Source: Antitrichia curtipendula (lineage: Eukaryota > Streptophyta > Bryopsida > Hypnales > Leucodontaceae). Taken from it: a DNA stretch of 64,000 nt. The stretch covers positions 30,026,696 through 30,090,695 of the forward strand of contig OX579638.1 of assembly GCA_951230915.1 (NCBI GenBank). Direction: 5' to 3'. Under the pieces are notes generated by a model. That model was given only the letters and a program-made list of their open reading frames with translations, did no database searches and had not been told where the DNA came from. Numbering within the stretch: position 1 is the stretch's first letter; each line of letters starts with the position of its first letter. A program made the translations under genes and the position numbers. Shown one piece after another: positions 1 through 64,000 of this stretch.

Positions 1-600
1 AAACTTTTCGATTCTGGGGTATTAAGAGAAGGATTGCAGATGGGACCAAAACTTGTCACTCTCCGTTTTAGTAGATTTTGGTGAGAAGATGGAAACAAAC
101 ATGTTGGAGATGAGAGCCATCATGCAACAGATTCATCTAAAACCGGAAACGAAAAAAGGATCCGGTCAAGGGAAAGAAACGACTTTTTCTAAGGAGCAAC
201 CAACATTTTCTTCTCCTCAATCCGCAGCATGAAAGGATAAGGACAATATGAAGACTCTACAGTCTACGAAACCAGTCAGATGGATGGATATTGGAACAGA
301 AAAGCGGTTTACACCTGGATCTTAGACCAGAAGTCAATCACGGACAAGCGAGGAAGATCAAGACATGCCCAAGAGCAAAGTTTCCGGTCTTGCATCAAAG
401 GAGACAAGCGCCCAGAAGAACTCAAAGACTATTGATAAGCGGGCAAAGGAGGTAGCTACCGCAATCAAGATTGACATCAAGGAGGACAAGTCTCCGACCT
501 CTTCCAAGCAAGAGGAAAGTTCCACTATCCTGATGGAAATGCTTCCATCATATAGATATTTGTATTTTAGTATGATGTATTTGAATTTCAATAAGTAAAG
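1..600 (+). other. Degenerate retroelement-like coding remnants
   Basis: Two short readable stretches on the plus strand (89-232 and 365-598) encode Lys/Ser/Glu-rich peptides with no recognisable domain. The first begins with a Met/Gln-rich helix of the kind seen in gag-like proteins. They are separated by stop codons and no splice pattern joins them. LTR-like DNA follows. I infer decayed mobile-element coding sequence; a chance open frame is the alternative. Confidence 0.25.
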
Positions 601-2900
601 AGTTGAGGCAAAAGAGGTTGGTCATGGTAAGAACCATGGTTTGAAGGCAACAAAGCACCCGTTAATATACGGGTGCTGTGCCATTTGTCACATGCACAGC
701 TCAAGAGGGTAGGTAGTGAGTTGACTGGTCCAATTTCTTGCTTCACTAGCGTGCCAAGCCGTGGGCCGCCCAAGCCGCTCGACAAGTCCGATCGGTTTTG
801 AACCCGGACCGGCCAACGACCAAAAACCATTCTTTCTCCAGCCAACCAAGTCCATGACTTGGTGACTGGAGATGAGTGTTCAACTTTTTTATGCGCCCAG
901 AAGGGCATGTGGCTACCCTATGGTAGTATTTATTTTATATTTGTTCATTTTATTTTATTTGTCTAGATGTTTGAAAGGCTCAAATAATTTGCCTTTCATT
1001 TAAATAAAATTACTAAGGAATTTAGGTGGATATGGAAAGTGTGAAAAGGAAAGAGGATAGGTATCTTTGGTAGGGCAAGGAGTATGGGCTGATGTGCCCC
1101 CTCATCCCCTTCTTTAGGAGGGGAAAAATAGGAAAATATTCCTTAGTGTGTTGGTGTATGTGTGTGTGAGTGAGGGTTTGAAGGAGAGAGAAAATCCGAG
1201 ACTTTGGAAGGGAATAGCTCTCTGTGTATGAATCTTTTTGTAATGAAATTGGAAAGAGTTGTTTTTTGTGCAAATACCTTTTCAAAATGAGTTTGCAAGC
1301 TTGATTTGGAGTTAGGATGCAAAAGTATGAATTCTTGAATTTGTAAAGATCCAAAGCCATTTATGAAAAAAAAGCAGAGACTTCGACAAGCCATAACTAA
1401 CATTCAGTCTACCACTTTGCAATATTATTTAGAAGATGTGTTTATTATTGTCTTGGCTTTCTAAGAAGTTATTAAGCTTGAGATTTGGAGCTTTGGAAAA
1501 GAAGTTATGGAGATGTGAAGATTTGGAGGTTAGCTGCCCTTTTGTTGGAACAAAGGTGACACTTTGACTCTTTGAGAGGCCATAACCTTCGGTCAGTTTT
1601 AAGGATTCTTCCTAAAATTTTAAGAGTGATAGATTTTTGGTTTAGCTCTTCAAATTGCTATCACTCAAGTTAATTGGAGGTTTATTGAAAGAGTATGTTG
1701 TGTAGAAGTTGAGAAGTTGGGTGCTCTCTTAAAATTAAAGACCTGAACTTTGATTGACTATAACTTACGGACAAAGTCTTATTTTGTAGTGAAACTTTTC
1801 TGTGTTATACTTAGTTGTATTAGATTTCTAAATTGATATTACAGTTGTATACGAGATTTGTACAACAAAAGTTATAGAGGAACATAGAGGCAGTGGTTAG
1901 TTGTTAAGGAGGGAGAAGAGTCTCCACTTTGAACCCGCATAACTTTTGGACAATAGTTCAAAATGGGGTGAAATTTGAAAGTGTGGTAGATTGTTAGAAG
2001 TTTTTTCCAAAATATTATTATACTTAGCATTTGGAGTTGCGAGTCGTCTACATCACTAGTTAGAAGGTCGCAACCTTTGTAGAACTTGTTGCTTGGAGTT
2101 TCTCTATTGTTTTTTTTAAAACAATGAAGACTCTTGAAGACAGAAAGACAGAAAGACAGAAAGACATGAAGATTTGAAGATTTGAAGAGGAATGTTTTGG
2201 ATTTTTTTTTATATATATGTGTGGGATGTGGCTTTGTTATTCCTAGACGGATTTGGAGGCTTGTTGTCATTTTATTTCATTTATGCTTTGTAAACATCGT
2301 TGCGGGTAGTCTGAGTTAAATTATGACTCAACCCCATTTATTGTTGTGGTTACAAAGTGGTATTGATCATCCACACGGTTAGGACTTGTTCTATTCTCAC
2401 GGTCTGGAGTTTTGGCCAACAGACCGTGAATTTGAAGTTTAGGTTCCCATCATTTGGACGGCAACTCGTGTCTGTTGTCATGTTTTACCCATCCCATATC
2501 CCGTGGTTTCTTATCCCTACCTTAAACCTTACATTCATTTAGAGCTAATAACAGGATAGGCCAACGGAAGATTGATTGAAAGTAGAAGATTGAAGACAGA
2601 AGACAAAAGATAATACCAAACCGACGACATCAAATCGTAGCCAAACACTTCGTGTGTTCTCATTCCCAAAGCGCACTCCTCTCTATCCAACACTGCAAAG
2701 TCGGAAGAAGAAACCAGAGAGTCAAAACTGGAACCCGCATCTCCACCACGCGGAAAAGGTAAAACTCCCTCCAAACCTCTTGCTTCGCGTGGTGCCAAGG
2801 CATCAGGAAGTAGGAAGCAGCCAGCAAGAAAGGGAGCTGGATGACAGGTGGAAGTGCCGGCAAAGCGACAAAAGAAGACCTAGCTTAGTTTTAGAAACAT
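600..2900. other. Non-coding, LTR-like DNA
   Basis: No convincing gene. The stretch from about 900 to 2,354 is AT-rich and has short sentence-like repeats such as AACTTTTGGAC and CATAACTT, as is common in plant LTRs. It contains a (GAAAGACA)n patch near 2,140-2,165 and ends in TTACA followed by AAG and TGGTAT, which loosely resembles an LTR end next to a primer-binding site. Only six bases of the usual initiator-Met site match, so LTR status is inferred. Confidence 0.25.
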
Positions 2901-4139
2901 GAGTAGGTAGGCGGACAAAAACAAAAGTTTTTGACTTAGGCAGTAACTTTAAAGTTGCTTTTAGGCGACTAAACCTAGAGATCTGGATCCGGAAATTCCG
3001 GATCTGAGATCCAGTTTTGGCGAGCTTTGCCACATTTTGCAAAGTCAACTTAGTTTTGGATTGGGGGATGCAACCTGTCATTCCTTGATTGGTAGTGGAT
3101 TCCTTTAAGGGCCTTTTTGGGTTCCTTGGGTATTGGTTATTTAAGGGCGGAGGTTAGTTTGATGTCAGGGTGTTCTTACTTATGTTTTCATGCATTTTGC
3201 AAATCAAATTCAGATTTCTACTTTATACGAGCTAGTCTGAGAAGTCTTGGCTTTGTGTTCGTATGCCAGTAATACTAGAACTATCGCTTAGTGCGAGTAG
3301 CTGTGGTTTGCAGGTGTTAAACAAAGTACTAGCCCCCGGATTTTGTCTGAATCTGGTTCCGGGAGTTGAAGTGAGTTGGATGTGAGACTGTGTGTACTAG
3401 GAATGAAATCTAGCCACTGTAGTTACTTATGAGCTTCTGTGTGGGATAGCCATTCTTAAAATTAGGTGTAGTTTGCAGGGAAGCAAGCGTATGGTGGTTG
3501 ACGTATTGATGAGGTCCTACTACATCCAGAAGTGAATAATGGACAATGAATTAGGATCACCTAGTTAACTAGTCCCTAGATTCTACCGTAGGAACTGGAT
3601 TGGGTTACGTCTATTGTTGTAGTAAGATAAGAATTGTAGGGGTTTTCTGTATGACCTGCTAGTCCGGATCAATTCTTGGATTTGCTGTGAGAAAGTACTT
3701 ACATCCAGTTGTGTTGGTCTTTTTGTTATTTTATTTAAAGTGAATCTTCAATCACTATAAACTTTAGAAGGGTAGAACGTAACACATCCTTCTTTAATTC
3801 AATGAGCGGATTTCTCTGATATAGAGGCTAAACTTCCTGTTAATTTACACTACTTACTATAACCGGAACCGAAAGAGGTACAAGGTTCGGACACTTCTTC
3901 TGAGTTTCCGGATAGGTCGATGTGTAAAAGTCTTTTAGCAAAAAAGCTTGGAAATAAGTCAATACGTAAGAACTTCTGGGAATAAGTCAATACGTAGAAC
4001 TTCCGGTTCCTCTGATGTGTATGTGTGAGTATTAGAGTTGAGGATCAATTCTTGGATCCTGATCTGGTTATCATCTAGGAATTACAAACTAAATCTCTGT
4101 GGAATGATACACAGGTCATCTAAATGGTGTGTTAACCAA
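2900..4139. repeat. Left part of the LTR-like segment that received the CACTA and hAT insertions
   Basis: Non-coding DNA rich in CCGGA words. Its right edge is cut at the CAA duplication of the CACTA element (4,137-4,139). Removing the CACTA and hAT elements joins it to 18,341-18,387 and then to 38,388-38,938, whose sequence recurs in inverted orientation at about 61,937-62,515. I see no clear homology of this left part to the 62-kb copy, so its own boundary is unknown. Confidence 0.4.
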
Positions 4140-4790
4140 CACTACAACAAAACCTGCATTTTATAATTGCAAAAATATGACTGGGGATGACTAGCGACTG
4201 CTCGCAGTCATATTTTGGGAGGCCAATATTTTGGAAAGAAATATGACTGCAAATATGATTGCCAGTCATATTTTGGCCTTGTACTTTATAGGTGTATAGT
4301 ATACATCCATTGGGAACAACTAAGTATTTTATAGGGAACAATAGGGAACATATTTAGGGAACGTCTAGTCATATTATGTAGTCATATTTTTGTGTCAGTC
4401 ATATTTTATAGTTATATATTTTTGATAGTGACACTTTTTTGTTTTTGGGTAGCCCAAGGAAAATTTGGGCGGTGAATATGTTTGAAGAGCACCTACTGTA
4501 GTCATATTTTTGCTTGTGTCATATTTTGTAGTCACATTTTTTTTCATAGTCTCTTTTTTTTTTGAGCAAAAAACATGTTTGAAGAGCAACCAATCATATT
4601 TTTGCTTGAGTTATATTTTGTAGTCATATGTTGGAGGGAGTCATATTTTGCAGTCACATTTTTTTAGTAGTCATTTTATCTCTTTTTGGGCAATTGATGG
4701 AAAATTTAGACAGGGAACATATTTGGAGAGCACCTAGTCATATTTTTGCTTTAGTCATATTTGGGAGGGGGAGTCATTTTAAAAAAAAAT
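4140..4790. repeat. Left subterminal repeat array of the CACTA element
   Basis: Roughly a dozen copies of AGTCATATTTT-like words at irregular spacing, in both orientations, immediately inside the left terminus. In CACTA elements such repeats bind the element-encoded TNPA protein; that role is inferred here from position and from the matching array at the other end. Confidence 0.8.
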
Positions 4791-4799
4791 TGGATAGTC

Positions 4800-7790
4800 C
4801 AAGGAAAAGGGGGTCAATCTAAGATGACCTTCTAGTATTTTGGTTGTAGATCTCATTTCTTAAGATATGGGCATAACTTTATTTCATGCCTATTAAAAAT
4901 TTGTTGTTGTTGTATGTTTTGCCTATTATAGAATTTGTGATCAAATATTTGGAGTAGCATATGTTTATTTTTTAATTAATAAATTTAAAATTCTTATAGG
5001 GGTTACAAAGGAAGTAGAGAAAAGTGAAACAATTAACAACATGAGACAATAAATGGATTCATTCCTGGCCCATCTTGTTGAAAAGCATAGGAAAAGGATC
5101 TCAAAATGCATATGAAATATGTTTTGGTTCTTTATGACGGATTTTTTTCAAGTTGAAATATATAGTTGGTAACAAAGATAGTCCTATAAAATATTGATTC
5201 AAATATAGAGATTGTTGATTTCTTTAATGAGAGAGAAGGAATATTGTTTAACAAATACCTTAAGTCACGAGGACATGAATCCACATCTAGTTTGTACACT
5301 AACAAATTGGTTGCATTAGCAGATTAACTAATTATGTTGATTGATTGTGGTGGCTTATACAAATTAAAAGCTAATTAGATTGGTTGATACAAAGTGAAAT
5401 CTAATGCAATTAACTAGTGATGTAGATTGAAGATTGTGGGGTTTAGAAAAAATACTTGAAGCTTGAATAAAATCTAATTTAAGGAGAGAAAAAAGAGTGT
5501 AAGAAAAATTCATACTTGAGTATTCATAAAGCAAGAGCAAGTGAGGAATGCCATTTGTATTCAAAGTCTAAAAGTTTGAAGTAGTAGTAGAAGTTTTAAG
5601 TTGCTACTTAAAGCTTTGGGCTGTTGGGCATAGTTAAGAGACTAAGCTGACCCCTTTATAGAGTTTTGACTTTGTATTAAATAAATATTGTTGATTGTAA
5701 TATGCATAGTTGACCAAATTTTTTTTTAAGGTCTTTAATAGATACTTATTTAGCACTTATGAGGATTATGTCATTACAATTGTTTGACTTCTAGAATTAA
5801 AAAATAATAATTAGTAGTAATTGAAATCAAAGATTGCAATTCTAAAATAATCTAAAAAAAGAGGAAAAAACAAAAATATGTATAATTTTTTTGGAAAAAG
5901 TCAAGAGAGAGAAGTAGAAAGAAATATTTTGAAAGAAAAAAAATTTGATCATAGATAGAATTTATACACCTTATTGTAAAAGTCGTTATTTAACCCCTAA
6001 ATGATCAAACACCATTTTTTGACAACATAGCGATTTTAGGCAGCTCACTACAACCAGAACTCTTTTCTTTTTTTCTTTGAAATTTTTTATATCAAATGCG
6101 CCAAAGGAATAGCTTTAAGACGCAACAATTTTCATAACTATTGACTATGTGGTTAAAAAGTTATTGCATAATATGTCATTTTTAAATGGTCAGAGGGCAG
6201 CCCGGATAGTTGAAAAAACTTTTTTTAAAATCACTTAAAAAATAAATTAAAATATGAAATTGGTTCTTTAGATTTATATATACAAGGGAAGCTTTGAATC
6301 ACTCCATTTTGGTTAATGAAATGAAAGTTATAACGAGTTTAAGTTGAGGGTAGTTTACAAGTAGTTATAAAATCTCTATTCTAAAATAAACTTTGAAGTC
6401 CTTTATTTAACTCAATTTTCAATATATTTGAAAAAAAATAAAAGTATTGGATGTAAATTTTTTATTACAACATTGCAACCATTGGAATTGTCATTTTTCA
6501 ATTCCATATTTCAATTCTTAACAATTTAGTATTTTGAACATTCTCTACTACTTTCTACTTACTATTTTTTTCCTATATGTTTTACAATTCCAAATAATCT
6601 GAAAACTTTCAAGCATGTAGCCAAATTGCCTTGAAGAATGAATCCAAAGAAGTACCACCATTTTAGACATTTTTTCATATAAATGTGACCTTGTGAAGTG
6701 CAATTGTCCGGATTTTTGTTAATTCAAATACTATCATTTTGCAATCCACATGGTAGAAATTTCTGAATTTTTTTTGACAACTTCTCAAACTAGTTTAATA
6801 CAAGATCCTACGGGCTACGGTTACATTTTTCCCAATTTTGTTTTCTTCTAAAATTTGGTATTTGTATTAGAAATAGCAGTTTTGGAGCGATTTTGGTGAA
6901 AACATAATCTCTAACCTTCAGGGATTAAGTTGTATACAAAGATACAAAAAAACGCAACAAAAATGAATCAAGGTAGGCCTTCTAATACAACCATAATATG
7001 CATGTTGAAAAATGGGGATGAGGTGGAAATGGATTCTGAGGCATGTCCTTGAATTTGGCACTTTGTTATTTTTTTGGTAGAAACCATAATTATATTAGAA
7101 ATTAGAAGTTTAACTCAAACTTAAGAATTTATTAAAACCCAACTTTGAATTCAAAATCATTTAGGTAATTTTAAAAGGATAAAAAAATAAGGAAAATAGA
7201 TTGTAATGAAATCATATAATCAAGAGCATTAATTTTGGATTAAAAACATCAAAATTTATCTAATTCAAGCTAGAAAGGAACCTTACATTTAGGTGACATT
7301 TACAATGCAATCTTGAAAGCAAAAGTGAATTTAGACTTATAGGCTAGAAGAAAATGTTAGATAAAGTCTTGAAAAAAATATAAGAGACAAAACTTTATCT
7401 ATCCATAATTTTTGCTAAAAATATCCCACTTTAAAGATTTTACTATTCTTGAATAGGCATGCAACACTCTACAATTTAAGCTATCAAAAATTTGAAATTT
7501 TCAATTTGAACTTAAAAGTCTAGAGTTTTGGCTTGGATTGGCCCAAACCATCCCAAACCACCTCAAACTTCTAATTTTTATAGTTTTTGTCAATTTTAAT
7601 TAAGATGTGAACCACTTATGGTTTATCATTAGAAAAAATTTGTTCAATAATTAGAATGCCAATTGAATAATACTTAAATATCCAACTTAAGACTTAGCTC
7701 AACAATAAAGAACATGATTGTACATGCTTTATCTCAAGGATATAGTAAAAACACTCACACATATTTTGTATTGAAGTTTGCTTATTATGG
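4800..7790. other. AT-rich filler of the CACTA element
   Basis: Very AT-rich, without a supportable gene. The part from about 6,240 to 6,805 is a copy of a dispersed repeat also present at 23,350-23,935. Confidence 0.5.
6240..6805. repeat. Dispersed repeat, copy 1 (also at 23,350-23,935)
   Basis: About 560 bp aligning by eye, in the same orientation, with 23,350-23,935. Shared words include ATTTATATATAC, AAATAAACTTTGAAGTC and AATGTGACCTTGT. It is non-coding and of unknown class. One copy lies in the CACTA element and one in the hAT element. Confidence 0.75.
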
Positions 7791-7798
7791 GCCCCGTT

Positions 7799-7840
7799 GG
7801 AAACGCCGACGCTCCCAACATTGGGAACTTCGGCGTTTCC
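7799..7840. repeat. GC-rich hairpin at an AT/GC junction
   Basis: The arms GGAAACGCCGA and TCGGCGTTTCC, with an inner TCCCAA/TTGGGA pairing, form a strong hairpin just where composition changes from very AT-rich filler to the gene-like segment carrying the captured exons. It may mark a junction made during gene capture. Confidence 0.6.
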
Positions 7841-8515
7841 AGTAGGGAACATCGGGTGCGGGAACGTCAGCAGCGGATTTAGGGTATGCGCTCTTGGGCG
7901 TCACGAATGGCCGGTGTAATGGCTGCCGCCTCGCTCACATCTGCGGACTGCAGTGACCAAGGCATGCCAACAATCAAGACACCAGGCAAATTATCACACT
8001 TGGGTGCTCAAGATTGTGAAGTAGCAGGTTTGGTCTAAAACAGAGGACCCATGAATTCCTGTGGGATCCTTTTCCAGTGTATTGAAGTGTACTGTCACAC
8101 ATTTCCAATCCAAGTGTCGTCCAATTCAAGCATGTGATTTGAAATGAGAGAATTCTAGGACTGGTTCCACTTTAGTCAAAGATACTTCCGTGAGATATCT
8201 CATAGATATTGTCAATTTCGTTAAATTGGCGCCATTACGGATATCTCATAGATATCGTGACATTCATATGCTAAGCTCTAAATCCAGGATTAGAATAGCT
8301 TAATTCACGTTTCAGGCCTTGCACCATAAATAGTGCCCAAGTCGTGGAATTATGCCAATTTAAGGAAAATGTGGTTCAGATGCATTCCTTATGGTTTAAG
8401 CGTACCAGACTAACTTGGCGATTGGACCCTACTACTTCAAATTTCAACAATTCGTATTCAACCTTGAGTCGGCATTCTATCCCCTTTCCTTTCTATTTCC
8501 TGCACATACACTTAC

Positions 8516-8869
8516 TAGGACATGGATAGCAGCGGGCAAGCAATGGAGGTCGTGAATCAGAGAAGCCTTTGCCTGTTGAAGTTTGTCCACGTTCCGAGCA
8601 ATAAGGGTGACAGACGCGCCCTCCATGAGAGCATGCTCAGCCAGGGAATAACCGATGCCGCTGGAGCCTCCTGTGGTCACAACGTGCTTTCCATGCAGGC
8701 TGGAGTACAAAAATGCAGACGCTCCAGCTTTCCCTCGCCAAAGCGCAAACAGTTTCGTCAGCAAACAATTCCTCAGGTACCCCAGGCTGATGGCCATCAC
8801 CATTGCAAGCCAATTGTTCCATTTCATGAGTGATTCCATCAAGTTGCCCTTCTGCATGTATACTTTGCC
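8516..8869 (-). CDS. Captured exon of a short-chain dehydrogenase, 3-ketodihydrosphingosine-reductase-like
   Basis: This 118-codon exon is bounded by a consensus acceptor (...TTGTGTTGCAG) and a consensus donor (GTAAGTG), both in phase 0. It encodes a hydrophobic stretch (WLAMVMAISLGYL) and then a Rossmann nucleotide-binding start, TGGSSGIG, followed by SLAEHALMEGASVTLIARN and a Lys-rich helix. A membrane segment followed by a classical TGGxxGIG site fits plant TSC10/KDSR, which reduces 3-ketodihydrosphingosine with NADPH at the ER in sphingolipid synthesis. The catalytic YxxxK would lie in later exons, and none is found nearby. The exon has no internal stop but is only a piece of the gene, so it cannot make an active enzyme alone. 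Another short-chain dehydrogenase is the main alternative. Confidence 0.75.
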
Positions 8870-8879
8870 CTGCAACACA

Positions 8880-9560
8880 ACAATGGTACAAATTCAAGTT
8901 TAGAATTGATCCAGTACTGCCAAGGTAAGGTAATGGATTCTAAAATCGTTAAATTCTATGTAACAAGTCTGAAAGTGACGTTAATAGCATTCTCTACCTT
9001 ACCAGCAAAAAACTGTCAAAACCTCCAAGTTTTACAGGTCCTCTTCTGCCAGCGACCTACCATGGAACAGTATAGTTGTATCTTCCAATTACCTGTTGAC
9101 TTGGTTTTGGTCAACTGCTTATTTTCTGATTATTCACACATTCTGCATATAAGCATCAAACAGTACGGTAGAATGAGAACATTATGATTTGTTTTAGAGC
9201 CTGTTAGGGTCTTAGGGAGCCAACACGCAGTGTGTCAACAATCAGCATACTATACGCATTTGCTTCCCAACACGAGACGAAAGCTTTCAACTATTCCAAG
9301 ATCCAAATGCCAAAGTTGTAATAATTAAATAGGCCTGAGGTTACGAGAGGTTCTTTGAATTCGTGTGCGTAGTCTTTTGGACGAGTATAGTGATGTGTAA
9401 ACATGTGCAAGATACTTCGTCACTACGAAAGTCTTACACTTACAATCAGATAGATGCATTACAGTTTTGGACAATATGTCCTCACTCTGACAATCACAGG
9501 CTGAGGACCGTTCATGTTAACATTGTTCATTACACAGATTCACATTGTATCTGCCTTCTT
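8880..9560. other. Flanking intron-like DNA of the captured dehydrogenase exon
   Basis: No coding exon recognised; probably captured intron or upstream sequence of the dehydrogenase gene. It ends at the TA duplication of the neighbouring inverted-repeat element. Confidence 0.3.
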
Positions 9561-9564
9561 AGTA

Positions 9565-10172
9565 CAGTGGGCTACAGTTCATTTACGAATTTTTGAATCC
9601 TGCTAAGATTAGGAGAACTTTGGGAGGCTTGTGTGAGCTCAAAAATGAATGGAATTTCAAATTTCAAATTGCGTTGGAATCACCTTGAAGTCTACTTTAT
9701 CATCATTATAAACACACATATGTAATTGAAAATCATATGAAGATTTTGATGTTTTCTATACACTATGTACTATGTAGTGTTGCCAACATTTGTGAAAATT
9801 ACAACTTGCATTCAATGGTACATATAAGAAATGAACCTTCACAGTTGCTTTAGAGATACTTATTCCCTTACCACTTGAATTTCTTGTATGATTTCTTTCT
9901 TGTTCTTTATCCAAATACAAGAAATCTTTGACTATCCTCCAAAGGTTCTCTATGAAATGATAGATAGTGTATAAAAGGAATCCAAATTGTTGTAAAGTTT
10001 TAAATTATTCATTTTTTGCCTATTATGAAGTTGAAGTGCACTTCATTGCAATTCCAACACACCTTACGGTTTCAAAATTGGTTCATTTTTGAGCACGCTA
10101 GAGCTTTCTAAAGTTGCTGAACTTTCTAGTGGAAACTGAATGAAAAATTCGTAAATGAACTGTAGCCCACTG
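9565..10172. mobile_element. 608-bp TA-flanked inverted-repeat element (mariner-like MITE)
   Basis: The ends are inverted repeats beginning CAGTGGGCTACAGTTCATTT, with similarity continuing in patches for more than 100 bp (for example TGCTCAAAAATGAA in both arms). It is flanked by TA on both sides (9,563-9,564 and 10,173-10,174). TA duplications and CAGTGGG-type ends fit a Tc1/mariner-related non-autonomous element. No transposase is encoded. It sits between the two captured gene fragments. Confidence 0.75.
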
Positions 10173-10428
10173 TACAGCACGATGACGGCACTACAAAAGT
10201 TCTGCTACAAAAGCTGGCATAAAAGGTTGGGCGGGTAAGATTCAACTACTTCGACCCAAACTCCACACTTCCCACCTCTGAGTCCTCATTATCTACAGTT
10301 TAGCAAGAAAATTTAGGGAGCTTCCTCTCGGTTATGATTCGCATAAAGAGCATGGAACTATCATGAATTTATTTTAAGGACTTCCAACACAAACTCTGCG
10401 AATCACTTCAACTTGGCGGGAGACCGAC

Positions 10429-10590
10429 CTACTTATTATTATCAATCAAAGACATGAGAGTATCTATGTCGCGTGCTCCTCGATGCCTTCCCACTGGCAT
10501 GCCATTCTTGAACATGATTAGTGTAGGAAATCCTGGCACCTCATATTTGTCTGCGAGCCTGGTATGCTTTGTCGCATCCACTATTGCCAG
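10429..10590 (-). CDS. Captured last exon of a thioredoxin/PDI-like gene
   Basis: After a splice acceptor (CTCAGCAG) the exon reads 53 codons to a TAA stop. It gives VDATKHTRLADKYEV, then PGFPTLIMF, which holds the cis-proline loop (GFPT) of the thioredoxin fold, and then a C-terminal helix. It joins in phase 0 to the upstream exon at 10,848-10,956 carrying the WCAHC active site. Together they make most of one thioredoxin domain similar to plant PDI-like proteins. The ending DNNK lacks a KDEL-type retention signal. Confidence 0.75.
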   Translation of the reverse strand: MAIVDATKHTRLADKYEVPGFPTLIMFKNGMPVGRHRGARDIDTLMSLIDNNK

Positions 10591-10847
10591 CTGCTGAGAT
10601 GAAGACGAACATTGGTCAGATATTTTGCAGACCAGATTGTGAATGTTCTGGGAGTCAATCAAGCATTTCGAGCATAGGGAAAATTAAGAATGTGTGGTGC
10701 AATTCTTAGGAGCCAAATGAAACAAGCTCAAGTTTCCTAAGGCTCTCAAATCTCAGAAACTACCTAAGAAAATGGGGTCAATAATTAACAGATCCCTGTT
10801 TGGGTACAAAAAATGAGGAACAGAATATATTAGAATTGACAAAATAC

Positions 10848-10956
10848 CTGAACATTGTATGCTCTTTTGTTCAACACATCAGCAAGCTGGGTCCATACGG
10901 GGTGCAAGCGTTGGCAATGAGCACACCATGGTGCGTAGAACATGACAAATGTTGGT
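10848..10956 (-). CDS. Captured active-site exon of the same thioredoxin/PDI-like gene
   Basis: The exon lies between an acceptor (TTTTTCTGTGCAG) and a donor (CAG/GTATTT). After one leading base it encodes 36 codons: [20 protein letters not shown] and onward to a helix ending [13 protein letters not shown] is the redox CxxC motif of thioredoxins and protein disulfide isomerases, which oxidise or isomerise disulfides in the secretory pathway. It ends in phase 0, matching the next exon. Coding sequence before it (perhaps within 11,028-11,080) is not secure. Confidence 0.75.
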
Positions 10957-11413
10957 CTGCACAGAAAAAGTGTGCAGAAGTGTTCAGAACCATACTGCAG
11001 AGTAACTCGTAGAAGCGTGATGCTACTTCCAATCCAGGAATTTCGATTTCGGAGCCAGGCTTCACATGGAACAAGATCAAAAGAGCTATGATACTTTCAC
11101 TTATCTGATGAAAGACTGATAAAACTCCAGGTTTGCAGAGAACATACGAACGATTTTATTCTCAATATGACACAACATGCATGCGAACTTTTCGAGCCAT
11201 GGAGGACTATGGAGGTCTTCGACTCATCAAAAGAGTTACATGTTCTTTATAGTGTCATTAAATGAGAAGGCGGTGAGCTCCACAACTCCCATCGCGCCTT
11301 GACTAGTAATCCAAACAAAACAAAAGAAATTAAACTCAGTAGTATGGTGATTTCTCTTCTTTTTCCTTCTCCTTAACGAAGATACACACTTTCTTGCTTT
11401 GTAACTTAAAAAA

Positions 11414-11600
11414 TTAGAACAGCTGTGAAGAATGCATGAATGGAAGGCTTTTGATATGAGAAGTGTACGCTGGGGCTTTGGCTTCTTCATCATCAGAACG
11501 TCCCCAAAACCCGTTGTAGGCCACATTATTACTAACTCCCAGATTTGGAACCTCGATAGCCTTCGCAGCAAGAACCGCTCCAATAGCTTCGAAAGGTAGA
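11414..11600 (-). CDS. Unrecognised coding-like fragment
   Basis: A frame of about 60 codons with a natural amino-acid mix: Ala/Val-rich at first (AIGAVLAAKAIEVPN), then an acidic DDEEAKAP segment, ending at a stop after SSQLF. It lies upstream, on the same strand, of the PDI-like exons and could be a third captured fragment or a last exon. I do not recognise the protein. Confidence 0.35.
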
Positions 11601-11619
11601 ATTAAAATCAAGGTATTAG

Positions 11620-14600
11620 GGTTTTATCAGTTTGTTCAATAACTTATTTGGGTGCTCTTGAATCAAGTACACTCTGTAATAGTGTAATAAGTTGTGTAAT
11701 AGTCAAAATTTACGTTTTGCAGTGCACTTGTATTTTCTTCTATTGGTAATATTAAGCGTCAGAGAATGATGTCACTTGCACTTGTCACATGAATACAAGA
11801 AATTTGAATGTGGTAGTTTATTCTTGTTTTGGACGGACCTGTTCTGCTTTAGTCCTAAATACCGAGAATGACTTAGACGTGGTGACAACTTATAGCAAAG
11901 CTTGTATTGTAGAATGCTAGTCATTATTGTGTAGTTGCCCTTTAGACAATATTAGGTGCAATTACCTGAAGACTCATAAAGCATCCACAACCACGAACTC
12001 ACACCTTTGATCACTAGTGGTGACAAGAAGAACAACAGTGTCATAGAATAGTAGAAAAAAATGAGCTTTTTATTGTAGGTACTTGTGAAGAATTGAACTA
12101 ATGAGTTCTTCAATTCAATCCTAACTTACTAAAAGAGACATTTCAAAGCACCAAGCATGACATTCTCAGATCCAACATGTGAGAAAGTTTATGATTTTCA
12201 GACACTAATATAAAGTGATTTTCAAAAACTAATATGAAATACACTAGACATCACGATACGTACAAAACTAAATTCACTTCTTCCAACTTTATGTCTAAAA
12301 CTCATATGCATGTGCAAGCCCTTTTTCTTTCTACCATGGGGTTAGATTGCACAATTTCAAAATAAATGTCTACTTTTTGCCAAATAAAAATAATCTTTTT
12401 TCACCAATTTTTTTTCATTTATATTAGAAATGTAGATGAAATTGTCAAATTTCAATGAAAAAGTAATTTTTGGTCCAAAAGATGGATGAATGTAGAAATA
12501 CAATGCTTCACCAAATTTTAAGCGATCTCTATATTGGTAATTTCTCATAGAGTAAAAGTAAGGGTTGGCATGTGCATGTCTAAGGATGGTTACCATTGTT
12601 GGTGTGTCTCAATAATTCTTTAAGAAAATCCAAATTCACATGCATTCACAGGTTATATTTTGGGTTTACAACAAAACTATGCATCTTAAAATTTAATTGA
12701 TGGGCATGAAATAGTTAAATGTTAAACTACAATTGACTAAAACCTTTAAAAAATGCAAATTTGATTTAAAGGATTTTTAAGGATTAAACTAGAGCTTCTT
12801 TACAGTCTAAACAAATTTTAGAGACTTCAAAAACTAGGACAAGATCAAATGGTTGAGAAAGTGGAACAATAATTAATTTGTCTACATTTGTCTCCAATAC
12901 AAGAGTTTGATGGTGAGTCTTTAACCCCAAAGTGACAAAGAGGACAGAAAGTGTCCTCACACAATTTCAAGTCCAGTTCAAAGTGCTGTAACTTTTGCAT
13001 CCAAGGTTGAAATTCAATAAAACTTGTTGCGAAAGTTGCGTTCTCCACTCTAGTTTGTGTGGTAAAATTTTCAGATAAATCCAAGGTTTATTGATTTTTT
13101 GGAAGCCAATCGAAGTTCACAACTTCAATCTGAGTTCACCAAATTGTATTTTAGGGCTGCAACTTCGGGGCCTTGTATCTCCTTCATCCACTGCTCATTT
13201 TCAAAAAAAAAAGTGGGTTTTGTTCCCCTTGAAGTATAGTTATGGTGGTGAAGTTTTCATGTCAATCCAAGTTGTTTTGAATGTTTGGGAGCAATTCGAA
13301 GTTCCAAATCCTGCCATTTTTGGAGTATAGTGAACTTCGACGGCTTGTTTCTTCTTCATACTAAGTCCATATTCAATAGTTCTTTTTGGAAAAATTGCGC
13401 ATACTAGTCTAGTTTGTGTGGCTAAAATTTCATGTTAATCCAAGAATTAATGAGTGACAAAGAAGCATTCTAGTAGAAGGAGGTTCAGCTTTAGATCTGT
13501 TTTTTGCAATTTTTCTTGCTGATTTTTGACATTTCAAAGCCGTTTTGTAGACACAATGAGTCAATTGAATGAATTTTTTTTCCACCGATGTGTTTGTTTA
13601 CTAGTTTTGAATCATTTTATAGTGTAAAGTTTTTTCATTTGAGTAGGTTTAGAAATCAAATTTCACCTCCAAATGTGTTTTTGGGAAAATTTCAACATTC
13701 ATTTTCAACACTAAAACATTATGATCTTGCAATCTATCTAGCCAATTGACTTCAAATTTTGTACATGTCATCTACAACATGTACACTACAAGATTGTACG
13801 GTTGAGATTTGTATAACTTGAAGACATTTAGATCCATAAAGCTTCAAAAGCAATGATGTTTTTTAACCCCAGAAATTGAATGTCACTTTGGGGTTAAAGC
13901 TTCTCCAATACTTACAAATGATCTAATTACCACTAGTGTACCATGTGCCGTTGCCACAATCAAAATTAAATTAAAAGTAATTTTTTAATTAATAAAAAAT
14001 TGATCCCGGATGTTGGGCTAGAAGCAAAGGCCATTGGCGATGTAAGCTGTGAGAGCCAGGAAACATTGACATCGAAGAATGAACATTGACAAAACCTTGA
14101 ACGTTGGATGAGGAGCAAAAAGATGGGAAGGCTATGACAGCTCTAAGAATTGTGGCAGTGGCAGAGCATTTTGATAAGAATTGTGACTGTGAGTTTAAAT
14201 AGAAGATGGAAGTGAAGATGAAGTTATCTTGCAACAACTATGAAGAGAAAGTGTCATATGCAATATAAGGAATACATGTTTGATAAAATGTTTAGATTTC
14301 TTAGTTGATATGTAGTGATGGATATTAAATTTTTTGTCCTAAAACCTCAAAAAGGCATAACATTTATAGTGTGCCTCGTGATTTTTTTTTTAAATTGACG
14401 TTGTGTAGTGCTCATATGTTGTTTTTTATTGATAATATTTATTATTTTTATTTAATTGAGAACACTTGCAAGTTTAGTACATGGTTATAGGCTTTGTCTT
14501 TTAGGATTTTATTTCATGACATTTTGGGGACGCCCTTGTCTCCAAATTGAGTGACCTTAACCTTGCAGAACTTGTATTGTAAAAATTACTCTTTAGTATT

Positions 14601-15900
14601 CACTCACTTAGAACCCCAAGGTTCACATAAAATAAGCTTATAGACTTAAAAATTAGATTCTCACAAACTAGTGTGTATTGTGCAAGACCTTCCCTTTTCA
14701 CAAAAAATTCCAACAATGAACATTTGCACTTTTGTCTTATATAGGACTCAATATCATTCATTGAACACTTTTAGACCATTGCGTTGTTACAAGGTTAAGG
14801 TACATTCCTACTTGCTCTTAGTGGAGGGTATTACAGATTGTTTATGCTTCTTCATATTTGTTGTACATACATGCTCTATTTGATATTTGGCAAGTCTACA
14901 TGGCTACCTATGTGGCAAAACTGCACAACATGGTATTAGCAAATTACTTGTAGACAATCCTACAAGTCCTAGTAAGTATTTTGAAATATTGAATCAATAA
15001 AAAAAAATTACTATTTGATATTTGCAACATTGACTATAATGCAATGAAAAATACGTTAACCAAAACACAAGTACAAAAGATGTTAAGATCGATACTTTTT
15101 GGCAAACTATTAGCATTTGAAGCTTACCAATTCAAATTAATATTCAACTTACATGACAATGATTGGTAGGATCTATCCTTCGAACATGCACAAATTTTAA
15201 TTCAAGAAACGAAGTATTTTAAAACTAAACCTACACTAGAGATGACCCATATTTCAACCTCTAGTTACCTACAAGAAGACGTTGAGATTCTACTTGCCTC
15301 AAAAGATCATTTTGGACATTAAACATTCATTATAAATAGTCTAAAGGTAGTCTACATTGTTACACTTGTATAGTTATTTTCAGTGTTTTAAAGATAACAA
15401 CTTTTAATAAATAAAACATTCATCTTTATAATAGATCCAACTTTCTTCAATATATATTTTTGTAGGTGATTCCCTAGGGCCCACACGTCTTGTTTATTCG
15501 GAAGGTTCATATCAATGTCATACAAGCCACATTTTAGAGGGTCTCTGTAGGCCCTATATGAGTCACAAAATTATTCATATGAAGATTGAGGCTCACTGTA
15601 GGCATGCGCATGCTTGTCTTGCAATTAAAAGATGGTTGTTTGGATGTTTTTACAAGGATATACTTAGACTATAAAAGCATAATCCCTTATTTTACTTCAA
15701 AGATGCATTTAAATAGCACCTCTATTCAATACTTTCTCTCCCACACTTTTTGTACACTTTTGTTTCTATAATTGTAGGTGCTTAAGGCCTTGCAATTTTT
15801 CTTTAAGCATTTTGTGAAGTTGTAGTGTCAACATGTACTCACTTTGGATCAAATTTGATTATTAAAATAGCTTAGTTGCTTTGTATAGTCATATTTGGTC
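11620..15900. other. AT-rich CACTA interior without a supportable gene
   Basis: No gene seen. Between about 12,850 and 13,500 there are diverged, roughly 170-180-bp-spaced copies of a phrase related to TTTCATGTCAATCCAAG, as often occurs inside plant LTRs, suggesting an old retroelement fragment. Confidence 0.4.
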
Positions 15901-16079
15901 AGTTGTGTGACTATGTCAAGTCACATGACTAGAACAAGTAATGCGCATGACTAAGACAAGTCACATGATTAGGATTTTGAAACCCTAGCCGCCATTGATT
16001 TAGGAATTTGAAACCCTAGCCGCCGTTTTTTGTACCTCCCCTTCAAAGTGCAACATTTGACTATTTTTCTTCTTCTTTG

Positions 16080-16795
16080 CTTTTTGTTGTCTCCTAAGTT
16101 TTGTTGCCTCTTAGTTCTTGTTTCTTGCTACCTTTTAACTCTTGCTTTTTGTTGTCTCCTAAGTTTTGTTGCCTCTTAGTTCTTGTTTCTTGCTACCTTT
16201 TAACTCTTGCTTCTTGTTGTCTCCAAATTTTATTGTCTCTTAGTTCTTGTTTCTTGCTACCTTTTAACTCTTGCTTCTTGTTGTATCTTAAGTTTTGTTG
16301 CTTCTTAGAGTCTTAGTTCTTGTTTTTTGCTACCTTTTAGCGCTTGTTTCTTGTTGTCTCCAAATTTTATTGTCTCTTAGTTCTTGTTTCTTGCTACCTT
16401 TTAATTTGTCCTTCTCTTTGCTTCTTAATTCTTGCTTCTTGTTGCTTATTAGTTCATGCTTCTTGTTGCTTATTAGTTCTTGTTTTTGTTACCTTTTAGT
16501 TTTTGCTTCTTTTTGTTTCTTAGTTCTTGTTTCTTTTTGTTTCTTAATTTTTGCTTCTTGTTACCTTTTAGTTCATGTTTCTTGTTGTTTCTTAGTTTAT
16601 ACTCTTTGTTTGCTTTTGTTGCTTTTGCTTTTTATTACATCTTATTTCTTGCTTTTTCTTGTTAATTGTTGCATTTTGTTGCATCTTAATTTGTACTTCT
16701 TGTTGTTTCTTGTTACATCTTAATTCTAGCTTCTTCTTACTTCTTGTTGCATCTTGTTGCATCTTATCTTTTAGCACTTGTTATCTTTTGCTTCT
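16080..16795. repeat. Pyrimidine-rich minisatellite, about 65-bp unit
   Basis: Starting at about 16,080 a unit containing TTGTTGTCTCC, TTGCCTCTTAGTTCTTG and TTGCTACCTTTTAACTC repeats with a 64-65-bp period about five times, then degrades into shorter CTTGTT-type words to about 16,795. Leu/Phe/Cys-rich open frames across it come from the repeat. Just before it, AAACCCTAGCCGCC occurs twice (near 15,990 and 16,015). Confidence 0.8.
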
Positions 16796-17689
16796 TGTTT
16801 CTTCTATCACTATTATTATTCTTTTTTCTTGTCTATTTGTAATTTTTTGAGAAATAATGGTTATGATGTCATTATTTCTTGTTACTTACTTGTAATTTTT
16901 AAAGATATCGTAGTTATGATGTTATTCTTTCCTTTTTTTATTTTCAATTTGTAAAGATATAGTGATTATCTGGCTATGGCTTTTTTTTAAATCTTAAATT
17001 TATACTACATATTTTGTGTTGCCTTAAATCTTTGAAGGTTGATCTATATTGTTTATTCACTAAAAATTAACCTTGTTGATTGTATATGTAGGCACTAGAA
17101 GCTAGAATAAAGTTATTGGAGGCTACTTACAACATTAGAAAAGCAACATCTTCACATCTTTGTAAAGAATACAGGTCCTATAAGTGTGTGGGAATATACA
17201 TTTATAGAATGTCATTGTGATATATTTTGTATTAGTGACTAATAAATGTCACTGAAAAGAGTTACATTCTTTTTTGTAATTTTTTTTAGTATAAGTGTCT
17301 CTTGTGCATCTCAAAAATCGTATGTACTTGTTTTTGATTTGATAGAGTCTTTTGTTTAGTTGCTAAACCATGTTGGTGCATGATTGCAATGCGTCATGTT
17401 CATTTTGAATGTATAAAAAATATGATTGTAGTTCATGACATAAGCTATTTTATAAACCTTAGTTATTCCAATTACAAACTACACACAAATCTAAGAAATG
17501 CAACTCTTACTAATATAGAATTTCATTTGCTTGAGTTATATTTCACAATATATCTTGGCCAAAATAGGATTGGCTGTAGTCACATATTACTCATGATCAT
17601 ACCAAAATGTAACTCTATATTTTTTTTAAATATGACTCCATTCAATCATTAAATTATTAGTAATACTCCACAAAAATTGCCACATTAGC

Positions 17690-18337
17690 CAAAAATATAA
17701 CTCACAACAGTCATATTTTACAATTTTTTTTAATGACTCATGAGGGTCATATTCTACATCAATAGAAAACATGACTCATAAAAGTCATTTATTACATCAA
17801 CAAAAAAATATGACTTACAAGAGTTATTGATCACATCAATAGAAAATATGACTCACAAAAGTCATAATATTCCACATCAACTAAAAATATGACTCACAAG
17901 ACTCATTTATCACATCAATAGAAAATATAACTCACAGAAGTCATATTCCACATCAACCAAAAATATAATTGTACAAAGTCATATGCCATGTCAACCCAAA
18001 TATGACTCATTGTAGTCATATTCCACGTTAGCCAAAATATAACTACATAGAGTCATATGCCACGTAGGATTTTTTTTCTTTGCTCGGGCAACTCAAGAGA
18101 AAGTCAAAACTTCAAGGGTAGTCAACATATATGCCACGTTGGCAAAATATGGCGTATTATACTCTCAATCTAGATGACTATAAGTATGACTCATTAAAAA
18201 TATGACTAGTCGATAATGACTAGACCAAGTCATATCGCGCATCATCTACAGTGATTTCTGCGGAAGTCATATTTTGAGATTTTACGATTCACTGCAATCA
18301 TATTTCGCAGTCATAAAACATCCATTTTGTTGTAGTG
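17690..18337. repeat. Right subterminal repeat array of the CACTA element
   Basis: AAATATGACTCA / GTCATATT words recur about every 40-60 bp up to the right terminus, mirroring the array at the left end. Confidence 0.8.
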
Positions 18338-18417
18338 CAATAATAAACACCAACTGGAGGATTAGTGCTTTCTTGTGCTACGAGACCCAGGGTTGTCACA
18401 TTTTAACGTCCAGGGCA

Positions 18418-18640
18418 AAATCACGTCCAAAATCCGGACGTCCGGACGAAGCGGACGCACCGGACGCAGCAGACGGCGTTCGGCGGTCGGCAGCCGCTGG
18501 GCGTCGGTTGGTCGGTTGGGTGCCGGGCGTCGGTTGGTCTCTCCGACGGCCAGTCGGACGCGCCGTGAGTCGGTCTCTCCGACGGCTAGTCGGACGCGTA
18601 TTATGTCGGACGCTTTTTCGGTCGGACGGGACCGTCAGCA
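18418..18640. repeat. GTCCGA/TCGGAC array 1 (left subterminal)
   Basis: A GC-rich island starting about 30 bp inside the left terminus, dense in CGGACG, GTCGG and TCGGAC, mostly reading TCGGAC inward. The array at the right end has the mirrored orientation, as expected for transposase-binding subterminal repeats. Confidence 0.85.
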
Positions 18641-19070
18641 GACATGCGGTTATAATGGAGGTTTTTTTGGGTGGTGACTGGTGAGAGCTAGTTAACTTCT
18701 GCGAATGAGTTTTAGGGTTAGGAAGATCTGGTTTTAAAACCTCTTCAATTGCAATTGTCATTGAAAAATGTGGAAATGACACTCAATGTAAGCGTTCTTT
18801 TTATTTTCAAAATGCACAGAACTTAAACGACTTTGAAGGCAATATTGTTGCATTGTACAATTACATTTTAGAATGTCATGCTCCATTTACAATAAAATGC
18901 ACAGAATCAAATTTTATTGAATTTGTCCTTTGTATTGGAAACCCAAAAACCTTAATGGTATTCCAAACATCAGTTTACTACAATGAAGCGGCAATAAACA
19001 ATCGATTGCCACATAGTGCCATCTATATATCATAAGTATTTGGACATCTAGGTTTACATCCCTTCAGTCC
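18640..19070. other. 3' flank of the transposase gene
   Basis: No gene. The part next to the transposase tail matches the DNA after the relic tail at 39,626-39,735 (shared words GGCAAT.GATTGTTT and TTCATTGTA), so it is conserved 3' transcribed or flanking sequence of this hAT family. Confidence 0.5.
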
Positions 19071-19396
19071 CTAAGGATTGTAATCACTATCTCCCTTCAC
19101 TTCAGCCCCGCTACTCTCACCTCTTCTTTTCCATCCGGTGTCTTCATCGCTGGATGCCTCTTCCATATTGTCTGATGAAGATTGTAGAATTCTCACTCCG
19201 GAACCATGTACTTCCCTAGATTTACGTGATCTGAATGCTTTACCCTCCTTTTTCACTTGTAATATGGACTTTCTAATGCTTTCCCTAAGGTCGGTGACCG
19301 GTTTTATTTTTGTCATCGGAGTAGGCTGAACTGCATCTAGGGGGGTTCTACTCACATTCGCTTTCTTCGATGGAGACATAGCAAAAGGCTCTATTG
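19071..19396 (-). CDS. Conserved C-terminal tail of the hAT transposase, displaced by a frameshift
   Basis: This frame encodes EPFAMSPSKKANV, RTPLDA, IRKSIL, a Ser/Asp-rich stretch and a KVKGDSDY ending. It overlaps the end of the main transposase frame in another register. A related relic at 38,939-39,625 carries the same tail (EPFAIFPSKK, RTPLDA, IRKSIL, KVKGDSDY) in one continuous register with the sequence matching the transposase before this point. The tail was therefore originally part of the transposase. The break lies in a run of eight A (plus-strand T, 19,400-19,407) where ten or seven would restore the register. An ATG at 19,379 could start it as a separate 102-aa peptide, which I think less likely. 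Confidence 0.7.
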
Positions 19397-22300
19397 CTCT
19401 TTTTTTTGTCTATTTTAGACTCTTTCACAACTAATTGTCCTGCTTTTTCGCCTCCTTGAATGATTACCTTCGTTGCGCTCAAGGATTGCGGTATACGGTT
19501 TGCTGATTTGAGAAGACCTTGTGATGAATGCCTAGATTTTTGAGCGAACATTTGAGCCAACGTCTCGTCCTTGTCATCATCACTACGTGATGAAATGGAT
19601 AGACTGTGATTAATGAATTGCCGTTTTCCACATGATGAACTTCCACAACCATCCAAAGTTGTACTAGCAGTTGTAAGTAGTGTACGTACACCCGGTGCAA
19701 GACCAGTATGCGGTGGTAATTGGGGATCTCGCAGAAGTGGCTCCTTTCCTTTTCCATTCCGGGTTAGGATTGGACTTCCAGACTTCATAAAACGCATGTC
19801 TTCATTCTCTTCTACTTCACGTGGTTTGATATTCTCAATCCTTGGTTCACCACTCTTCTTGTTCGAGAACACCGCTTTCAATTGAACCCTTGTGTTCCCC
19901 ATATTCATTGGGACCTTTACCCCCAATCCGCCCTTGTCATTGTCTTTGTCAATCTGTTCCGCTCGTGCCGCTACCGTGGATGGAGAGTTGGGAATTGGAA
20001 TCTCTTCACCCATTTCAGGATTCCCACCATTGATAAGCATTGCCCCATTTATTGCCGCATCTCGTACATTCATTGCCTCCTTATCCGCTGAAATCTTTTC
20101 GCTAGTCAACAACCCGGTCCCATCTATATATTTGGCTATCGGAAGTTTCTCTTCATCACATCCACGATTGTCTTCATCTGATGTATAATCGTAGACATCT
20201 CGATCATTGGCTCCCAAATCTTCATCATTCTGATTAGGGCTTTGAAACGGCTCATCGTTCGAAATCGGCTCATCATAGTTCACAGCATTTCCATCATAAA
20301 ATGCAGCCTCATGATTTTCAACATCCGAATTGTGTATGTCGTTGTCCATAGCACCTCCATCATCGAATGTGGGCTCGCCATCTTCCGAATCCTCATTTTT
20401 GGAGATAGGCATATCTGTATCTTCGAAAAGCACGTTCTCCTGATACCATTTTTTCTCATCCCTTTCCTTGGATTGGGCTAAGACTTTTGAATTGGTGTAC
20501 ACGTACACCAAATCATCTGCTCTCTGTGGCTTCAACTTGTTCCTAGATTTGTTGTGAACAAAAGAATAGCTACTCCAATTTCGTTCACACGAAGAAGAGG
20601 AGACCGGTTGTGCCAATATCCTCTTGGCAATTGGAGCAATGAGCTTTTCACACGCGCCTTCAAAATCCCACCAAGCATATGCCAACAACTGCTGTTCACT
20701 CGGCTCCAACATGTTGTGGAATGGCGGTTCCCTAAGTCGAAAAGCGACAAACTCCTTCACAACCGCGGCGTAATCTCCTGGTTTACAAATTTTCATGAGA
20801 ATACACTTGCATGCCTCTATCGCATTTTGATCGTCGGCTAGTTCTTTGTCTTCCAGAAGGTAGAGGTTCAGAAGAGCTCCTGCAAAATGCAGATCGGTCT
20901 CTACCATTTTGCGTCGGTCTTTAAAATACGCCAGCAGCGGATTGGCAAGAGCCTTGTTCAAACAAAAAGGCTCTCCAACCAAACCGGAGACGTGTTTTTC
21001 TAGATTTCTCATAATGTGCAAAACCTTGCCCATGCAGGGCATCTTTGCATCCAAATCACGTAGCCCATGCACAACAGGACCCACCAAGTCCTTAAAATTC
21101 TGACAACGGCGCCAGAAATGCTCGCTCATAAGTATCTTAAATACCTCTCGACAGTCACTGCGAGATTTCGATGTCCGGCCAAACTTCCGCACGTACTCAT
21201 TCCACTGCGGGTCCGTCACTGTCTGTTGCAATGGACCCTTCACCTTCAACAAACATGCAATTGTGATGAAATTGGAGGCAAACCTTGTTTCACCTGGCAT
21301 CAACAAGCTATACTTGGGCTCGTACTTCCAATATATTGCAAGCGGTTTATGCCTCATCTTGAAGAACTTCACTACGGTTTCCGCGTTGTCCACTTGGTCC
21401 ATTATCCATGCTTGTTTTCCCCAATCTTTTAGCAACAAATTCAAGGTGTGTACCGCGCAACCTTGGAAAAAAATGTGTGGATATGTAGCAATCACTAGAG
21501 CACATGCTGCGGGGTTCACAGGTGCATTATCTGTAGTCACTTGCACCACATTTTGAGGGCCCACTTGGACTATGAATTTCTCTAGGAGAGCGGCCAAATA
21601 CGTAGCGTTCTTATTGGCCCCAGTCGTATCCACCGCTCCTAGGAACTGCTCCCCCACAAAGGACACTAGCATGGCATTTATCAATGGCCGATTCCCGGTC
21701 GAGCTCCATCCATCAATGGACAGCGTTGCTCCGAACTTTCTAATGTTGTCTTCGGTCCTCTTCTGTAAATTTGTCTGCACCTCCGCCTTTGCTTTGTCAA
21801 GCAATTTATTGCGTATATCATTGTACGATGGCGAGATGTAGGGCCTACCAAACTCAGCTGTTCTCTTCACTGCTTCTTTGAATGCTGGATTTCGAGCTAC
21901 AGCAAATGGGATGTTGGCCGCATAAAAGAATTTGGCCCAGATTGCATTTAGAATCCGTTTATTGGCCGTCTCAAATCCATCCGATAGCCTGCTCTGCCTC
22001 TGTGGCCTACTGCTTGATCCCCGCACAGTGTCACGTTCGCTTGATGTTTGTGTATTTGGATTTCCATCAGAGGCCGCACGAAAGGATTGTTGCTGTGCTG
22101 TGCACGAGTCTTCTTGTGTACAAAGAGACATCTGCCTCCCACTTGAAAGATCATTGGCGACCACAAGCATGCCATTGCCATCCACATTGTCTCCTGTAGA
22201 TTTTCGTGGTATATCTCCATTGCATCGAAGAAATAGATTTTGAACTTGAGATGTCAACTTCGGACAAAGGCTTATTCCGTTATCTCTCAAACCTGATGCA

Positions 22301-22431
22301 CCTTTATATCCTAGATGGCTAAACAAACGGCTTGTTTTCCTCGCGAACACCAATTTGCAAGCTTTGCATTCCACTTTACCAACTGATGGGGTACCATACC
22401 AACAAGACCAATCCTTGCTCATAGTGACCAA
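19348..22431 (-). CDS. hAT-superfamily transposase (BED finger, DUF659-like RNase H core, hAT dimerisation domain)
   Basis: 1,027 residues, no intron needed. Residues ~6-56 form a BED-type zinc finger (CKAC, then H39 and C56 as candidate ligands) for DNA binding. Residues ~160-420 are a DUF659-like RNase H-fold region: IDGWSS places the first acidic residue at D240, and TTDNAPVN the second at D301, followed by GCAVHTLNLLL with the Cys/His pair typical of hAT. Residues ~585-650 are the C-terminal hAT dimerisation block, with YAWWDFEG and SSCERNWS; E616 is the likely third acidic residue. A long acidic tail follows. All hallmark residues are present, so the core may be active, but the last ~115 residues of the family tail are lost by a frameshift. 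The TATA-like box is at 22,662-22,668 and a GTCCGA array at 22,733-22,998. It would cut and paste the surrounding 20-kb element in the nucleus. Confidence 0.93.
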   Translation of the reverse strand: MVTMSKDWSCWYGTPSVGKVECKACKLVFARKTSRLFSHLGYKGASGLRDNGISLCPKLTSQVQNLFLRCNGDIPRKSTGDNVDGNGMLVVANDLSSGRQMSLCTQEDSCTAQQQSFRAASDGNPNTQTSSERDTVRGSSSRPQRQSRLSDGFETANKRILNAIWAKFFYAANIPFAVARNPAFKEAVKRTAEFGRPYISPSYNDIRNKLLDKAKAEVQTNLQKRTEDNIRKFGATLSIDGWSSTGNRPLINAMLVSFVGEQFLGAVDTTGANKNATYLAALLEKFIVQVGPQNVVQVTTDNAPVNPAACALVIATYPHIFFQGCAVHTLNLLLKDWGKQAWIMDQVDNAETVVKFFKMRHKPLAIYWKYEPKYSLLMPGETRFASNFITIACLLKVKGPLQQTVTDPQWNEYVRKFGRTSKSRSDCREVFKILMSEHFWRRCQNFKDLVGPVVHGLRDLDAKMPCMGKVLHIMRNLEKHVSGLVGEPFCLNKALANPLLAYFKDRRKMVETDLHFAGALLNLYLLEDKELADDQNAIEACKCILMKICKPGDYAAVVKEFVAFRLREPPFHNMLEPSEQQLLAYAWWDFEGACEKLIAPIAKRILAQPVSSSSCERNWSSYSFVHNKSRNKLKPQRADDLVYVYTNSKVLAQSKERDEKKWYQENVLFEDTDMPISKNEDSEDGEPTFDDGGAMDNDIHNSDVENHEAAFYDGNAVNYDEPISNDEPFQSPNQNDEDLGANDRDVYDYTSDEDNRGCDEEKLPIAKYIDGTGLLTSEKISADKEAMNVRDAAINGAMLINGGNPEMGEEIPIPNSPSTVAARAEQIDKDNDKGGLGVKVPMNMGNTRVQLKAVFSNKKSGEPRIENIKPREVEENEDMRFMKSGSPILTRNGKGKEPLLRDPQLPPHTGLAPGVRTLLTTASTTLDGCGSSSCGKRQFINHSLSISSRSDDDKDETLAQMFAQKSRHSSQGLLKSANRIPQSLSATKVIIQGGEKAGQLVVKESKIDKKKSNRAFCYVSIEESECE

Positions 22432-22661
22432 TTCGGATTGTTTATATTTGAATGAAATTGTAAAAGTAATGCAGTAACAGGTTGATAAATTTTGTCAAAA
22501 ACAAGACACACAATGTGTGCACAAAGCCTTGATAACCAAAGCCCCCCTGTCCACTGAACTATACATTACCAAGCAAGGGACCCAAAATGGGTCGGAACCT
22601 AGCCCTTGAAAATCAAAGCGTTCAGTTTCTCAAGAGTGCTTGCAAATGGCAAGGGTCTGGA

Positions 22662-22668
22662 ATTTATA
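22662..22668 (-). promoter_or_regulatory. TATA-like box of the transposase gene
   Basis: On the minus strand, ACTATAAATTCC lies about 230 bp before the transposase ATG and 65 bp after the proximal edge of array 2. Confidence 0.5.
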
Positions 22669-22732
22669 GTTCTGAGGTCGCTAGTGACCGTCGAACAGGG
22701 AATGAAGAACATTATTTCGGTCCCAGCGATTA

Positions 22733-22998
22733 GGTGGACTGTCGGACGCAGAGTCAGACGGGGTCGGACGCCTTCGGACGGGGTCGGACGGCGTCGGACC
22801 GTCCCAACGATTGGTCGGATAGGGTTCGGAATTCGGTCGGCAGTTCAGTCGGCGGTGAACAGGTCGGACGGGCTCTACGTCGGACGGTCGGTCGGCGGTG
22901 CACAGGTCGGATGGGCTCTCCGTCCGATAGTCGGACGGTCAGTCGGCGGTGCACAGGTCGGACGGCCTCTCCGTCCGATAGTCGGACGGTCGGTCGAA
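22733..22998. repeat. GTCCGA/TCGGAC array 2 (transposase promoter)
   Basis: About ten TCGGAC and two GTCCGA on the plus strand. The distal half is organised into about 54-bp higher-order units containing GGCGGTGCACAGGTCGGA and CTCTCCGTCCGATAG. It ends 300 bp upstream of the transposase start. Confidence 0.85.
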
Positions 22999-23019
22999 CC
23001 GATCGATTTCTGTTTGGGT

Positions 23020-24170
23020 TCACAAAGTGAAGGGCTCAAGTCTCAAGGGCTTGATCCTTACATGCCTAAGGCCCTATCTAGCGTATCTAGCTTGTGAAAA
23101 AAGAGCATAGACCACACTCAAGGAAATTGTTTGTTTTCCAAAATCAAACCGTAGACGTGTTCAATGTTTTAGCTTATTACTATTATTAATATGCACACCA
23201 ATCTCTATTGTCAAACTGCATATGAGTTGAAAAAAGTTGAAAAAATATATGTGTACTTCTCATGCCCATTGTGTTTGACAAATTAGGAAACAAATTTTTC
23301 TTGGGATTGGACGTGAGATGGACAACTAAAAATCATGTTAGCACACTAAAATATACTTTTAAAATTGGTTCCTTTGATTTATATATACGTAAAAAGCTTT
23401 TACTTATTCCATTTTGATTTTTGAGATGGAAATTACAAAGTGTTTTCTATTTTGCGGGCAGTTATGGATTTGCTATTGTAAAATAAACTTTGAAGTCTTG
23501 TATTTAACTCAATTTTTAATAGTTTTTGGAAAAAATTAAAGCAAAATAGGTACATTGTTTAGGGCAACAGTAGAACCGTTGGGATTGAGGTTTTTCAATT
23601 GCGTAATTATATTTTTTTCAATTTAGTGTTTTGAACCAACCTCTACTTCTTGCGTCTTCCTATTTTTTTCATATATGTTGTACAATTCCAAATGATCTGA
23701 AAATTTTCAAGCACGTATCCAAATTGGTTTCAAGAATTAATTTAAGGAGTAACCACCATTTTGGACATTTTTCCATTTAAATGTGACCTTGTCAAGTGCA
23801 GCGGCCCTTTTTTTGGCTGCGCCCGAAAAAGTTTTTTTCAGCAATTACAAATCTAATACCTTGTAATTTACAAGGTGAAAAATTCTGAAATTTTCCCTAT
23901 TCTACACATTAACAAGTTTACTACAAAAGCTACCAAGCATGTGTCCTGGCATTTAGGAATTCATCCATCAGTGACAGAAAAGTAACTTGTAATAGAAGGA
24001 CGCAAATCACATAATTGCCCAAAAGGGATAGCACAAAATACCATAAACTCTTAGCAAATCAAAACATATTTGCATTCTGCACATATTTTTATATTAAAAG
24101 AAACTCATAAATACCATGGGTACATTGCTTTAGTGGTACTACATTCTCCTGAGATCCAAACAACACTCCA
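23020..24170. other. Spacer between the transposase promoter and gene A
   Basis: No gene seen. 23,350-23,935 is the second copy of the dispersed repeat found at 6,240-6,805. Confidence 0.5.
23350..23935. repeat. Dispersed repeat, copy 2
   Basis: Same-orientation match to 6,240-6,805 inside the CACTA element; see that entry for shared words. Confidence 0.75.
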
Positions 24171-24182
24171 CGCAATTCTACC

Positions 24183-27100
24183 CTATTCCAAAAAAAGGCC
24201 ACCGGCACTATATATTATTACCGCTACGTTCCCCCGATACACGAGACGACCCTCATCACCCATGAGTCTTGCACTTCTACGGCGAGGCGTATGCACAAGA
24301 CTTGTTCCAACGGTGGGCCCTGCGGACCTAGCTTCCAAGTCAATGAGGCCAAACTGTCGTTTTGTTTCCGGAGAGTGGTCATCGTCGTCTTCCAACCTCC
24401 GTTTCTGCTTCCGCTTGGGATACAAGTCCACTTCCCCTGCCTTCAACGCTTTGAGTGCACTATCCACTCGACGGACCAAGGCGTTGACCGCTGCGTCATC
24501 ATCTTGCATGTATAACCATGCATGTCGATCTCCTCCCATTAGAAACACCCTCCATGCACTTATGATGTCGCCCACCCTCTTATCAAATTCCCTTGCCACG
24601 TCCACATAATAATGCCCTGTAGTTGACATCACATCTATTTCCACAAAAGCACGAACTTCTGCGGCTTGTTCCAACTTGGACAAAAGAAGGGCCCTGCCTA
24701 TCAAAGTGTGATTGTACGCCAAGTACTGCTCATGGAACTCTTGAGCATGCTCTTGTTCTATCCAATTGCCATCTCCATCTTTACGCACCTCCTTTTCCGG
24801 AAATCGGAAGAATTTATTGTGTTGCATGCTCCAATGTCCTCCCATGCTGCGACAAAACATTTCACGAGCCTCGTCATCCTCAATACCTCTGGCCCGCAAC
24901 TCCACTTCTCTGTCCTTGGTCATCCACACGTAATGATTATTTTCACATGAAGATGCCTTGGTTAGGTCGTGCACTTGGTCTAATGAATTCCACGTTATAG
25001 GTTTTCCCCAATGCATGTAATTTTGAAATTTGTATGGCGCTTGGTCAAGTGGAAGGTTCCATCGATTGTATTTGTGGCCGGGGGCATACCTTCTGAGATC
25101 CCAAGCATTTCATAGAACCTTGGGCAGAAAGGAGTTTTACACTCGGGACACCGTGATTTAATGAGAGATGCTTTGACAATGCATGTGACATGAAAAATGT
25201 GGCGGCATTGACCCATTGTTAGGGCTCCTTCCAGACCAGTATGACTTAGGCAAATGCTACACCTGCCCTCCATGATTCCGACGTTAGGATCACGAGCGTG
25301 CACGACTTCCTTCTCATTCTTCTTGATGTGTGCTGAAAACGTGTTGTAAGGGACCCATCCTTCCTCTGCTTCCAAGGTTCAATTGATGTGGGGATGCTGG
25401 TTGTTATTTGCATGGTTCAAGCGCTCAAACATTGCATCCATGTCTCCCCAATACGTAATGTCGGTGGACCCCCTCGGATGTGCCTCAAACATCTGTTTCA
25501 GTCGCCAAAAAGAGCTCTCCACGGCTTTGCATTCATCTTCCGACTTCATTGCTAATTTCAGGAGCCTTTTCATTGCTCGAGATACTACAGTCGGTTTGTC
25601 TTCGAGCTTCTGTACCCATGCCAACCATCGAGAGTCCGCACTGCCCGATGGCATGTTGCTATCCAACCACACTATTCGTTTCAAGCGCACCACTTCAGAC
25701 CAAGCATGGGCATTCTCTTTGGTCGCCTCATCCAATTTTTGCTTCAATTCTTCGACCTCACTTCCTTCCGTTTGCATGGAAGCATCTTGCAATGTTGGAG
25801 TAGGATTACAAATGGCGGTTTTAGGATTTACTTCCCTGCTCTTGTGGCCCTCCACAGCTGCATCTTTTTCAAAAGGAAGAGAGAGTTGATCACTCTCTTG
25901 AGTCTCTTGCACCTCTTGTGTTATGGGCACCAACCCTGGAATATCCTTCATCGGCTGCTCAAATGAGCGCTCATGGATCCTCTGTAGCCTTTCGTACTTC
26001 TTTTTCAATTCATCACATTGTGCCTTCCAGTTGTCATTGGAATCGTTCAAGGCCCTCAACGTCTGATTTTCTTCTGCTAGAGCAACCAAGTCTTTCAGCT
26101 TTTCGTACTTGTTGTCAAGGAATGGTAATATAGCCTGCGTGTACTTCATGAAAGCCACGGCACCAATGATCAGTTCAGGCGATACTTTGGCCAATTCCTC
26201 TGCAAATTCCGTAACCTTCGGGGACATTTCTTGTACCATCCCCGCTGCTGTGGTCAATGAGACAGCGGTTCTAGCAAACGCCTCCCACCTTGTGTTGGGT
26301 TTAGGAAAAGTATCAGAGCTGCCCGCCTCAGCATCTGATACGGATGGGCTTACCCCTATGTGAAGTTCCTTCCATCGAGCAGAGCACTGCACCAAGGCTT
26401 CCAATTCCTTCAGATTTGGCATGTGACGGAGAATCTCCAATTGCGAGGGAGGAATAGCTAACACTCCTGGATACTTGCTCGCAATGTCATCGCCATGAAT
26501 GGTGGAATCCCGAGTCACATCATGGGCTGGTGCTTTATTTCTTATTGACCGACGCCATTGATCTCGAGGGCTCAATATTGGGCTCGGCGACCCTGTCTCG
26601 TCTGGGTTCAAAGGTACATGTGTCAAGGGATCTAGAGCATTGCTCTCTAAAAGATTATCAATTGTAGCATAGGGCCTTGCGACTTGTTCCGGTCTAGGGT
26701 CCTGCTCATGTTCTCGTCGCAAAAAATGGGCCCCACGTTCGCTTAAAACGTTCTGCTCGTTCGGAACCATACTTACTGGAACCATGGTTTCTACGTTTGG
26801 TGTGCACATCAAAGCCGTTGGAGGAGTAAGAAACACCTCTCCCTCCGGATCTCCCAAGGAGGCACGACTCACTGTCGTTGAAGTCTGCGTAGAAGCCAAC
26901 GGTAATGCATCGCTTGGGCCCCCAGAGATGATTCTCTGCGGCACTAAAGTATTATTTAATACTCTTCTTGGTTTTGGTGTCTCACTTGGTCTTGCCTGTG
27001 GATTGTACAAATCCGGAATATCTTTTTGATTGCGATTAAGATGCAGTGGCTCCTTGGCTGTCGTTGGAAACGTGCTCCAATCCACCTTCCGAGCTAATTG

Positions 27101-27493
27101 GAGTTCTGCATACACCATGGAGGCCAAGCTGTAGTTTATGTACCCTTTACTCATTGGTTTGTCCCCAAGGAGTGTCTTCCACACCTCCAACGATCGTTCC
27201 TTAAAATGCTGGTCGTTGCAAGTCCATGGCTTGCAACTAAAATCATGCGTCTGAGTGGCATGGGACTCTTTGGGCCACAACTTGTTGATGTGGTACATTT
27301 TTACATACTTCTTGCACATCCTGGAGTTCCAATATTCCGCAGTCTCCTTCTCCCAATCTGGCTCCGCTTTGATGTTAGGGTCGTCCGTAATCTCTGAATG
27401 GAGCCCGTGGGGTGCCCCCTTCCGTTTAGTTTTCTTACTGCTTTCCGCCCCTGGATTCATCCTACCAATATCCGCAACAACTTCACCGCTCAT
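24183..27493 (-). CDS. Cargo gene A: coiled-coil/RING-H2 protein, interrupted by one TGA and one frameshift
   Basis: The frame opens at 27,493 with a basic KKTKRKG patch. Residues ~45-140 are a domain shared with gene B (CKKYVKM at 60-66, KVDWS at 136-140). Pro/Ser-rich linker and coiled coils (~460-510 and ~575-610) follow. TGA occurs at 25,379-25,381, but the same register continues with a RING-H2 domain (C745, C748, C763, H765, H768, C771, C782, C785), the fold of E3 ubiquitin ligases. Near 25,060 a frameshift leads into the last ~280 residues (from about APYKFQNYMHWGKPITW), ending in an acidic-basic tail. With both breaks healed it would be about 1,100 aa. No introns. Array 3 lies 220 bp upstream. 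The function is not known; DNA- or transposase-associated ubiquitination is only a guess. The breaks may be decay or assembly errors. Confidence 0.8.
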
Positions 27494-27713
27494 GACTGTC
27501 GCTTTGAATTTGCAACCGCTTCAAAAATCACTGAAAGTGACCCCCTCGAACCACGTGTATTTCAATCGAAAAAAGAGCGTATGTCGTTATAAAAAATGAA
27601 TGACCCCAACTCTCCACCATGTAGGAACAGCTTGCGCGGTGAAGCAAGAGCAGAACATCCGACACGGTTCTAATACCTCTGAGAGGAGAGAAGAAGTGAG
27701 GAAAAGTGAACAT

Positions 27714-28160
27714 CCCGTCCGACCTTATAGCAGTCGGACGGCAGACCTAAGTCAGGTCCGGTACCGAACCTGTCCCGGACGTCGCGAAGCGTCCCCGGAC
27801 TTGAGGTTCGTCGGACGGGCCGACGCCGATCGCTTCGGGGTCGGATGGGCAGCATGCCGTCCGACCGCCAGACCGAGACGTCCGACCTCCGAACCTGGAC
27901 GTCCGAACTCGAAGCGGATTACGGTCGGCTGTCGGACACCGGCGGCCGCTCTGGGACTGCCGTCCGATTCCCCGACCTAAACCCTCGTCTGATGCCCAAT
28001 CCGACCGGCCGTCCGATGGCCCGTCCTACACTCCTACCAGCCGTCCGATGCCGCTTGCGATCCGCGTCCGACCCCCGTCCGAAGCGCCGTTCAGACCCGC
28101 CGTCCGACGATCGGTCGGTCTTCGTCCAACCAACATCCGACTCGCCGTCCGATCAGGTTT
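27714..28160. repeat. GTCCGA/TCGGAC array 3 (upstream of gene A)
   Basis: The longest array, about 450 bp, with CGTCCGACC the commonest form on the plus strand and a few TCGGAC. It lies 221 bp upstream of the gene A start. A TATATAAATA sits immediately at its far (right) edge, so it may be bidirectional. Confidence 0.85.
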
Positions 28161-28167
28161 TCAGAAG

Positions 28168-28177
28168 TATATAAATA
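28168..28177 (+). promoter_or_regulatory. TATA-like box at the right edge of array 3
   Basis: TATATAAATA follows the last GTCCGA of array 3 by about 18 bp, pointing rightward as in genes B and C, but no gene follows in 28.2-31.2 kb. Confidence 0.4.
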
Positions 28178-28714
28178 TAAGATTCAGTGATCTTAGGATC
28201 CTTTTCCAAGGCCCATTATTCATGAAACAAGCATCCTATGCGACGACGGCTGCTGAAATCAGGAGATAAAAAAATCATGAACTCATGAACTTGCAACATC
28301 AAAGGTCAACCCGAGTAAGGTAAGAGGCTCAGAAATGGAGCATCTAAGGGCTGGTCTGCGTTTTTCATGTATTTCTTTGGATGGGAATATTTTTAGCTCA
28401 TTTTTCAGACATAGAGAAATTGACGAGGAATCTATCCCAAGTGGTTTTGTATTTTTCCGATCATTTTTGAATTACTTATAAATTTTCAAACAAGTTGGGT
28501 CGTAGGTCCCTATTTGTGACCCTAGGTCTTTCATAAACAGTTCACTTGCAATTCTAAATAAAAATGGGGTAACCAAAGAGAATGATTGGCTCTTGCAATT
28601 AATTAGACTTTTTTCCTTGATTCATTCAATGAATGTACTAGTCCATTTCACAACCATCTCATGTCCATTTCACAGTCATTTATAGGGTCCATTCTTAATG
28701 CCCGCTTTGTTTTA

Positions 28715-28895
28715 CAGCCTCCTACCTTAGGCGGAAGTAGTGGCCTCCTTTGTCCTTCGAACTCATTTGAGTTTGAAGTGGTCTCTAGTTCGATTCCCAG
28801 TGACATCATCTACCTTGTTTGATGATGTCACCTCCCTGATTGTGGGATTTGGTTTGGTCGTGGTAGCCAACCATCCAAAAAAAACAAAAAAAACG
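28715..28895 (+). mobile_element. Possible tRNA-derived SINE
   Basis: AGTTCGATTCCC at 28,787-28,798 matches an RNA polymerase III B box. GGCGGAAGTAGTGG about 55 bp upstream is a weak A box, and the unit ends in an A-rich tail (near 28,876-28,892). I see no second copy in the window and no convincing target duplication. Confidence 0.4.
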
Positions 28896-29209
28896 TCCAA
28901 CCAAATTGTGTTTGTATTTGGGAGGGAATCACGATTTGCTTGTGGAGGAGGGAGGTGTTGAAATGGAGTGCTTGGAAGGGGTGATCTCGAGTTTAGAAGA
29001 AGGATGTTTGTAGTACCATCCAACTACAAACATTTATGTTCTAAACTCGAAATTCTCCATTCGAAACCCTCAAGATTGGACACCTGCTCCTTCCACATGT
29101 AAATAATATTTGCTACTCATGTACAATCATGCCCTGGCTTGACGTTTTTTCTTTTTTCTTTTTTTTGCGGGGGGGGGGGCGGATAAATGAAATTTAGAGT
29201 GCGACCATG

Positions 29210-29975
29210 ATATGATTTTCATTTGATCTCTTCAAATTAGAACAAAGTTTAAATGAATTGATTTTAATACTTCAAACGTAAATGGAGGCACCATTATTTC
29301 ATTTTGTGCACTTCAAATAAAACCGAAGCCACCATGATTTCACTTGGATACTTCACAAATAAAACGAAGCCACCTTCATTTAATTCACCTACTTAAAAAT
29401 AAATCCAAGCCAGCATGATTTAATTTTGCTAAATCACATTCAAATCTAGACACTATAATTTAAATTCTGCTTCTTCACATTAAAATCAACACACCTTGAT
29501 TAAATTTTGCTACTTCAAATTAAAATCAAGCCACCAAAATTTAAATTTTACTACTTCAAACAAAAATCAAGACACCATGATTTACATTTGGCTACTTCAA
29601 ACTAAAATCAAGACACCATGATTTGAATTTTGCTACGTGAAACTAAGACCAAGCCAACATGATTTAAATTTTATACTTCACATTCAAATCAAGCCACTAT
29701 GATTTAATTTTCCCACTTGAAACCAAAATCTAGTAACCATGATTTAATTTCTGCTACTTCACATTAAAATGGAAGCAACATAATTTAAGTTTTGGTACGT
29801 GAAACTAAAACCAAGCCACCATGATTTAGATTTGGGTACTTCACATTCAAATCAAGACACGATGATTTATATATTGCCATTTCAAGCCAATTTTGCTACT
29901 TCAAACCAAAATCAAGCCACGGTGATTTAAATTTTTCCATTTGAAACCGAAACAAAGCCACAATGATTTTAAAAA
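29210..29975. repeat. AT-rich minisatellite, 41-bp unit
   Basis: About 18 diverged units with the core ATGATTTAAATTTTGCTACT and TCAAACTAAAATCAAGCCACC-like flanks; successive ATGATTT cores sit at 29,577, 29,618 and 29,659. Non-coding. Confidence 0.85.
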
Positions 29976-30210
29976 GGATATCCAATCATTTCTTTTTCAA
30001 TATGGTCTGGCGTTGATTTATGTGTTTTCCTAGATAAATAAGAATAACCATTATCCCATATGCCCCCTTATTATGGTGTCGTCTTTAATTTCATAAGGAT
30101 ATCCAATTTTTTTTCCCACTACGGTCTAACGTTAAGTCATGTTTTTTCCTAAAGAAATAAGAATACCCGTATGCCTCCTTATTATGGTGTTGTCACTAAT
30201 TTCATAAGGA
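29975..30210. repeat. Direct repeat, about 125-bp unit
   Basis: Two full copies and the start of a third, containing AAGGATATCCAAT, AAATAAGAATA and CCTTATTATGGTG. Confidence 0.7.
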
Positions 30211-31269
30211 TACCCATTTTTTGTGCATGAATGTGGTTGATCCACATTTCTTTTACAAGAATAACTAAGTTGTCTCTCTGAGCTTCTAGATGCCCCTCTA
30301 TTTGGACATGTTCATCATGTACAATTCTACGACACTTGACAGACAATTGTTCATTTGTGATGCAATGTTTTTAAAGAAAACACTAAAAGTCTAAAACGGG
30401 GATTGCATAGGAGTTAATCATCACATTTTAATATAAAATTGGAAATTTTAAACTTCAACAAGCTTGCATAAGTACAAGTCTGAACTCTAAATGTTTGCCA
30501 AATTTTTTAGGAGTTATAGACTTGTATGCATGGAAGCTTTCAAAATGTGCCTACACAATTCAGTAGTGTGCGTAGAGATTCTTTACATGAACTGACATCA
30601 TCACATACTCTGAACAAATGAATATTATAAACGTATTCCAGGTCAAGGGTTTAGGGTTTAGGATTTAGGGTTCAATTTCTGAAAATAATTTCAGGTTCTT
30701 CCAACATAGCTTTGGAAAGGAATCTACAAGAGGTTCAAAAATCATAATTCCCTCTTGGCATCAATGCAGTTTGAATTAAGGTAAAACTACCTATCACCCC
30801 CCTGACTTGCAATCTGAATATCTTGGGGCCAATTTCAATAGTGGTACCTATTTTTCAGAGGTGTGTGCTTGTTTCACAAATCAAACCCAAGTGGAATTAT
30901 AATTTTTTGATTAAAACTGTAATTTCTATAAATTTTTGAAGTAATTGGACTGAAATTACAAAACCGTCAGTAGACTACAGAAATAAACGTTCCCTAATGA
31001 ACCCATAACCGCCCAAGTCAAGTACAAAATACTGACCATTAATAGAGTGACACATTATCCCTTGTTGTCATAAAAAATCAGATTTTATCATAGAACGCTT
31101 TAATTTCTGTCATAAGACGAATGAAAGTGGATGTTTTGTGGACAGATTTGGATGTTTTATGGACAAAATGAGGTGACGGAATTGGGCTGGTCTACTCACT
31201 GAGTTGGAAAATTAACAATAATGGGCTATTTTACCTCAAAACTCCCCCTTTTTTCCTGCCCCAGTATCC

Positions 31270-31572
31270 ACGCCGTCTGATCAGAACGCCGTCTGACCAC
31301 CTGGGCGTCCGAAATTGGAGCCGTCCAACCTTCTGGCGTCCGAAATGAAGCCGTTCGACAAGGCCCGATTCTGGTCGTCCGAAGTTGCTGCCGACCGCCC
31401 GCTGCCCCGTCCGACGATCGGTCGGTCGCTCCGACCGATTTTTCCATTCCCTCGGTCGTCCACCTTCCGTCCGTGGCCGTGCGATTGGACATCCGGAGCT
31501 TCGTGGCCGTCCGATTTGGGCGTCCGAACCTGGAGCCGTCCGATGTCCAGAGCGACGTACGCCCCGTCCGAC
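31270..31572. repeat. GTCCGA/TCGGAC array 4 (gene B promoter)
   Basis: Mostly CGTCCGA on the plus strand, with several decayed copies reading CGTCTGA or CGTCCAA, the pattern expected from deamination of methylated CpG. It abuts a TATTTAAA box and lies about 300 bp before the gene B start. Confidence 0.85.
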
Positions 31573-31580
31573 TATTTAAA
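31573..31580 (+). promoter_or_regulatory. TATA-like box of gene B
   Basis: TATTTAAA directly follows the last GTCCGAC of array 4, 297 bp before the chosen start codon. Confidence 0.5.
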
Positions 31581-31876
31581 GGCGCGTCGGTCGGCTCACT
31601 TTTCACAGTCGTTTCCCTTGCGGAGTGGGCTGATCCAGCGCCTTCGGAATTCTGCGTGCCCCTTCCAGCTTGGTGTGTGAACGGCTGTGGCCTGTGGTTC
31701 GAGATTGAGGTACTGTTAGTCCTAAGTCCGGTTTTGAAAATCAAAACTAAGTTGTTTTTATAATGTGCAAGTCCCCTTTTTTCATCCACATTCTAACTTC
31801 ATAGCATTGCACGGATGTGTTGAAAAAATCAATTAAAATTCTAAAATCGACTCCTAAAAACGTAATCAAAGTTACC

Positions 31877-32947
31877 ATGCCACGCGGAGAAAGTGCACCG
31901 AAGGGAATATCACAAGAGATGAATTGGGCAGAATGGGAAAATCTTCTTTGCGTAGCGGAGCCGGGATGGCAAGAAGAGCCCAAAAAAGTGTGGGATTGCA
32001 CAACGTGCAAAAAGTATGTGAAAATGACACACATCTTCAAATTGTGATCACGTGCTCGTGCGGAGGTACAAGCTCGACGTTGGGAAGGGCAAATGACCAC
32101 GTGCAATAGCATCCATTTTGTTCGCCGATACGAAGAGATTCTATCGGCATGCGGTTTACCAATGTCGAAAACGAATGTCATGACTTATTCGACTATGGCC
32201 ATGGTGTGGGCGGAGATTGTACTCCACAAAGACGTAGATTGGAAAACAGTGTATGGGAAAAATGTAAAAACTCTGAATCGCCGACAGCACATGATTTATA
32301 CCAATTGGGTTGGAGCGAGCGATTGCTTGCCAGAGTGGTCCAATTGAGGACATTCTGGAACACTGTCGGTTGTGTTGCCTGACTCAGAGGATGATGTTTT
32401 GGACGACGATGATGTTCCCAATGTTGAAGCACCTGTGACATTTGGAGAGAGACACAAACGGCGAGAAGCTCGCGAAGACATTGAGTACGAGGAACAGATG
32501 CGAGAGGCAATGCGTCGTAGCGTGGAGGACCGTGGTCGACAACATGGGCATGACCGATCGCACCACCTTGACCGTGGTTCACGTGCCCCACAAGATTCAG
32601 GAAGAAGTTCACAATACAGTAATGCATCCCAAGGTGGCTCTCGAAGCACGCGGTATGACGATGCTAGCCAAGGTGGCTCCCAATACTATCTTGGGAGTAC
32701 TGCACCCGCTTCATATCATCATCATGGAGATTCTTATTATGGTGGTTCAAGTGAAGGAGGGTCCCAACACGATGTTCCCATTCCTGTTCTTCCTCCTTTT
32801 GGAGGTCCTTACTGTCCAAATTACGAAAAAGGAGTGGCTCCAAGTGGACAGGGAGACACCTACGGAGGAGGACCATATCTTGGTGTTTATGGGTGTGGTT
32901 CTAGAGGCCCAAATAAGAGAGATGATACCGATTCTGATTCAAAGTGA
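31877..32947 (+). CDS. Cargo gene B: gene-A-like N-terminal domain plus Gly/Ser/Tyr-rich tail, with two in-frame TGA
   Basis: One register runs from ATG 31,877 (context ACCATGCC; begins MPRGES, like gene C's MPRPKK) for 357 codons, broken by TGA at codon 57 (32,045-32,047) and codon 157 (32,345-32,347). The N-terminus matches gene A: AEPGW/AEPDW, then TCKKYVKMTHIFKL versus MCKKYVKMYHINKL, then KDVDWKT versus KVDWST. The first TGA falls exactly where gene A has Trp (KLW). After an acidic DSEDDVLDDDD stretch and an Arg/Glu helix, the tail is low-complexity, rich in Ser, Gly, Gln, Tyr and His, with SQGGS repeats. It lacks the RING of gene A. The function is unknown; it may be a truncated regulatory relative of A. 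No introns are needed. Confidence 0.7.
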
Positions 32948-32949
32948 AG

Positions 32950-34610
32950 CGGTGTTTTGTCTTATAGTGCAAGCCTGAGCACCTTATCCATTGATGGTAA
33001 TGGCCGTGGATTGTTGTTGTCGGCAAGCATTGTACAGTGATGTTGGGAAATTGCAGTTCCTGATTTTCTAAGTTAGCGGGATTAAGTTTTTATGTCCATA
33101 TAGAAGTACATTGGTAGCCATGTGATGGTATTATCCTTGAATACCGTTGTTGTATAACCAATGTTTTTTTTTAATATACATATGGTATCGGTCCGCGTTC
33201 TACAACTGAGTGGCGTATGTAAATCTCCAACAAAGAACATAATGACTTCCGTATTGACCTCAAAAAATGCATTGTATAAGTTATTTTTCCAAGAAATGAT
33301 TGACGCATCACATTGTGCCCCCCCAAACATAGTCCATACATTCTGAATCATGCTTGGAGTCCAAATTGAGTGAATGAAAACTTCACATTTAAATCCGAAG
33401 CATAAATTGGTATTGTTTCTAGTTTTGGTGGTGGATTTATATTACCTCCCCTTCTTCTTTTTTTGCTTCTGTTTCATTATCATTCATTCCATCCACCTTT
33501 TTTGCTTTTAGTTTCCTTTCCATTCATTCCCAATTTTTATTAAATCTGGAGTTTCAGTACTTGGACAACAAATGAGAGACCCTATCGCAAAAAAACCGAA
33601 GTTTCATTATCATTCATTCCCCATCCTTATTTGTTTTCAGAGGACCATCATTCTTTTCCAATTTTTTTTTGCTTTATGTTTCCTTGTCATGAACTTGCAC
33701 ATTTTTTGGGGCTTTTTGTTTCGTGATCATTCATTCCCAATTTTTTTGGGCCTCACGTTCCCTTGGCATGAATTCCCCAATTTTTTGGGCTTTATGTTGT
33801 CTTGTCATGCATTCCCCAATCTCCATGTTTTCGGACTTTCCTTTTCCTGGTCGTTCATTCCCAATTTTTTTTTGGCTTATTTTTTCCTTGTCATGCCATC
33901 CCTATTTTTTGGGTTTTTTTTTATCTTGTTAGTCATTCTTCAATTTTTAGGGCTTCAAGTTTTTTTGTCGTTCATTCCTCATTTTTTTGGTCTCTCAGTG
34001 TACTTGTCATTCATTTCCAATTTTTTTCCAAGTGTTAACCCCTAAATGCCAAAGCCACACAAATGTGGTGTTTGCAGAACTTTGAAGTTCAATAAAACCT
34101 AACCAAGATGCTATTTTTAGTAGTTCATACTTTTAGAAAATTCTTCTACAAGTCTAGTTTTAGCTACAAAAGTCCGATCTTGAAAATAAATGATAGTGGT
34201 TTTTCTATTCAAGTTTTTGTACAAGGGTACCCATTGCAAATTTGCAATCTTGACTTCCCTTTCTGTTGAGAGCTCTTCAAAATGAGCCTCAAATATACTA
34301 GATCTTGGAGGAAAATTCACATTCAAAATCCATTTAATAAAATTGTGGAGTACATTTGAAGAAGCCATAAATTGATTGGGGTTATACAAGTTAGGGCTAT
34401 TAGGCCCTTTAACTGTTTAACAGTTTAACCTCATATTGTTTTGGTCACCAAATTTTTAGATTTATCTTTCAATGGAAGAAGATTGAAAGATTTTAGCAGT
34501 TCTAGCACCCTCATGGTCAAACATTATAATCTTGAACTCCATCCGTGATATTTTTTTTTTTTTTTTTTGGTATTAGACCTCTAACATATGTAGTTTGAAT
34601 CTGTCCCCAC
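32950..34610. other. Spacer between genes B and C
   Basis: No gene supported. 33,450-34,030 is a T-rich minisatellite of about 50-60-bp units; open frames across it are repeat artefacts. Confidence 0.5.
33450..34030. repeat. T-rich minisatellite, about 50-60-bp unit
   Basis: About ten units built from CATTCATTCCCAATTTTTT, a G/T-rich GGGCTTTATGTT and CCTTGTCATG. Translations look hydrophobic and repetitive and are not counted as genes. Confidence 0.8.
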
Positions 34611-34617
34611 TGGGAAT

Positions 34618-34972
34618 CCCGTCCGACCCTGACCCCGACCGAGAACCCGGACGACCGAACTTTCCAAAACCCGGACGAACCACCCGTCCGATACCCCGTC
34701 CGACACAGCCATCCGAGAACCTTTGCGTCCCCGACCGACAACCCGGCCGACCGAACTGTCACAAAATCCGTTCGAACCACCCGTCCGAGAACCGCTGCGT
34801 CCGACCTGTAACCGTTCGAAAACCTGTCGGATATCCCGTCCGATACCCGTTATAGCCGTCCGATCGGTCGGCTTCATCGGACGGCCGAGTCGCGACCGAC
34901 TGATCGGATGGCGGAGAATCGGGCCGACTGCCGAGAAGGCCGTCCGACAAGTATAAGAGTGGCGGACGGCCC
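34618..34972. repeat. GTCCGA/TCGGAC array 5 (gene C promoter)
   Basis: CCCGTCCGA and GACCGA words throughout, running across a TATAAG box and ending about 240 bp before the gene C start. Confidence 0.85.
34952..34957 (+). promoter_or_regulatory. TATA-like box of gene C
   Basis: GTATAAGAG follows a GTCCGAC by two bases, about 260 bp before the start codon, as in gene B. Confidence 0.45.
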
Positions 34973-35214
34973 GACCGCCCTCACTCTTGCCTTTGCCCTT
35001 GTATTTAACAAGAGGAGCGGAGAGCTTGGTGGTTTATCCTCCATTGGCTCCTTTCTTAGGGAAGGCAAGAGTCGGATTACAAGGGGCCCCTTATTGCTGT
35101 TTTTTTCAGTTTTGGCGTGACGGACTAACGGTGTATGCATTATTTTTGATTTGAAGTGAAATCCCGAGTTCAATTTCATCTTTTGAATATTCATTGATAG
35201 TACAGTTCAGCAAG

Positions 35215-36708
35215 ATGCCGAGGCCAAAGAAGGAAGGGAAAGGCAAGCGGGTGTTGTCAGATGATGAAGAAGCTAGGATAACTAAGGAATATCCCACAGA
35301 TGCTTGCAAAGAATTTTTGATCGAATTTACTGTCAAGTTTTATGAGTCCGAAACCACCACGTCCCTGGATAGCAAATATGTTAGATATCAAGAGGAATGC
35401 ATTCAAAAATTTAAAAACGACATGACGCAGAAGATGTTAGAAGCACTGAACGTTCCGCAATGGAGGCATGAGATGGACAAACCGCGCTTCAACAAATTCT
35501 TGGCGAACAGGGTGAATGATGCATTTTGGAATGCCAAAGTGATTGTAGAAAAATTCAGCAAGAGCTACCGTGCACAGGATGCAGACTTCGAGCAAATCAT
35601 TCTCAGGGCAGACTTGTTTATTCAACGGTGCCATCCATTTGCTAATTCACGGAATAGGCAAGGGTCAATGTTTTGGTGGAAGAGCGTTGAGGGAATGGCG
35701 GAATTGCAGAAGGGGCGACGGCATCTCGTAGCGCTTCCAGAAACAGCAAAGGTGATTGCACAAGATGACAAAGTCATGATGGGCGGGTATGCAACAATTC
35801 GTAGGGTCCGAATTGAAGGATGTCCTGGGATACCTGTATTTTGGGAGTTTGCATCAAAGGTATCTCGCCAACATGGTATACAACCAAAACTCGCAAAATT
35901 GGAACACCAAAACGAGTCAATGGCGGTGAGGATTCCACATGATGGAGTCATACGATTTTATGCAGTGCATGCAACAAACAACGAAGGGTATTCATACTGG
36001 TGGAACGGCGGAATACTGCGGCAAATGTTGAACTTGGATGTGCAATATCCAGACAACATAGGTATTGCTTTGGCTTGTGCAAACGCTGATCCCGAAGAGG
36101 TGATTTGAGCTTTCCGTCTCGCTCGTTGGAGGAGGAAGCGCACGGAGCTTGCATGGGCATTGCTGCACATCATGAATGCAGTGCACAATGCTGGACATCT
36201 CCACAATGATATTTCCCCGGACAACATCATGTTTCACTTTCCCGAAGACGAGTCCCTAGTCTACATTGGAGTTTGCGATTGGGGCTTGACTTCCGTAAGT
36301 AGCGAAGCACCCAAATCCTTGTACACGTTCACATCTGCGGGTGAGAAGGAAGAAGCTTTGCGAAGGAGGTGGTGGGTAGACCCCAATATTGCATATTTGC
36401 ATAAGCGAAATGCGGATGTGGAAATCATTCCCAATTTATCACGAAAATCAGAGGAATATGTGGTGGGTCGAATAGCTCAGAAGATCAACAAACAATGCAT
36501 GTCAGTGGCCTACCACAAGTTACACCGGGAAACCCAAGGACATACAAAGTTTAGCCATGAGGATTTGGCAATGGTGTTTCATCAATACTTGGAGCGACTT
36601 TGCAATGAAGACAACGGTTCACGAGGTAGTTTGGCTGAAATTACCAATCGATTTACCAATTCTTACAATTGGCCAATACCAGATGAACACTTCCGACATT
36701 CATATTAG
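35215..36708 (+). CDS. Cargo gene C: protein-kinase-like protein with one in-frame TGA
   Basis: Start chosen at AAGATGCCGAGG (35,215), giving MPRPKKEGKGKR, a likely nuclear signal and parallel to gene B. The first 297 codons hold a helical N-terminal region and then what looks like a kinase N-lobe (GGYATIRRVRI, then FWEFASK, where K215 could be the ATP-binding Lys). A TGA follows at 36,106-36,108, and the same register continues for 199 codons with the C-lobe: HNDISPDN (HRD-like loop, D332 and N337) and CDWG (DFG-like, D355). Lys, Asp, Asn and Asp are all present, so an active kinase or a recent descendant is plausible. HxD and DWG variants point away from standard plant receptor kinases. Whether the TGA is decay, read-through or a sequencing error is unknown. 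Array 5 and a TATA-like box lie upstream. Confidence 0.75.
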
Positions 36709-37059
36709 TACTTGAGTGTACTATATAGACTATAGAACTGTAGAAGTATTTAATCAACGTAGAAGTGAGGATTTACGTTTGTGGACCATGTGGCCTAAAT
36801 AGTATTATTTTTCATTTCTAGTATATACCAATTTATATGCAATTGGATGTACATTTTGGATTCTATAGTGTCCGGAAATTGTATATCTTCTCCATCATTT
36901 TTTATATGAAATACATAAACCGCTTTAACCAAAAATGCATAAATTCTTGTTGATGGATGTTGGATTGATAAGGTTCTGTGAGAAGTTGTATGAATTGTCA
37001 TATGAACGTGCATGTAATAGGACAATGCAAAAGGAGTACATTATATTTAGGTTTTCAGT

Positions 37060-38090
37060 AATGTCTACCCATTTTTTTTTTAATTGAATACCCTTTAGGG
37101 TATTCAAATTCCTATTCTACCCTTTTTTAACAAAAAATTCAATACCCTTTAGGGTCTTGAATTTCCTATTGTACCCATTTTTTGAAAAAATTGAAAACCC
37201 TTTACTTCTTTAGGGTATTCAATTTCCTGTTCCACCCATTTAAAAAAAAAATTGAATACCCTCTAGGATAATCAATTTCCTATTGTACCCATTTCTTTAA
37301 AAAAATTGAATATCCTCTAGGAATCTAGGGTATTCAATATGTATTCTATCTAGTTTTTTTTCAAAATGGAATATCCTTGAGGGTATTGGATTTGAAGAAA
37401 CATCCATTTAAGAAAAAAAATGAATACCCTAGAGGAGTAGAGGGTACTATATATATCTATTGTACCCATTTTTTTTCCAAATTGAATACCCTTCAGGGTA
37501 TTCAGTTTTCCTATTCTACCCATTTAAAAAAAATATTGAATACCCTAAAGGGTATTCAATTTCCTATTCTACCCATTTTATTTTTAAAATTCAATATCCT
37601 AGAGCGTATTCAATTTCCTATTCTACCTATTTAAAAAAAAATTGAATATCCTCTACGGTGTTCAAATTTCTATTCTATTCATTTTTAAAAGAAAATTGAA
37701 TTTCCTCTAGGGTATTCAATTTCCTATTCAACCCATTTAAAAAAAAATTGAACACCCTAGAGGGTATTCAATTTCCTACTCTATTGATTCATTTTTTAAA
37801 AGTTTATACCCTCCAGGGTATTCCATTTCCTATTCTACCCATTTTGGGTTAAAAATCGAATACTCTAGAGGGTAAGAGGGTATTCAATTTCCTATTCTAC
37901 CCATCTTTTTTTAAAATTCAATACACTAGTCCCTAGAGGATGTTCAATTTTCTAATCTACCCATTTTTTTAAAATAATTGAATTTCCTGTAGGATATTCT
38001 ATTTCCTATTCAACCCATTTAAAAAAAATTTGATTACCCTACAAATTTGAATACCTTAAAGGCTTTTCAATTTGAAAAAATATTTATTTA
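37060..38090. repeat. Palindromic minisatellite, about 60-bp unit
   Basis: About 16 units, each containing TTGAATACCC, a short GC core (CTAGAG or TTTAGG), GGGTATTCAA, then TTTCCTATTCTACCCATTT and an A-run. The paired TTGAATACCC/GGGTATTCAA makes each unit self-complementary. It lies just inside array 6 near the right end of the hAT element. Confidence 0.85.
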
Positions 38091-38103
38091 AGAAAAAAAT
38101 CGC

Positions 38104-38370
38104 TAGTCCGACGCCCGCTCCCGTCCGACTTTCCTCCAGCCCGTCCGACCTCCGACGGAGCGTCCGCATTTCCATCCGACCTCAGACGTCCCGAAGGCCC
38201 GTCCGACCTTTGACCCTCCGTCCGAAGTCCCGTCCGACCTCCCGACCCCCTATCCGACCATCCACTGGACGGGGGGTCGGGGTCCGTCCGAATGCCCAGG
38301 GACGTCCGGAGGCCAGCGTCCTGGGACTCTGGACGTACGTTCGGACATCCAGGGCGTCCGGACGTCTGGA
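38104..38370. repeat. GTCCGA/TCGGAC array 6 (right subterminal)
   Basis: CCGTCCGAC words up to within 10 bp of the right terminus; read inward they are TCGGAC, mirroring array 1. Confidence 0.85.
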
Positions 38371-38387
38371 CAACCCTAACGAGACCC

Positions 38388-38938
38388 GTGTGGAATTAAG
38401 CGGCAGCCAGGGGGAAAACCCCCACTTATCGTAAGATCTGCCAACTGCAGTATTAGTCTAGTTCTTAGTAGATTCTCCTTTGCTAAATCCGGATAGTATA
38501 TATATGTTGTTGTAGTGAAGAGGAGTGACTAGATTCTACGTGACCTGCTTCCCGGATTGGCCATCCGAAAAGTCGTAAGGAGACGGAAACTTGCTTTGTC
38601 ATAGCATTGAGATGGAGTGGTTGTCTTGGGTTGTTTTGGTTGTTTTTGATAGTTTACAGAGTGTGAGATTCATAAGTGGTGGAGTCCCTACCCCTTTAAA
38701 AAGTACAAGCGGACTGCCTAAAGGTAAAACATGGGCATAACAAACCAAAGAAGTCATAAAATCAGATTCCGGAAGAGGACGGATCCAGATCAGAATCTGG
38801 AAAAGTGGGGCAAAAAGTTTTGTATTGGATTTGGGTGTTTTGGGATAATCCGGATAACCTGAACTCATAGCAACATAGTAGTCTCTTTGGACTATATTTG
38901 TGTCATCTAACCACAATTGTGTGTTAAAGATGCTTACA
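38388..38938. repeat. LTR-like segment, right part; matches 61,937-62,515 inverted
   Basis: Its reverse complement aligns with the plus strand from 61,937: both begin TGTAA, then CTTTAACACACAATTGTGG, and share CCGTCCT, GGGACTCCACCACTTAT and CTGCAGTTGGCAGATCTT. The shared edge ...TTACA (TG/CA-type end) suggests an LTR boundary at 38,938. The hAT element inserted into this segment. Confidence 0.65.
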
Positions 38939-39735
38939 CCTAGATTATGCACATGACAACCACGTAGCAATCCTCGACATGTACTATATACAAGCGGGAG
39001 CACAACTTTGAATGGTCTTGGAGATTCACAGTTTAAAGAGTAATATTTGAGCAATTTGAAAGAATTGCGCATTGGTGCCAATCCAAATCCATCCATTTCA
39101 TCAGACAACGATGATGTAAAAACATTGGAGTGTATGTTTTGTTGATTTTCTAGCCATCCAATGCATTCTCCACTCAAATTGTTAAACCCTACATCGGAAG
39201 CTTTGTCTGCAGAGAAGACAAACATTCTAGGACGTTCGGAAGGAAGACCATCCGCAGTGAAGGAGTGCAAAAAAGCTAAGAAGAAAAGAGTAATGGAGCC
39301 TTTTGCAATCTTTCCATCAAAAAAATAGAATGTAGATAGAACCCCCCTTGATGCATGTCTACCTCTAACCAAGCGAAAGGTGAAATCAATTCACGACCTT
39401 AAACAAGGTATTAGAAAGTCAATACTAAAAGCCAAAAGGGACCATAAGTTAGGTAGACCAATGAAATCAAGCGCATCGAAACAAGTACAAGAAGAAGGAA
39501 AAAAGATTGTACAATCTTCATCAGACAGTATACAAAATTCATCTAGCAAGGATGAATCCGGATGGGATACAACAGGTCATAGTAGCGGGGCTAAAGTGAA
39601 AGGAGATAGTGATTACCAGCCTTAGTCCATAAAGATTGAGAAGATGTAGACTTGGGTGTTTAGTTTCTTGTGATAAACACATTATGTTATGGCAATTGAT
39701 TGTTTGAACTTTTCATTGTAATACAAATTTTCTCC
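38939..39735 (+). pseudogene. Relic 3' end of a second hAT transposase of the same family
   Basis: Conceptual translation of the plus strand follows the C-terminal third of the transposase at 19,348-22,431: GSTTLNGLGD versus ASTTLDGCGS, SISSDNDDVKTL versus SISSRSDDDKDETL, EALSAEK versus QSLSATK, then KKKRVMEPFA, RTPLDA, IRKSIL and the ending KVKGDSDYQP. It has at least three internal stops (TAA, TGA, TAG). Similarity continues past the stop codon to about 39,735 and begins abruptly at 38,939 where the LTR-like segment abuts. No GTCCGA array is left here. An opposite-strand open frame over 38,599-39,372 is an artefact of this relic plus the LTR-like DNA. Confidence 0.85.
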
Positions 39736-40182
39736 TTGATGTTGGGCACACCATCAAGTTTTTGTTTTTTCAAATACCTATGGGTGCACTTGAGGTAACA
39801 TGAGCCACTATTCTCGTAACCGGTCCTTTTTTAGGTCTTCTTTTCTAAATATCTCAAAATGTTTATTCCAACTACATTAAAAGCTTGGAGGAGTTTATAG
39901 AGGATTATAAGTTGTTTCTAATACTTGAAACCATTTTTCCAAAAAAAAATTCTAAATATACAAAAAGCAACATAATAGGGTGTAACTAGCCCTTTTTTGT
40001 CCTTTTGAGTGCTTTTTTGGATGTATACTGTCAAGTTCTGGATGATTTTTGCGCTTCGTCGTTTTCTTCACTGTGAGGATGAATACAGTGTGGTTTCGTT
40101 CCCGATTTCATACATCCTTCGATCATTAGCCAGGGTTTTGCCAAACCAGCACACATTAGGTTTGGATTTTCAAACCTTTGCA

Positions 40183-40690
40183 GCTGCTCATGGAGGATGC
40201 AATGCGTGAGTTTTGTGAACACCGCAGCGCAGCTGCTGAAACCCTTGCTGCTCATGGAGGATGCAATGCATGAGTTCTGTGTACACCCGAGCGCACCTGC
40301 TGAAACCCTTGCTGCTCATGGAGGATGCAATGCGTGAGTTCTGTGTACACCCGAGCGCACCTGCTGAAACCCTTGCTGCTCATGGAGGATGCAATGCGTG
40401 AGTTTTGTGAACACCCGAGTGCAAAGGCTGAAACCCTTGCTGCTCATGGAGGGTACAATGTGTGAGTTTTGTGAACACCCGAGCGCACCTGCTGAAACCC
40501 TTGCTGCTCATGGAGGATGCAATGTGTGAGTTTTGTGAACACTCGAGCGTAGCTGCTGAAATCCTTGCTGCTCATGGAGGATGCAATGCGTGAGTTTTGG
40601 GTTCACCCGAGTGCCTAGGCTGAAACCCTTGCTGCTCATGGAGGGTACAATGTGTGAGTTTTGTGAACACCCGACCACAGCTGTAAGAGC
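40183..40690. repeat. 64-bp tandem repeat, eight copies
   Basis: GCTGCTCATGGAGG recurs at 40,183, 40,247, 40,311, 40,375 and 40,439, an exact 64-bp period, continuing to about 40,690. Each unit contains ATGCAATGCGTGAGTT, GAACACCCGAG and CTGAAACCCTT. It lies about 600 bp upstream of the transposase-like gene and could be part of its promoter region. Confidence 0.9.
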
Positions 40691-41289
40691 ATTTCCCCCA
40701 CTCTCTGAGTAACTTTGCATGCAGTTTGGCCTCGATTAAGGCAGGATGATGGAATTCTGTGCATTTGCAAAAAGCAAATGAGTGCTTGTGATTGTGAGCA
40801 TTTTGTTTTGAGTGAGTGTGAGCATTTTGACAGGGTGCTTGTTTAGGGTTCAGTCTGTTGTAAAGAGAGACAGGAAGCAGGCCTTTGCCTTTCGATGGGA
40901 GAGGGACATCGTGTGGTCCTGGCCTCCAATCTCAAACTCTGATTGAGCATTTAGGGTTCCTAAACCCTAAACCCTTCGAGGTTGTAACTGCTGTTTGCGC
41001 AACATCTTCCTGCTCCAGTATCTCTGCAGAACCAGCACTCCTGTACAGGTGAGGATTGGGAATTTCGTGAGTACTGGTTTTGTATAATTGGGTGTGACCA
41101 TATTCTTAGTTTTGTGCATTATGCACAGTTTTTGAATAAATGATGGATTACTCTGGTTTAGCAACGTGATTTACTTGTGAGAGGAATGCTTTGGTTGTTC
41201 ATTTCTGAAATGCTCTAGTTTTCCCTTGTTTATGGTTCAGTGAACATAATACTTTTGACCAGCAGGGACTGGTTTTTGGGAGCTGTAGG

Positions 41290-44200
41290 ATGGCAGACGA
41301 CGTAAGAGGAAGTATGCCAGTAGGTCATCAAGGACAAGCGTACCGACTCTGGTATGCAGAGAAGCGAAAGCTAGATGGACGGGAGCGTACCCGCAGATGT
41401 AGAGCTAGGAAATTGGCATCTGCTGCCATCGAGCAAGATCCAGCAGTTCCTCAGAGCGTACCTCTTACACAACAGCAGTATGAAGGCAGGGCTGCAAGGA
41501 TTAGTGCCAACCTTGCTAAAGAGTTTGTTGACTTCGCATCTTCGCGTTTGGAAAGTTTTGACTCAAACATCCAGCACCTGACAATTCAAAAATTTCTAGG
41601 ACACACTGCCATGAAATCAATGATTCCTCCGTTTTTAAGTAACTTAAAAACTGTGCAGTTGCAGCACTCTGTTGTTTCAAGTGTGAGGACCGGTATGAGA
41701 GATCATTTGGTTGGGTCAAAACCATCCAAAATTGTAATGGCGAAGGACATCTTATGCACGTTTGCTTCGTCCTCTGATGTTGGGAGTGGAAGGGGGTTCG
41801 CTGGGCTTTTGGGGGTAGACAGAAGGAACATCCAGAAGGCTCGGGGCAGACGATTGGTTATTGATTCCGGTCAAGATGGTTTCTGGCTCCACAATCGAAG
41901 GGTGATTAGAAGCGATTCTCTCTCTGATCATGTGAAAGCTGTGGTGGCCCAGTGGTGGAGGAACGAGACAACGGTATCCCCCAATATGAAGGACGTTGTT
42001 ACCTTTCACGAGGGCTTACGGCAGTGGCTGTCACATCCCACGCACTTTCTGCAATGCTCTCAGGTACTATCACTACTTGCTACCTGTTCATTGCTTTCTA
42101 GTGTTGGAATTTTTCCTACACTTTGCTTGCACTGTGATCATGCTGCTTGGACTTTGCTTGCACTGTGATCGTGCTGCTTGGACTTAGCTACAGTTTGCTT
42201 GCACTGTGATCATGCAAATCTTATTGACAGCTTTTTTTACAGGTGATCAGGCTTGCTTTGGACTTTGCTGAGGGTGCTTGGCCTTTGCTGAGGGTGCTTG
42301 GCCTTTGCTGAGGGTGCTTGGCCTTTGCTGCGGGTGCTTGGCCTCTGCTGCGAGTGCTTGGCCTTTGCTGCGGGTGCTTGGCCTTTGCTGCGGGTGCTTG
42401 GCCTCTACTGCGGGTGCTTGGCCTTTGCTGCGGGTGCTTGGCCTCTACTGCGGGTGCTTGGCCTTTGCTGCGGGTGCTTGGCCTTTGCTGCGGGTGCTTG
42501 GCCTCTGCTGCGGGTGCTTGGCCTTTGCTACGGGTGCTTGGCCTCTACTGCGGGTGCTTGGCCTTTGCTGCGGGTGCTTGGCCTTTGCTGAGGGTGCTTG
42601 GCCTTTGCTGAGGGTGCTTGGCCTTTGCTGAGGGTGCTTGGGCTTAGCTTACGGTGCTTGGGCTTAGCTTAGGGTGCTTTGGCTTTGCTGAGGGTGCTTG
42701 GGCTTAGCTGAGGGTGCTATGGCTTTGCTTATTACTGCCTTGAAGCTTCTTGAATCCTCAAAATGGTTGCCCAAGCTTGCACTACCATGATGCCAAGTGT
42801 GTACAGTGATGAGTCTCCTTTGATCAAGGTTTCATCACTAATCCACGTTGCTGATACAAGTGCTAGTATTCTGAGGCAGGCTCTTGTAGAAATGCCGGTA
42901 GGCACCCTTGTAGCATTTACTTGATGTGCATGTATTTTAAGTTAAACTTGGTTTTTGCTTCTGAGAGGCTTTGTGATTTTCTGAAACTGACTTGTAGTCT
43001 GTTATTGCAGCTAGAGTTCTACACGAAATTCTCGTCTAAGCATCCTGACGTGAAGTGTAGCTTATCTTCTTTTGAGGCATTAAAACCATGGTGGGTGAAG
43101 CGGTTGCGGATTTGGAATACATGCTGCTGCCGTTACCACCAGGAGCTGATGGAGCTGCTCACTGCACTAGACCTCATGCGCACTGATAAGCAGGGAGTTC
43201 ATTTTAATTGCACCTGCCATTGTGATTTGGTTTGTAGGGGGGTTGGTTCTGAACATGTGTTTACCATGTGTGATGCTCACAAGTTGAAGTATGAGCGTCT
43301 CACTGCTTTGTGGACATCAATCTTGTGTCCAATAGAAGAATTTTCAATGTGGCACAAAAGGGACTGTTTAATGGGAAATTGTGTGGATTGTGGCCTGCAG
43401 TTACTGCGGGTGTGCCCCTTGGAGTTAAACTCTGAGAAAATGGTTAAGTGGAAAAGCATAGGATATAAGACAATTGGCACGACTGAAGACGGGAATCCAC
43501 GGAAGGCATCAGTGCTGGAATACCGCGAAACCGTGCCTCGTGAGTTGATTGAATACCTGAAACCAAAACTGAGGGCTTTTGTCTTGCACAATTATATTGC
43601 ATCGTGGCAGGATTATCAGTTCAGAGAGATGTTTGGTTCAGTTCCTCCTAGCACATTGATTTCATGTGTTGACTTCTCTGAGAACTACACTTTGAAAGTT
43701 CAAAACGAGATCCAGTCCATGCATTGGCATAACGACCAGATAACAATTTTGGTTCACATTACGTACAGATTGAATCCTGATTGGCATGCTGAAAATGATG
43801 AGCCGTTGTTGCTCAAGGAATTTCATTATTATGTATCGGATGATAAGACACATGACTCGTTATTTGTTCAACATTGCTTCATGCTGAATTGGGATCATGT
43901 CAAGAATCAAGGATTTATGCCTGAAAAGCACATAGTATGGTCTGATGGCTGCAGCGGGCAATTTAAGTCAGCAAGGGCATGGTATTTTATCAGTCGTTAT
44001 CCTAATATGACTAGTTCTGCTGCTATGAGAGAGGGTTGTCAAATGGTGTGGAACTATTTTGGATCGGGCCATGGGAAGGGGGAGGTGGATGGCGCAGGTG
44101 CATTGATGAAGCGAGAAATTCGAACAAAGCAGATGAAGCCAAATGGCGAGAAGCTTCAAAATGCTCAAGAGATTGTGGAATTTTTAAGGAGGAGGGCGCG

Positions 44201-44942
44201 AAGGGTACATGCAGGTCCACAAGGGGCACGAGCAACAACAAACAAGTACTTCTGGCTCATTCCCGTCTCTGGTCCCGGGAGTGTGGACCGGGCTAATGAG
44301 AAGCAAGCTGAGAGAGTGCCCGGCAGCATGGCAAACCACCAAGCACGTTCAGTAAGTGCCCGGGACCCCACCATCATTCAATATCGGCAATTGACATGCC
44401 TCTGTTATTCTTGTTCAGGTTATCAGCTTGCACGCGGGTGCCACCAATCAGAGCACGTGCAAGAATGGTTACTGCACAGATTGAAGCCTCAAGTTCCCAC
44501 CCAAGTACGCCGTCTCTATGACCAAGATGATGAGGTGGAAGCCGGTTCAGGAGGTGAATGGATTGCAGATGGCTTGTGTGTAGGTGACAATGTGGCAGTT
44601 CGAGCTCCGTCCAAAGATGAACCATTCTGGCTGATGATGGTTCAGCAGGCCACCCACACAGTCATGGAGACATTCACCGACGTTGATGGGAATGTTTATG
44701 TTCCGGGGGATGTTGTGTTTAGCGGGTTCTGGTATGAGCGTCTTAGACTTGGAAGTAGAACTTACCTGCTCCGGAATGATAAAGAACCTACCTCAATCTA
44801 TAGTCATTTAGTTTTGGCGTCAAAGTTCCATCTGCCACCTATTATACACCCTGTAAAGAGTCGATTCTCTGGTTATGAGTTGCAAGCAGAGGTCAAAGAA
44901 ATCATAGATGAAGCCCTCAGGGCAGCCTTGATGTTAGATTAG
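41290..44942 (+). CDS. Intron-containing transposase-like gene of an unassigned DDE-type family
   Basis: Exon 1 (41,290 to 42,063, donor CTCAG/GTACTA) encodes a basic N-terminus (RERTRRCRARK) and LLGVDRRNIQKARGRR, FWLHNRRVIRSD and WWRNETTVSPNMKDVV. A candidate exon ends at 42,897. The last exon (acceptor TTATTGCAG, 43,011 to stop 44,942) has FEALKPWWV, TCCCRYH, VDFSENY with EIQSMHW, WSDGCSGQFKS and GSGHGKGEVDG. From memory, this motif order (DFxENY, SDGxxxQxK, HGKGxxDG) characterises uncharacterised mobile-element proteins found in animal and plant genomes; the Asp, Asp and Glu/Asp positions suit an RNase H-type nuclease. I cannot name the superfamily. A 20-bp minisatellite fills the first intron. 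A zinc-cluster CLCYSCSGY lies near the C-terminus. No inactivating break is seen in exons 1 and 3. Confidence 0.7.
42250..42720. repeat. 20-bp minisatellite in the first intron of the transposase-like gene
   Basis: About 23 tandem copies of a 20-bp unit (GGCCTTTGCTGCGGGTGCTT and variants). Because 20 is not a multiple of 3, all three frames read the same peptide cycle and give spurious Leu/Ala/Gly-rich open frames. Confidence 0.95.
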
Positions 44943-44944
44943 AG

Positions 44945-45925
44945 ACCTTGAATTGAAAGTGCATTTCATTAATGCAAATGTCCTATTTCTTCTAATGCAC
45001 ACCTCTCATATGGGTATTTCTGGTTTTCGTGATGGAGCATGGTAGGTATTATACTCTGATGTGGTTTCTATGGTCTTTGTGATGGTTTGCAATCATGGGG
45101 TAAATTAGAGTGCTAAACAAGTTCAGGATGTGTATGCTAAACAAAATGGCAGAGATTGAAGTTGAGCTTCAATTCTACAATCACTTAAGTAGTTACTTGT
45201 TTTGTGCTAAAATTGCTCCCACACTTGCTGGATGTGATTGCAGTGAATGATTGATCATGAGCACCAAACACGTAGGTAATGGCTAATGTTATGTGCATGT
45301 TCCAATAGTTGCTGCAGTTGCGGTACAAGCTATTGAACCAGAATCTGTAAGCTCAAATTTCATGTTCTACAGTGTACACTTTGAAGCTGATTTCTACACC
45401 ATTCTTTTATTTGACTCTATTCACGTGTTCACTCTGATGGGAGCTGTGAAGATGCATTTTTCTGTTTACGTTCTCATAAACATGGGCTGTGAACTCTGTC
45501 CAGTAAACCAAGAATTTCAGGGGGCACCGAACAGGTACCTAATGCTATCCAGTAGTTCTATGCAGAACTATCAAATGCTTGCTGCAGCTGCGGTACAAGC
45601 TATTGTAAGCAGCATGTGTAACCTCGAATTAGGAATTCCTAAGTTCATAAATTAAAACGAATTTGCAGGGCATCCTAAACTGCTAAACATCCACTTAGAA
45701 CCCACTGCTGCCGTCTTTTCTCCTTGCATATGCTGGTCTCCCCATCACTTGCTTTGGGGATTTATCTGCACACCAAAGGAAGTGAACCAAAAGTGAAAAC
45801 TCTATCGAAGCAACGAAAGCAATCAAAAGACAACTTACTTCAGATTGAAACAGCACCGGTGTTCCCTCTCACTCCAAAACAACAGTGCAAAGCAGAGAAT
45901 AGAATATGATAAAAGCCATGATGGA
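44945..45925. other. Intergenic region between convergent genes
   Basis: No gene recognised. A 27-bp phrase containing GCGGTACAAGCTATTG occurs twice (near 45,308 and 45,580), suggesting a small local duplication. Confidence 0.4.
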
Positions 45926-45930
45926 AAATA

Positions 45931-48900
45931 TTAACAAAATGGGAAACAGATAGAAGATAATGCTAATCTCACAGCGGTTTTCTTAACCCTGCTCCGAGTG
46001 TTTGCTTTTTTTCCTTCGATCTCCAGCACATTAGTCACTGCCTGCTGCAAGTCCGCTTTCTTACAGTCACATTTTCGCCCCCCTTTCCTGTTTGTCAATG
46101 GACGAGCACACTTCTCCTTCTCATTACCTTCACTGGTCAATGCCGATATGCTCACCTTCTTCCTCGTCATGCTCTCATCTATGGCTGGATTTGAGGCCCT
46201 CTTAAGGCTGACTAAGTCTTTACTTGTCTCTCCATTTCCTTGCTGCGGGACAGAAGCCTCCGAGTTCCTCTACATGTCCTCCTTCCTAGCCTTGGAGCTG
46301 TTCTGGCTTTGTAGCGAAGACTCTGTACCAGTCGATACTCCACCTGCTTCAACTGCAACATCTACCAACATGCCATTTTCGTCAGCCACTCATCCAGATA
46401 GAAACACACGCGGCCATGAGCAAGAACTTCAACTACGTCCAATACGTATATAGGAAAAGAAGCATTTAGGGTGCATAGTACCTTCATCATTCACAATTGG
46501 CAGCAGGACACTCTGGTCAAGTCTGCGTAGCACCGCTATGTTGTCCACATCTCCTAACTTGGTTATCTCAGGGGCCACGAGGTCTTTCACAGGGGAGTCC
46601 ACTTCGTCGGTCCCATGGCTGCCCAAATTCTTGGCTCCTTCTGTATTCTCAGCCGGCTCTGTCTTCTCCATCAAGTTCTTGTTAGAAGTGCAGGGAAGCA
46701 AGGGTTGTGCTTGATATATGGATCCACTTGAACCCCAATCCGAATGCTTACCCCTTGATTGCGACCCTACTTCACAGATAGAAACAAAACACACTTAGTA
46801 CCGTTCTGCAATTTATACGAAGTTCGACCAATTGTAACCAATTGTAAACCTTCACAGCAGCTGATGCAAGCAACGAGGCTATGAACATAGCAACCCTAAT
46901 CCTAGAAAGCACTAGGCAGGGCAAGTAAACCAATACCAAACCAAGCGGCAGCATCTAAGCAGAAGTCAAAGCGCCATGCAAGGAAGCTCAACGAGTACCT
47001 AAGCAACCAGGAGCATCTACGCACAAGTCCAAACACTAGGCAAAGCAAGTAAAGCAGTACCAAAGCAACCAGCAGCACCTAAGCACAGGTGAAAGCACTA
47101 GGCACGGCGAGTAAAGTACTAGCAAAGCAGCCAGGAGGACCTAAGCACAAGTGAAAGCACCTAAGCACGAGTACAAGCACTAGGCAACTATGGCAAACCA
47201 GTACCAAAGCAGCCAGCAGCACCTAAGCACGAGTACAAGCACTAGGCAACTATGGCAAACCAGTACCAAAGCAGCCAGCAGCACCTAAGCACGAGTACAA
47301 GCACTAGGCAACTATGGCAAACCAGTATCAAAGCAACCAGCAGCGCCTAAGCACAAGTCCAAGCACTGCACAGGGTAAGTAAACCACTACCAAAGCAACG
47401 AACAGCACTTAGGCACAAGTGAGAGCACTAGGCAGGACGAGTAAACCACGACCAAAGCAACCAGCTGCAACTAAGCACAAGTGAAAGCACCTAGGCACAG
47501 GTGAAAGCACTAGGCAAGTATGGCAAACCAGTACCAAAGCAAGCAGCAGCGTCTAAGCATAAGTCAGGGACGTTGTCCACGACCATAGCATAGAACCAGC
47601 AGTAGGTGAGCACCAGGCACAGCATAGGAAAGCACCGAAGCAACGAAAGTAACACTTTTACCACCAACCCTAAACCAAATACCACTTAAGCCACATTAGT
47701 CCTAGTGGCAGTGCCAAATAGCAAGGCTTAAGGGGTAAAAAGCAGCATTCTAGGAGGCATAGAACTCACAGCAAATCTTAAGTAATTAAAATTACTGTGA
47801 ATGAAAATTGGACCAATTACATGGGACACTGGGACCAAATTCATGCGTGCAAAACTCTAAACCAGCAGTGAATGCTCTTCCACTCAATTTGACTCTAAAA
47901 GCAATAGAAAATAGCACCTTCAGAAATCACAAGAATGGAACTTCTGGTATTCAGGAAAATAGAACAAGAAATAGAAGCATGTTTAGGAAATTCACTCACG
48001 TTCATGAACGGATACTCCAAAGCTGTTCTTGGGTGTGTTGAGCAGATCCATTGATGTTTTGGGCATCTCCAACTTCATATCATTGTCCTCCATAGGTGGC
48101 CGAACAGGCTTAAACCCAAATGACGTCAACCAAGCCGGATCAAATGGTTTGTTGCATGTCACACACGAATCTTGACTGTCCACCAATTTTGAAATGCAGA
48201 AGGGGTGGTAAAAGTGTTTGCAACTCGAAATGACAGCATCAAACGAGTTATACCATCTATTACAAAAAGAACATGGCTGCAATTCAAAAAAAAACCCTCC
48301 CTCGTCTTCTAGTCCATCTGGGTGAAGGGAAGGCTTCGGCCAACATGCAACCTCTAAACCATTCCTCATCTTCCCAATTTCATCAGCCACTGCATCTTTG
48401 TGTCTTCTCACCTCTTTCAACTCCCGACGCACTACCCCAATGTCAACTTCATAATTCATCATGTCCGAACTGGCTTCTTCATACAAGTCTTCAGCTTTTT
48501 TCGCTCTTCTCTCACTGTCCTGAAGAGTCAACTTAGCAAATTCCAGTTTACGAATCAGGAGATCTCTTTCAGATCTGAGCCCCTCTAGCCTCTTCAACGC
48601 TGTTAGAAAAGCATCGTTTCCTTCATTGCAATTATCCTTAATCTGCTGGATCTGCAGAACGTTTACTATTAATCAGAAACCCTAAACCGTGAAAATACTG
48701 CTGAATTTCAAGCACCAACATGACAAGATGCAAGGCTAAGGCTGTATCACACCCTACACCAACTTCAGGAGAGAGCGTCTGCATTTAATTAGCACATTAT
48801 ACTAAAGGTTACTTTAGCATGTGACAGGGCTTCTTTGTTATTCATGCAAGCATGCTTTGAGTAAAGAATTTCATACCTAAGAGTCGTTATGTTTAACTAC

Positions 48901-50070
48901 ATTGTCCGTATGTTCTTGCGTCAATTTGTTGAGGTCGAATAATTTAATTGCATGTTGGCTCTGTTCGCAATAACAACTGTTCATTCGAACACAGATTATT
49001 GTTCCTTAGTAACACTTTGTACAGGATTCTGAAATACTAGCACCCCAAACCTCAAGCAACTGCAAGGGCAGAGCGGGCACAAGATATGCCACACTGTGCA
49101 CATGCGTGCATGATCACGCAAACTTGCACAGCATCTACAAAACCAGAGTATGCAAAAAAGAAAACAACGAGAAAACACTCACAGCCAATTGAACTTCGTT
49201 GATGAAGGACTCAGTTGACTTCAAGCCTTCCTCCGTGACATTCACGTTCTGGATTGCCTCTTCTACGTCTGCCTTGCGGTCGTCCACCCTGAACTTAAAT
49301 CCAATGATTTTTTCCGCAATGATTTTCCTTGAACTCTCCAGGAACCGCTCCTTCGTCTCCATAGTGGCCAGCAACTTGCCCTCCACTATCAAAACTTCCT
49401 CAGCGTTTGTTATCTCGCCAGCCGATATCCGAGGGGGCCCAAAACCTAATACCGGTTTCTGCTCTCCTTCTTCTCGAACGCCATTGCTCCGAATAGTGTA
49501 CCTGAACTGGGATCCGGAGGGTTTAGAAGATGAGGTGGGCGCCAGGCGAGCTAGGGTTTCGGTCTCCTCAGGAGTCAAATCGCGCTTGAGAAGATCCGAC
49601 TCCAAACGACAGGCCAAAACATAGGCGGTGGATGCAGCTGCGGAGGCCCAATCAACCTCATAACCCATTTTCTCAGCGATATTCCCCTTCACCAGCCACA
49701 GCATAAACTCTTTGTTTGTAACATCCAATTTACCGTAAATCTTGGAATACAAATCCAACAACTGCGACCTCGTCTCCGGCTTCAAGGTTGTGTTTGTTGT
49801 CTTGAAGGCTGTGCATTTGCCCCACACTTCCTCCATCTTCTCTGGTGTGATAAACGACATGTCTGCAGAGTTCTTTGGATTCAAACCTTTGCTACTAAGA
49901 CCACGCTCTCTAACAAAAAAATCAGCAGTAAGGGCTCTCAAGCCTGCGAGTTCCTCCAGCAACTCCGGCACGGGTGGAGGCGGCTTGGAAACCTTGGGTT
50001 TGCGATCCAAGGAACCTCTACGGTCTCTCGACAACTTCGCAGACTCACCCCGCACCAATGCCACCTCCAT
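45931..50070 (-). CDS. Gene D: intron-containing coiled-coil/RING protein
   Basis: Four exons fit in consistent phases: 50,070-49,183; 48,651-48,000; 46,766-46,482; 46,388 onward. Donors include GTGAGT (49,182 and 47,999) and GTACTA. Start MEVALVRGES. Exon 1 has EEVWGKCTAFKTTN and ends a helical domain with YEVDWAS, then more helix. Exon 2 is coiled coil followed by a C3HHC3 RING (CSFC, CKHFYHPFC, CVTC). Exon 3 is acidic linker. Exon 4 reaches TAG at 46,270-46,272, yet the same register continues about 110 codons with basic sequence (TRKKVSI, NRKGGRKCDCKK) to 45,931. The domain order resembles cargo gene A of the hAT element, including RING spacing. Likely a nuclear E3-like protein; the real end is either the TAG or beyond. 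A hairpin element lies in the promoter. Confidence 0.7.
46960..47555. repeat. 62-bp minisatellite in intron 2 of gene D
   Basis: About ten units containing CTAAGCACGAGTACAAGC, CTATGGCAAACCAGTACC and AAGCAGCCAGCAGCA; cleanest between 47,160 and 47,340 with a 62-bp period. Confidence 0.85.
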
Positions 50071-50194
50071 GGCTTCCAAAAACACAGAAGTTTACACAAA
50101 ACCAAACCAAGTAACAAACACCTAAACCTAAACAAAACCAGAGCGTCACGAGCAAGAGCCACCCCAGTTGTGAGAGAGACGACTCCAAACCCTA

Positions 50195-50412
50195 AGGTAG
50201 GAGCACCGGAAACCGACGCTGTACCCAAAACCATCAGATCTATCTTAGTTGTTCATTTCAGGATGAGAATGTAGGCCATCAGAACATGACCTAACTCTTC
50301 ATCATTCAATAGTTAAGCCATGTTCTTAGGGCCTACATTTCCACCCTAAAATGAGGAACTTCGGTAGATTTGACGGTTTTGGGTACAGCGTCGGATTTGG
50401 GTGCTCCTACCT
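50195..50412. mobile_element. 218-bp TA-flanked hairpin MITE in the gene D promoter
   Basis: Left arm AGGTAGGAGCACC to about 50,276 and right arm from about 50,326 are inverted copies (both contain CCGACGCTGTACCCAAAACC or its complement), with a 50-bp loop. TA flanks both sides (50,193-50,194 and 50,413-50,414). It lies 125 bp upstream of the gene D ATG. Confidence 0.85.
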
Positions 50413-50419
50413 TAATGGT

Positions 50420-52110
50420 GGTTGACCTTCCATTCCCGCCTTGTCAGTAAGTTCAAAATTCAGCGGGATATCCACAGTATTTTTGAAAAAGTGTTTCTCA
50501 CTTGTCGATTTTATCAAAAAACTTCAAACATTCAAAATGTTCAATGGCAGTTCTTTTTGGAAATGGCCTAAAAATTGGCATGTTTTTTAACTCCTGTAAG
50601 TCCTTCTACGTTGAAGAAAAATCTAAAAATTCAAAAATTTAATTGAGCTGCCCAAAAATAAGAAGGACCATTTTGGACTACACTATCTTTTGGGGAATAA
50701 AACATTGATTTTGACACATGTAAAAGCATTGCTTTTGACATATGTTAACACCTTTTTTTTTGAAGAATACTAAGACATTACTTGGACATGTATCAAGACA
50801 TTGTTCATTGCTTTGAGTAACCTTTCACTGATTCCTTATTCATTCCCCCTCTCCCTTTTTTTTTTTTCCTATCACTCGGGTTTTAATCTTATCCCTAGAG
50901 CTACCCTTCATTTTTATTTTATTTTTTCTCTATATCACTCATTACTCTTTCTCTCCATTCTTTTTTATCTTTATATCTTGATGGTGTTAATTTTTTTCGT
51001 AGAGCTCCTATATATCCTTAATTTTTTTTTGTACGTCTCATTAATTCACGTACCTTCTCTTCCCCCCATTTTCTTGTATGTCCATGGTTTATATTTTTTC
51101 CCTCTCCCTCTCCTTTATTTTCTTAGTCATTTCTCTTGTAATTTTTGAGGAGTTCTTAAGTGTAGCCAGGATGTGGCAAAAATTACGAAGGGGTTGAAGG
51201 GCAAGGTACGCAATTTAGAAAGTTTGTTTTACCTATAAATTGTAGGATTTTTATTTATTTCCTATAAAAAAAATTAGCACGAGTATTTATATGATGTAGG
51301 ACTTCTTTAATGCAACCGCTTGGATTTGAAGTTGAAGTCTTTAATAAGACTCAAGGAAATTTGCAAGTTCCATAGTGTTGACATTTTGAATATAGATGGG
51401 TCTTGTTGCAAAAAAAATAAATTACCTCACTCATATTTATGCATGTAAGGTTAAGACTTGAGCCATATATACTAAACTTGATCTAGAAGTCACTAAGTCC
51501 AAGAGTTATTTTTATTCCCAAATACCATGTACTTTTCAGAACTTCACTGTGATGAACTTCACTGTGAAAAATGATCCCAAAAAAAAAGACTTTCATCTTT
51601 AATTGTTATAATCTTTTAGATCTTGTATTGTAAATTTCTAAAATTGATGTACCATAATGTAACATTAGGATCCTATAATTACTCTTGCATGCTATAAATT
51701 ACTTAACAACTTAATATACAAAATTTGTCCACAATTAAAGGATTTCATTTTATATGATATTGTTTTCTTTGTTCATTAAAATTTTCTTTAAACTTTATCG
51801 GGCCCAACAGTCCAACTTAAATTACATTTCTTATTTTTTTTCCAATTATTGAAAGAACATTCTTCTTTAAATTATACTAATTACTTTGTGAAAAAAACAA
51901 TATCTCACATTTGATTTTAGGAGAGAAATGGTTTTCCCGAGTTTTAAACATTCTGAAGTCTTAGCGTTTTATAAAACACCTTAACAATACAGTTTTTATG
52001 ACATTTTATCAACACTTAATACTACATTTTTCCAACACTAAAGTCTCAAAGTATGCTAATGTCCATGTTCGGTTTTTGGGACACTTTTGTCTCACAAAGC
52101 AATACCATTT
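50420..52110. other. AT-rich region without a supportable gene
   Basis: Nothing recognised; T/C-rich stretches near 50,840-51,140 give spurious hydrophobic frames. Confidence 0.5.
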
Positions 52111-52113
52111 TTG

Positions 52114-52190
52114 GGTACCATATCTCCTAGGATGCTCATGGTACCATATTTCCTAGGATGCTCATGGTACCATATTTCCTAGGATGCTGA
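52114..52190. repeat. 26-bp tandem repeat, three copies
   Basis: GGTACCATATTTCCTAGGAT starts at 52,114, 52,140 and 52,166. Confidence 0.85.
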
Positions 52191-53169
52191 GGCATGTGCA
52201 TACTCAATACTGAAATTCAGCAGAGCTTTTGGCAGGTTGTGAAGAAGAGGAGCCCATGTTTTCAGGTTTATGACAACTCTAGTTCCTGCAGTTGTAGAGT
52301 AGTGGAAGTACTGTGGGTCTTTGGGACAAGCTTCAATTTCTCATGTGGACAGAGATTTTGGGTTTCAGTGATGTGCTTGCACTCTACTCGAAATCTTTAC
52401 ATACTATGCAATTATACATCATGTATGCACTGTTACATGGTGTTCATTTTCATGCTGCTGCGTTTTGAATTAAAGAACTGTATACAATTAACTGAAAATG
52501 CCAAGAAACCATTGTGCCATCTACGTATCATCCTAAAAGCTAACACGGATTTCCTGAGGCAAGAACTTGGAAAGCAAATTTGTAGCACAAGTTTCCATTG
52601 AAATAGGAAGAACAATCGCTTCTCCACAGTGATAGGAACATAAGCAAAACTTAGTTTTAAGGGCATACTGACGCACAGGACATGCTCAAACTTTGCAACT
52701 GCTCAAACTTTGCACCAGCATAAACAGAGAGAAGTTGGAACATTATAAACTCCATTGACCAATTACCGAATTTGCAGTTCCAGGATTCAGCAACTACTTA
52801 CCCTACAGGGCTGCCACAAGCATCATGTAAATTTTGTGCACCCTGACCAAAACTCTACACTCAAAAACTGAAAGGCAGGGTAGCAATCCCGGCCTTACTG
52901 TCTACCAAGACAAAACTTTCAGACGCAGCACGTGTGTATACCTCTTGCTCAATCATTGAACAACCTACACACCTGCAAGATGCTAGTACCCACCAAATCT
53001 GCAAACACCATGACCAAATATCAGCAACATGTGGCTAACTAATAAGGACAAATCCTAAAACAAAGGTGCGCTAAATACAACACCTCCAAGTTACATTAAG
53101 TTATCAGATAAAGCAATGAAGCCTTTTTCACAAGTAATGTACCACCAACAAAGAGCAAGCTATACACTG

Positions 53170-53860
53170 TATACCTTATCCGGAGTTGCTTCCCCATGAT
53201 GCCAGGATTGATGAAGGTGCCGGTCCTAGGATGGAGGACGATCACCCCAGCTGCACCAATCATCAGAGCAGCAATTAACACTCAAATCATGCAGGCATCC
53301 CACTGCAAGCCCCGAAGCTCAATAGAAATCAAGGGTAACAATAAGATGACTTCCATGGATTCAGAAGGAAAGAAAAAACAGAATTGCAGACTTGGGGCCT
53401 AAAAAACAAGTACTTCGATTCAATACAGTATCAACTGGTTGGAGACGAATACAAGTGTATGATCGGACTTGCGTCGATTGGACTTGTCTCACCACTCCCG
53501 CCTCGCCTCGCCACATCCGCCCCGCCTTGCCACGGACTCCTGGTCGTAGATCACCTCCACAACCCCCTGCTGCACCGGCGGGAGCAGCCTCAACCCCAAC
53601 CTCGGCCGCGGCCGCCTCCTCCGTCGCCAGGTCAAACATCTCGGCCACTCTCGCCACAATGCTGACATTCATGCCGCTCCTGAAACCCTTGCTAAACTCC
53701 GAGAACACGCACGCGCACGCCATGGAAGACGACGGGGCAACGCCGCGCTGCTGCGGCTCAAAGCGCTCTCAACGCGCGCCACCACTAAAGGCGAACCGCG
53801 CGCTGGCCACGGCCATGCTCTTGCATGCGGCCGCCATTGCTTCCACAAAAACCTAGAACT
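53170..53860 (-). CDS. Unrecognised GC-rich gene or gene fragment
   Basis: On the minus strand a GC-rich island (53,460-53,860) encodes Ala-rich peptides typical of a first exon: MAAACKSMAVASARFAFSGG, then after an in-frame TGA near 53,772 the same register gives FSKGFRSGMNVSIVARVAEM, DLATEEAAAAEVG and a Gly/Ala-rich run. Further downstream a likely exon (about 53,175-53,275) reads LIAALMIGAAGVIVLHP and TGTFINPGIMGKQLR with one membrane-like segment. The product is not recognised. The stop suggests a broken copy unless the start lies after it (Met near 53,721). Confidence 0.35.
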
Positions 53861-54589
53861 CACAGCAACAGCAAAACTACGAGACGGAGCACAAAAGCAC
53901 AGCCGCCCCGCCTTGCTACTCCGAAGACTCCCTCTCCAAACCCTAACGGACTCCATCCCCGCCTCGCCACTCCCGCCCTGTCCACTGCTGCTGTCAGATG
54001 CCAGATTTCATCAGGGATTGATTGAGGATTTAGAATAAAGGACTCTGGCAAAGCAGTGCACGCATGTCGCCCGTGGCTCCTGTTACCTCAAGTGTACCCC
54101 TATTATCTCAAAAGAAGTTGGACCGCCTGTTTGCCCGTCCGTCCCGTTGCCTTGTTGGCTCGTTGTGGGCGCCAGATTACCCACCCTTGGTAATCTGGCA
54201 AACACCGACTAGGTTCTATGCCTTTATCCACCTTTTGAATATATGGGGGTGTTGTAAGCGCGGTCCACTGTGCCTTCCAACTAATGGATCTTTTTTGCTA
54301 ACGTTTTCTAAGTGTCGTGGATGGTAGCGAAACTATTAGAAATGCATGGGTAACTAACAAGCTGACTGTAATGACCAAAGGTGATGGTAATTCCTAACTC
54401 CCTAATTATCTATCCTATGTCTCGGGTTGGCTTGGTAATTGGCGTCATTTCTAACGTCCCTAACTACGTACAAGGGGGACCCTTATGTTCCTTCAACGAA
54501 CCTCTAAGACTTATCTTTTGGGTTTTGACACTTTGTGTGGACGTTCTACAAGCTAATCCTAAGCTTAAGTTTTACTCCAATTTCTAACC

Positions 54590-54740
54590 TCTAAATGTAA
54601 CTCTAAATTTTTACTCCTAGATTTAACTCTAAATTTTTACTCCTAGATTAACTCTCAATTTTTACTCCTAGAATTAACTCTAAATTTTTACTCCTAGATT
54701 TAACTCTAAATTCTTACTCCTAATTTAATTTTTACCTTTA
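54590..54740. repeat. AT-rich tandem repeat, about 32-bp unit
   Basis: Four to five copies of TCTAAATTTTTACTCCTAGA with short TTAAC spacers. Confidence 0.8.
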
Positions 54741-55599
54741 CTTATCACGGTTTACTAGTAACGTAAAAAATGCTAATTAAAGAAATCGACGCTAGTTAGG
54801 AGAATCACTAAGGATTAAGTCAAAGACTCACCTCTTCACTTTCAGTGTTGGAATTAAGTTCGTCTTCGTCCACATACACCTCCTCGCGCTCCATGACGAT
54901 GGTCTTTTGGTCTTGGTTGAATTTTCCCTAAGCTCACCGCTTCCTTTGGGGAAAATTATTACACCCGTGTGGTTTAAACATCTTCTTTCCCTTCTTCCTT
55001 CCTTTTCTTTCTCCCTTCTTCCTTCTACACTAAGATTATTCCACCTAAGCTTTTATGGGTGTCTTACAACTATAGATTCAAATCCTAAGGAGGTTTAATG
55101 TCCCTCCTACTCTCTTATGCTATTTATCTTGGTGTCATCCTAATCCCCCTTCTAATGGTCACCACAAATCCTCAAGATTTCCCTCCTAACGCCTACTTAG
55201 TCACACCTAGTTTACTATTTATCGTCTCTCTCACCTAAGTTGCCCATATAGCCATCCTCTCCTTCTCTTCTCCTTCTATCTTTGAGTGATTTTGTAGGTG
55301 GTGGGACGGATGATTATTCTACGTGGAGCTTTGGCCAAGACTGGATCCTATTTTTCTCCCCTCTCTTCTTTTCCCTTATCTTGCCCTTCTCTATGTCTCC
55401 TTCTATTCGTCCTTAATTGGGTTTTTAGAGTACCCCCACTAATCCCTACTTTTGTTTACTGATTTTTTTCCTCAAGGACCAACCTGGCCCTTGTTTGCAA
55501 AGGCCCGAACTCCCCTGGCCCCTGGATCCAAGTCCCTGGCTGCTCCCTGAATCCAGTTGCGACCCTCCAAGACTAGTTGCGATCCTCCGGAGGATCGGT

Positions 55600-55745
55600 T
55601 GCGACCCCCCAGGACCCCGACTCCCCCGACAAAGACTCTGACTCCCCAGCGGAGGCGGACCCCGACTCCCCTGACAAAGACCCCGACTCCCCCGACAAAG
55701 ACCCCGACTCCCCAGCGGAGGCGGACCCCGACTCCCCAGCCCTCT
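55600..55745. repeat. GC-rich tandem repeat
   Basis: CCCCGACTCCCC, GACAAAGA and CAGCGGAGGCGGA blocks repeat with about 18-27-bp spacing; proline-rich and serine-rich frames over it on both strands are artefacts. Confidence 0.75.
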
Positions 55746-57612
55746 CGGTACAGACCCCATCACCTAGCCCTCTCTTGGTACAGACCTCGACTCTCCTAGC
55801 CTCTTCCTGCCCGGTCCAGCTGGCCGGTAGTTGGGGGGGTTGGGGCTTCAGATTTTGTTTTTTTGTTCCTTTCCTCAAGGGGGGGGTGTCTCACGGAATG
55901 GACTAACTTTTTGTTGGGCGTAACTAAGACGGGCTGATTGAGGGTAAAAATAATTTGGGGAAAAATTGAACTAAATACTAGGGGAGAAAGGTTTAGACTA
56001 CTACAACTTGGACCCATAATTTGGTAAACGCAAAAAAAGGAAAATAAGCCTACATATCTTGGGGGCTAAACTTTGGGCTTTCCCAAGAAGGTCTTGGGAA
56101 CTAAACTTTGGAACTAAAACGTATGGGGGTGCAAAGCTTCGTCGTAAAATTGGTTTTGTCACCAACTCTAAGACTTGCGATGTTCCCAGGTTCAAAGCTC
56201 CACCGTCCAGGGACTGTTTTGACATACACTCTAAGACTAAGATAAGTTACAAGTTCAAAACTTCGCCGCCTCAAGGGTGGTGGGGTCCACTCACAAGCAA
56301 CACGGAAAAGGTGACTATGGTTAGGACTCACATACGAGACAACCGTACCCACAAAGTAAGAATAATCATGCGCAACACTTACATACTAAAAGCCCCCCAA
56401 AGCGGCATCGCCAAGGTACGGTGGGGGGTGGCTTTAGGATTAATACAAGATACAAAAAAGACACACAAGTGTAAATAAAATCCGCTCATTCACAACAAAA
56501 TACAAGGTAAGATAGAAGGACCTCAAAGGACCTTCAAAAGCTTGAAATAGAACAACAACGGGAGCCAAAAATGCTCCAAAAACACCGTAGAGGTTTCTCG
56601 CCTAAAACGCCAAAATCTTCCAACATAAGTTGGATCCACGGACCCAAAACAAGAATTGGGGGTGTTCTAGAGAGAAAAATGGGGACCTTAAATAGGTTTC
56701 CAAGGCCCCACCCCTCCCTCAAGAGTTCTAAGGTAACCTTATTAACTTGGATTTTCATCCTCATCTTCAAAGATTTTCATCCTAATCGTACAAAACTACT
56801 TTTATCTATCTACGCTGGATCAACCTCCTAACTTTTGGAGATTAACTCCAATTGTCAAACGGATTGCGTCGTTGGCTCCAGATTGCCGTGTTTAGTCCAA
56901 GACTCCCCTACCCCCATACCGGGGCCAAAAACCCATCGTAGGCTAATTTAGTTTAAAAACCAAATCGTAGTAAAATCCTAGATCTTGGGGGTCCCCTATT
57001 TTGAGAAATGTGAATAGCCTAGGGTCTCCAATAATGCAAGAGAGTCGGAAAGGACTCTTGGTTGACTTCATTTCGCCATTGTATGGTCCCGGGGTGCCGG
57101 TCAACGCGGCGGGGACCCTGCCACGTGGTTAATTCCCGAGGAATCTCGCCGATTTGGGTACTTGCTGCTAACGGAATGTCGCGAAACTTCATGGAGTGCA
57201 TTATTAGCATAAAACAAGCTAGTCTAATTTTTAGTGAGATTTTCTGGTAACCTAGGTAATTTCCATGAAATTCCCGTTGGAGGTTAGAAGGGTTGACCAC
57301 CCGGAAAAGGTTCTTCTGCAAGTCGAAAGATGACGAGATTTTTTTCACATGACCTCTTAGGGAGTCACATGACAAACGTACATGTGCATTTCCGTACCTG
57401 GCACGATGGTCAATGGAGATGAACTGGCCATCTCCTCGAATTAGCGACGGTGTGGGAATCTTTTGCAAATAGAGGAATCTTGGTGAATCGATTTCATCAT
57501 TGGACTCCTGGCATGGGATTTACCCTAGGACACCATCCTTGGGCTGTAGATTCCTCCACGGTCCTGGTCTTGCGTCAATGGCTCCTATATGCTAACAATC
57601 GGGGTTTGAAGA

Positions 57613-57744
57613 CACTAGTAGAAAACTAGGCCTGATTTGTTGTTTTGGTTGCGTTGATCATCAACAGATTTTTGTTCATGAATAAAAATTTGTTGATGAT
57701 CAACGCGACCAAAACAACAGATCGGGCTTGGTTTTCTACTAGTG
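57613..57744. mobile_element. 132-bp CACTA-type hairpin MITE
   Basis: A near-perfect inverted repeat running from CACTAGTAGAAAACTAGGCC to its complement ending CTACTAGTG, arms about 55 bp and a very short loop. The CACTAGTAGAAAA end is typical of CACTA elements. The flanking 3-bp repeats (AGA/ATA) match imperfectly. Confidence 0.8.
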
Positions 57745-58244
57745 ATAATTCTAAACCTAACTCTAGGACCCGACCTAATGGCCTTGTTGTGGATCCCTCA
57801 GACCGACTTAGCCATGAATTGCCACATTCATGATGGGATTTAGCCCTTTTGGGCCTATGTGACTCAAATCCTCCAACTCTAACCGTTTCGTTCTTTCTAC
57901 CTATTTTTAGGCTAGGTTTGGTGGGATTCTAAGTCTAAATACAAATCTAGACCAAATACTATAATGGGTATGTTACAACCCTATTTTGGTTCTACACTCT
58001 TTTTATGGCTTTTTGTATATTTTTCTTAACTTTAAATTGCAAATTTCCAAAAAAATAATTCTACAAGTCCCAAGTGACAAATTGGGAGCTCACACTTGTC
58101 CGCCCTTTTGCGTCGGTGGTTTTCGTCTGGTGGACGGTGACCACTACATCCGTTGCATCCGCAGCATCATCCGTGGATGCTATGCCTGGACGTCTGATTT
58201 TTTGACGTGATTTGCCTCCGGAAATTCAAATTCGTCAAGCCTGC

Positions 58245-60641
58245 CACTCTAATCAGATTACCGTTTCAGTAGTTTAAAGATTTTAATGCACAAGTCCTCC
58301 AGATCTGATCTAACGTTACAAATTCTCCCTCACACTCTAAACCCAAACAATATGAATCCGGATTCCTCCTTTTTGGTTCCTCCTCACACCTTACAAATAC
58401 ACAACCCAAGCTCTCCGTACAACACTTAGAGCCTGAAAAGTCTACTTGGTGGCTCAAATTAAAGTATTGAAATGAAATGCAAACATGAAAGCGCACATGG
58501 ATGGAATGAATGGTCAACAGACCTGACCACTATTTAAAAACTAAAACCAAAAAGCAAAATCAGGGTATCCAACCACTAACGCATCCGAGATATCCGGAAC
58601 GCCAATGGAAGTCATCCCTACAAATCCAGAAATGGGCCCACATACGAAAAATCCGTTCCAGAAAAAACAAAATCCGTAAACTACTACTAAACTTTCTATC
58701 TACCTCTCGCGGCGCGTCTTCTTCGAACTGTTGCTGCCTTGATTCGCAGCTCCCGTCGGACTTGGCTTCACATGAGTCAGCCGGACCGCCGCTCGGGTTT
58801 GAATCTTCCTTGGAACAGGCGGAAGGTCCTCATCCATTTCCGTCTCTGACACGGATCCGGATTTGAAGTCTTCATTTTACGACTCCACGATCTCATTGAC
58901 CTCCTCCAATTCGATGGGAGCCTCTCCTTCCTTCGGTGTCTTCGCTTCCGATGCATCCTCCTCTTGCATGTGATGAAAATCCTATGGATTGGTTCGGGCT
59001 GGATTGGCCACTGCCCCCATCCGCTCGAGGAGATTATTTTGCAGGGTTGGCTGAGACGGGTTCACGGACTCTGACGTTCCAATCTACGCCTGAGCTGGGA
59101 TTTCTGCCTGAGATGAAAGATTCTGCTCTTGAATCGGAACCTTTGCAGTGATCTAACTTTGCTGCGCCAGCCACTTCTACGGAACTTCATGTGGTTTCAG
59201 TAACGATCCCAGTGCCTTCGGTTGTGAACAGATGGAACTCTCACCCAACGGCTTCAGCGAAGTCTGTAGATACGGGTTGGTTGACAAATCCGGAAATGAG
59301 GAGAAGTTCATCACCTGTTCCGGATCTACCTTGAGTCACTAGCGATTGCATCTCCTTCAGCATCCGCTCCATCCTCGCTTAGAAGTCCATGAGGATCATG
59401 ATTACCTTTGATCCGATCACGTGCCCATTCGTCGTCAACTGCACGTAGTAGAGGGTCGCCTTATTCACCAACTCGGCCAGTTGGGTGATGAGTGATTGCA
59501 GGCTCCGAATCACATGAAGGGCATCTTTCTCGTTTCGTCTTGCCAAGGAACATTCTCCTTCCGCCCAATTGGTTCAAGCTTGGAACTCGTCCCGGTCCTT
59601 CTCTAAGTTCTGGATCCGTTCATCCTTCTGACAAATGACTTCCGGATCCGGCCTTTGTGTGATTTCGTCCATGATTTTCTTTGGTTGCACCTTCAATTCC
59701 TCTGCTATCTCCTTTATGAACCCGATCGCTCTCTCGTGTAGGAGACGCGCCTGACCCATCCATTGGAGTCTGACATTGAAAAATTCATGTCCGGATGGCT
59801 TCTCCTCATCTGTAACTAGGTTCGGCTCCACCGGATCTACCTTGAGTTGCTTCCCTCTTTAACTCGGATCCGTCGACTTCCTCTTCGTGCCTCTCCGCCT
59901 GAGTCGGTCTTCCTCCGGTTCCTCCTTAGATTCTGGAACTTCTTCTTGTACCTTGTCCATCAACCGGTACTTAAGAAGCTCGCATCCGGTATCGTAGATG
60001 AGCATCTCATCCGACGTCAGTACGTCCCCGTGATGGTATAGGTGGAACATGTAGGGGCAAATGGGGCTGTACTTGGTTTTGGCAATGTGGTCTGCCAACT
60101 TTGCGACTACCGCTCCAATCACCCTCCCCCAGTTAATAGCTCTCTCCTCCAAGGCTTCAAAAATGGTGTTACCACTGTGACTGTAACCTAGCTAGGTTTT
60201 TCCGGATAAAGGATCGGAACCATAAATTCCAACACTCGCCTATGCCGCTCATTGATGCAGTCTGCAATCGCGTAACCCTCCTTCACATGAGGCGGATTCC
60301 GGAATTTATTCGTGGCGTACTTATCCGCCTTTGAAGCTAGGCCGTCCCTGAACTTCTAGAACTGATACACCTCCGCCTAGACATCTTCCATCTACCCCTT
60401 CCTCTGTCCTCTTACGGTCAGCTTGTACTGGTTCGCCGTTCCGTCAATTAGTTCTTGGATTAGCTCATCATTCTTCAAATTCCACGGCCTCTCCAAAAGT
60501 CCCACACACCCCATTCATCTGAGGTCCTCTTCTAACTCCTAACGGATCGCTAGGTCACTTGGTATGGTCGAACAGTCCATCCGGGTGACAACCAACACCT
60601 TAGCGGATTTGGGATTATTACATTCCGCCATTGGAATCTGA
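58245..60641 (-). pseudogene. Decayed gag-like gene and LTR part of a non-autonomous LTR element (copy 1)
   Basis: From ATG at 60,641 the minus strand reads MAECNNPKSAKV, then KNDELIQELIDGT, KFRDGLASKADKYATNKFRN, INWGRVIGAVVAKLADHI, YSPICPYMFHLYHHGDVLTS and a Glu/Lys-rich segment, with stops in between. Many are TAG where Trp or Gln is expected (for example RKG-stop-MEDV-stop-AEVYQF-stop-KFRDG), as produced by G-to-A (C-to-T on the other strand) change. Towards 58,700 it matches the end of the intact frame at 62,992-63,990. 58,245-58,530 matches the 62,545-62,830 flank. The protein resembles gag-like proteins of plant retroelements; I do not recognise a capsid or zinc knuckle. Confidence 0.65.
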
Positions 60642-60649
60642 CAAACTAC

Positions 60650-61060
60650 ACCTTAATCCGGTCTCACCTCTTTCTATCCATAAACGAACTCTTACCACAC
60701 TTTCTCTCAACTATCTATGCGTGAAGGAGTTTAGGAAGCTTAGAAGTGAAGAGAAATGGGGTGGCGGTGGTCTTTAAGTACCTAATGCGCCGATGTCAGT
60801 TCCCGGATTAGAACTGGATTAGGGTTCCATTCCCGAGACGCATCCCCTAGGCCCTAGCCTTGTAAGCCGGATCTCTAGACCGTAGGTGGCGGCGTTCCGG
60901 TCCATTTCCAGATACTGTACCGTAGCCAGATCAGAAACCTGTTTCCGAATGAAGCTGTATTCCAAACTTGAGCTTCTCCGGAAGAATATCACCGTTTCTT
61001 AAACACAAAACTGAAAATTTTCTAACTTATTACATCTATTCTACTCTATCTATGCAGAAA
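60650..61060. other. Spacer; nothing recognised
   Basis: Promoter or leader-like DNA between the decayed gag-like gene and an unrelated coding remnant; CCGGAT-rich like the LTR sequences nearby. Confidence 0.3.
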
Positions 61061-61936
61061 TCAAGTTTCCGTGTTGTAACACCCATCACTCATCCACGTC
61101 TCGTAACAAACAACCAATTTCTTTTGCCCTTCAATGTCGAGAGACAATGAATCCAATAAAAGAGTATCTGAAATCATTTCTCCCACATTCTCAGAAATAC
61201 GTATCAATTTACTGTTTTTCAATTCCTCAAGCGCATCCAATTTTCCGAGTGCATCAAAAAGTTTCTTAAGGCAAAACTCCATCTGCCCTTTTGAACGCAC
61301 ATTTACAATGGTAAATTCTTCTTTTGACTTTCTCTCTAAGGTTGGAGTGTTTATCGTCCTCCCTTGCTCTTCACCGATGATTGGTCCATAGCTTTTCCAA
61401 GCTTTAGTGGCTGAAGACAATGCACTTGGACCCCTAAAACCCTCGTACAAAAAACTCTCTTGACACGACATATAGTCGAGCTGGTTAAAAGACTTCGAAC
61501 CAATCGACCCACTGTCTTTAATTTGGAAGTCGCCATCTTCATCTTCTGACAAGCATGCATCGTCCAACACCCTCCCTTGCTTCATCACCTTTTCCCACCG
61601 CCTTAGTTGCTCGCTATTTGTCCACTCAGCATATGCAGCCCAATTCAACTTGCAGTTCTATTTTTCCTAACAATAAAATCCTTTAGCCATGCCCAAATTG
61701 ATTAATCTAAAAGACAACAAATAATGATTCTGGCCAATTTGCATCCACAGAAGCTCAAGCTTTCTTAGTGTTGCCTCATCCCTCAAAACATATATCTGTG
61801 ACCATTCTTGTTCACGATAGGTCCTAGGTAATTACACAAGTCTTTGTCCATATAATTGTCTAGTGTCTTCAGGTGCTTGGAATTTATACCACCATAGTGC
61901 AATCCATACTTCTCACTGTCGTACAAGTAATCTAGA
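61061..61936 (-). pseudogene. Unrecognised coding region cut by the LTR element at 61,937
   Basis: The minus strand reads coding-like sequence from the boundary onward: LDYLYDSEKYGLHYGGINSK, then in another register QEWSQIYVLRDEATLRKLEL and MQIGQNHYLLSFRLINLGMA, two TAG stops, and then about 195 codons open to 61,061 (LNWAAYAEWTNSEQLRRWEK, an acidic SEDEDGDFQ, and a helical C-terminus). One frameshift and two stops show decay. The protein is not recognised. Its upstream part would lie beyond the retroelement, past the window end. Confidence 0.5.
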
Positions 61937-62985
61937 TGTAAACACCTTTAACACACAATTGTGGTTAGATGACACGGAAAATCGTCCCAGGGACTCTACT
62001 ATGTTGCTATGAATTTGGATTTAATCGGATTATCTCTCAAACACCCCAAGGGAACCCAAAACCTCTCTTTCCCTCTTCCAGAACTTACTTCTTTCCGGAT
62101 TCTAATCCGGATCCGTCCTTTTCCGGAATCCGGATACAATCACTCTTCGGTTTGTTATACCCCTGTTTTACCTTCAGGGGGTCCGCTTTTACTCTTTGAA
62201 GGGGCAGGGACTCCACCACTTATCAGTTACACAATCCAACATCTACAAAACAACCCAAGACACTCAACAGATCTAAATGTCGCAACGAAGTGGGTCTCCG
62301 TTTCCTCACAGCTTTCCGGATGGCCTATCCGAGAAGCAGGTCATATAGAATCTGGTCTTTCCTCTCCAATACAACGACAGATACACAACTATCCGGATTT
62401 AACACAAGAGAAATTCTATGAGAAAGTAGGTGACACTGCAGTTGGCAGATCTTCCGGTAAGTAGGGGTTTTCCCCTTGGCAGCTGCTTAACTCCGCACGG
62501 AACCACTTCTAGTTCCGGAACCTCACCCTCAACACTCCAATCGGATTACCGTTCCAGTAGTTTAAAGATTCTAAATGCACAAGTCCTACAGATCCGTCCT
62601 AGCTCCGCCATAGATTCTCCCTTACTGTCTCGCTCCAAACAATCATGGAATCCGGATTCCTCCTTCCCAATTCCTCACAACTCTCAAAACACACAAACAC
62701 ACCGCCCAAGTCTTTCAAGAATACTTAAAATATGGAAAGTCCACTTAGTGGCTCAGATCGAAGTAAGGAAATTGAAATGAAACTTCAAATTGCATAAGGA
62801 TGGAATGAATGAGCAACAGACCTGCTCACCATTTAAAAACAAAAACAAAAAGGAAAAAAGGGGCCAAAAATCCCAGTGACCAACCGTTGACGCTTCCGAG
62901 ATACCCGGCGCGCCAAAACTATCCCTAAAAATCCGGATACGGGCCCACACTTACGGAAAATCCGTTCCGGAAACTAAAAAAACTC
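61937..62985 (-). repeat. Likely 3' LTR and downstream region of the gag-like element (copy 2)
   Basis: On the minus strand this follows the gag-like stop and ends ...TTTACA at 61,937, a TG/CA-type LTR end. 61,937-62,515 matches 38,388-38,938 inverted, and 62,545-62,830 matches 58,245-58,530. Polymerase genes are absent between the gag-like frame and the LTR, so the element is non-autonomous. Confidence 0.55.
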
Positions 62986-62991
62986 AAAATC

Positions 62992-63990
62992 CTAACTATC
63001 CGTCCTATCTACTTCCCGCGGCGCGTCTTCTTCGAACTGCTTCCGCCTTGTTTCGCAGCTTTTTTCGGATTGGTCTTGACAGGAGTCGACCGGAGCGCCG
63101 CGCGGGGTTTGAATCTTCCTGGGAGGGGGCGGAAGGTCTTCATCTGTTTCCGTCATGGATCCGGATTCAAAGTCGTCCTTGTTCGAATCCACGATCTCGT
63201 TCACATCCTCCAACTCGTCCAGGTCGATGGGAGTTTCTTTCTCCCTCGGTGCCTCTCCTTCTGGTGCATCCGTCTCCCGCATATGCACAAAATCTTGGGG
63301 GCTTGTTCGAGCTGGATTGGCCACCAACCCCATCCGCTTGATGAGGTTGTTATCCACCATCAATTGTGTCGGTTTTACGGAATCAGAAGTTCCGCCTTGT
63401 ACTGGTGCAGGGGTTCCCACTTCAACTGGTGTTTCCGCCTGAGCCGGAGTACTCTGTTGCTGGGCCGAAACCTTCGTGGCGATCTGACTCCGCTGTGCCA
63501 ACCACCCCTGTGGAATCTCGTGTGGCTTAAGCAATGATCCCAGTCCTTCCGGCTTCGAACGGATGGAGCTCTCGCCCAAATGTTTCACCGGAGTCTGAAG
63601 ATACGGATTGGTTGACAGATCCGGAAACGACGAGAAATTCATCGCCTGTTCCGGATCCACCTGAGCCACCAATGCCTGCATCTCCTTCAAGATCCTCTCC
63701 ATCCTTGTCTGGAAGTCCATCAAGATCATTACCACCTTTGATTCAGTGATGTGCCCATCCGTCACCAACTGCACATTGTAAAGGGCCGCCTTGTTCACCA
63801 AATCCGCTGGTTGGGTGACAAGCGATTGTAAACTGCGGACCATGTTGAGGGCGTCCTTCTCGTTCCATCTCGCCAAAGAACACTCACTATAAGAAAACCA
63901 TGTTTTTGCTGCCGTTGGACCGAAACGTGGCATGTTTTTTCGGATGTCCCACCGTTGCATTGGTAGATTCTGAAAGTGGCCATGAAACAT
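62992..63990 (-). CDS. Gag-like protein of a non-autonomous LTR element (copy 2), 5' part outside the window
   Basis: 332 codons open to the stop at 62,992. Met, Gln and Glu-rich helices (SLQSLVTQPADLVNKAALYN, ILMDFQTRMERILKEMQALV) are followed by a Pro/Thr/Gln linker (AETPVEVGTPAPVQGG), an acidic segment (DLDELEDVNEIVDSNKDDF) and a basic end (PPPPRKIQTPRGAP, KSCETRRKQFEED). No zinc knuckle, protease or polymerase. It may start upstream of 63,990, since copy 1 extends about 1.8 kb in that direction. Frame integrity suggests a recent insertion. Confidence 0.6.
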   Translation of the reverse strand: MFHGHFQNLPMQRWDIRKNMPRFGPTAAKTWFSYSECSLARWNEKDALNMVRSLQSLVTQPADLVNKAALYNVQLVTDGHITESKVVMILMDFQTRMERILKEMQALVAQVDPEQAMNFSSFPDLSTNPYLQTPVKHLGESSIRSKPEGLGSLLKPHEIPQGWLAQRSQIATKVSAQQQSTPAQAETPVEVGTPAPVQGGTSDSVKPTQLMVDNNLIKRMGLVANPARTSPQDFVHMRETDAPEGEAPREKETPIDLDELEDVNEIVDSNKDDFESGSMTETDEDLPPPPRKIQTPRGAPVDSCQDQSEKSCETRRKQFEEDAPREVDRTDS

Positions 63991-64000
63991 GTGGTGTTCT

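Follow-up and report, generated by a model that had tools for sequence, protein, structure and literature searches.

In the maize element En/Spm one protein, TNPA, binds end repeats that overlap the promoter and can counter methylation; the element belongs to the CACTA superfamily, with CACTA termini, a 3-bp duplication and one promoter. For the VANDAL elements of Arabidopsis and their VANC proteins, both binding and hypomethylation are demonstrated in the portions of the two reports used here (PMC5735166, PMC10398659), and the arrays of VANDAL21 targeted by VANC21 grow and shrink as tandem repeats, according to the same portion of the first (PMC5735166). Among hAT elements, the excerpted accounts describe several AAACGG subterminal hexamers bound by the transposase at both ends of maize Ac/Ds (PMC3260210), and a CCHC zinc finger in the BED domain of Hermes that reads short subterminal repeats (PMC10368747).

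How does a hAT element with such words both at its ends and before its genes compare? We analysed 64,000 nucleotides of the moss Antitrichia curtipendula (contig OX579638.1, 30,026,696 to 30,090,695), called the window below, which contains such an element, E1. A preliminary description had proposed that its arrays of GTCCGA/TCGGAC form a self-contained regulon, read at ends and promoters by one protein, plausibly the BED-finger transposase.

The element and its genes

E1 spans 19,991 bp, from 18388 to 38378, which are its true ends; its terminal inverted repeat is (C/T)AGGGTTGTC and the 8-bp duplication ACGAGACC lies on either side (table 1). The two further copies in which both ends could be compared, c10 and c1b, have 8-bp duplications of their own, ATGGTGTA and CCTACAGA respectively. 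The left repeat CAGGGTTGTC is found in the window, c7, c10 and c1b. On the right, c4, c5, c1a, c10 and c1b have GACAACCCTG, while the window copy ends in A instead. CACTA-type termini and a 3-bp duplication were not found, the element having CAGGG termini and 8 duplicated bp. With this duplication, short inverted repeats, DDE residues and a dimerisation domain, E1 is a member of the hAT superfamily. Searches for the DNA of relatives in viral and prokaryote collections gave 0 confirmed loci.

Table 1. Features of E1 and its immediate borders, in window coordinates.
Feature	Position	Strand	Remarks
Target-site duplication, left copy	18380..18387		ACGAGACC; identical 8 bp at 38379-38386
Left terminal inverted repeat	18388..18397	+	CAGGGTTGTC; same start in copies c7, c10, c1b
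Array A1, left subterminal	18418..18640		TCGGAC x4 and CGGACG-type sites; 36-bp and 16-bp tandem units
hAT transposase	19348..22422	-	start codon 22422; DUF659, Dimer_Tnp_hAT, D261-D322-E637
TATA-like box, transposase gene	22663..22668	-	TATAAA
Array A2, transposase promoter	22728..23005		12 GTCCGA; whole 43/51-bp units gained or lost between copies
Gene A	24228..27493	-	start 27493; N-domain, coiled coil, RING finger, C-terminal region
TATA-like box, gene A	27586..27591	-	TATAAC
Array A3, upstream of gene A	27700..28170		14 GTCCGA, most in reverse orientation to gene A; another TATA-like box at 28168 (+)
Array A4, gene B promoter	31260..31600		8 GTCCGA; TATTTAA at 31573 adjoins last site
Gene B	31877..32947	+	N-domain paralogous to that of gene A, low-complexity tail
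Array A5, gene C promoter	34615..34980		9 GTCCGA; TATAAG at 34952 adjoins last site; at least 40 places genome-wide
Gene C	35215..36708	+	divergent protein kinase
Array A6, right subterminal	38100..38370		8 GTCCGA; orientation mirrors A1
Right terminal inverted repeat	38369..38378	-	GACAACCCTA; CCCTG in c4, c5, c1a, c10, c1b
Target-site duplication, right copy	38379..38386		ACGAGACC

Homology to the transposase extends to about 19074 in another frame, and frames of sister copies reach 1141 aa. In an alignment of 21 of 22 homologues with the window sequence, D261 and D322 are present in all 21 rows with a letter there and E637 in 22 of 22; Dimer_Tnp_hAT was found in 22 of 22 family members. A C-C-H-C pattern (residues 43-77 of the open frame beginning at 22494) is nearly invariant across the family; the Pfam zf-BED profile scores below cut-off on the transposase (E 0.1) and reaches E ≤1 in 2 of 22 members. 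A sequence search of the PDB gave 0 matches for the transposase profile and, for gene C, kinases only, weakly.

The cargo genes are damaged in the window copy. Gene A has one stop and one frameshift (full homologues are about 1100 aa long); gene B has two in-frame stops, its 356-aa frame being open in c5 and c1a; gene C has one in-frame stop, at a codon that is also a stop in c4, and its 497-aa frame is open in c10. Across 29 of 50 kinase homologues, aligned with the window piece, G187, K212 and E231 are invariant and D329, N334 and D352 nearly so.

The N-domain is common to genes A and B and to the accessory gene of a related element, E2, so that a gene with this domain accompanies the transposase in both elements. 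Three of the 13 gene A homologues agree with a transposase homologue in the length of the longest contig. A predicted model of the N-domain (mean pLDDT 68.7) gave 0 fold-search matches among solved structures at E ≤0.001, and DNA binding by it is therefore a guess. A coiled-coil/RING protein at 47995-50091 was considered as a third member and rejected: its RING alone matches, the N part being unmatched.

The motif and its places

The window contains 65 GTCCGA/TCGGAC sites against 14.47 ± 3.67 expected (0 of 100 shuffles as high). E1 accounts for 60 of these (3.0 per kb) and the remaining 44 kb for 5 (0.11 per kb), which bears out the confinement first proposed. All six arrays exceed dinucleotide shuffles of their own sequence for GTCCGA and GTCCG alike (0 of 500 each) and are therefore not accounted for by GC content. 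The hexamer originally named is thus enriched in every array, but the core word is CGTCCGA, with the leading C at 51 of 55 array sites. By exact sites A1, at the left end, is the weakest of the six; for the longer motif CCGTCCGA it does not exceed shuffles (a single site, a count that 41 of 500 attain). That the two subterminal arrays mirror each other, as had been noted, is correct.

Where do the arrays lie relative to the genes? The nearest GTCCGA is 320, 224, 306 and 268 bp upstream of the start codons of the transposase and genes A, B and C, close to the 302, 221, about 300 and about 240 bp given previously. In all four genes the order is array, TATA-like box, ATG. The boxes of genes B and C, on the plus strand, adjoin the last array site, as the preliminary description had it; such a box is present in the other two genes as well. 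Gene by gene the box is weak evidence, since shuffled array-to-ATG gaps of the transposase and genes A, B and C contain one in 81, 21, 106 and 98 of 500 cases respectively. The array before gene A, which points mostly opposite to its gene, bears another TATA-like box at the end distant from the gene.

This geometry bears on autorepression, in which the transposase alone would bind all arrays by its finger, building a transpososome at the ends, blocking the promoters and limiting its own dose. The adjoining boxes of genes B and C suit such a scheme, as do the near-invariance of the CCHC pattern and the binding of subterminal repeat arrays by hAT transposases, described in the available portions for Ac (PMC3260210) and Hermes (PMC10368747). 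However, the transposase gene and gene A have their arrays at a greater distance upstream of the box than genes B and C do, a position that better suits activating or chromatin sites, and the scheme gives the co-travelling A/B genes no role. We regard it as rather doubtful.

Random placement of the arrays in the non-coding parts of the element put them before all four genes in 95 of 200,000 draws and, in addition, at both ends in 0; draws with overlapping arrays were scored as misses, and the criteria were fixed only after the arrays had been seen.

Is the layout peculiar to the window copy? The family occupies at least 40 places in the 400-Mb assembly, a lower bound, as are the other such counts, since genome searches, whether by DNA or by protein, score the top 40 to 44 candidates. 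Five further copies (c4, c5, c1a, c10 and c1b) extend far enough to show all four promoter arrays, and each has kept them, although in c1a a 3.3-kb insertion separates the transposase array from its gene; copy c7, which breaks off within gene A, retains the array at the transposase promoter. All 33 transposase-promoter regions read, the window included, contain CGTCCGA, from 2 to 13 times; the fewest are in more diverged copies (2 in one region, and 2 to 7 in the most diverged). In the copies read, the promoter arrays are therefore not absent. Genome-wide, triple-motif matches number 684, overlaps counted, against 4 in a reversed control. Among the 100 matches listed, all on one contig, 90 are no more than 20 kb from a known family place; of the other 10, five resemble a deleted copy by eye and five, at two places, are something else. 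On these counts an independent genome-wide satellite was rejected. The association of the motif with this family speaks for a self-contained regulon, as originally proposed; besides the transposase, which remains plausible, the A/B N-domain is now a candidate reader.

It is improbable that the arrays serve to recruit a host transcription factor, perhaps one of the DREB type, which would couple expression of the element to a host programme, that of stress for instance. DREB-type factors recognise an RCCGAC core. The position of the arrays, upstream of genes, would fit, and they contain more RCCGAC than expected (23 against 9.3, 0 of 300). The main motif, however, reads TCCGAC, and A6 contains six CGTCCGA and no RCCGAC; DREB sites were accordingly rejected as the main word. 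Recruitment of a host factor also leaves unexplained the arrays at both ends, the concentration of arrays in this element family and the different motif of E2.

Array turnover and the second element

The figures for turnover and for decay of CpGs concern array A2; the CpG counts come from a promoter alignment of 26 rows (the window, 20 regions and five of six copies, c1a being excluded for its 3.3-kb insertion). Indel events number 3.23 per kb per copy in A2 against 0.70 in its flanks, about 4.6 times faster, and by eye the changes are of whole 43/51-bp units. Do the arrays then have no common function, being GC-rich repeats that slippage spread inside the element wherever non-coding DNA tolerates insertions? 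The unit-wise variation of A2 is what slippage would leave, and tandem units, between 10 and 51 bp long, occur in every array except A5. Against this, sites from different arrays have little in common beyond the 7-bp word (flank identity 6.1/20 against 5.6 by composition), the AT-rich satellites of the element almost lack the word, no random placement reproduced the layout, and E2 repeats that layout with another word. We consider this explanation very unlikely.

In the arrays the CpG observed/expected ratio is 1.41, against 0.28-0.59 in the spacers of the element; it falls to 1.21, 0.90 and 0.76 when the motif is masked with 0, 1 and 2 mismatches. The ratio had suggested hypomethylated, protected arrays, an argument that we dropped for resident copies because CpGs in A2 decay as flank CpGs do: substituted CpGs number 81/1303 in the core, 62/1131 in the rest of the array and 48/752 in the flank. 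C>T or G>A accounts for 134 of 143 array changes, and by their sequence the resident arrays look methylated and decaying rather than protected, in contrast to the protected arrays of the VANDAL/VANC system. At non-CpG positions the core has fewer changes (20/978) than the rest of the array (126/3523) but is kept worse than the flank (187/16204), so constraint after insertion is unsupported.

E2, a related hAT element nested in copy c7, has a transposase 31-35% identical to that of E1 and a similar layout, with the motif GGCGAC(C/T)(G/T)C(G/A)GGT. This motif has 79 sites in E2 and 6 in E1, whereas CGTCCGA has 51 in E1 and 1 in E2. We found 12 sites in the subterminal array (0.38 expected), three upstream of the transposase (0.11 expected), with a TATA-like box between, and six upstream of the accessory gene (0.18 expected), each matched in 0 of 500 shuffles; the array borders were chosen after the sites had been seen, and the single E2 copy read is without its right end. 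Triple matches of the E2 motif number 2634 genome-wide against 6 in the control. The motif thus differs between these two related families, E2 being represented by one copy, and E2 with a motif of its own supports co-evolution of motif and element-encoded reader.

Reading of the arrays and known systems

What might the arrays do? On balance we favour the view that they serve as an address code of the element itself, to which one of its own proteins would bind, with the promoter arm acting in activation or anti-silencing. The many copies of CGTCCGA would be bound by this protein. Bound arrays at both ends would aid assembly of the transposition complex; before the genes they would switch on all four together or keep them unsilenced, so that one recognition event would mark the family in the genome. 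Activation or anti-silencing is taken by analogy with VANC proteins on VANDAL target arrays. The candidate reader would be either the BED-like CCHC finger of the transposase or the A/B N-domain. The finger is plausible on its nearly invariant pattern and sub-cut-off zf-BED score; the N-domain is the second candidate, on its presence in genes A and B and the E2 accessory gene. We slightly favour a division of labour in which the transposase would act at the ends and the promoters would be left to the N-domain protein. That a protein binds, which one it is and in which direction it acts on the genes are our inferences.

A wider idea is possible, and we hold it tentatively: that self-recognition arose in hAT elements independently of VANDAL. 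A private word at the ends and every promoter would be read by an element protein, either a member of the A/B N-domain family or the transposase through its finger, and this protein would counter silencing of the whole element; families would divide whenever word and reader changed jointly, so that a single genome would come to have two or more codes without overlap, and the co-regulated RING and kinase cargo would act on the host silencing machinery. If true, this would be a second case of sequence-specific anti-silencing, in another superfamily and in a moss, and would suggest that transposons repeatedly evolve family-specific codes for self versus host; it would also supply DNA readers with known target arrays. 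Because two families with different motifs inhabit one genome, the idea is directly testable by swaps of arrays and readers.

How does E1 compare with the described systems? Unlike En/Spm, it has four array-bearing promoters besides its CAGGG termini and 8-bp duplication. Like Ac, it is a hAT element with a short word repeated near both ends; unlike Ac (4.6 kb), it measures 20 kb, and arrays before separate cargo genes are not described for Ac in the portion consulted (PMC3260210). The Hermes repeats lie at the two ends, which are bound unequally, and the corresponding excerpt describes no cargo promoters (PMC10368747), unlike the situation in E1. The VANDAL elements are Mutator-like, whereas the E1 transposase has DUF659 and Dimer_Tnp_hAT. 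Nor did Pfam find DUF1985 or DUF287, the domains of VANC in the text available, in the reading frames scanned, namely those of gene A, gene C and the C-terminal part of gene B, or in homologues P0002, P0008, P0037 and P0067. E1, known here from its sequence, has arrays at all four genes and both ends, unlike VANDAL21 as far as the excerpts describe it. As in VANDAL21, a short motif is repeated in non-coding regions, including upstream of a gene (PMC5735166, PMC10398659, in part). By the same partial accounts the two also share tandem-repeat arrays that change size, different motifs in related families and accessory proteins beside the transposase. A family-specific short motif in non-coding tandem-repeat arrays, a trait of VANDAL/VANC, is found in five of the six E1 arrays. 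The anti-silencing described earlier concerns one element group in Arabidopsis; the E1 arrays resemble the target arrays of that group, in another superfamily.

Arrays and genes of the element in the window

Is the hAT element of the window (E1; see the table) organized as a single regulon? The preliminary description proposed that the same array stands at both its ends and before all four of its genes, where one element protein could read it. The positions of the sites confirm the layout: mirrored arrays occupy the left (A1) and right (A6) ends, and others lie upstream of the transposase (A2), gene A (A3), gene B (A4) and gene C (A5), in each case with a TATA-like box between the array and the ATG. 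Singly these boxes are weak evidence, since 4 to 21% of shuffles contain one. When arrays were placed at random in the non-coding parts of E1, under criteria set after the fact, all four promoters were hit in 95 of 200,000 trials, and promoters together with ends in 0 of 200,000.

The motif GTCCGA/TCGGAC occurs 60 times in E1, whereas the remaining 44 kb of the window has 5. For GTCCGA, each array surpasses dinucleotide shuffles of its own sequence (0/500 in all six cases). For CCGTCCGA five of the six do so, A1 being the exception (41/500); pooled over the arrays, 38 are observed against 0.98 expected. The array core is CGTCCGA. Since its flanks are loose and its spacing irregular (9 to 100 bp), we regard it as a scattered word. 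Short tandem units are present in five of the six arrays, and the word is nearly missing from the AT-rich tandem repeats of E1, whose units are 39, 41 and 54 bp long. At the end of A3 distal to gene A, a TATA-like run faces away from that gene and might give rise to a divergent or non-coding transcript.

E1 is a hAT element; CACTA membership was ruled out. A domain scan of the transposase finds DUF659 and Dimer_Tnp_hAT, and the family alignment places its DDE residues at D261, D322 and E637. Gene A encodes an N-terminal domain (the N-domain), a coiled coil and a RING, full homologues reaching about 1100 aa; gene B encodes a paralogous N-domain and a low-complexity tail; gene C encodes a divergent protein kinase that keeps K212, E231, D329, N334 and D352 in the family alignment. 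The window copy is decaying, with one stop and one frameshift in gene A, two stops in gene B, one stop in gene C and a C-terminal frame break in the transposase, the last two also present in another near-full copy, c4, where the gene C stop falls at the same codon. Elsewhere the gene B frame (356 aa) is open in copies c5 and c1a and that of gene C (497 aa) in c10, gene A frames reach 980 aa in c1b, and transposase frames of 1141 aa are stop-free in other copies.

Elsewhere in the window, the N part of the RING protein on the minus strand does not match the N-domain. This protein lies near the 691-aa frame, and the two may belong to another element whose accessory gene would be analogous.

Positions of E1, E2 (a related hAT nested in copy c7) and neighbouring or similar features; the borders of the three shuffle-tested E2 arrays, for which 0/500 shuffles equalled the observation, were picked after the sites had been seen
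Feature	Position	Strand	Description
E1 hAT element	18388-38378		19,991 bp; inverted ends (C/T)AGGGTTGTC; 8-bp duplication ACGAGACC on both sides
TATA-like run in A3	28168-28180	+	
hAT transposase relic	38963-39622	+	right of E1; C-terminal part of another related transposase, 30-39% identical to homologues
691-aa frame	42867-44942	+	no Pfam match
Coiled-coil/RING protein	47995-50091	-	RING resembles that of gene A
E2 subterminal array	200-545 (E2)		above shuffles, 0/500
E2 transposase-promoter sites	283-330 bp upstream of start		three sites, TATA-like box between; 0/500
E2 accessory-gene array	upstream of gene		above shuffles, 0/500
E2 114-bp satellite			long; made of E2-word sites
14-bp satellite CGTCCGAATGAACA	G000:C1:14731951-14732041		contains CGTCCGA; away from known copies

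The word and its element across the genome

In the 400-Mb assembly, A2 was found at no fewer than 40 places including the window (41 rows, of which two represent a single place) and A5 at a minimum of 40; in 25 of 40 cases A5 lies 10.4-12.4 kb downstream of A2 on the same strand. Six near-full copies were read, and all five that reach that far carry the four promoter arrays and the right-end array; c7, whose gene A is cut short by a nested element, still carries A2. Exact sites at the left end number two in c7, two in c10 and four in c1b, while the left ends of c4, c5 and c1a were not found within the fetched sequence. Clean 8-bp duplications flank the two further copies for which both ends were obtained. 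To the right of c4 (L009-L011 joined) is a relative of gene A, with about 40% identity, that belongs to a further element; c4 adjoins it and probably sits inside it, as nested families.

Outside the array, 25 other aligned transposase-promoter regions are 94.0-98.6% identical to the window. Within A2, 3.23 indel events were counted per kb and copy, versus 0.70 in the flanks, and whole 43/51-bp units are missing from more diverged copies, as judged by eye from the alignment. Among 33 such regions, the window included, CGTCCGA varies from 2 to 13.

Might the word instead be an independent satellite, spread genome-wide? Three CGTCCGA separated by gaps of 3-25 bases, overlapping matches counted, gave 684 matches versus 4 for the reversed pattern. 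The matches listed, 100 in number and all from contig C1, include 90 that are no more than 20 kb from a place where the family is known. These figures argue against the satellite explanation. Of the remaining listed matches, 5 resemble A5 and A6 from a deleted copy, a 14-bp satellite accounts for 4, and 1 is isolated.

A related element with a different word

E2 has the same end, CAGGGTTGTC, as E1, its right end lying beyond the sequence reached. Its transposase, which shares 31-35% identity with the window's transposase, contains the motifs DGWS, TDNA and CERNWS, and in a search of three sequences its accessory protein matched the gene A N-domain profile with an E of 1.6e-24. The word, however, differs: GGCGAC sites (consensus GGCGAC(C/T)(G/T)C(G/A)GGT) number 79 in E2 versus 6 in E1, CGTCCGA 1 versus 51. 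Genome-wide, triple matches to the E2 word number 2634, versus 6 for the control; the first 100 listed form 22 groups, of which 12 contain at least two arrays. Left of c5 (L012) is an end that looks hAT-like, CAGGGTTGAC, accompanied by recurring words of the GCGGACAGGC type; it could represent a third motif family.

Longest-contig sizes of gene A and transposase homologues are equal three times (17,649, 8,444 and 45,926 bases; 3 of 13 gene A homologues), so that the two genes probably travel together in other genomes too, a view resting on equal sizes rather than on contigs seen. Among the homologues of gene C, two are named as coming from the moss Ceratodon purpureus (49% and 44% identity); the host of E1 is itself probably a moss. 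P0038 is labelled as coming from a Bacilli metagenome bin; aligned over 96% of the query, it matches the gene C kinase at 64% identity, and is probably plant DNA binned with a bacterium. The titles and abstract starts listed by searches of openly licensed papers yielded no account of E1, or of hAT motif arrays at both ends and cargo promoters, which is weak evidence of novelty.

Candidate readers of the word and known systems

What might read the word? The motif accompanies its element, the two families have a common layout, and each family uses its own word yet retains the gene set of transposase and N-domain protein. The simplest cause is a word-reading protein that the element itself would encode. 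One candidate is the CCHC finger of the transposase, for which excerpts of the accounts of Ac (PMC3260210) and Hermes (PMC10368747) offer hAT precedents. The other is an N-domain protein; a fold search with a predicted model of this domain returned no match to a known fold.

At the promoters, might such a protein oppose silencing? In resident copies, CpGs of A2 are substituted at 6.2% (core) and 5.5% (other array), compared with 6.4% for flank CpGs and 1.15% for non-CpG flank sites, and of the 143 changes at array CpGs, 134 are C>T or G>A. Since A2 CpGs change at the flank-CpG rate and mostly in this manner, the resident copies, arrays included, are probably methylated. This equality counts against anti-silencing. 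The high CpG content of the arrays would then stem from an active lineage, selection for the word, or fresh repeat units.

For the promoter arm we nevertheless favour, by analogy, activation or anti-silencing: the VANDAL/VANC pattern, as set out in parts of PMC5735166 and PMC10398659, likewise combines arrays in non-coding regions with turnover by tandem units and with words that differ between related families. E1 is not itself a VANDAL/VANC member, its transposase and domains being different, but it may work like one.
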